Shown: positions 1-29,457 of the stretch, one piece after another
How the letters are laid out: each line of letters begins with the position of its first letter
Position numbering within the stretch: position 1 is the first letter of the stretch
IMG/VR virus record: IMGVR_UViG_3300021373_002462
Coordinates: 1-29,457 of that record
DNA length: 29,457 nucleotides
Origin: a virus
Reading direction: 5' to 3' (one strand)
Notes under the pieces: generated by a model
What the model was told of the DNA's origin: nothing
Database searches by the model: none
The model's input: only the letters and a program-made list of their open reading frames with translations
Position numbers and translations under genes: made by a program

Positions 1-2
1 AC

Positions 3-347
3 GGAGGGACGTTTGATTATGTTCTTGCTACGGATGAATACTCCCCAGACATCCTAGTCCCATTTAACGTCGCTAGTCGCCACGGCTCTACGTTCATCAA
101 CGGCGCAGTAGACGGTGTAGCACTAACAGCCGACACAACCCCTACGGCTCTCCCTGATCTCTCTAGCACTGACTTAGAGCTAGCCTATGACTACATGGGA
201 ACAGTCTCAGAATTCCGTGTATGGGACAAAGACATTACTGATGCTGGGCTTGTCGAAGCAACCAATCCTGAATTAGAGCCATCCCTGTCGTTAGAATTCT
301 CAGGCAGCGGTACAAACAGCTACGTTATTAATGACTGGAGTGAGTAA
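3..347 (+). CDS. Tail fibre/adhesin, C-terminal end (LamG-like), partial
   Basis: The reading frame is open from the left edge and stops at 345-347; its start lies outside the window. The 114 visible residues contain GSTFINGAVDG, then LELAYDYMGTVSEFRVWDKD, the pattern of the last strands of a laminin-G/concanavalin-A-like beta sandwich, where a short loop is followed by an FRVWD strand. Such domains sit at the ends of phage fibres and bind glycans. The stop overlaps the ATG of the next fibre gene (TAATG), so the two are translationally coupled. Assignment as a structural adhesin is inferred from fold pattern and neighbours. Confidence 0.6.
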   Translation, partial: GGTFDYVLATDEYSPDILVPFNVASRHGSTFINGAVDGVALTADTTPTALPDLSSTDLELAYDYMGTVSEFRVWDKDITDAGLVEATNPELEPSLSLEFSGSGTNSYVINDWSE

Positions 348-2212
348 TGGGAACAAAGACGTATAACAACTACCAGGATTTAATTACATTCAGTCGAGCT
401 AGTTCAGGCTATGCGCTGCGCCCTGTTACCTATGGTAGTGAGCTTGTAACTAATGGAACTTTTGATAGTGATGTCACTAGCTGGCCTGTCAGCAGCGGCA
501 CATTCGTAACTGATAACTCTGATCCATACGAAGGCGATAATTCCGCTCTTTTAACGGCGAGCGCAGGCGCAGGGCGAGCAGTGCAAAATCTTACGACTGA
601 AGTAGGTAAGCTCTATCATTTATCTTGCTTTGTGAAATACAACAGCGGTGACTCTGGCTCTGTCGAGATCTTTGAGGTAGTAGAAAATAATTCTAAAACA
701 CTCGTTACTAGCAGTGATACGGATTGGAGGCAACTTAGCTATAACTTTGTTGCAACTTCTACCACAAGCCAAATACGAATTCGAGAAAGAGGAGTGAACG
801 ACAACGCTTCGTTTTTTATAGATAACGTATCCGTCAAAGAAGTCACCTTTGATGAAGTAGGCGGGAGACTAACCTTATTCGAGCATCCAAATAATATCCC
901 GCGCATCGAGTATGCCCTGAACGATAGTAAAGAGCGTTTTGAAGGCATCGACGATCAGATATTGAAAGCAGTAGTAGGCACAGAGCCACAAGCGACAGAA
1001 TTTGATGTTCTTGTGAATGGCCAAAAAATTGGCGACATTACAAACAACGGTGATGTTAGCGCGTTTGATGCGAGCCAATACCTTAGTTGGCTTACTGGTA
1101 CTCTAACTAATCAAACCTACATTGATTACATCGAAGACGTTCTGAATCCCTACATCGAAGCTAATCTCGATAAATACATTCTGCCCTATCCCGAGGGTGT
1201 AGACAGGCGCGGGCTTCTTATTGAGGGAGCTAAAACCAATTTAATTGCTAATAGCGATTTCGATGCTGGTGTTTCTCAGTCTGCCGTAACAATTACACCT
1301 CGTGCATCAGAAAGCCCAGATGGTTTACAAAACGCAACGAGTTTAAATATCACATCAAGCGGTGCTTTTGCTTACTTTACTGTCAGTGTAACTGCTGGAA
1401 CTGAGTACACTTGGAGTTGGTTCGCTAAGTTGGGAACCGCCACGGCTCATGTCTACGCTGTATACGATGTGACAAATGCCGCATTTGTTTCAAGAGATCA
1501 ATATACGCTCACCAACGGCGAAAACTATGGTAGAGGCTGGTATCGACACTCTGAAACATTCACTGCGCCTAGTGGATGCACAGAGGTTCGCGTTTATGCG
1601 GTAAGAGCAACAGATGACAACGGCGGTGTAGCTGGAGCGCAGGGAACGACGTTTGTCTGGGGAGGTCAGGTTGAGGCCGCTGGCTTTGCGTCATCGATAA
1701 TTAGGACTACAGGAAGCTCGGCAACACGCTCTGCTGATGTTCCAACTATTAACACAAGCGAGTTTGGATTTAACGCTAAAAACTTCACAGTGCTTTGCGA
1801 ATGGGACACCATTATTCCAGCTCCTGTGCAATGGGATAGCTTTAACAGAATTGTGGGTATTAGCGATGCAGGCGGCACAGAAAATGTATCTCTAATTGGT
1901 AGTCAAGGAAATGCCTCTGTTTACGGCGTAGTTTATGCAGATGGTGCGCATCAATTATCATATTTCGCATTCCAAACAGACGGCAATCCAGAAAAAACAG
2001 CTTTTAGAGTCGGTACGGATACTTTTTTGATAGCAAATGATGGAACGCTGCTAACAGAAGACACGAGCGTTAATATGCCTACCTTGCTAGATCGCATGGG
2101 TATCGGCATAAATGGCGGAAACCTAACTCAACACCTTAATGGCTATTTAAAATCAATCAAATACTACCCACGTCGCCTGACTAACGCACAACTACAGGAC
2201 ATCACATCATGA
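347..2212 (+). CDS. Tail fibre / head-spike-fibre-like adhesin with carbohydrate-binding-like domains
   Basis: 621 aa. The N-terminus has the phage fibre signature LITFSRASSGY (residues 12-22), then a CBM4/9-like region starting SELVTNGTFD (31-40) and ending FFIDNVSVKEV (156-166). The fibre motif normally read as PRIEY...GLLIEGAKTNL is present but split: PRIEY is at 185-189 and RRGLLIEGAKTNL at 287-299. About 90 inserted residues lie between, including a dockerin-like loop at 229-251. A second carbohydrate-binding-like beta region covers 300-450, and the C-terminal LamG-like part ends HLNGYLKSIKYYPRRL. It probably acts in host surface recognition as part of the tail or capsid decoration. It is coupled to both neighbours by start/stop overlap. 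Family assignment is strong by motif; the bound sugar is unknown. Confidence 0.75.
   Translation: MGTKTYNNYQDLITFSRASSGYALRPVTYGSELVTNGTFDSDVTSWPVSSGTFVTDNSDPYEGDNSALLTASAGAGRAVQNLTTEVGKLYHLSCFVKYNSGDSGSVEIFEVVENNSKTLVTSSDTDWRQLSYNFVATSTTSQIRIRERGVNDNASFFIDNVSVKEVTFDEVGGRLTLFEHPNNIPRIEYALNDSKERFEGIDDQILKAVVGTEPQATEFDVLVNGQKIGDITNNGDVSAFDASQYLSWLTGTLTNQTYIDYIEDVLNPYIEANLDKYILPYPEGVDRRGLLIEGAKTNLIANSDFDAGVSQSAVTITPRASESPDGLQNATSLNITSSGAFAYFTVSVTAGTEYTWSWFAKLGTATAHVYAVYDVTNAAFVSRDQYTLTNGENYGRGWYRHSETFTAPSGCTEVRVYAVRATDDNGGVAGAQGTTFVWGGQVEAAGFASSIIRTTGSSATRSADVPTINTSEFGFNAKNFTVLCEWDTIIPAPVQWDSFNRIVGISDAGGTENVSLIGSQGNASVYGVVYADGAHQLSYFAFQTDGNPEKTAFRVGTDTFLIANDGTLLTEDTSVNMPTLLDRMGIGINGGNLTQHLNGYLKSIKYYPRRLTNAQLQDITS
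932..1198 (+). other. Dockerin-like insertion inside the fibre motif
   Basis: Residues about 196-284 of the 621-aa fibre separate the two halves of an otherwise contiguous fibre motif. Within the insert, GDITNNGDVSAFDASQYLSW (230-249) matches the dockerin type I calcium loop at the first Asp, the Gly, the hydrophobic residue, the following Ser and the final Asp, and is followed by a helix as in dockerins. Only one loop is seen, so this is half of a classical dockerin. Calcium binding is inferred, not shown. Confidence 0.45.
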
Positions 2213-2610
2213 CAGAAGAAGTAATCGAAGAAGTAATCGACGCGCCAAAGGTAGACTTCTATCTGAAGCTAACTAGCGAAAGTGAGATGCCTACTGTACT
2301 GGCTGACTTCTACCGACAGGACTACGTGACTAACGTGGACGAGGAAGGCGTAGAAACGCAGACAGCAGACGGTGATCCTTATTTAGTAGCTCACACCCAT
2401 GACTACGCTATCGATGTCGTAGGGACGATCTACGAGCCTACAGGGGAAACTCTGACAGACGACGAGGGTGTCGCTTATCCAGAGATGGCACCTGTCGATG
2501 GCTGGCACATCAACATACGTCTCTTGGGAGATGCAATGCGCGAGACTGTAGAGGCTCTGGATGCATCCCACGGCGTTACACCCAATTCACCTAGTAGAGT
2601 TTGGCTTTGA
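2209..2610 (+). CDS. Hypothetical fibre-associated protein
   Basis: 133 aa, acidic, no signal peptide or membrane segment. The start overlaps the stop of the fibre gene (ATGA), so it is probably made in proportion to it. The sequence has no domain I recognise; it contains THDYAIDVVGTIYEPTG and DGWHINIRLLGD, giving an impression of small beta-rich structure. Phages often carry a small protein of this kind directly after a fibre gene, acting as a fibre assembly factor or fibre tip. That role is inferred from position only. Confidence 0.6.
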   Translation: MTEEVIEEVIDAPKVDFYLKLTSESEMPTVLADFYRQDYVTNVDEEGVETQTADGDPYLVAHTHDYAIDVVGTIYEPTGETLTDDEGVAYPEMAPVDGWHINIRLLGDAMRETVEALDASHGVTPNSPSRVWL

Positions 2611-2613
2611 GAG

Positions 2614-2811
2614 ATGGACATTGCACAGGAAGCACTGCTAAAAATTGAGGCTCACGAGAAAGAGTGCAGCATTCGTTATGAGGCTATACAGCGGCAACTA
2701 GATCAGGCTGATGCTCGCTTTGATCGGCTAGAGAAGTTGATGCTACAAGGCTTTGGCATGATGGGCGGCGTAATCGCTCTGGCTATGGCGGTGCTAGAGT
2801 TTGCTCGATAA
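2614..2811 (+). CDS. Coiled-coil plus C-terminal TM protein, lysis-associated
   Basis: 65 aa. Residues 1-45 are charged and helical, with heptad-like spacing (IQRQLDQADARFDRLEKLML). Residues 47-64 form one hydrophobic segment (GFGMMGGVIALAMAVLEF). This layout resembles the XhlA/hemolysin-type lysis accessory proteins found next to holins. The first gene of the putative lysis block, it starts 4 nt after the previous stop and has only a weak ribosome site. The function could be holin regulation or membrane anchoring of a lysis complex; neither is proven. Confidence 0.6.
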   Translation: MDIAQEALLKIEAHEKECSIRYEAIQRQLDQADARFDRLEKLMLQGFGMMGGVIALAMAVLEFAR

Positions 2812-3001
2812 GAGCAGATGGATATGCTTTTTAATACTCAGTAGCTGCACGACAGCAGACGAGCGCGCCTGTCTGGATTGGGCATACTACAAAACGATCA
2901 AACATGATTGCACGCCGCTTTATGGCGAGATGATTTGCATAGAGAAAGAAGTAACACATTATTACTGCGTGAGGCGAGAAGAAGAGCCTAGCGAAGAGTA
3001 G
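2801..3001 (+). CDS. Small lipoprotein, possible outer-membrane spanin
   Basis: 66 aa from a TTG codon inside the end of the upstream gene (11-nt overlap). The N-terminus has basic residues, a hydrophobic stretch WICFLIL and the lipobox-like LSSC, giving a predicted lipid-modified Cys at residue 16. The mature part is short and rich in Cys and aromatic residues (CLDWAYYKTIKHDCTPLYG), with an acidic tail. A small lipoprotein in a lysis block is what an Rz1-like o-spanin looks like, but the proline richness usual in Rz1 is absent. The start is uncertain because no ATG lies in frame upstream of the lipobox. Confidence 0.5.
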   Translation: MLDKSRWICFLILSSCTTADERACLDWAYYKTIKHDCTPLYGEMICIEKEVTHYYCVRREEEPSEE

Positions 3002-3012
3002 AAGAGGCAACC

Positions 3013-3363
3013 GTGAACATCAACGAGTCTACAGATGTGACTATCCCGATTCGCAACTTGATCGCGATGGTGGCAGGCACGTCTGTAGCAACGATGGCCT
3101 ACTTCGGAATACAAGAACGACTCAACACCTTAGAGCACTCGCTCGACAAGTCTCAGATGGAAATAGAGCGCAATACAGAGTTTAGGATATTGTGGCCTCG
3201 CGGAGAGATGGGTGCCTTACCTGATGACGCACGACAGGATATGCTCATCGAGGGCGTACAGATGGACGTTGAGGATCTGCGAGCCATACAGAAAGAAGTG
3301 CATGACCTAACAATCCGTATTGGCACGATGGAATCACTTTACAAGCAGGAGCCTGATGAATGA
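3013..3363 (+). CDS. N-terminal TM plus coiled-coil protein, possible i-spanin
   Basis: 116 aa from a GTG start preceded by GAAGAGG. Residues 13-32 form a single membrane segment (IPIRNLIAMVAGTSVATMAY), followed by a long charged helix with heptad pattern (IQERLNTLEHSLDKSQMEIE). Near the end a second helical stretch (DLRAIQKEVHDLTIRIGTM) occurs. An inner-membrane anchor with a periplasmic coiled coil is the architecture of Rz-type i-spanins, and the neighbouring lipoprotein would be its partner. The stop overlaps the start of the holin gene (ATGA). An alternative is a general phage membrane protein of unknown function. Confidence 0.5.
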   Translation: MNINESTDVTIPIRNLIAMVAGTSVATMAYFGIQERLNTLEHSLDKSQMEIERNTEFRILWPRGEMGALPDDARQDMLIEGVQMDVEDLRAIQKEVHDLTIRIGTMESLYKQEPDE

Positions 3364-3833
3364 GCTTTGATAAGATTAAAGGTGTGATCGGTGGATTAGC
3401 GCCGACTTTGGGAGCTGCATTGGGTGGCCCTGTAGGCGGAGCGGCGGCAACTATGCTGGCTGAAGTTTTAGGATGCGATCCGACCCCGGCAAAAATCGAA
3501 AGAGCACTCCAGCAAGCAACCCCGGAGCAAATAGCAGAAATTAAAAAGGCCGAGTTAAATTTCGAGGCCAGGATGAAGGAGTTAGACGTTGACATTTTCG
3601 CGTTGGAAACCCAGGACAGACAACACGCACGAGATTCCTTTAAGGAAGACTGGACAGCACGAGCCATCGCTCTTGTCAGTGTTGCTCTGTTTGGCGCTTA
3701 TGTCTTTACCGTTACTCTGGAACCACCTGCCGACGATGGGGTGGTGAACTTGGTGCTCGGTTACCTGGGCGGCATTGTGAGTGCAGTTGTTAGTTTTTAC
3801 TTTGGAAGCAGTCACCAGAAGTCAGACAGGTAG
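3360..3833 (+). CDS. Holin, three-TM gene-transfer-agent type
   Basis: 157 aa. It has a Gly/Ala-rich hydrophobic N-terminus (8-34), a long amphipathic helical middle (41-95, PEQIAEIKKAELNFEARMKE), then two clear membrane segments at about 101-121 and 130-149, ending in a basic tail. This is the layout of the 3TM holin family first noted in gene transfer agents (GTA_holin_3TM). It would form inner-membrane lesions that release or activate the endolysin encoded 20 nt downstream. It starts with an ATGA overlap on the preceding gene. Assignment is by membrane topology and context. Confidence 0.75.
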   Translation: MSFDKIKGVIGGLAPTLGAALGGPVGGAAATMLAEVLGCDPTPAKIERALQQATPEQIAEIKKAELNFEARMKELDVDIFALETQDRQHARDSFKEDWTARAIALVSVALFGAYVFTVTLEPPADDGVVNLVLGYLGGIVSAVVSFYFGSSHQKSDR

Positions 3834-3853
3834 CGTAAAATAGGAGGTATCCC

Positions 3854-4216
3854 ATGAATTACTTTTCTGAAAAGGAGCTCTCCTGCACTTGTTGTGGGCA
3901 ATATAATTTTGATGATGGATTCCTATTGGTACTTAATCAGATCCGTGAGCGTTGCGGTTTTCCCCTTGTTGTTACCAGTGCTTATCGTTGCCCTAACCAT
4001 CCTATAGAAGCAGCGAAAGAGAACCCCGGGCAAGGGGAGCATTGCACTGGCATGGCTATAGACATCGGTGTAAGCCACGACAGAGCTCATATTTTGCTAC
4101 AAGTAGCATTTAGCATGGGCATCCCACGGATAGGCGTAAACCAGAAAGGCGCCGGCAGATTCATTCACCTGGGCATGTCGCCTGACTTTCCATATCCCAC
4201 GGTTTGGTCTTACTAA
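3854..4216 (+). CDS. Endolysin, M15-family L,D/D,D-peptidase
   Basis: 120 aa, no signal peptide. The family motif is complete: SAYRC (42-46), GEHCTGMAIDI with zinc ligands His63 and Asp70, and FIHLGM with His105. These are the metal-binding residues of Peptidase_M15 carboxypeptidase-like enzymes that cut peptide cross-links in murein. The single-domain size is normal for phage enzymes. It has a strong Shine-Dalgarno (TAGGAGGT, 3841-3848). It closes the lysis cassette and would need the holin to reach the wall. An N-terminal CTCCG cluster is unusual but does not replace any catalytic residue. The last codons contain one TATCCCACGG copy. Confidence 0.88.
   Translation: MNYFSEKELSCTCCGQYNFDDGFLLVLNQIRERCGFPLVVTSAYRCPNHPIEAAKENPGQGEHCTGMAIDIGVSHDRAHILLQVAFSMGIPRIGVNQKGAGRFIHLGMSPDFPYPTVWSY
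4193..4202 (+). repeat. TATCCCACGG dispersed motif, copy in endolysin gene
   Basis: Exact copy on the + strand, read in frame as Tyr-Pro-Thr plus the first base of Val near the end of the endolysin gene, 19 nt before the promoter at 4221. A near-match, CATCCCACGG, lies at 4120-4129. Confidence 0.7.
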
Positions 4217-4220
4217 TTAA

Positions 4221-4249
4221 TTGACACAAAACACGTTGTAACCTATTCT
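4221..4249 (+). promoter_or_regulatory. Sigma70-type promoter of the early operon
   Basis: A consensus -35 TTGACA (4221-4226) is separated by 17 nt from TATTCT (4244-4249), a 5/6 match to the -10 consensus. It lies in the only gap between the lysis genes and the recombination operon, 31 nt before the next ATG. Host-type RNA polymerase would therefore transcribe 4280 onward early in infection. Confidence 0.8.
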
Positions 4250-4279
4250 GTTATAAGAGACTTAAAAACAGGAGGGGTT

Positions 4280-4561
4280 ATGCTACACAGCATCTGCATT
4301 GTTGCCGACGTTCCAGCCGGCGCTACTTCATTTAAAGACGCTCCCATCGAGGATGTTACTGGAGGCCGGGTCTGGCTTTTGGTAGACGACGACGATTGTT
4401 ACTGGGAGCCAACTATCATCGATAGCTTTATTGACGGCGAAGAGGGCGGGGTTCCGTTTGCTTCACCGACACAGGTTTTAGAGGGCTGCAAGGGATCTTG
4501 GTTTGGCTATGAGATTCTGAATGCAGAAGATTGTTACGCAGAGAGAGAGGGGTTTATTTAA
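4280..4561 (+). CDS. Hypothetical acidic protein, first gene of the early operon
   Basis: 93 aa, strongly acidic (VWLLVDDDDCYWEPTIID, 31-48). No known domain or membrane segment. It is the first gene behind the promoter at 4221 and has a good ribosome site (AGGAGGGG) just upstream of the ATG. The stop overlaps the ATG of the ERF gene (TAATG). Small acidic first-early proteins often inhibit host enzymes or mimic DNA, but nothing here proves that. Confidence 0.65.
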   Translation: MLHSICIVADVPAGATSFKDAPIEDVTGGRVWLLVDDDDCYWEPTIIDSFIDGEEGGVPFASPTQVLEGCKGSWFGYEILNAEDCYAEREGFI

Positions 4562-5214
4562 TGTTAGAAACTAGTCATGAAATCGAAGAGCTTGCGACAG
4601 CACTTAGCAAGGCTCAAGGTGAAATGGGATCGGCCAAGGCAAGCGCCGACAATCCTTTTTTTAAATCCAAGTACGCAGACCTTTCTGAGGTAATTAAGGC
4701 GCTGAAAGAGCCTTTTGCTTCTAACGGGCTGTCCTATACCCAGTTCCCGGTCATCGATGAAGATGGAGCCGGGGTGATTACTATTCTGATGCATAGCAGT
4801 GGTCAGTTTATGAAGTCAACGTACTTTTTGCCTCTGCTCAAGAGAGATGCTCAATCTGTCGGGTCATGCATTACCTACGCCAGGCGCTATGCCCTGCAAT
4901 CAATCGCTGGTATTCCCGCGGCCGATGATGATGGTAACAAGGCTAGTGAGGAGCGAGATCCAATGGCTATACATGATGAAGCGGTAAGGCGCAATTTGAT
5001 GTCGATATTTGCCATAAAAGCGGCAATCGGGATAGAGAATTGGGAAACCGCAGCGGAGGCTTACCACGAAATGACCAATGAAGATAAGGAGATATTATGG
5101 AGAGCTCCCAGTAAAGACGGTGTTTGGACTACAGCAGAACGCTCAGCATTCCGTTGTGATGAGTTTAACGCAGCAAGAAAGGCAATGTTTGGAGATAACG
5201 ATGGCGGGAATTAA
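4561..5214 (+). CDS. erf: ERF-family single-strand annealing protein
   Basis: 217 aa. The N-terminal two thirds match the ERF family: [15 protein letters not shown] (8-22), then [14 protein letters not shown] (33-46) and the conserved [20 protein letters not shown] (97-116), followed by ADDDGN. ERF proteins anneal complementary single strands and recombine or circularise phage DNA. The ATG at 4561 is preferred over an upstream TTG because it follows GAGAGAGGGG and overlaps the preceding stop. It is directly followed by SSB, the usual partner that supplies coated single strands. The C-terminal 90 residues are less conserved. Confidence 0.88.
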
Positions 5215-5614
5215 CAAGGTAATTTTAGTCGGAAATGTCGGCGACGATCCGCAAATGCGGAAGATGCCTAACGGGAACGGTGTGGCGAACCTCACAATTG
5301 CTACCAGCGAGTCATGGAGGGACAAGGCTACCGGGGAAGCCCGGGAAAGAACTGAATGGCACAAGGTCGTTTTCTTTGGGCCGAAGGCTGACATCATTGG
5401 TGAGCACGTCAAGACGGGCACTAAGCTTTATGTCGAGGGAGCTCTACGCACTAGGAAGTGGGAGGATAAATCTGGTGTAGAGCGTTACACGACAGAGATC
5501 ATTGGCGATAAGTTCGAGATGCTGTCTGCAAAGAATCCGTCTCAGAGTCGAGCCGAACCTAAACCTGAACCAGCAAAGGAGCAGCCATTCGATGAGGACG
5601 ACATCCCGTTCTAA
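5201..5614 (+). CDS. ssb: Single-stranded DNA-binding protein
   Basis: 137 aa, a typical OB-fold SSB. It opens [20 protein letters not shown], continues with [21 protein letters not shown] and the [13 protein letters not shown] strand, and ends with the acidic tail DEDDIPF that in bacterial SSBs recruits partner enzymes. An intact tail suggests it can use host SSB-interacting proteins. The ATG at 5201 overlaps the ERF stop by 14 nt; longer in-frame extensions upstream are not part of the family. The C-terminal linker is short and proline/glutamate rich. Confidence 0.95.
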
Positions 5615-5816
5615 ATACAACCTGGGTCAAGGTGTGATCCTGGCTCAAGAGCAACACGATCTATCGGTTGCACAACTGGCTGATCGATTAGGGACAAGTC
5701 GTATGCAAATCTATCGTTATAGAGAGGCAAGCGATCTTAAGTTTTCCAAGGTGTGCTTATTAGCCGATACCTTTGGAATGTCATTAGAGAGTTTTTTAGA
5801 GCTTTGCAGGAGATGA
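5592..5816 (+). CDS. XRE-like helix-turn-helix regulator
   Basis: 74 aa. The core [20 protein letters not shown] (25-44) is a clear helix-turn-helix with the Gly in the turn, followed by [20 protein letters not shown], the XRE four-helix pattern. AAGGAG lies 10 nt ahead of the ATG at 5592, which overlaps the end of ssb by 23 nt. As a single-domain DNA-binding protein in the early operon it could control early or late transcription. It is one candidate for a protein binding the dispersed TATCCCACGG sites. Confidence 0.75.
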
Positions 5817-5819
5817 TTT

Positions 5820-6020
5820 ATGAGTCACGTAACACAAATTCTTAAGCACCTCGAATCAGGGCCTATCACAGCGATGGAAGCTTTGAACAACTATGGATGC
5901 TTTCGGTTGGCCGCTCGTATTAATGACCTTCGCATGAAGGGTCATAACATACATACAGAGACAACGTACAAAGACGACAAGCGTTACGCTACTTACTATT
6001 TGGTCAAGGGAAAGGAGTAA
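5820..6020 (+). CDS. Small winged-helix-like HTH protein (HTH_39 type)
   Basis: 66 aa. The pattern QILKHLESGPITAMEALNNY with RLAARINDLRMKGHNI is that of the small phage helix-turn-helix family that reads like a winged helix (two helices, a turn, then a basic beta wing, TYYLVKGKE). It starts 3 nt after the previous stop and ends the early operon. Members are common in phage recombination regions, and their targets are mostly unknown. The stop lies inside the A-tract of the adjoining minus-strand terminator. Confidence 0.75.
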   Translation: MSHVTQILKHLESGPITAMEALNNYGCFRLAARINDLRMKGHNIHTETTYKDDKRYATYYLVKGKE

Positions 6021-6058
6021 AAAAAAGCCCCCTTACCGTTGTGGGTCAGTAAGGGGGC
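6019..6058 (-). terminator. Rho-independent terminator reading leftward
   Basis: A perfect 10-bp stem (6027-6036 with 6049-6058, 12-nt loop) has a run of eight A at 6019-6026 on the + strand. Read on the minus strand this is a GC-rich stem followed by eight U, a strong intrinsic terminator. There is no T-run on the + side, so it does not look designed for the rightward early operon. Confidence 0.8.
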
Positions 6059-6116
6059 AGAGACCATAGACAGGGGTATGTCGTGGTGGTATCTTGCAGG
6101 TGCGAACAAACAAGAT
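6019..6116 (-). ncRNA. Probable minus-strand small RNA, about 98 nt
   Basis: The RNA would start near 6116, 6 nt beyond a good minus-strand -10, and end in the U-run at 6019. It would fold as two hairpins. The 5' one pairs 6116-6111 with 6096-6091 (ATCTTG with CAAGAT, 14-nt loop), and the 3' one is the 10-bp terminator stem. Between them is a 32-nt single-stranded linker containing CAUACCCCU. That segment is complementary to AGGGGUAUG and could pair, with a small bulge, to the ribosome sites of the genes at 4280 and 14357. It is the only minus-strand unit seen in the window. Function is not known. Confidence 0.6.
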
Positions 6117-6122
6117 GGAAAC

Positions 6123-6151
6123 AGTATACAGAACGGTTTCGATCCCTTCAA
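6123..6151 (-). promoter_or_regulatory. Minus-strand promoter of the small RNA
   Basis: Read on the minus strand: TTGAAG (6151-6146), a 17-nt spacer, then TATACT (6128-6123). This matches 4/6 and 5/6 of the sigma70 boxes at ideal spacing, and it points at the terminator about 100 nt away. Confidence 0.6.
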
Positions 6152-6360
6152 ACACTTCCATCTATTAAATCGCAGAGATTACCGGGCGTTAGGCCAGGGA
6201 ACCGAAGAACCCTGGAGCGGAGTTGACCCTCTCTAAGATGCGCCCCGCTGGCTGAGAGCAAGTCAAGCGGATAGATGTCAAGATTCGATACGGTAATTAG
6301 CGCTCGTCATTGTTAACTTAATGATTGTTGTCCGCTAGGACATCAAAAGGGAGAGTGTGA
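6152..6360 (+). other. Non-coding spacer with small inverted repeats
   Basis: No convincing gene. It holds three small dyads: CCAGGG/CCCTGG (6194-6215), TCATT/AATGA around GTTAAC (6307-6324), and TGTCC-GCTA-GGACA (6329-6342). The last two lie just before the gene at 6361 and could be an operator or leader hairpin. No good + strand promoter was found. The ribosome site GGGAGAG (6349-6355) belongs to the next gene. Confidence 0.4.
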
Positions 6361-6936
6361 ATGACAGAAAAAATGTCAGGGTATATTTATGTGATGGAAT
6401 CAGAAGGTTGGCCTACAGATTGTTACAAAATTGGGTTTTCTAAAGACCCTGTAAGTCGCCTAAAGTACTTTACGACAGGCAATCCACATAAAATAAAAAT
6501 CGCTTATTTAAAATATGTTGAAGATATGCGAGCTACAGAAAAAGCAATTCACCAGCACTTAGATTATTTTGGATTACGTTATGCAAACGAGTTTTTTAAA
6601 GAATCTTTGGGGTTTTTGACTATAACGATAGATAAGGTTTTGCTGCGTTTCGAGCAACAATTATTAGAACCACCGCAACAGCCTGTTTTGAACGGCGGGT
6701 TTATAATCGTGGAGCAAAGCACCGGCTTAATGAATGGAGTCTTTGGTTTCAAAGATGCACAAAAATGTGCGATTTTAAATGAAGATCGTTACGAAGGATC
6801 TAGTTGGAAAATTTTCGCTGATTGCACGCCATACGTAGTTGATCAGAAAAGCAACTTCCCACCAGAAAGGTGTTTTGCGCCTATACAGCTTATGTCTTGG
6901 TCAGAAAAAAAATCATCAAATTCAGCGGGGAGTTAG
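6361..6936 (+). CDS. T5orf172/MUG113-type GIY-YIG domain protein
   Basis: 191 aa. Residues 7-80 match the T5orf172 branch of the GIY-YIG fold: GYIYVMES, then YKIGFSKDPVSRLKYFTTGN, a central ATEKAIHQHL helix and NEFFK (Glu-Phe-Phe) at the end. Related proteins are nuclease-like DNA-binding modules in phages, often of unknown role. The C-terminal half (105-191) has no recognised domain. The gene is visibly richer in A and T than its neighbours and sits after a regulatory gap, which fits a late-acquired moron. Whether it still cuts DNA cannot be judged from sequence alone. Confidence 0.75.
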   Translation: MTEKMSGYIYVMESEGWPTDCYKIGFSKDPVSRLKYFTTGNPHKIKIAYLKYVEDMRATEKAIHQHLDYFGLRYANEFFKESLGFLTITIDKVLLRFEQQLLEPPQQPVLNGGFIIVEQSTGLMNGVFGFKDAQKCAILNEDRYEGSSWKIFADCTPYVVDQKSNFPPERCFAPIQLMSWSEKKSSNSAGS

Positions 6937-6941
6937 TAGAT

Positions 6942-7109
6942 ATGTATTTAATAATCGATTTTGAAGAGCTACGGATCATCCATGTCTGCTCAGACATTGT
7001 GCTGGCAGAGCAGATAAGACGCGCAGAGCCCGAGAGAGATTTAGCCACTGCTTTTGTCGTTGAATACAACATCAAGCCCGGTGAGTTGGGTTTTGGAGAA
7101 GAGGAGTAA
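6942..7109 (+). CDS. Small acidic hypothetical protein
   Basis: 55 aa. The ATG at 6942 is preferred; longer versions would overlap the upstream gene out of frame. The sequence (MYLIIDFEELRIIHVCSDIV) suggests a small alpha/beta protein with an acidic end, GFGEEE. No known domain. It ends 2 nt before the GTG of the PAPS-reductase-like gene, so the two are probably co-translated. Confidence 0.5.
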   Translation: MYLIIDFEELRIIHVCSDIVLAEQIRRAEPERDLATAFVVEYNIKPGELGFGEEE

Positions 7110-7111
7110 GC

Positions 7112-7858
7112 GTGCTAGTCATCAGCTTCTCAGGAGGACGATCTAGCGCAATGATGGCAAGGCAGCTGTTGGATTCAGGCGTCGATGATTACGAGATCAT
7201 TTTCTGTAACACTGGCAAGGAGATGCCTCAGACGCTAGATTTCGTAAATGATTGCTCGGTCAACTGGGGTGTCCCGATAACCTGGCTGGAGTATCAAAGC
7301 TTACGAAGCTTTAAGGTTGTCGGCTATCCCACGGCTAGTCGAGAAGGCGAGCCCTTTTACCAGTTGATTACCGACAAAAACTACTTGCTGAATATGGTTG
7401 CTCGCTTTTGTACGTCTGAACTCAAAGTGATGACCATTGATCGCTACTTGAAAAGCAAGGGTGTTGAAGACTATTCCACGGCTGTAGGTATCAGAGCGGA
7501 TGAGCCTCGAAGAGTCGCAAAGATGAGACAGAAGGACGGTTACATTACGCCGCTGGCTGATGCCAAAGTGACCTCATCTGACGTAGTAGATTTTTGGCGC
7601 GACCAACCTTTTGATCTCAACTTGCCTACTAGTGGGTTCTACAGCAATTGCGACCTGTGTTTTCTGAAAGGCTACGGCATTAAACAAAGCTTGGTGAGAG
7701 AGCAGCCGTCGTTAGCGACCTGGTGGGATCAACAAGAAAAACGCATCGATGCTAGGTTTCGTTCTGACCAACCAAGTTATGAGTCGATGATCATCGCGTC
7801 ATCAAGCCAGGACGATTTGTTTGGCTTCGAGTCTACGCCATGTTTCTGCGGAGATTGA
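7112..7858 (+). CDS. PAPS-reductase-like PP-loop ATPase with Cys cluster
   Basis: 248 aa from a GTG start. The N-terminal SFSGGRSSAMMA (5-16) is the pyrophosphate-binding PP-loop of the PAPS reductase/ATP-pyrophosphatase superfamily, followed by EIIFCNTGKEMPQTLDFV (28-45), where the Asn-Thr-Gly is typical. RFCTSELKV (98-106) is the conserved Cys motif. Later Cys occur at 180 and 183 (NCDLC) and 244 and 246 (CFC). Four of these could hold an iron-sulfur cluster, as in some nucleic-acid-modifying members such as DndC. No partner sulfur-modification genes are seen nearby. The substrate could be sulfate metabolism, tRNA or DNA; this is open. Confidence 0.8.
   Translation: MLVISFSGGRSSAMMARQLLDSGVDDYEIIFCNTGKEMPQTLDFVNDCSVNWGVPITWLEYQSLRSFKVVGYPTASREGEPFYQLITDKNYLLNMVARFCTSELKVMTIDRYLKSKGVEDYSTAVGIRADEPRRVAKMRQKDGYITPLADAKVTSSDVVDFWRDQPFDLNLPTSGFYSNCDLCFLKGYGIKQSLVREQPSLATWWDQQEKRIDARFRSDQPSYESMIIASSSQDDLFGFESTPCFCGD
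7325..7334 (+). repeat. TATCCCACGG dispersed motif, copy in PAPS-reductase-like gene
   Basis: Exact + strand copy, preceded by C, read as Tyr-Pro-Thr. A one-mismatch copy, TATTCCACGG, lies at 7472-7481 in the same gene. Confidence 0.7.
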
Positions 7859-7862
7859 TCAT

Positions 7863-8351
7863 ATGATTTTAAAGGACGGCACGCATTGGGAGCCAAGCGA
7901 CGAGGATGTGATTGCTTGGCAACGTAACTACAAAGACGTAGATATCTTTGCCGAGCTCGGTGCTATGGAGTCATGGTGTGAGGCGAACCCAAGTAAGCGC
8001 AAAACCAAGACAGGCATTAAACGCTTCATAACTGCATGGCTCAACCGGGCTCGCGATAAGGGTGGCAGCCCCTTCGCGCAGAAGGACAGTACGGAATCAC
8101 GCACGGTTCCTATGAAGAAATGGACGCAATTAGATGATTTAACGCATGATTTTATGCAATCTGAGTCCTTTCGGAATGCATGTTTGGAGAAATTCGGGCA
8201 ATATGTAACATATTCTGGGGAGAGGGTGACCAATGGGGCAGCGTTGGATGGTGCGGAACAAGTTCCAGGCGGAGGAGTTTTGCAAGTTCATCATGGAGAA
8301 TCAGAACAAGGATCTGATCTTCGAGATAGTCAAACCTACGAGAACGACTAA
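7863..8351 (+). CDS. Phage replication-region protein (DnaT/primosome-like C-terminal motif)
   Basis: 162 aa. The first 75 residues carry a pattern often found at the end of phage replication initiators or alone: DEDVIAWQRNYKDVDIFAEL, then MESWCEANPSKRKTKTGIKRF and ITAWLNRA. This short region is thought to contact helicase or primosome proteins. The start at ATG 7863 follows GGAG. The last 39 codons overlap the next gene in another frame and have a low-complexity look (GAEQVPGGG), so the C-terminus may be unconstrained. It lies between a nucleotide enzyme and a NinB-like gene. Confidence 0.6.
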   Translation: MILKDGTHWEPSDEDVIAWQRNYKDVDIFAELGAMESWCEANPSKRKTKTGIKRFITAWLNRARDKGGSPFAQKDSTESRTVPMKKWTQLDDLTHDFMQSESFRNACLEKFGQYVTYSGERVTNGAALDGAEQVPGGGVLQVHHGESEQGSDLRDSQTYEND

Positions 8352-8628
8352 CCAAAATTCTGCGATACATGCGTATTGCGATGAGGTAGCTAAGGTCATG
8401 CAAGCGCGTGGCATGGACATGAAGACCGTTGTGAAAGACGGCGTTCCCATCGAGCCGACAATGTACATGGTTAAAGAGTACATGTGGCGTCCTATTCAAA
8501 AAGCCGTCACTGGCGTTGAATCAACCACTAAAATCAACACTATGGAAGTCAATGAGGTATATGAGCACTTGAGTAGGCTGCTGGCTGAAAAATACTCAAT
8601 AGACGTAAGGTTCGGCAGAAAGAACTAA
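8233..8628 (+). CDS. NinB/Orf-like recombination protein
   Basis: 131 aa, near the length of lambda NinB (Orf). The N-terminus RWMVRNKFQAEEFCKFI and the central RTTNQNSAIHAYCDEVAKVM follow the NinB layout, a beta strand pair then a helix after an Asn-Gln-Asn/Ser motif. The end KINTMEVNEVYEHLSRLLAE fits the closing helix. NinB proteins bind single-stranded DNA with SSB and help recombinases load, which fits the ERF and SSB genes upstream. GGGGAGAGG precedes the ATG, so this start is firm even though it lies 119 nt inside the previous gene. Confidence 0.55.
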   Translation: MGQRWMVRNKFQAEEFCKFIMENQNKDLIFEIVKPTRTTNQNSAIHAYCDEVAKVMQARGMDMKTVVKDGVPIEPTMYMVKEYMWRPIQKAVTGVESTTKINTMEVNEVYEHLSRLLAEKYSIDVRFGRKN

Positions 8629-8650
8629 CGTCGCTTCCTGGGGGGAAGAG

Positions 8651-9796
8651 ATGAGTTTATTGAACTACTGCAATACCGATCGGCAGAAACAGATCGTGTC
8701 CATGTTCGAGCAAGGTCTGACGCAGACCGAGATTGGTAAACAATTAGGAATTGCTAGAGAGACAGTCAAAGCCTGTGTGAAGACCGTCAAGAACAGAGCA
8801 GCCATGCAAGGGTATTCGCCTGATCACGACATGGTTCATACGGTTCCAGATGGCTACAAAATCAAAGGTGTATCCACTTACTACAATGATGAAGGTGTGC
8901 CGACAGGACAATGGGTCAAGTCTCAGTCAGATGAGAAGCGACAACTGGAAATCATGCTGGAGCGCTTGGATTCGGCGATGGACAGTATCCCACGGTATAA
9001 ACCCACGGATAGCCCGGAAGAGACAGACGAGAACCTTTTGACGTTGTTAACCATCACAGACTTCCACCTCGGGATGTACGCTTGGGAAGCCGAGACGGGT
9101 GATGCTTGGGATGTCGATATTGCAAGGCAAGTATTCCTAGATTCGGTTTACAAGATGATCAAAGGCAGTCCGAAATCCGAAGTTGGCGTTCTCTGTCAGT
9201 TAGGCGACTTCCTGCACTGGGATGGCATGTTGGCGATTACACCGACATCTGCTCATGTTCTGGATGCAGACACTAGGTACGGCAAATTAGTTGATCTCGC
9301 GATGACAGTAATGTCACAAGCGGTCGGTATGATGCTGGAGCACTTCGGCAGAGTAGTGGTTGTCAGCGCGGAAGGTAATCACGACATCTCCGGATCTATC
9401 TGGTTACGTAAATTCATTAAGCATGTCTTTGGAGACGATGAAAGAGTCGAAGTCATCGATAACGAGTTCCCGTTCTACGGTTACTTATGGGGAGAAACGA
9501 TGCTTGGCTTTCATCACGGTCACAAAGTTAAGTTGGCTAATCTCCATAAACTATTCGCTAGTGAACCTCGATTTAGAAAGATGTGGGGCTCCGCGACCCA
9601 GACATACATCCATGTCGGTCATTACCACAGTGAGAGGGTATTGGAGGACGGCGGCGCCATTGCAGAGCAACATCCCACTTTGTCCGCCAGGGATGCCTAT
9701 GCAGCCCGGGGTGGATGGGTTTCGCAACGGGGCGCGAAGGTAATTACTTATCACAAGACCGAAGGTGAAGTTGCTCGAATCACTGTTCGCCCATGA
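8651..9796 (+). CDS. HTH-metallophosphoesterase fusion
   Basis: 381 aa. Residues 12-50 form a helix-turn-helix of the LuxR/sigma-region-4 type (GLTQTEIGKQLGIARETVKA). From 130 on it is a calcineurin-like metallophosphoesterase with all metal motifs: TDFHLG (Asp137, His139), GDFLHWD (185-191), GNHD (242-245), HHGH (288-291) and GHYH (323-326). Such fusions are frequent in siphoviruses of aquatic bacteria. The substrate may be nucleic acid or a nucleotide, with the HTH targeting DNA. A strong ribosome site, GGGGGGAAGAG, precedes the ATG. One TATCCCACGG copy falls in the linker, read as Ser-Ile-Pro-Arg. Confidence 0.85.
   Translation: MSLLNYCNTDRQKQIVSMFEQGLTQTEIGKQLGIARETVKACVKTVKNRAAMQGYSPDHDMVHTVPDGYKIKGVSTYYNDEGVPTGQWVKSQSDEKRQLEIMLERLDSAMDSIPRYKPTDSPEETDENLLTLLTITDFHLGMYAWEAETGDAWDVDIARQVFLDSVYKMIKGSPKSEVGVLCQLGDFLHWDGMLAITPTSAHVLDADTRYGKLVDLAMTVMSQAVGMMLEHFGRVVVVSAEGNHDISGSIWLRKFIKHVFGDDERVEVIDNEFPFYGYLWGETMLGFHHGHKVKLANLHKLFASEPRFRKMWGSATQTYIHVGHYHSERVLEDGGAIAEQHPTLSARDAYAARGGWVSQRGAKVITYHKTEGEVARITVRP
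8986..8995 (+). repeat. TATCCCACGG dispersed motif, copy in metallophosphoesterase gene
   Basis: Exact + strand copy, here in a different codon phase (Ser-Ile-Pro-Arg) from the Tyr-Pro-Thr copies. A second CCCACGG follows at 9002-9008. Confidence 0.7.
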
Positions 9797-10038
9797 ATAT
9801 TCCGATATTAAAACTTCCGATACCTGGCGGCGGAGCGACAGCGCTTTTGGTTAACTCGATTGTCCAAGCGACCAGTAACTCAAAGAACCCAGAATGGACT
9901 GATGTTTACTTAGTTGGGCAGGAAGAAGTGACGGTTGATATGAGCATTGATACGTTCTTTGCCGCCTGGTTGATGATGCTACAAGACGAGGAGATTGATG
10001 ATGTCATCCGAGAAATTACGGGAAGTGATTTGCACTGA
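9793..10038 (+). CDS. Hypothetical small protein
   Basis: 81 aa, starting with an ATGA overlap on the phosphoesterase gene, so co-translated with it. The N-terminal half (LLVNSIVQATSNSKNPEWTD, then VYLVGQEEVTVDMS) looks like a compact beta fold, and the C-terminal half is an acidic helix (DEEIDDVIREITGS). I recognise no domain. Similar short beta proteins occur among phage recombination genes. Confidence 0.55.
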   Translation: MNIPILKLPIPGGGATALLVNSIVQATSNSKNPEWTDVYLVGQEEVTVDMSIDTFFAAWLMMLQDEEIDDVIREITGSDLH

Positions 10039-10180
10039 GTGCGGTAAGAAGATGCAGCCAGTATGGAAATCTGCACCTCCACACTATTTAGCTGGCTGGG
10101 CTTGTGACTGTTGCAACACCGTAGGTGCTATCCTACGAGAAAAGTTGTTTGAGAGAGATAAACATGGCAACGATCAATAA
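10001..10180 (+). CDS. Small zinc-ribbon protein
   Basis: 59 aa. Two Cys knuckles, CTECGKK (13-19 from ATG 10001) and CDCCN about 25 residues later, form a probable zinc ribbon. GAGGAG lies 7 nt before ATG 10001; the ATG one codon upstream is only 4 nt away and less likely. It overlaps the genes on both sides (38 nt and 17 nt), typical of this tightly packed region. It may bind nucleic acid or a protein; the function is unknown. Confidence 0.55.
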   Translation: MSSEKLREVICTECGKKMQPVWKSAPPHYLAGWACDCCNTVGAILREKLFERDKHGNDQ

Positions 10181-10550
10181 TGGGCCAGCGGATAAAGAAT
10201 TTAGTAAAGCTGTAAGACTGCGCGACGGTGAGTGTTTGCACTGCCATAAACAAGGACGGCTTGAGTGCTGTCATATTTTTGGCCGCAGAAATAAGCGGTT
10301 GCGATGGGCCATGTCAAACGCGGTCTCGATGTGCCACTACTGTCATCGCTATATGACCGAGCAGCCGATAATTTTTCACGAGTGGTTGAGAGAACTATAC
10401 GGTGATGAGCGCATGGACAAATTGCGCCTAACGAGTAATGAGATCTACAAGACCACCGAAGCAGTAAGAAAAGAAATCGCCGCACATTACCGCGACGAAG
10501 TTCGTAGAAAAGAAGTAGACCCTGATTACGAGATACAGAGTTGGAATTAG
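10164..10550 (+). CDS. HNH endonuclease-like protein
   Basis: 128 aa. Residues 24-61 give a complete treble-clef/HNH pattern: CLHC (24-27), CCHIFGRRNKRL with the first His at 37, then the central Asn52 and MCHYCHRYMTEQP with CxxCH (57-61). The two CxxC knuckles would bind structural zinc and His37/His61 a catalytic metal. It may play the part of lambda NinG/Rap, or be a general DNA nuclease acting in recombination. The ATG at 10164 is chosen because longer starts lack a ribosome site and add no conserved residues. It is the last gene before a new promoter. Confidence 0.75.
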   Translation: MATINNGPADKEFSKAVRLRDGECLHCHKQGRLECCHIFGRRNKRLRWAMSNAVSMCHYCHRYMTEQPIIFHEWLRELYGDERMDKLRLTSNEIYKTTEAVRKEIAAHYRDEVRRKEVDPDYEIQSWN

Positions 10551-10562
10551 TAACTTATAGTG

Positions 10563-10590
10563 TTGCGCTTGTATCAAAATCCGTTAAAAT
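10563..10590 (+). promoter_or_regulatory. Candidate promoter before the gene at 10620
   Basis: TTGCGC (10563-10568, 4/6 match to -35), a 16-nt spacer, then TAAAAT (10585-10590, 5/6 match to -10). It lies in the short gap after the HNH gene and about 30 nt before the next ATG. Confidence 0.45.
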
Positions 10591-10619
10591 GAGCTTGCAT
10601 TTACTTGGAGGGCATTACC

Positions 10620-10823
10620 ATGTCTCAGCAGGAAAAGATGCAAGCATTCGCGACTGAACATCAGCTTATCGGCAGGCAGCGCGAGTTACTACCAAGGGTT
10701 ATTCAAAACGTAGCGAACCTACGGGGAGTAACGGTAGAGACACAGCTAGACACGCTTCGGAACAACAAAGCCCAGAGCGTATTCGTAGCAGAGATGGCAA
10801 AAGCTTACCCAATCTGGAAGTAA
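10620..10823 (+). CDS. Hypothetical helical small protein
   Basis: 67 aa, all helical in appearance (MQAFATEHQLIGRQRELLPR). No cysteine, no membrane segment and no family I recognise. A clear ribosome site GGAGG (10608-10612) lies before the ATG, and a candidate promoter precedes it, so it may be expressed strongly and on its own. The following 57 nt hold no gene and no terminator. Confidence 0.55.
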   Translation: MSQQEKMQAFATEHQLIGRQRELLPRVIQNVANLRGVTVETQLDTLRNNKAQSVFVAEMAKAYPIWK

Positions 10824-10880
10824 GATCAGCCATCCTTCCCAGCCTGTAATAACGGCCACAGAGACTCTTGCGCTAAAAAA

Positions 10881-11087
10881 ATGACAAAAACACAAGTAAT
10901 GAAAGCCAAAAAACTCCGAGACCAAGGGCTATCCCACGGTTACATTGCCAATCAAGTACACGCACACGAAAGCACTGTCGCGCGCTGGCTGAGAAATTAC
11001 GAGATTTACGGGAACAGTCTCTTTACTGACTATCCCACGGTTAGGGTAGAATCGCCCTATGATCACTCTCAAGACCAACCTCGATAA
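10881..11087 (+). CDS. Helix-turn-helix protein (homeodomain-like)
   Basis: 68 aa. KAKKLRDQGLSHGYIANQ followed by VHAHESTVARWLRNYE is a helix-turn-helix of the resolvase/transposase or Trp-repressor-like class, with the Gly turn at the usual place. The ribosome site before the ATG is poor. The gene contains two exact TATCCCACGG copies (10930 and 11031), and five more lie 650-730 nt downstream, so it sits in the centre of the motif cluster. This makes it a candidate binder, by location only. It overlaps the next gene by 29 nt. Confidence 0.6.
   Translation: MTKTQVMKAKKLRDQGLSHGYIANQVHAHESTVARWLRNYEIYGNSLFTDYPTVRVESPYDHSQDQPR
10930..10939 (+). repeat. TATCCCACGG dispersed motif, first copy in HTH gene
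   Basis: Exact + strand copy in the third reading phase, encoding Leu-Ser-His-Gly inside the HTH turn. Confidence 0.7.
11031..11040 (+). repeat. TATCCCACGG dispersed motif, second copy in HTH gene
   Basis: Exact + strand copy, read as Tyr-Pro-Thr, 101 nt after the previous one and 19 nt before the start of the next gene. Confidence 0.7.
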
Positions 11088-11739
11088 AGTCGAAGGCACC
11101 CTTAAAGAACTCGCCGCGGGTCAGACCGCGTTCGCTATATCGCTCGCAATGCGTATGGCTCTCGTCGATACAAAAGCCGGCATACAGAAAGAGATGGTTC
11201 AGGGAGGCATCCAAGGAGGGCCTAAGCCGTGGACTCTAAACGGTATGCGGAGTGTCAAACCGACTAAGGATGATCTGCAAGCGGTTATGTTTTTCCCGGA
11301 AAACCGGCGATATATGCGAGAGATCATTTTTGGCGGTACAAAAAGAGCAACGAATAAAAGGCTGCCGGAGCCTATCCTCGCGAATATTGGTAGGGATCTC
11401 ACCTCAAAAGGTAACATCAGCCGTCGCGTATTTAAGGCGGGTAATCTGATCGACGGCCGAACGGGTGGCCGATACTTCATTGGCGTGCCAAAAGGGTTCC
11501 CGGATACTCCAGGCAATCGAGGTATTTGGCGCCGAACTGGTAAAGGCGGTTATAAGAAAGGCCAGGCGCGCGGAAAGATTACGCAGATCGTCAACCTGGG
11601 TCGGCCAGCACGGCAGCAGCGGATCACCTTCCCGGCCGACGAAATCGCAATCAGAGAATTCAAACTTTCAGTCGTTAGGCATTGGCCTTTCGCAATGAAG
11701 CGAGCAATCGAAACCGCACGCCTCGATAAATACCTTTAA
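11059..11739 (+). CDS. Virion morphogenesis protein, gpZ-like minor tail (tentative)
   Basis: 226 aa, very basic. The N-terminal helices (AAGQTAFAISLAMRMALVDT, 19-38) followed by a basic middle and a C-terminal FAMKRAIETARLDKYL helix follow the layout of prophage minor tail protein Z. The family name is tentative. If right, the protein would be a tail or head-completion component, yet the gene lies 3 kb upstream of terS rather than between the gpFII-like and gpU-like genes, where lambda keeps Z. It overlaps the HTH gene and is followed directly by the TATCCCACGG array, starting 2 nt after its stop. Confidence 0.45.
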   Translation: MITLKTNLDKVEGTLKELAAGQTAFAISLAMRMALVDTKAGIQKEMVQGGIQGGPKPWTLNGMRSVKPTKDDLQAVMFFPENRRYMREIIFGGTKRATNKRLPEPILANIGRDLTSKGNISRRVFKAGNLIDGRTGGRYFIGVPKGFPDTPGNRGIWRRTGKGGYKKGQARGKITQIVNLGRPARQQRITFPADEIAIREFKLSVVRHWPFAMKRAIETARLDKYL

Positions 11740-11740
11740 C

Positions 11741-11818
11741 TATCCCACGGCTATCCCACGGTTAAAGGGTATCCCACGGCTATCCCCTGGTTACGGCTAT
11801 CCCACGGCTATCCCACGG
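11741..11818 (+). repeat. Array of six TATCCCACGG repeats in three phased pairs
   Basis: Five exact copies (11741, 11752, 11770, 11798, 11809) and one two-mismatch copy (11781), all on the + strand. Starts are spaced 11, 18, 11, 17 and 11 nt: three pairs, each at one helical turn, with pair-to-pair distances of 29 and 28. This is the form of a multi-site protein-binding region such as an iteron origin, partition site or operator. Confidence 0.85.
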
Positions 11819-12003
11819 ATACCGTCCAAACCCACTTCAAACCGGCATAAAAACGGCGTTTCTTAGGTCAAAAAGTTATATAGACTGCCGCGACGGGCGT
11901 CAAAAAATATCGCATTAAATGTAACAAAAAGAGTGACAATTAAAGGGGTTTGCGGCATATTGGGGGTGTGGCAATAACGCCACGCAATCAAAAGGGGCAT
12001 GAC
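11819..12003 (+). promoter_or_regulatory. Promoter region of the CCGG-rich cassette
   Basis: No gene. GTGACA (11933-11938, 5/6 to -35), a 17-nt spacer and CATATT (11956-11961, 4/6 to -10) form a fair promoter. Right at its expected start is a dyad GTGGC-AATAAC-GCCAC (11968-11983), suited to be an operator or a 5' leader hairpin. AAGGGG (11991-11996) serves the ATG at 12004. Confidence 0.5.
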
Positions 12004-12150
12004 ATGGCACGCAAAAAGAGACTTTCAGCACGGCAAAAAATGGAACGGCGCGAAAAGACACAAGCTATTGTGATTTGGTGCGCGTTCGTATTTGTGGGAA
12101 TTCCTTTTGCTTGCTTGTTAGGCCATGCGATTGGTCAAGCTTTTATCTAA
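12004..12150 (+). CDS. Small basic single-TM protein
   Basis: 48 aa. The first 20 residues are strongly basic (MARKKRLSARQKMERREK), then one membrane segment AIVIWCAFVFVGIPFACLLG (21-40). An N-in orientation is expected from the positive charges. It is the first gene of the cassette, with a clear ribosome site. There is no homology I recognise; small one-TM proteins of this kind are often morons affecting the host envelope. Confidence 0.55.
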   Translation: MARKKRLSARQKMERREKTQAIVIWCAFVFVGIPFACLLGHAIGQAFI

Positions 12151-12174
12151 CTATTAACTATGTAGGTGCGAACT

Positions 12175-12291
12175 ATGAAAACTTTTCTATATCACGGCCA
12201 GCCATTCGGCAGCTTTGCGGAATTGGTGGAACATATCTCGTATGAGATTGAAATGAGCTCTTTATTGGAAAGCGTAGGGGGTGACGTATGA
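12175..12291 (+). CDS. Tiny ORF, 38 aa
   Basis: 38 aa, MKTFLYHGQPFGSFAELVEH and a helical acidic end. Too short for most gene finders, but supported by position: it starts 24 nt after the previous stop, GTAGGTG lies upstream, and its stop overlaps the next ATG (ATGA). The FxSFAELVEHI stretch resembles the short helix found in small phage proteins. Function unknown. Confidence 0.45.
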   Translation: MKTFLYHGQPFGSFAELVEHISYEIEMSSLLESVGGDV

Positions 12292-12395
12292 ATCCGGCCG
12301 ACATCTATTACGCCACCGGCGTATTTTTCGCTTTCATCTTAATAACAACATTAATTGGCCTTTTGATTCATGCGGCCTTAAGGGGTGATCTATGA
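12288..12395 (+). CDS. Tiny single-TM protein, 35 aa
   Basis: 35 aa, nearly all membrane segment (residues 5-30, GVFFAFILITTLIGLLIHAA), short polar ends. It is linked by ATGA overlaps on both sides (12288 and 12392), which strongly suggests a real, coupled gene. With the protein at 12004 it is the second tiny membrane protein of the cassette. The role is unknown. Confidence 0.5.
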   Translation: MNPADIYYATGVFFAFILITTLIGLLIHAALRGDL

Positions 12396-13090
12396 AGCTG
12401 CTAGATACAAACGCGAACCCCGGGAACCTCAAAATAGCTAAAACGCAAAAGGCAAGCTTTAAGCGTCGATTTGCGGGTTTGTCGTTATTCCCGGACCCGA
12501 TCATTTGCGCCGGTAGTAAAGCGGCCGGATGCATGGCGGCTTGTCTTAAGCTGGCGGGTCGGGGTCGTTTTGAAAACGTGCAAGATGCCCGGCAAGCGAA
12601 AACCGATTTTTACCATACGGACCGAATCGCGTTTATTGATCAATTGCTGGCGGAGCTCTCGAATTTTGATCGGCTTTGTGCGCGGCAAGGGGTAAAGGGT
12701 ACGGTTCGGCTTAACGTGCTATCTGATATCGCTTGGGAAGACTATCACATCCCGGAGCAATTTCCGGAGCTCGATTTTTACGATTACACGAAACGCGCCA
12801 AACGCTTATTCAATGTCCCGGGTAATTATCGCCTAATGTTTAGCGCATCCGGTGAACCGGCATATAAAAAGCAATTGGAGCTTGGGTTATCGGCCGGGGT
12901 CCCGGTTTCGTTTGTTTACCGCGGCAATTGTCCTGACGTTATGTTTGGACGCCGGGTTATTGATGGGGATGCTAGCGATTGGATAAACGCAAACGCCGGC
13001 CCGGTAGCATTAGCACTGAAAGCAAAAGGCCCGGCAAAGAATGATACCGGGTCATTTGTTTACGATTTTGACACTATAGCGAAGGGGTGA
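12392..13090 (+). CDS. GP88-family protein (phage gene product 88)
   Basis: 232 aa. The family signature is clear: LDTNANPGNLKIAKT (4-18), FAGLSLFPDPIICAGSKAAG (27-46) with Cys39, Cys47 and Cys51, GRGRFENVQDARQAKT (56-71), and VRLNVLSDIAWED (105-117). GP88 proteins occur in many unrelated phages, and their function is not established. The three spaced Cys suggest metal or iron-sulfur binding. It is the largest gene of the CCGG-rich cassette, coupled by ATGA to the gene before and with the next start 5 nt after its stop. Family assignment is strong; the role is unknown. Confidence 0.75.
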   Translation: MKLLDTNANPGNLKIAKTQKASFKRRFAGLSLFPDPIICAGSKAAGCMAACLKLAGRGRFENVQDARQAKTDFYHTDRIAFIDQLLAELSNFDRLCARQGVKGTVRLNVLSDIAWEDYHIPEQFPELDFYDYTKRAKRLFNVPGNYRLMFSASGEPAYKKQLELGLSAGVPVSFVYRGNCPDVMFGRRVIDGDASDWINANAGPVALALKAKGPAKNDTGSFVYDFDTIAKG

Positions 13091-13095
13091 ACGGT

Positions 13096-13422
13096 ATGGA
13101 CATAAAGACACAAAGGGAGCTCGCATTCTTTATGGCGGGCATTGAATGCGGCCGGATGTTTAAGCTTGTACATATGAGCACATCTAAGGTCGGTTTATGG
13201 TTCGAGAATCAGCACGATGAAACCGCGTTAAATGTCAATTTAATGTGTGGCTTTATCGGGTATGAAGGGGATAACGACGAATGGCCGAACGATTGTCGCC
13301 ACGCTGCAGTCAGAGGGATTCTAGCGGATGCGATAAGAGACGCCAAAACAGCGTTTGATTTGAAGCGCGAGATATTGAGAGAGCGCGAACAAATGTTAAT
13401 TGGGGGTGAAGCCAATGATTAG
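13096..13422 (+). CDS. Hypothetical protein of the GP88 cassette
   Basis: 108 aa from ATG 13096 (GAAGGGG lies 8 nt upstream; an in-frame GTG at 13087 is less likely). Helical ends flank a middle with WFENQHDETALNVNLMCG. The C-terminus is a long charged helix (FDLKREILREREQ). No recognised domain. It overlaps the next gene by 8 nt. Confidence 0.5.
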   Translation: MDIKTQRELAFFMAGIECGRMFKLVHMSTSKVGLWFENQHDETALNVNLMCGFIGYEGDNDEWPNDCRHAAVRGILADAIRDAKTAFDLKREILREREQMLIGGEAND

Positions 13423-13636
13423 CGCACAATTTGAGAGAATACAAACCGCGGCCGGCGGAACGCTTGCAAGTGATACGGCGATTGTCCGGGCGTTTTGGGC
13501 TCTACTCAGTGATAAAGGTAAAACCCGCGATATGCGCCATATTCGCCATGTACAGCTACGCGAAGCGTTAACGCGCCATCATAAAGACCAAGCGCGATAC
13601 TTTGAAATGTACGGAAAAAGGGAGTATCAAAAATGA
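13415..13636 (+). CDS. Hypothetical helical protein
   Basis: 73 aa, basic and helical (AIVRAFWALLSDKGKTRDM, then RHIRHVQLREALTRHHKD). The high Arg/His content suggests nucleic-acid contact, but no motif is specific. The stop overlaps the next ATG (ATGA). Confidence 0.5.
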   Translation: MISAQFERIQTAAGGTLASDTAIVRAFWALLSDKGKTRDMRHIRHVQLREALTRHHKDQARYFEMYGKREYQK

Positions 13637-13836
13637 GAAGCTATATCGTAACCTGGTCGTTTGATTATGGCGGAGTAGGTGAGCCCCTAGACTATTGGGT
13701 TATTTGTGAAAGCTACACGGACGCCCGGCGCGCCTATACAAAAGCGATAGACTCGCACGCATATGTTGCGACCATATCGCAAGTTATAGAGTCCACGGAC
13801 TATGAACCATTAACTGCAGAAGAGAGCGCGCTATAA
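13633..13836 (+). CDS. Hypothetical small protein
   Basis: 67 aa with alternating strand-helix look (SYIVTWSFDYGG, YWVICESYTDARRAYTKAID). This may be a small ferredoxin-like fold. It is coupled on both sides (ATGA before, TAATG after). No family recognised. Confidence 0.5.
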   Translation: MRSYIVTWSFDYGGVGEPLDYWVICESYTDARRAYTKAIDSHAYVATISQVIESTDYEPLTAEESAL

Positions 13837-14123
13837 TGTTTCAGATGTTTATTAAGGCAAACGGTGAGCGACCATTCCCGGCGCGACATTTGCCCGAGGA
13901 CGCGGCGACTGATTGCGAACAATGGGTGATTGACCAATTGCCCGAAATGCAAAGCCGATTAGTTGGCATTCTGAATAGCGGTGACCATTGGAAGCAGAAT
14001 CCAGATGATCACCTATTTTGGAACCTTCGATCCATCTACGCGGATCAATGCCATCCGGAAATTGTGACTAGTGAAGCAATGCGCCATCTGTGGACATTGG
14101 TTGACATAGACGCGAACGCTTAA
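13836..14123 (+). CDS. Hypothetical protein, last gene of the cassette
   Basis: 95 aa, acidic (ARHLPEDAATDCEQWVIDQL, 16-35), with several Trp and His residues and no membrane segment. Not recognised. The gene ends 20 nt before a strong terminator, so it marks the end of the operon that starts at 12004. Confidence 0.5.
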   Translation: MFQMFIKANGERPFPARHLPEDAATDCEQWVIDQLPEMQSRLVGILNSGDHWKQNPDDHLFWNLRSIYADQCHPEIVTSEAMRHLWTLVDIDANA

Positions 14124-14142
14124 ACCCATCACCTACCCTATG

Positions 14143-14168
14143 CCCCGCCATCGTGCGGGGTTTTTTTT
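14143..14168 (+). terminator. Rho-independent terminator of the GP88 cassette
   Basis: A 6-bp GC stem CCCCGC/GCGGGG (14143-14148 with 14155-14160) with a 6-nt loop is followed by eight T (14161-14168). It separates the cassette from the packaging genes. Confidence 0.9.
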
Positions 14169-14290
14169 GCCCGTCGCCCGGGCATTCGATCCCCATCAAA
14201 TCGACGCGAACCGGCCGTGCGCGGCCATCAAGGTACTTTGACGCCGGCACCGCAAGGGTGCTGGAACGCCGCGCTCTTTCACTAGGCACA
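14169..14290. other. Hairpin-rich GC stretch before terS, possible cos region
   Basis: Non-coding. Three hairpins follow one another: GCCCG/CGGGC (14169-14183), GGCCG-TGCG-CGGCC (14213-14226) and an 8-bp stem with one G-T pair around GCAAG (14244-14264). A near-palindrome at 14228-14241 lies between the last two. Lambda-type phages with gpA terminase keep their packaging site directly before the small terminase gene, so this is a plausible cos/cosB candidate. No cut site can be assigned. Confidence 0.35.
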
Positions 14291-14310
14291 GAATTTTGTG
14301 AAACTAATCA

Positions 14311-14319
14311 TGTTACACT
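14311..14319 (+). promoter_or_regulatory. Extended -10 promoter before terS
   Basis: TG-T-TACACT fits an extended -10 element (4/6 match of the hexamer plus TG). No good -35 is seen at 17 nt, so an activator may be involved. The start would be about 30 nt before ATG 14357, with ribosome site AGAGGGG. Confidence 0.5.
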
Positions 14320-14356
14320 CTCGAAATAGCACAATATGTAGTATCTAGAGGGGTCT

Positions 14357-14788
14357 ATGAGTACAGGTGGAGTCAAACTGGGCTCGTCTTATGACGAAGC
14401 GCGTACCAGGAAGGTAAATGCGGAAGCAGAAATTGCAGAACTGGAGTTGGCGAAGCTAAAAGGTGTTCTTGTCGTAGCAGAAGATGTTACAACGGCATGG
14501 GAAGATGTGCTGGGCGCCTTCAAAGGCAAACTATTATCGATCCCTTCTAAGGCAGCGCCCGTCGTTGCATCCGAATTAGAGGCAGGCGGGTGTCAGAAGA
14601 TACTGGAAGACCTGATCAACGAGGCATTAACAGAACTATCTAACTATGACCCTAAAGTTGACCCCACAACAGCGACAGTCTCTGTCGAATCATCTGACGA
14701 AAGCGATACAAACACTCAAGCCACCCGAAAAGCTAAGCGTAAGCCAGTGGGCAGACCAAAAAAGACGACTCGACTCGCAGACAAGTAG
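14357..14788 (+). CDS. terS: Terminase small subunit (Nu1-like)
   Basis: 143 aa. The N-terminal YDEARTRKVNAEAEIAELEL (12-31) is the long helix typical of Nu1-type small subunits, followed by VVAEDVTTAWEDVLGAFKGK and LLSIPSKAAPVVASE, also family-like. The small subunit recognises the packaging site and controls the large subunit. The C-terminal 40 residues are Ser/Thr/Asp rich and then basic (KRKPVGRPKK, AT-hook-like), which could bind DNA. That tail is encoded in the 143-nt overlap with terL. The N-terminal HTH of lambda Nu1 is not visible. Confidence 0.8.
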   Translation: MSTGGVKLGSSYDEARTRKVNAEAEIAELELAKLKGVLVVAEDVTTAWEDVLGAFKGKLLSIPSKAAPVVASELEAGGCQKILEDLINEALTELSNYDPKVDPTTATVSVESSDESDTNTQATRKAKRKPVGRPKKTTRLADK

Positions 14789-16508
14789 TGAGCCTGGTCG
14801 ATGGCATACCGCTCGCGCGGAGTATCAACGTGGGATTATGGATGCGTGTTCCGATCCCGGGATAAGAGAAGTCGTTGTGATGGCCGGCGCCCAGTTGGGG
14901 AAGTCGGAAGCAATCCTAAATATCATTGGGTATCACATCGAGAATGATCCGAGCCCGATCCTAGTCCTGCAACCTACAGTCGAGATGGCGCAGGCTTTCT
15001 CTAAGGACAGAGTTGCTAATGGCCTGATCCGCTCGACACCAAGTCTCCGAGATAAGGTGAAAGACCCTCGATCTCGTGATTCTGGCAATACAACCCTTCA
15101 CAAGCTATTCCCGGGCGGTGCTTTGACTCTCGTAGGAGCAAATTCGGCTGCGGGACTCGCTAGTAGACCGATTAGATTAGTTTTGTGTGATGAGGTGGAC
15201 AGATACCCCACTTCGGCCGGTTCTGAGGGCGATCCTATTCAACTCGCTCGTAAGCGTGCGGCCACATTCTGGAATCGAAAGATCGTGATGGTGTCCACTC
15301 CGACGAATAAGGGCGCTAGTCGCATCGAGGATGCTTTTGAGCAGTCTGATCAACGTCATTATCACGTTCCCTGCAAGCATTGTGAGCAATATCAGGTCTT
15401 GAAGTGGTCAAATGTGCAATGGCAGGACGGAGATCCGGAGACTGCTGGCTATTCTTGCTCTCACTGTGGCGTTTTATGGTCTGATGCGGAGCGCAGATGG
15501 GCCATCAGGAACGGACAGTGGGTAGCCATGCAACCATTCAACGGAGTGGCTGGATTCGCTATAAACGGCTTATACAGCCCCTGGACGCCCCTTTCAGATG
15601 GCGTTAGAGACTTCCTGGCTGTCAGAAAGAACCCAGAACAGCTTCGCGTATGGACGAATACCTATCTCGGCGAGACATTTGAGGACGCTGGAGAGACGAT
15701 TGACGAGCTTTCATTGTCCGATCGACGTGAAGAGTACCAAGATTTAGTGCCTGAAGAGGTCATGGTGCTGACTGCGGGTGCCGACGTGCAAGATAATCGA
15801 ATAGAAGTGACTGTTGTAGGCTGGTCTCGCGATTTTGAGTCGTTTGTGATCAAGCATGAGGTGCTTTACGGCGATCCGAGCACCCCGCAGCTCTGGGAAG
15901 CATTAGGTAGCGTCATTTTTAAGCGTTATGAAACCTATGACGAGCGAGAAATGATCATTAGAGCGACTGCAATCGACTCTGGAGGCCATTTTACCAACTC
16001 TGTCTATCAATATGCCAAAAAGTATGCCAGTTCCGGCGTTTTTGCCATAAAAGGTGTCGGCGGAGAGGGTAAACCGATCGCTGGGAGGCCGTCTAAGAAC
16101 AATATTGGCCGATGTAACTTATTTCCGGTCGGTGTTGACACTGCAAAAGACCTTTTGTTCGCTCGATTGCGTATTGAAGAGCCGGGCCCCGGGTTTGTTC
16201 ACTTCCCACAGAACCTCGATGACGAGTATTTCAAGCAATTAACAGCAGAAAAGGTAGTTACCAGGTTCCACAGAGGCTTTAAGAAACGGATCTTTCAGAA
16301 GATAAGACCTCGCAACGAGGCGTTGGACTGTTTCGTCTACAGCATGGCTGCATTAGCAATCTTGAATGTCGATGTCAATGCTCTAGCAGATAGAGCCAAA
16401 TTCAAGCATAATTCAGGGGATGATACCCGCGAAAAGGAACCAAGTCGTCAAGTAAATCGACCGTTTGTGCCAAAGATGGGCAAAGACTTCGTTAACTCTT
16501 GGCGCTAG
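14646..16508 (+). CDS. terL: Terminase large subunit, lambda gpA type
   Basis: 620 aa, close to lambda gpA (641). The N-terminus LSVSQWADQKRRLD and EPGRWHTARAEYQRGIMDA is the family signature, so the start inside terS is credible. ATPase: Walker A GAQLGKSE (81-88), Walker B LVLCDEVD (178-185), coupling STPT (217-220). A zinc knuckle pair follows (CKHC 243-246, CSHC 271-274). The nuclease half contains GADVQDNRIEV, ATAIDSGG and NEALDCFVYSMAAL, with the acidic metal-binding residues. It packages DNA and probably cuts cos ends. It is followed 9 nt later by the gpW-like gene. Confidence 0.95.
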   Translation: MTLKLTPQQRQSLSNHLTKAIQTLKPPEKLSVSQWADQKRRLDSQTSSEPGRWHTARAEYQRGIMDACSDPGIREVVVMAGAQLGKSEAILNIIGYHIENDPSPILVLQPTVEMAQAFSKDRVANGLIRSTPSLRDKVKDPRSRDSGNTTLHKLFPGGALTLVGANSAAGLASRPIRLVLCDEVDRYPTSAGSEGDPIQLARKRAATFWNRKIVMVSTPTNKGASRIEDAFEQSDQRHYHVPCKHCEQYQVLKWSNVQWQDGDPETAGYSCSHCGVLWSDAERRWAIRNGQWVAMQPFNGVAGFAINGLYSPWTPLSDGVRDFLAVRKNPEQLRVWTNTYLGETFEDAGETIDELSLSDRREEYQDLVPEEVMVLTAGADVQDNRIEVTVVGWSRDFESFVIKHEVLYGDPSTPQLWEALGSVIFKRYETYDEREMIIRATAIDSGGHFTNSVYQYAKKYASSGVFAIKGVGGEGKPIAGRPSKNNIGRCNLFPVGVDTAKDLLFARLRIEEPGPGFVHFPQNLDDEYFKQLTAEKVVTRFHRGFKKRIFQKIRPRNEALDCFVYSMAALAILNVDVNALADRAKFKHNSGDDTREKEPSRQVNRPFVPKMGKDFVNSWR

Positions 16509-16517
16509 AGGATTTTT

Positions 16518-17102
16518 ATGGCTAATCTCTTTGACGTTGCTAATGCTCCCGAGGGAGAACCAGAAGAAATCGTTGTAGGCGACTTTGTTCAATGGAAGCG
16601 ATCAGATTTAGTGTCTGATTATCCCCCGGCAACACACTCAGCAGAATACGTAGCAAGAATCACTGGTGGTGGCAGCTCAGAACACAAAATTGCGGCTACC
16701 GAAGACCCTAGCTACTACCTATTTACGATTTCATCTGCCGAAAGCGATACATTTCTACCTGGCAAATACCACTGGCAACTTGAAATCACTCAGACCAGTT
16801 CTGGCAACAGAATTGTCGTTGATATTGGCGATTTTGAGTTTTTGCCTGACATGGACAACAACCAAGCTGATCCTCGCATTCACGCGGAGATCATGCTCAC
16901 TAAGATTGAGTCGTTGTTGCAGGGTAAGGCAGACGCAGACATATCTAGTTACTCGATCGCTGGCCGATCTCTGACAAAGCTTAGTTTTACGGAGTTAGTT
17001 GAGGCTAGAGATTACTATCGACGTGAAATCACCAAGCATGAGAACACTGAGCTCCTTAAGCGTGGCAAAAGTAATGGCGCAACAATAAAGGTAACCTTCT
17101 GA
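16518..17102 (+). CDS. Head-completion protein with gpW-like C-terminus
   Basis: 194 aa. The first 115 residues form a beta-rich domain (PGKYHWQLEITQTSSGNRIV) not seen in lambda gpW. The end, SSYSIAGRSLTKLSFTELVE and YYRREI, reproduces the gpW core: a strand with Gly-Arg, then a helix. The gene stands between terL and portal, exactly where W lies in lambda. The protein would stabilise the packaged head and form the tail attachment platform. The N-terminal extension is the odd feature. The stop overlaps the portal start (TGATG). Confidence 0.65.
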   Translation: MANLFDVANAPEGEPEEIVVGDFVQWKRSDLVSDYPPATHSAEYVARITGGGSSEHKIAATEDPSYYLFTISSAESDTFLPGKYHWQLEITQTSSGNRIVVDIGDFEFLPDMDNNQADPRIHAEIMLTKIESLLQGKADADISSYSIAGRSLTKLSFTELVEARDYYRREITKHENTELLKRGKSNGATIKVTF

Positions 17103-18589
17103 TGGGCATTTTTGACTTTGGACGTAAGAAGAAAGAAGAGAAGCCACGTTTTGTGAAGCGTACTTATGCCGGCGCGGGTCAAAACAGATTATTAGCAGAC
17201 TTCTTTGACTCGCAACGATCAGCGGATAGTGAGCTCCGTCCAGTCATCAAGACGCTACGGAATAGAGCTAGAGATCTTTGTCGTAACAACGAATACGCAA
17301 AGCGTTATGTAAACCTAATGAAGACCAATGTGGTAGGCAGCCGAGGCTTTACTTTGCAGGTGAAGGCATTAGGCGGTGATGGTCTGCTTGATCTACAGGG
17401 TAACAAGGCTGTTGAAAACGCATTCTCTACATGGGGCAAAACTGGTAATTGCACTATTGACGGTCGTCTTTCTTGGGTTGATGCACAAAAGCTAGTAATC
17501 GAAAGCTTGGTGCGAGATGGTGAAGTATTCATCGTTAAACATCGAGGTCGGGATTACCATGATTCATTTGCCTTGCAGTTCATCGAGCCCGATGAGATTG
17601 ACGAGCAGAAGAATGAAAAGTTACCGGGCGGCAATGAGATCCGAATGGGAGTGGAGTTGGATGCCAACAAGCGTCCAGTGGCTTATCACAAGCTAACCTA
17701 TCACCCAGGCGACTACGATTACGCGATGATGACCGGGAAGAGCAAGCACATTCGCATACCGGCCGATCAAGTTATCCATATCTTCATGCCTTTGCGCGCA
17801 GGACAGACTCGTGGGGAGCCTTGGCTTTCACCTGTCATGCCGGCAATGAAACAGTTAGGTGGTTTTCGTGAGGCAGCGGTCATCAATGCACGTATTGGCG
17901 CCTCTAAAATGGGTTTCTTTACGTCGCCTTCCGGGGATGGCTTCGTTCCTGATGAGCTAGACAATCACACCCCGATCATGTCTGCGGAACCCGGAACCTT
18001 CCATCAGCTGCCTACCGGGGTTTCACTGGAGAGCTTTGAACCTGCTTTCCCTAGCAATGAGTTTGATGACTTCCATAAATCGGTACTCAAGGGCATAGCA
18101 AGTGGACTCGGCGTTTCTTATACGTCGCTATCTAATGATCTTGAGGCCACGTCGTACAGTTCTATACGCCAGGGCGCGTTAGAAGAGCGTGACTTCTACC
18201 GCGATATACAGCAATTCATTATCGATCATTTCATATCTATTGTTTATGAGTCTTGGCTAGATGCCGCTATGGATATGCGGTCGTTCAATATCGGAGCCAA
18301 TCAGTTTGAGCGGTTTTTAATGGCCTCTAGCTTTAGTGGTCGCGCTTGGAGTTGGGTCGATCCGCTCAAAGAGATGAATGCGGCGATTGTCGGCATGAAG
18401 AATGGTGTGTTGTCTATCCAAGATGTCGCATCTCAGTATGGTAAGGATGTAGAAGATCTCTTCTCGCAGATTCAGCGTGATAAGGCGCTGGCTGAACAGT
18501 TTGGTATTCAATTCGCTCTTGAGCCTTATGGAACTGAGAAAGCGCAAGTTGACGCCGACATCGTAGGGGATGAAGATGGCGAAGTATAA
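17102..18589 (+). CDS. Portal protein (lambda family)
   Basis: 495 aa (lambda gpB 533). Typical patterns: RNRARDLCRNNEYAKRYVNL (49-68), LVRDGEVFIVKH, LQFIEPDEID, GVELDANKRPVAYH, and TSYSSIRQGALEERDFYRDI in the C-terminal half. The dodecameric portal is the channel for DNA entry and the seat of the terminase and connector. The C-terminal acidic end overlaps the start of the capsid polyprotein gene by 14 nt. No sign of a truncated gpC-type (S49) protease fused here. Confidence 0.93.
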   Translation: MGIFDFGRKKKEEKPRFVKRTYAGAGQNRLLADFFDSQRSADSELRPVIKTLRNRARDLCRNNEYAKRYVNLMKTNVVGSRGFTLQVKALGGDGLLDLQGNKAVENAFSTWGKTGNCTIDGRLSWVDAQKLVIESLVRDGEVFIVKHRGRDYHDSFALQFIEPDEIDEQKNEKLPGGNEIRMGVELDANKRPVAYHKLTYHPGDYDYAMMTGKSKHIRIPADQVIHIFMPLRAGQTRGEPWLSPVMPAMKQLGGFREAAVINARIGASKMGFFTSPSGDGFVPDELDNHTPIMSAEPGTFHQLPTGVSLESFEPAFPSNEFDDFHKSVLKGIASGLGVSYTSLSNDLEATSYSSIRQGALEERDFYRDIQQFIIDHFISIVYESWLDAAMDMRSFNIGANQFERFLMASSFSGRAWSWVDPLKEMNAAIVGMKNGVLSIQDVASQYGKDVEDLFSQIQRDKALAEQFGIQFALEPYGTEKAQVDADIVGDEDGEV

Positions 18590-21212
18590 AGGTAAGGATA
18601 TCGACACAATTCCAACTGATGCGATGGTCGCAGAAGCTAAGCGCGGCTTGGAATGGAGAAAAGAACATGGACGAGGTGGTACTGAAGTGGGTGTTGCGAG
18701 GGCTAGAGATATATCTAACCGTCGTGAGCTCAGCATTGATACTGTTAAGCGTATGTCTTCTTTTTTTGCTCGACACGCTGTGGATGCTGACGCAGAAGGC
18801 TTTCGCCCTGGTGAAGATGGTTATCCGAGTAATGGTCGGATTGCACATGCTCTTTGGGGCGGTAATCCCGGCCGACAATTCGCGTCGAGGGTAATGAAAT
18901 CAGTGGAGGCACTAGATGAACGTCAAGAAGTTAGCGAGTCAGTTAAAAAGTCACTTAGCAAAAAAGCAGAAGATCATAATGCTGAAGTGGGAGATGTTGA
19001 AAGCAAACGAACTAATGTACGAACGCTTAGTGCTGTTTTTCGGCGCGGCGTTGGTGCTTATTACACTAACCCTAGTTCTGTAAGACCGAATGTAAAGTCA
19101 CCAGAACAATGGGCTCAAGCTAGGGTAAACTCATTCCTTTACGTTCTAAGAAACGGGAAATTTAGAAGCGGAAAGCATGACACGGATTTGTTACCATCAG
19201 GACATCCGATGTCGTCCAAAGGAAGGACTGAAGAAATTGTGACACATGTCAACGAGGATATTGAGATGACAGATATAGTTGAAGAACACGTCGATATGGA
19301 GCGACACATTCAAAGTGTTCAAGAAACAGATGATTCCTATGTCATCACGTTTGGGAAGTCTATGCCCGAAGAGCGTGACGGTCACGAGGAAGAAGAAGAG
19401 CGCATGGGTCATGAAGATGACGAGCGTGATGAGCATGATGCGGAGCGAGAAGTTGCTGTCGAAGTAGAGCATCGCGCCATGCATATGGATGCAAAGCCCA
19501 TAGAAGAAGACACTCGACGAGTTCGCATGTCTATCTCTTCTGAGGAGCCCGTAGAGCGCTCTTATGGCAAAGAAGTCTTAGAACATAGTGAGGAAGCCAT
19601 TGATATGACTTTCCTCAATAGCGGCCGCGCCCCGCTGCTTCTGGATCACGATCCTGAGAAGCAAGTTGGCGTTGTAGAATCGGCAGAACTTGATGGCTCG
19701 GCACGTAGACTACGTGCGACGGTGCGCTTTGGAAAAGGCACACTCGCTAGAGAGGCTTTTGACGATGTAGTAGACGGTATCAAAGCCAATATTTCTATTG
19801 GTTACGCCGTCAAGAAAATGGAGCGAAGTGATAGCGATACGTATGTAGCGAAATCATGGAAACCCCTGGAAGCCTCGCTTGTGAGCATCCCGGCTGATCA
19901 ATCGACCCTGGTCGGCGTAGGTCGCTCAAATGAAGCTTCACCCCAACCTTCAATTAAAACCAACTTTAAGGAGGACGTTATGTCTGAAGTTGATATTGCA
20001 GCGGTTGAGGCAGAAGCCAAGAAAACCGCATCTCGTAATGCCGCAGAAATCATGGCATTGACTACCAAGCACAACATGGCTGACCTCGGTCAACGTGCTA
20101 TTGCTGAAGGCAAGTCAATCGATGAAGTCCGTGGCGCTGTTCTTGACCAGATTGGCACTAAGCCACTCGAGTCAAATGACATCGGCCTGACTGAGAAAGA
20201 AGTTAAGCGCTTCTCACTCTTCAATGTCGTTAACGCTTTGGCTAACCCGTCTGACCGTCGCGCTCGCGAAGCTGCTGCTTTCGAGTTCGAGGTATCAGAA
20301 GCGACTGCTAAGCGTTCTGGCAAAGACCCACAGGGCCTGATGGTTCCTTACCAGGTACTGAGCCAACGTGACCTTAACTCGGCGGATGAGTCAGATCTGT
20401 TCTCAGATGACTTCCGCGGTGGTGAGTTCATCGACGTACTCCGCAACTCATCTTCAGTAATGCAAGCTGGTGCTCGCATGTTGCAAGGTTTGAGCGGAGA
20501 TGTAGCTATTCCTAAGAAGGCGACTTCGGCTTCTGCGGCATGGATTGCTACTGAAGGCAACGCGGCTTCTGAGTCAGAGATGACTACTACATCAGTGACA
20601 ATGGTTCCACGTCAGCTTGCGGCGTTTACTGACATCACTCGTCAGTTGCGTCAGCAGAGCTCACTGGATGCAGAAGCACTGGTACGTGATGATCTCGCAC
20701 AGTCTTTGGCGCTTGCTGTTGACTTGGCTGCTCTGCAAGGTTCTGGCTCTTCTGGTCAGCCTACAGGCATCAAGAACACATCTGGCATCAACACTGTAGA
20801 CTTTGGCACCTCGCCTATCCTTGTTCCTTCGTTCGCTAAGATCGTAGACATGGAGACAGCAGTTGCTGAAGACAATGCGTTGACTGGAAACCTCGCTTAC
20901 ATCATGCCTGCGGCAATGTACGGCGGCTTGAAGACAACTGAGAAGGCGTCTAACACCGCTCAGTTCGTTGTTGAGCCCGGCGGCACTGTCAATGGTTACC
21001 GCACTATCGTATCTAACCAGTGTACTGCTGGTGATGCCTTTTTCGGTAATTTTTCGGATTTGCTCGTTGGGATGTGGGGTGCCGGTGTTGACATCACCGT
21101 CGACCCATACAGCCTCTCAACCACAGGCTCGATTCGCATCGTAGCCTTCCAGACTATCGACGTTGCAGTTCGCAACGCTGTTAGCTTCTGCTTGGGTAAC
21201 GACGATCAGTAA
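18576..21212 (+). CDS. Capsid polyprotein: N-terminal phage domains + prohead protease + major capsid protein
   Basis: 878 aa without an internal stop. Domain 1 (about 1-115) has GRGGTEVGVARARDISN, a conserved phage head-region domain. Domain 2 (about 145-215) has VFRRGVGAYYTNPSSVRP and a DLLPSGHP end. An acidic/His-rich linker follows (about 220-325). The prohead protease (about 328-450) contains LLLDHDPEKQVG with a likely catalytic His358 and NISIGYAV with Ser407, ending PLEASLVSIPADQST. The HK97-fold capsid protein begins at residue 469. A self-cleaving assembly precursor is inferred. ATG 18576 is preferred to 18570 because it is better spaced from AGGGGA. The fusion is unusual: most relatives have separate genes. 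Confidence 0.85.
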   Translation: MAKYKGKDIDTIPTDAMVAEAKRGLEWRKEHGRGGTEVGVARARDISNRRELSIDTVKRMSSFFARHAVDADAEGFRPGEDGYPSNGRIAHALWGGNPGRQFASRVMKSVEALDERQEVSESVKKSLSKKAEDHNAEVGDVESKRTNVRTLSAVFRRGVGAYYTNPSSVRPNVKSPEQWAQARVNSFLYVLRNGKFRSGKHDTDLLPSGHPMSSKGRTEEIVTHVNEDIEMTDIVEEHVDMERHIQSVQETDDSYVITFGKSMPEERDGHEEEEERMGHEDDERDEHDAEREVAVEVEHRAMHMDAKPIEEDTRRVRMSISSEEPVERSYGKEVLEHSEEAIDMTFLNSGRAPLLLDHDPEKQVGVVESAELDGSARRLRATVRFGKGTLAREAFDDVVDGIKANISIGYAVKKMERSDSDTYVAKSWKPLEASLVSIPADQSTLVGVGRSNEASPQPSIKTNFKEDVMSEVDIAAVEAEAKKTASRNAAEIMALTTKHNMADLGQRAIAEGKSIDEVRGAVLDQIGTKPLESNDIGLTEKEVKRFSLFNVVNALANPSDRRAREAAAFEFEVSEATAKRSGKDPQGLMVPYQVLSQRDLNSADESDLFSDDFRGGEFIDVLRNSSSVMQAGARMLQGLSGDVAIPKKATSASAAWIATEGNAASESEMTTTSVTMVPRQLAAFTDITRQLRQQSSLDAEALVRDDLAQSLALAVDLAALQGSGSSGQPTGIKNTSGINTVDFGTSPILVPSFAKIVDMETAVAEDNALTGNLAYIMPAAMYGGLKTTEKASNTAQFVVEPGGTVNGYRTIVSNQCTAGDAFFGNFSDLLVGMWGAGVDITVDPYSLSTTGSIRIVAFQTIDVAVRNAVSFCLGNDDQ
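19967..19974 (+). promoter_or_regulatory. Internal Shine-Dalgarno for separate capsid protein
   Basis: TAAGGAGG, a perfect complement to the 16S rRNA tail, lies 5 nt before an in-frame ATG at 19980. It occurs inside the open frame of the polyprotein, exactly at the protease/capsid border, and is the strongest ribosome site noticed in the window. Confidence 0.85.
19980..21212 (+). CDS. Major capsid protein, HK97 family (internal start product)
   Basis: 410 aa made from the internal ATG, the normal size of an HK97-like capsid precursor. Residues 1-105 are helical and charged, the delta scaffold domain usually removed by the protease (VAAVEAEAKK-like start, TKHNMADLGQRAIAEGKSID). The core then follows with MVPYQVLSQRD, the long spine helix, DVAIPKKATSASAAWIATEG, the P-domain pattern LAAFTDITRQLRQQSSLDAE, and LQGSGSSGQPTGIKNTSGIN. 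It shares its frame with the longer polyprotein, so both forms may be made, with the short one in excess. A strong terminator follows. Confidence 0.88.
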   Translation: MSEVDIAAVEAEAKKTASRNAAEIMALTTKHNMADLGQRAIAEGKSIDEVRGAVLDQIGTKPLESNDIGLTEKEVKRFSLFNVVNALANPSDRRAREAAAFEFEVSEATAKRSGKDPQGLMVPYQVLSQRDLNSADESDLFSDDFRGGEFIDVLRNSSSVMQAGARMLQGLSGDVAIPKKATSASAAWIATEGNAASESEMTTTSVTMVPRQLAAFTDITRQLRQQSSLDAEALVRDDLAQSLALAVDLAALQGSGSSGQPTGIKNTSGINTVDFGTSPILVPSFAKIVDMETAVAEDNALTGNLAYIMPAAMYGGLKTTEKASNTAQFVVEPGGTVNGYRTIVSNQCTAGDAFFGNFSDLLVGMWGAGVDITVDPYSLSTTGSIRIVAFQTIDVAVRNAVSFCLGNDDQ

Positions 21213-21223
21213 GTAGTACCTGA

Positions 21224-21248
21224 CCCGCCCTTCGGGGCGGGGTTTTTT
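21224..21248 (+). terminator. Rho-independent terminator after the capsid gene
   Basis: A 7-bp stem CCCGCCC/GGGCGGG closed by a TTCG tetraloop (21224-21241) is followed by G and six T. It probably attenuates transcription so that capsid protein is made in excess over tail proteins. No promoter is seen just after it, so read-through is needed. Confidence 0.92.
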
Positions 21249-21258
21249 GGAGAGTGTT

Positions 21259-21492
21259 ATGAAATACGAAGTAACTAGAGACTGCATTATTAAAGGTGCT
21301 CGCTATAGAGTCGGTGACGTAGTAACCGATTTGAGCGAATCAATTGCTAAAGATTTAATGGCTATTGGGCGATTGGCGCCCCATCACGAGCCGGAGCCTA
21401 CGAATCGAGCCATCGGTGCAAAAGATTCGGAAGAGAAGCCCAAGAAGCGAGGCCGTCCTGCGAAGAAGGATGTGGAGCCAGAGGCTGAGTAA
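21259..21492 (+). CDS. Small head-tail connector-region protein with AT-hook-like tail
   Basis: 77 aa. The N-terminal part MKYEVTRDCIIKGARYRVGD with ESIAKDLMAIGRLAP reads like the short SH3-like domain found after capsid genes (gpFI position). The C-terminus KPKKRGRPAKK has the RGRP core of an AT-hook. ATG 21259 is chosen because of GGAGAG upstream. The stop overlaps the next start (TAATG). The role is inferred from position. Confidence 0.6.
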   Translation: MKYEVTRDCIIKGARYRVGDVVTDLSESIAKDLMAIGRLAPHHEPEPTNRAIGAKDSEEKPKKRGRPAKKDVEPEAE

Positions 21493-21809
21493 TGGCTGTC
21501 GAGACGGATGATTTCCGTTCAGTATTACTTGCTGATTTTGGGCAAACCGTGACTCTGACACCTATCTCGGGTAGTCAGAGCACTTTTACAGCTATTTTTG
21601 ACGCACAGCACATGTTCGAGGAAGTCGGCGGTTCTGTGGCGTTTTCGGTTCAACAGCCTCGATTAACTTGTCGCGCATCTGATGTGAGTGCAGTAGTCGA
21701 GGGAGATTCGGTTGCCCTGACAGTTGAGGGCTCAAACAAAACGTACAAGATTCGCGCAGTCATGCCCGATGGTACTGGGATAACTGAGCTTCAACTGGAA
21801 GAGCAATGA
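21492..21809 (+). CDS. Head-tail attachment protein, gpFII-like
   Basis: 105 aa, close to lambda gpFII (117). It opens with a short helix (DDFRSVLLADFGQTVTL), then a beta barrel; FDAQHMFEEVGGSVAFSVQQ and PRLTCRASDVS are the family's typical strands, and the end KIRAVMPDGTGITELQLEE matches. It forms the lower connector ring that accepts the tail. The start overlaps the previous stop and its end overlaps the next gene (ATGA). Confidence 0.75.
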   Translation: MAVETDDFRSVLLADFGQTVTLTPISGSQSTFTAIFDAQHMFEEVGGSVAFSVQQPRLTCRASDVSAVVEGDSVALTVEGSNKTYKIRAVMPDGTGITELQLEEQ

Positions 21810-22243
21810 GTCATATTAGAACTCGAATCCGTCAAAACATCGTAACCACTTTGACGGGTTTAGATAATACAGGCAGTAACGTCTACGACAGCCGGGTCTA
21901 TCCCATGAATTCGGATACATTGCCTGGCATCTGCGTTTATACGATGGGCGAAACGTCTGGTTACATATCAATCAATCCCCCTCGCACGCTAGATAAAATG
22001 CTTACAGCCGCGGTAGAGATCTACGTTCAAATGGTAGATACCTATGATGAGACGTTAGATCAGATTGCGGCGGATGTCGAAGAGGCTCTTTACACTGACC
22101 TAAGCAGGAACGGACTAGCACAGGATACGCGCATAGTATCATTTGACAGCACCTTCTCTGGTGATGTTGAGCAACCTGTCGTTGTTGGTAAGCTTAATGT
22201 TCAAATCAGATATTCCGCGGTTGAAGGTAGCCCGGAAGGTTAG
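21806..22243 (+). CDS. Tail terminator, gpU-like
   Basis: 145 aa (gpU 131). The layout is family-like: an N-terminal helix (IRTRIRQNIVTTLTGLDNTG), a strand with LPGICVYTMGE, the central AAVEIYVQMVDTYDETLDQI leading into a helix (AADVEEALYTDL), and a final strand VGKLNVQIRY. The hexameric terminator stops tail growth and binds the head connector. The next 61 nt, up to the tube gene, contain a T-run without a stem and no convincing promoter. Confidence 0.75.
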   Translation: MSHIRTRIRQNIVTTLTGLDNTGSNVYDSRVYPMNSDTLPGICVYTMGETSGYISINPPRTLDKMLTAAVEIYVQMVDTYDETLDQIAADVEEALYTDLSRNGLAQDTRIVSFDSTFSGDVEQPVVVGKLNVQIRYSAVEGSPEG

Positions 22244-22304
22244 TCAAGGTATTTTTTTTAAGGTAAACTTGAGTTTTACGCTCGCTCGTTAAGAGGAAAC
22301 ATCA

Positions 22305-22724
22305 ATGGCTACATTTTTAGGTAAAGAAGGTGCTGTATATATCGGCACCAATGCAGTAGCAGAAGTTCGCGACTTCTCTATTGAAACAACATCAGAGATC
22401 GTCGATGCGACTGTGATGGGATCTACTGGCGACTGGATGGTTAAAAAAGCCACCCAAAAGGGCTGGAGTGCATCTATCAATTGTTACTACGACTCTAGCG
22501 ATGACGATGGTCAGAATGCTATGGGTGAAGGCACTGGTAACGCGATTGAAGATGGCACTGTTGTTGCAATCAAGTTATACCCTGAAGGCAACACAAGCAC
22601 AAAAGATTACTTCTATGGTGATCTTCTTGTAACGTCAATCAGCCGATCAGCTTCTTTTGATGGTTTGGTAGAAGTGTCCTTTTCTGGCGAAGGCACGGGT
22701 GCATTGACACGCGATCAGGTGTAA
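22305..22724 (+). CDS. Major tail tube protein
   Basis: 139 aa. It starts TFLGKEGAVYIGTNAVAEVR followed by DFSIETTSEIVDATVMGSTG, the entry strands of the gpV-type tube fold, with GWSASINCYY and EVSFSGEGTGAL at the end. It is abundant in the virion; rings stack to form the tube. It lacks the C-terminal Ig-like domain of lambda gpV, which explains the shorter length. A strong RBS, AAGAGGAAA, precedes the ATG. Confidence 0.85.
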   Translation: MATFLGKEGAVYIGTNAVAEVRDFSIETTSEIVDATVMGSTGDWMVKKATQKGWSASINCYYDSSDDDGQNAMGEGTGNAIEDGTVVAIKLYPEGNTSTKDYFYGDLLVTSISRSASFDGLVEVSFSGEGTGALTRDQV

Positions 22725-22727
22725 ACC

Positions 22728-23054
22728 ATGAAGCTTATTGATGTCGCGATAAGCCACTTCAACAGCAAAGAAATCCGAACGCTTGAGGTTCCAGAGTGGG
22801 ATACGACTCTCTACTCAAAGAATCTCACGTTGGCTGATAGAGCGAAGTGGATGAAGCTGGCGGAAGACGACAACTTGAGTTACCTAGTCTACGCCGTCAT
22901 TTTCGGAACTACGGACGCTCAGGGTGAGCCTGTTTTTGACATTGGCGACAAGCCGACGCTGCGAAGCAATGTTGACCCTGACATTGTCAGCCGTATTGCA
23001 TCATTCGTCCTCAACGTCGATGCAGATAGCGAAGAGGAACGCGAAAAAAACTGA
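22728..23054 (+). CDS. Tail assembly chaperone, gpG-like
   Basis: 108 aa. VPEWDTTLYSKNLTLADRAK (20-39) and MKLAEDDNLSYLVYAVIFGT are the conserved G-type chaperone patterns, and SRIASFVLNVDADSEEEREK closes it. It coats the tape measure during tail assembly and is not in the mature virion. It ends in a slippery sequence from which a longer GT form is made. The usual lambda position between tube and tape measure is kept. Confidence 0.8.
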   Translation: MKLIDVAISHFNSKEIRTLEVPEWDTTLYSKNLTLADRAKWMKLAEDDNLSYLVYAVIFGTTDAQGEPVFDIGDKPTLRSNVDPDIVSRIASFVLNVDADSEEEREKN

Positions 23055-23248
23055 TAGATGACCAAGGGAACGTAACGCAAGTATATTTGATGTTTGAACT
23101 TGCGGAGCGCCTTGGTCAGCCGCTCAGTACAATCCTCGAGATGACCGTCTCCGAATTTGACCAATGGATGACGTTCTACAGGGTAAAGGCAGAGAGGCAA
23201 AAAGAGCATGAGCGAAAACATCACCGCGTTTCTAAACATCGTCGCTAA
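22728..23248 (+). CDS. Tail assembly chaperone GT fusion via -1 frameshift
   Basis: 173 aa when ribosomes slip back one base at A-AAA-AAC (23045-23051), so that reading continues from CTG 23051 to TAA 23246-23248. The added 65 residues contain LFELAERL-type helix residues (YLMFELAERLGQPL), then MTVSEFDQWMTFYRVKAERQ, exactly the gpT domain signature. There is no separate start codon with a ribosome site for this part, so frameshifting is the natural reading. GT recruits the tube protein to the tape measure complex. It overlaps the tape measure start by 41 nt. Confidence 0.85.
23045..23051 (+). other. Programmed -1 ribosomal frameshift site
   Basis: The heptamer A-AAA-AAC fits X-XXY-YYZ in the zero frame and lies directly before the gpG-like stop TGA (23052-23054). 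The -1 frame is open for 65 codons with a gpT-like sequence. Confidence 0.85.
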
Positions 23249-25469
23249 AGATGATGCTAGTAATGTAATCAAGAAGGTCGCTGATAAGACATCGAAGCAA
23301 AAGAACGAAGTCGATCAGCTAATCAATTCTACTAAACGCCTGGTTGAACGTCAGAACAGGCAAGTTAGTGTCTTAAAGCAACTCAAAGCAGCTCAAGCTA
23401 ACGCCACTGACGGACAAAAAGCTCAGTTGGCTATGCTTGAGAAGCAGATCCAAGCTCAAGGCAAAGCAACTAATTCGTTAAGAATGATCCGAGGTGGCTT
23501 TGGTCAGATGGGCCACCAGGTACAGGACGTTGCGGTTCAGTTGCAAAGCGGCACTGACGCAATGATTGTTTTTGGTCAGCAGGGTTCTCAGATCGTTTCT
23601 TTATTCGGCCCCGGGGGCGCCATGATTGGTGCCTTGTTAGCCGTTGGCGCGGCTATATTTTCTGGTGTGACTATGATGTCACGAGAAGCCAAAAAAGAAC
23701 TGGAAGAGCTAACGGAAGAAATTACCAATCAAAGAAGAGAGCTGGGCTTGCTGACCGCAGCCGAACTTGACTTACAGCGACTCCAACAGCAAAAGCAAAC
23801 AGAAGAGCAGATTAAGAAGCAGGAGAAATTAGCAAAGCAAATAGAGCGAAGTGAGCGAATGCTTGCTGGCTATAAAGATCAGTTTGAGCGCGATTCTGAA
23901 ATTCAAATGATGGGTCGTGTGGAAGGCGACTTAACACCTGCATTAAAAGATTTGCAGGCTGTTATTGATGGCATTAATGAGAAATTGATTCGTCAACGTG
24001 CTGAGTTAGCTGAAGTCACGGCGGCCGGCGATGACAACACTAGACAGGCCATAGAGTCAGCTCAGGCAGAAAAAGAACGATCTGAGCGAGTCGAAGGAAT
24101 GATCCTTTCACTCATAGATCAAGCAAATAAACTTGGGCTTAACGCTCGTGAGCAAGCGTTATACACCGCAACATTGAAAGGTGCTAAGCCAGAAGAGCTT
24201 GCCGCTATTAATCGTATTTACGACAGGATAGAGGCATACAACGAACAGCAAGAGGCAATAAAAGAAGCAGCAAGAGTAGAGGCTCAACGACAGAGAGAAG
24301 CTGCAAGGGCAGAAGCTCAACAAGCAGCCAGTCTCAATCGTCTGATACAAGGACTAGAAAACTATACGCTAGGTCGAGAGGGTGTTCTCGCTAGAAACTT
24401 TGCCACTGAAACCATGATGATTCAGGGTGCAAACTTGGAGGCGATAGGATCAGAAGAGCAACGTAATAACCTGTTACTCGCGTTGCGACAGAAATTCTTA
24501 GACGATGTTCAGGCGTTGCGAAGCAAGGGATCTGAAGGCGGCACTTCCGAAGATCCAAGCTTGAAACAAGCACAAAAAATTATTGATCAGATGCGAGATT
24601 TCGGTAAGAGCGAAATTCAAATATTGGCGGAGCAAGCCAGTGCCAAAATAGCCATTTTACAAAATGCCGCGGATCAAGAAGTTATAACGCAAGCGCAAGC
24701 AGCCGAAACTATCAGACTCATAAGACAACAACTAGCCGATAATTTAGAGGAAATAAGACAAAGCTCTCATGAGAAAGAAATGCAACGAGCTCAAGAGGAG
24801 CTTGATAAGCAATTTGAAATTATTGGCGGTTATCAAACATTAGAAAACGCGGCCTCTGAGGCTTTAACTTCTGTATTTACGCATGCTCAAGATGCCGATG
24901 ACGCACTACGAGCGTTTGGTAAAACCATTGTGGATGAGGCGATCAAGGGTCTTATCAAAATGGGTATGCAACAAATCAAGAATGCGCTTATCCAAGATAT
25001 GATTGCTAAAACTGCGATGACGCAAGCGGTTGCGACTCAGACTGCCGCGGGTGCTGCTATTGCCGCGGCTATGGCTCCAGCGGCGCTTGCCACAAGCTTG
25101 GCGACGGCTGGTACTAATGCGGCTGGTGCGACGGCTGGCATAGCGGCGACTACCGCAGCTTTGAAGACAGGAATGTTGGCAAGTTTCGAGGGAGGTGGAT
25201 TTACGGGATCAGGATCACGCTCTGGTGGCGTTGACGGTCGAGGCGGCTTCCCGGCTATTCTTCACCCCAATGAAACAGTGATCGATCACCAGGGAGGTGG
25301 GATGCAACCTGTGGTCGTCAATCAAACTATCAACGTGACTACGGGCGTACAGCAGACTGTCAGGGCTGAGATAGCTAATCTCATGCCGCAGATCAGCGAA
25401 GCGGCCAAGTCGGCTGTTGCTGAAGGCAGGATGCGTGGCGGCAGTTATGGAACTCAAATGGGTGTCTAA
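23208..25469 (+). CDS. Tape measure protein, gpH-like
   Basis: 753 aa (lambda gpH 853). The N-terminus is coiled (VADKTSKQKNEVDQLINSTK), then GGFGQMGHQVQDVAVQLQSG and QQGSQIVSLFGPGGAMIGAL, the family hydrophobic segment (132-157). A long charged coiled coil follows (160-540), then an Ala-rich region and the end motif FEGGGFTGSGSRSGGVDG and FPAILHPNETVIDH, typical of gpH-type proteins that lose their C-terminus during maturation. Its length implies a tail of about 110 nm if 0.15 nm per residue holds. The start lies within the GT extension. Confidence 0.92.
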   Translation: MSENITAFLNIVAKDDASNVIKKVADKTSKQKNEVDQLINSTKRLVERQNRQVSVLKQLKAAQANATDGQKAQLAMLEKQIQAQGKATNSLRMIRGGFGQMGHQVQDVAVQLQSGTDAMIVFGQQGSQIVSLFGPGGAMIGALLAVGAAIFSGVTMMSREAKKELEELTEEITNQRRELGLLTAAELDLQRLQQQKQTEEQIKKQEKLAKQIERSERMLAGYKDQFERDSEIQMMGRVEGDLTPALKDLQAVIDGINEKLIRQRAELAEVTAAGDDNTRQAIESAQAEKERSERVEGMILSLIDQANKLGLNAREQALYTATLKGAKPEELAAINRIYDRIEAYNEQQEAIKEAARVEAQRQREAARAEAQQAASLNRLIQGLENYTLGREGVLARNFATETMMIQGANLEAIGSEEQRNNLLLALRQKFLDDVQALRSKGSEGGTSEDPSLKQAQKIIDQMRDFGKSEIQILAEQASAKIAILQNAADQEVITQAQAAETIRLIRQQLADNLEEIRQSSHEKEMQRAQEELDKQFEIIGGYQTLENAASEALTSVFTHAQDADDALRAFGKTIVDEAIKGLIKMGMQQIKNALIQDMIAKTAMTQAVATQTAAGAAIAAAMAPAALATSLATAGTNAAGATAGIAATTAALKTGMLASFEGGGFTGSGSRSGGVDGRGGFPAILHPNETVIDHQGGGMQPVVVNQTINVTTGVQQTVRAEIANLMPQISEAAKSAVAEGRMRGGSYGTQMGV

Positions 25470-26011
25470 TGGCTGACTTTGATGCGTTAAACATTGGAAT
25501 TCGTTCGATGACTATGCGGTTGCGATCTGCGACTGCAATTAGCACGTCCCCATTTACTTTTGATCAACAGGTATATCAGCATCAAGGCGTGCGATGGGAA
25601 GCAGAAGTTACGTTACCACCTTTGAAAAGAGCAGACGCGAAAAAGGTAGAAGCGTTCTTGGCTGGTTTGCGCGGTCAAGCTAATAGTTTCACGATGAGTA
25701 ATCCTCTACATGATGTTAATGCCAACGGCACGATAACTAGCGGCTCAACCAACGCAACGACAGTGACCGGGACTTTAGGAGGGGCTACAACAGGCGATTA
25801 TTTTTCTGTTGGCGGTCACCTTTACATTATTACAGATACTGGATCGGGCTCTTTCGACATCATGCCTCCCTTAAGAACAGCAGCGTCTAATGCCACCTTA
25901 GACTTTGAGTTGCCTCAAGGAGCGTGGCGACTCGCATCTAATGATATTGATTGGAATATAGATAAAGCAGGCATTTATGGCTTTACCTTTGCTTGCGTTG
26001 AGGCGATATGA
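25469..26011 (+). CDS. Minor tail tip protein, gpM-like/distal tail
   Basis: 180 aa. QVYQHQGVRWEAEVTLPPLK followed by a helix (ADAKKVEAFLAGLRG) and FTMSNPL is a pattern seen in distal-tail proteins. A Thr/Gly-rich middle (GSTNATTVTGTLGGATTGDY) suggests a beta insertion. The end GIYGFTFACVEAI closes the fold. It comes right after the tape measure, where lambda M lies, with TAATG coupling before and ATGA after. It forms the ring that starts tube assembly. Confidence 0.75.
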   Translation: MADFDALNIGIRSMTMRLRSATAISTSPFTFDQQVYQHQGVRWEAEVTLPPLKRADAKKVEAFLAGLRGQANSFTMSNPLHDVNANGTITSGSTNATTVTGTLGGATTGDYFSVGGHLYIITDTGSGSFDIMPPLRTAASNATLDFELPQGAWRLASNDIDWNIDKAGIYGFTFACVEAI

Positions 26012-26637
26012 GTAGAGGTCTTGAATCTGGAATGCTTGCGGCGACAACTGCGGATGTTGTTCGCCCGATTATGTTGGTTCAGTGCGACTTTGATAGTGGC
26101 GATCTCAATTTATGGAGCGGGGTCGGTGATCTGACGGTAGATTCTGTCACTTATATTGGCGCTGGCACTCTATTGACGATTAGCGGTGTCAATGAATCAA
26201 CAGAGCTTACTGCGAGCGGTGTGACAGTAACTTTGTCAGGCGTGACAGAGCCTCTTATCTCTAAAGCCAGGGATGAAAATTATCAAGGCAGAGAGCTGAA
26301 GATTCTGCTAGGCGCGATGGATTCTACTAATAGTGTCATCGACGACCCTGTAATCATCTTCAGTGGCTTTATGGATGTAATGATAATCCAAGATGGCGGA
26401 GAGACAGCGACAATTGCAGTCCAGGTTGAGAACAGACTTATTGAGTTTCAGCGAAATAGGGTCAGACGCTACACGGCAGAAGATCAAAAACTAGACTATC
26501 CCACGGATAAAGGCTTGGAGTTTGTAGCGGAGATAGCAGAGAAGGAAATTGTCTGGGGGAGATCACAAGCTACGCCGCAAACTCCGCCTGGAGGAGGTGA
26601 TACAGATTATGATGAGGGCGACAGACATCATGATTAG
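26008..26637 (+). CDS. Minor tail tip protein, gpL-like (DUF2163 type)
   Basis: 209 aa. The sequence VRPIMLVQCDFDSGDLNLWS, then GTLLTISGVNESTELTASGV and the later EFQRNRVRRYTAEDQKLDYP is characteristic of gpL/DUF2163-like tail proteins, which form the hub above gpJ. The end is a low-complexity acidic tail (GGGDTDYDEGDRHHD). No Cys cluster, seen in lambda gpL for an iron-sulfur site, is present: only one Cys is found. One TATCCCACGG copy is read as Tyr-Pro-Thr. Confidence 0.75.
   Translation: MSRGLESGMLAATTADVVRPIMLVQCDFDSGDLNLWSGVGDLTVDSVTYIGAGTLLTISGVNESTELTASGVTVTLSGVTEPLISKARDENYQGRELKILLGAMDSTNSVIDDPVIIFSGFMDVMIIQDGGETATIAVQVENRLIEFQRNRVRRYTAEDQKLDYPTDKGLEFVAEIAEKEIVWGRSQATPQTPPGGGDTDYDEGDRHHD
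26497..26506 (+). repeat. TATCCCACGG dispersed motif, copy in gpL-like gene
   Basis: Exact + strand copy, preceded by C and read as Tyr-Pro-Thr-Asp. It is the only exact copy in the late tail genes; TATCCCCCGG at 16620-16629 is a one-mismatch relative. Confidence 0.7.
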
Positions 26638-26649
26638 TGAGGTAAACAG

Positions 26650-27099
26650 GTGAAGTTTGCTCATGAAAATTTAAGCAATGTGAAAGATGAAATCCTTCCT
26701 TTGTTAGATGAGCACTGGGAGGAAATAGCTCTGAATAAAGACGTTATTAAGCTCAATCCTGATTGGGAGGCATACGCGGCTTATGACTCGATTAATGCGT
26801 TGCGTGTATATACAGCCAGGGATAACGGCGCCCTGGTTGGTTACTTTGTGCTTTTAGTCAATCGGTCATTGCATTACAAAGATCATCTGTTTGCCGTGAA
26901 CGATATCATCTTCCTAAAAAAAGAAGTCAGGCTAGGAATGACAGGTGTCAAGCTAATCAAATATGCGGTCAAGTGCTTGGAAGAAGAAGGCGTGTCTAAG
27001 ATTATGATTAACACTAAGATCCATCAGCCTTTCGATGCGGTTTTAGAACGGCTCAATTTTAAGTGCATTGAGCGCGTTTATTCTAAGTGTCTGAGGTAA
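26650..27099 (+). CDS. GNAT-family acetyltransferase in the tail operon
   Basis: 149 aa from a GTG start (GAGG upstream). The fold pattern fits GNAT: an N-terminal helix pair (VKDEILPLLDEHWEEIAL), strands LRVYTARDNGALVGYFVLLV, then HLFAVNDIIFLKKEVRLGMT, where the strand with VRLGMTGVKL stands at the acetyl-CoA-binding turn, and a last FDAVLERLNFKCIERVYSK typical of GNAT ends. The substrate is unknown. It lies between gpL- and gpJ-like genes, where lambda has K and I. It may modify a tail protein or a host component. Confidence 0.75.
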   Translation: MKFAHENLSNVKDEILPLLDEHWEEIALNKDVIKLNPDWEAYAAYDSINALRVYTARDNGALVGYFVLLVNRSLHYKDHLFAVNDIIFLKKEVRLGMTGVKLIKYAVKCLEEEGVSKIMINTKIHQPFDAVLERLNFKCIERVYSKCLR

Positions 27100-27102
27100 C
27101 TC

Positions 27103-29457
27103 ATGGCTGTTAGTGCTGTCGTTGGAATAATAAGCGCCGTAGGCGCCGGTATAGCTTATGGATTTAGTGCAGCAGTAGTAATGACTGGCTTTGCTGTTGG
27201 CGCAGGTCTTTCCGCTTTAAGTAAGGCTTTAGCGCCAAAAGTTGATTTAGGCGCTCAGATTCGTGGCACGACAGTCACGACGCGAGATGCGGCTGGTAGT
27301 AGAAAAATCGTTTACGGCAGAATGCGAGTTGGTGGCAATGTCGTATTCATCCATCACGCTGGCGCAGACAATAAATATTTGTACTTGGTTGTAGCGTTTG
27401 CAACGCACGAGATCGAATCATACGAAGAGATTTGGTTCAACGATAACAAGATCTGGGAAAACGGATCATTCGTTAGTGATTGGGAGACCTACGTAACGAT
27501 CGATCGCAAGTATGGTACAGCTACTCAGGGAGCTTCGACAGCATTAGTTAACGATGTCACCGCTTGGACTAACGATCACAAGCTATCTGGGATTGCGTAT
27601 ATCTCATTCCGTCTTGAGTGGGATCAAGATAAGTTTCCGCAAGGCGTGCCAAATATCACCTCAGTGATTAAAGGGAAGAAGGTCTATGATCCTAGGCTTG
27701 ATTCCACGGTTAGTTATGGCTCTGGTTCTCATAGATCAAACGACGAGAGCACTTGGGAATATTCAGCGAATTCTGCGTTGTGTACACGCGATTATCTCGT
27801 TGATGAGAAGTATGGCCTTGGTGAAGACGCAAGCACAATAGATTTAACGGTTATCAAAACAGCAGCCGATCTTTGTGACGAGTTGATAGCTGATGCTTCA
27901 CAAAAGATTGTTCCTAACACGATGGTGAATGGAACTTTTTATGAGATTGTAGAACTTGGCACCTTCGACTATACAGCGGTTGGTGCTTCGTCAAATACAG
28001 TCGGAGTAAGATTCACGGCTAGTAACGTCGGATCAGTTTTTGGTAGTGGCTACGTCACTGCTGTTTTTCACAAACGATATGAGTGTAACGGTCGATTAGA
28101 GACGGCTAATCAGATCAAATCAAACATAGAGCAAATACTGGGCTCGATGGGTGGCAGGGTTATCTACTCAGGCGGGAAGTATCACATTCAAGGTGCTGAA
28201 TATCGCGCACCAACCTTTAGCTTCGACGAGTCACAAATTATCTCGTCTATCAAGACACAGACAAAACAATCTCGGCGCAGCCTTTACAACTCGGTCAAAG
28301 GCACCTTTGTATCAGCGGAAAAGGATTTTAAGGTTCTTGATTATCCAGCGCAGATCTTAAAAACAGCGGCAGGAAGTTTTATTACTGGCACTAAGTATCG
28401 CATCTTGTTTGTTGGCGATACCGATTTCACTGCAATAGGCGCTGCAGCGAATGAGGTTGGTGTTGAGTTCACTGCAACTGGCGCTGGTACAGGCACGGGC
28501 ACGGCATCTAAAAGCATTGTAGAAGATGGTGCCAAGATCAACCTGGATATGCCTCTTCCTTTTGTCAGCAATAATATACAGGCACAGAGACTGGCAAAAA
28601 TTGCGTTATTACGGAGCAGACAGCAAGTCGTTATCTCAATGACTGTCAATCTCTCTGGTTTGCGATGTAAGGTCGGTGACGTTATTAACATCGATTACGA
28701 CAAATTAGGCTATAGCGCTAAGACCTTTGAGATTATTGGTTATCAATTAACTGTCTCGCAGTCTGGAGAAATAGGCGTTCAGCTTGATTGCATTGAAACC
28801 GCGTCTTCAGTCTACGATTGGTCTACAGCAGATGAAGAGGACTTCCTCTCTGGTGGTGAGCTTGATTTGTATGATGGGCGAACCGTCAATGACGTGACTG
28901 GCTTCACACTTACTGAAGACTCATTACTTGGCCCTGATGGCACGCTAAAGTCGTCTGTAATTCTGGACTGGACTGCGCCTGACGATGCGTTTGTTGATTT
29001 CTATAAAATCCGATATAACGAAAACGGAACGACGACATATTTCCATGTCGAGACAAAAGAGACAAACCTTACGATCCAGAATTTAGATCGGAGCGGCGGC
29101 AAAACCTACGACTTCCGCATACAGGTGCAAAACCTTTTAGGCGTAAGTAGTTCAGGTGTTACTTTAAGTAATCAATCGCTGGGTGGTGATACCACAGCAC
29201 CTGATCCTGTCACAAATGTAAACATCGAGTCTGGGCTTAAATATACGGCTACTGTTACGTGGACTAATCCAACAAACGCCGATTTTGCTTATGTGCAAAT
29301 CTATACCGACAGCAGTGGTGTAACGAAGCCAGTCAGTCCAATTGCAAAGGTTAATGGCACTGAGTATGTTTATGTGCCTCGATCTAAGGCTGAATACAGC
29401 ACGCGCAGATACTTCTGGTTAGAGGCTGTCGATTTTTCTGGCAACGTGTCGACGACA
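27103..29457 (+). CDS. Central tail tip / host specificity protein, gpJ-like, 3' end cut off
   Basis: 785 residues visible, open at the right edge. The N-terminus has a hydrophobic hairpin (IISAVGAGIAYGFSAAVVMT), then RKIVYGRMRVGGNVVFIHH, EEIWFNDNKIWENG and VIKGKKVYDPR, the gpJ pattern, and CTRDYLVDEKYGLGEDAS. Two copies of a small beta domain occur at about 276-320 and 423-470. From about 600 on the protein is fibronectin type III-like (SSVILDWTAPDDAFVDFYKI, then VTWTNPTNADFAYVQIYTD). It forms the hub and spike that touch the receptor. ATG 27103 follows the GNAT stop by 3 nt. A C-terminal receptor-binding part is probably missing. Confidence 0.9.
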   Translation, partial: MAVSAVVGIISAVGAGIAYGFSAAVVMTGFAVGAGLSALSKALAPKVDLGAQIRGTTVTTRDAAGSRKIVYGRMRVGGNVVFIHHAGADNKYLYLVVAFATHEIESYEEIWFNDNKIWENGSFVSDWETYVTIDRKYGTATQGASTALVNDVTAWTNDHKLSGIAYISFRLEWDQDKFPQGVPNITSVIKGKKVYDPRLDSTVSYGSGSHRSNDESTWEYSANSALCTRDYLVDEKYGLGEDASTIDLTVIKTAADLCDELIADASQKIVPNTMVNGTFYEIVELGTFDYTAVGASSNTVGVRFTASNVGSVFGSGYVTAVFHKRYECNGRLETANQIKSNIEQILGSMGGRVIYSGGKYHIQGAEYRAPTFSFDESQIISSIKTQTKQSRRSLYNSVKGTFVSAEKDFKVLDYPAQILKTAAGSFITGTKYRILFVGDTDFTAIGAAANEVGVEFTATGAGTGTGTASKSIVEDGAKINLDMPLPFVSNNIQAQRLAKIALLRSRQQVVISMTVNLSGLRCKVGDVINIDYDKLGYSAKTFEIIGYQLTVSQSGEIGVQLDCIETASSVYDWSTADEEDFLSGGELDLYDGRTVNDVTGFTLTEDSLLGPDGTLKSSVILDWTAPDDAFVDFYKIRYNENGTTTYFHVETKETNLTIQNLDRSGGKTYDFRIQVQNLLGVSSSGVTLSNQSLGGDTTAPDPVTNVNIESGLKYTATVTWTNPTNADFAYVQIYTDSSGVTKPVSPIAKVNGTEYVYVPRSKAEYSTRRYFWLEAVDFSGNVSTT

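Follow-up and report, generated by a model that had tools for sequence, protein, structure and literature searches.

The stoperators of phage L5 and other cluster A phages are short asymmetric sites that occur in many copies, lie in short intergenic gaps and have an orientation tied to transcription (PMC9283540), and among known kinds of element they appear closest to the repeated motif analysed here. The motif also resembles the iterons of plasmid and phage origins, which are tandem direct repeats in a non-coding region; the lambda nut/put RNA signals, which are co-directional elements in transcribed regions; and the R sites of lambda cosB, which are repeated terminase sites near the chromosome end. 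It differs from L5 stoperators in its sequence, in its concentration into an array that follows a single tail gene, and in that most of its scattered sites are inside genes; moreover, no L5-type two-domain repressor or integrase was recognized, and the regulators encoded in the window (the whole 29,457-base stretch of DNA analysed) match small XRE/HTH families. A sequence-only reading of this DNA had held that none of the known motifs it named (L5 stoperators, start-associated sequences, nut-like RNA signals) has this sequence, and a literature string search likewise returned no description; searching for CTATCCCACGG retrieved unrelated papers only, and the 2025 paper that describes the CRP-822 family (PMC12629253) nowhere contains the word 'repeat'.

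The window is a virus record that by gene content represents a siphophage, with genes for terminase, portal, capsid and tail proteins, an Erf-like annealing protein, SSB, NinB, NinG and a gpZ-like tail protein; no integrase was recognized in it. One 880-aa ORF (18570–21212) matches both head protease and major head protein families in a single frame. The nearest isolated relatives of the terminase are those of Roseobacter phages CRP-821/822/823/831/811/406 (55–58% identity). These phages lack the motif, which may explain why it has gone unnoticed.

The 10-mer TATCCCACGG was recovered 11 times in the window, at the coordinates given by the sequence-only reading and always on the + strand, against 0.06 copies expected from dinucleotide shuffling; none of 100 shuffles attained 11. 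C precedes 8 of the 11 copies. The copies had been described as dispersed. The count held; the dispersal did not, as the sites comprise an array of six units, two sites before gpZ, and single sites at 7325, 7472 and 26497 (Table 1). The array spans 78 bp, contains five exact copies and one variant, and begins 2 nt beyond the gpZ-like gene's stop codon; its first pair is flanked by an 8-bp inverted repeat, CCTTTAAC / GTTAAAGG (11732–11767). Against a family matrix learned from sites in relatives, the exact 10-mers at 4193 and 8986 score less than 13 bits; both are missing the flanking bases. The four one-mismatch forms that had been added to the set are all present, and with the extended motif the one at 7472 scores as a site, while those at 2564, 4120 and 16620 score below 13 bits; together with 4193 and 8986, these three would be either weak sites or chance matches. 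In ORF coordinates, coding copies occupy all three codon phases (4193, 7325, 11031 and 26497 in phase 0, 10930 in phase 1, 8986 in phase 2), which supports the earlier suggestion that selection acts on the nucleic acid and not on a peptide. The PAPS-reductase-like gene (7112–7858), which holds two motif copies, also contains an imperfect 18-nt palindrome at 7779–7802.

Table 1 Features of the window (positions are those of the 29,457-base stretch; bit scores from the family matrix).
Feature	Position	Strand	Score or support
Main array, six head-to-tail units at 11741, 11752, 11770, 11781 (variant TATCCCCTGG), 11798 and 11809	11741..11818	+	each 18.5–29.5 bits
Layout of main array: three 11-bp tandem pairs at intervals of 29 and 28 bp	11741..11818	+	
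Site before gpZ, within small HTH ORF	10930..10939	+	25.6 bits
Site 28 bp ahead of gpZ start codon	11031..11040	+	24.5 bits
Scattered site, PAPS-reductase-like gene	7325..7334	+	26.9 bits
Scattered variant site TATTCCACGG, PAPS-reductase-like gene	7472..7481	+	21.6 bits
Scattered site, tail gene	26497..26506	+	24.6 bits
Exact 10-mer without flanking bases; weak or chance	4193..4202	+	<13 bits
Exact 10-mer without flanking bases; weak or chance	8986..8995	+	<13 bits
gpZ-like minor tail (tail completion) gene, f0	11059..11739	+	PHROG 1924, E 4.7e-17
Small XRE/Cro-type HTH gene, f6, candidate site reader	5502..5816	+	Pfam HTH_3, E 3e-5; f6 profile E 2.3e-25 at 5613–5804
Small HTH gene directly before gpZ, second candidate reader	10881..11087	+	HTH_28/HTH_23 weak, below cut-off; PHROG 664
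Sigma-70-like promoter GTGACA-17-CATATT, 3' of array, into right-end block	11933..11961	+	consensus match only
Right-end gene block: small ORFs, GP88-like gene (12392–13090), intrinsic terminator at end (14142–14161)	11950..14161	+	
Predicted cos region, with packaged left end at 14257 (GGTGCTGG...)	14232..14264	+	conserved block before TerS; contig ends of relatives

Relatives were gathered by scanning viral contigs for two motif copies no more than 30 bases apart, which reported 95 stretches. Seven loci (L011, L023, L029, L038, L046, L063 and L081) had pairs spaced by 15 bp or sites in opposite reading frames, were excluded by eye, and are probably coding repeats; after stretches of one record were merged, the working set comprised 87 contigs (1.10 Mb). 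As these contigs were chosen via the repeat, its frequency among them is uninformative on phages generally. The full unit proved longer than the 10-mer, [GG/TA]C-TATYCCAYRG-N-T-A, with GGC and TAC as frequent prefixes and a family matrix of [GG or TA]C-TAT[C/t]CCA[C/t][G/a]G-N-T-A. Within it, TATCC-CAY-RGNTA forms a partial dyad with arms TATCC and GGNTA, and no site is inverted. Spacings between sites peak at 11 and 21 bp, the remaining ones not being helical multiples.

Orientation was strictly one-way. At 13 bits or more, the array strand carried 752 sites and the opposite strand 0 (87 contigs, 1.1 Mb), a count that follows in part from the contigs having been oriented so that most motif copies face forward. 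Sites away from gpZ barely enter this choice of strand and offer a fairer test: at 16 bits, 58 were forward (55 distinct contexts) and 0 reverse in 819 kb. Contigs read backwards as a control gave 1 match at 14 bits, and in none of the loci retrieved from the two-copy scan did the exact word occur on both strands. The asymmetry and co-direction noted for the window phage extend to many others. The data give good support for a cis element that is conserved and strictly polar.

The position of the sites was also conserved. A gpZ HMM matched 80 of the 87 contigs, and 516 of the 705 sites at 16 bits (73%) lay within 900 bases after gpZ. The 1.5 kb preceding gpZ held a further 109 (15%); another 58 were at other locations, and the last 22 came from contigs lacking gpZ. 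The 69 non-redundant gpZ arrays contain 2–16 sites (median 7), and in 58 of them the first site is no more than 15 nt from the gpZ stop. The gpZ proteins of 23 carriers are only 20–39% identical to that of the window, so the word is kept well beyond general sequence similarity. Sites before gpZ are also present in many relatives. Of the other junctions, the clearest is that between f2 and f22, where pairs of sites recur at spacings of 11, 15, 19 or 35. The sequence-only reading had proposed that a lack of conserved site positions in relatives would refute the motif; this refutation did not occur, as positions were kept around gpZ and at the f2–f22 junction. Long genomes hold at most 17 sites each at 16 bits, 73% of all sites being in the gpZ array, and 44 of the 58 scattered sites are inside reading frames. 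Comparison of the array with phage records at the DNA level gave no convincing direct match. Taken as a strong and widespread cis signal, the motif marks many mutually diverged, uncultivated tailed phages.

Some relatives from other lineages, obtained via terminase and not via the repeat, carry different but related repeats at the same spot. Eight one-way copies of TATTTCCACTGGAGGT run from the gpZ stop onward in L346, and three one-way copies of GTATYCCATACACCCC do so in L274/G036; contig scans for TATTTCCACTGGAGGT and GTATYCCATACACCCC returned the same two contigs only. This replacement, as read from the sequences, points to a lineage-specific reader that would co-evolve with its site, and having three related sequences in use at a single conserved position amounts to a natural experiment in reader–site co-evolution. 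It also bears on whether the motif is a selfish or neutral tandem repeat that spreads without function, as its copy number of 2–16 and variable spacing might suggest. Related replacement repeats at the same place, exact words kept there across highly diverged phages, and the 58:0 orientation of scattered copies all speak against such a repeat, and we regard it as very improbable.

Strict co-direction with genes, and sites that follow stop codons and sometimes come just before ribosome binding sites, could also be expected of an element acting in the transcript, through processing, antitermination or translation control. The f2–f22 junction sites, wedged between a stop codon and a ribosome binding site, fit such an RNA-level role. 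However, the array RNA folded no better than shuffles (z −0.42), and the TATCC/GGNTA arms showed no covariation. We found in the array no hairpin or boxA–boxB structure of the lambda nut/put kind, and large tandem arrays, here of up to 16 copies, are unusual for signals of that kind. Rfam and tRNA searches gave no match. We consider action at the RNA level unlikely, and the nut-like signal named among the possibilities in the sequence-only reading found no hairpin support.

An intergenic strip densely packed with direct repeats of one short asymmetric word, at periods of 11 and 21 bp, is also what would be seen if the array were a replication origin whose iterons bind an initiator. Several observations make this quite unlikely. 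Carriers of the array differ in their replication genes (some have helicase f4 and zinc-ribbon f2, the window phage f9), no initiator is linked to the array, and, unlike iterons, the motif has satellite copies scattered in late genes. DnaA boxes were not enriched near the array, and IHF-like sites near it showed no clear enrichment. No GC-skew switch was found in the window, where genes running one way make skew uninformative.

A role in packaging was also considered, with the array as cos or as binding sites for the terminase small subunit. In Cronusvirus cos directly follows gpZ, and the TerS of most array phages (14357–14788 in the window) is without the N-terminal HTH of the CRP phages, G003 retaining one. 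But about 20 contigs have a conserved cos-like block ahead of TerS, and many relatives that were assembled independently start at that block with GGT..., from which the packaged left end of the window would be 14257, next to TerS and 2.4 kb from the array, a distance that sets the array apart from the R sites of lambda cosB. Phage R4C and the Rhodobacter capsulatus RcA phages have ends with 14-nt and 13-nt 5' overhangs (PMC6836515, PMC8601537). With the predicted natural ends 2.4 kb away, the array as a cos or terminase site was rejected as largely refuted, and we give it hardly any weight. Where gpZ abuts cos (L243, L311, G030, G031 and Cronusvirus) there is no array, so the array tends to accompany the gene block between gpZ and cos. 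The contig ends of G002 (L173, L174) repeat about 62 bases near the cos region at both ends, with one mismatch.

A word read by a host factor, Chi-like or other, and collected by the phage could also be oriented one way along the chromosome, which for Chi would be useful. Yet the motif differs by phage lineage, and a search of 84,980 species genomes for tandem copies no more than 30 bases apart found no comparable arrays; such an origin for the motif would surprise us. The 63 hits in these genomes look like unrelated repeats, such as the planctomycete GACAGGCTGGAAGCCTATCCCACGG family. A recurrent GACAGGCTGGAAGCCTATCCCACGG-like repeat, unrelated to the phage motif, was seen at L109, L110, L120, L122, L124 and other planctomycete loci.

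The likeliest reading is that the motif is bound by protein and controls transcription, and we propose, tentatively and with somewhat less than even confidence, that it serves as a polar docking site for a DNA-binding regulator that the phage itself encodes and that would exert direction-dependent control of transcription. Under this proposal, the strip of sites would be placed where gpZ ends and the gene block beside the right chromosome end starts, and further sites precede gpZ or lie at a handful of other positions. The bound protein would stop or hand over RNA polymerase coming out of gpZ and would govern the promoter that serves the right-end block, in the manner of stoperators but with the sites concentrated in an array. 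In 27 of 56 cases the 400 bp following the array contained promoter-like pairs matching at least 9 of 12 positions, compared with 130 of 560 random windows; in the window itself, 4 promoter matches were found in the region against 6.0 expected, so that the match at 11933 is not beyond expectation. The lack of comparable arrays in GTDB species genomes and of a recognized integrase suggests a lytic lineage, which would remove the usual reason for stoperators and counts against the explanation.

The sites themselves, their conservation, one-way direction and position, and the change of their sequence between lineages are observed; the reading by a protein, the phage origin of the reader and the effect on transcription are all inferred, and the best candidate reader is possibly the XRE protein f6. 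Of the three HTH genes that the sequence-only reading had named for binding experiments, the first, f6, co-occurs with the array in relatives. Among long array records with canonical gpZ, 13 of 14 gave strong f6 scores, the exception being an incomplete record (G003); of gpZ records lacking the array, 0 of 10 did (G047 reached just 2.8e-4). Of array records with divergent gpZ, 0 of 3 had f6 (G001, G008 and G013), and in G029 f6 is present while motif and gpZ are absent. Since many phages encode small XRE proteins and the records are themselves related, this co-occurrence is weak evidence. Contrary to what autoregulation would predict, no site lies near the f6 gene. The solved structure nearest to f6 by sequence is the controller protein C.BclI. 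The candidate readers are small proteins that lend themselves to testing.

More speculatively, and with a probability that we consider low, the locus could represent an undescribed regulatory system across a sizeable group of uncultivated siphophages with cos ends, in which a polar array behind gpZ and a fast-evolving small reader would control the passage of RNA polymerase or the entry of DNA at the right end, using three or more site sequences and therefore as many specificities. In five of the loci (L010, L013, L039, L040 and L053), a reversed gene block is followed by a weakly matching XRE-like ORF, an arrangement that resembles a repressor–Cro layout.
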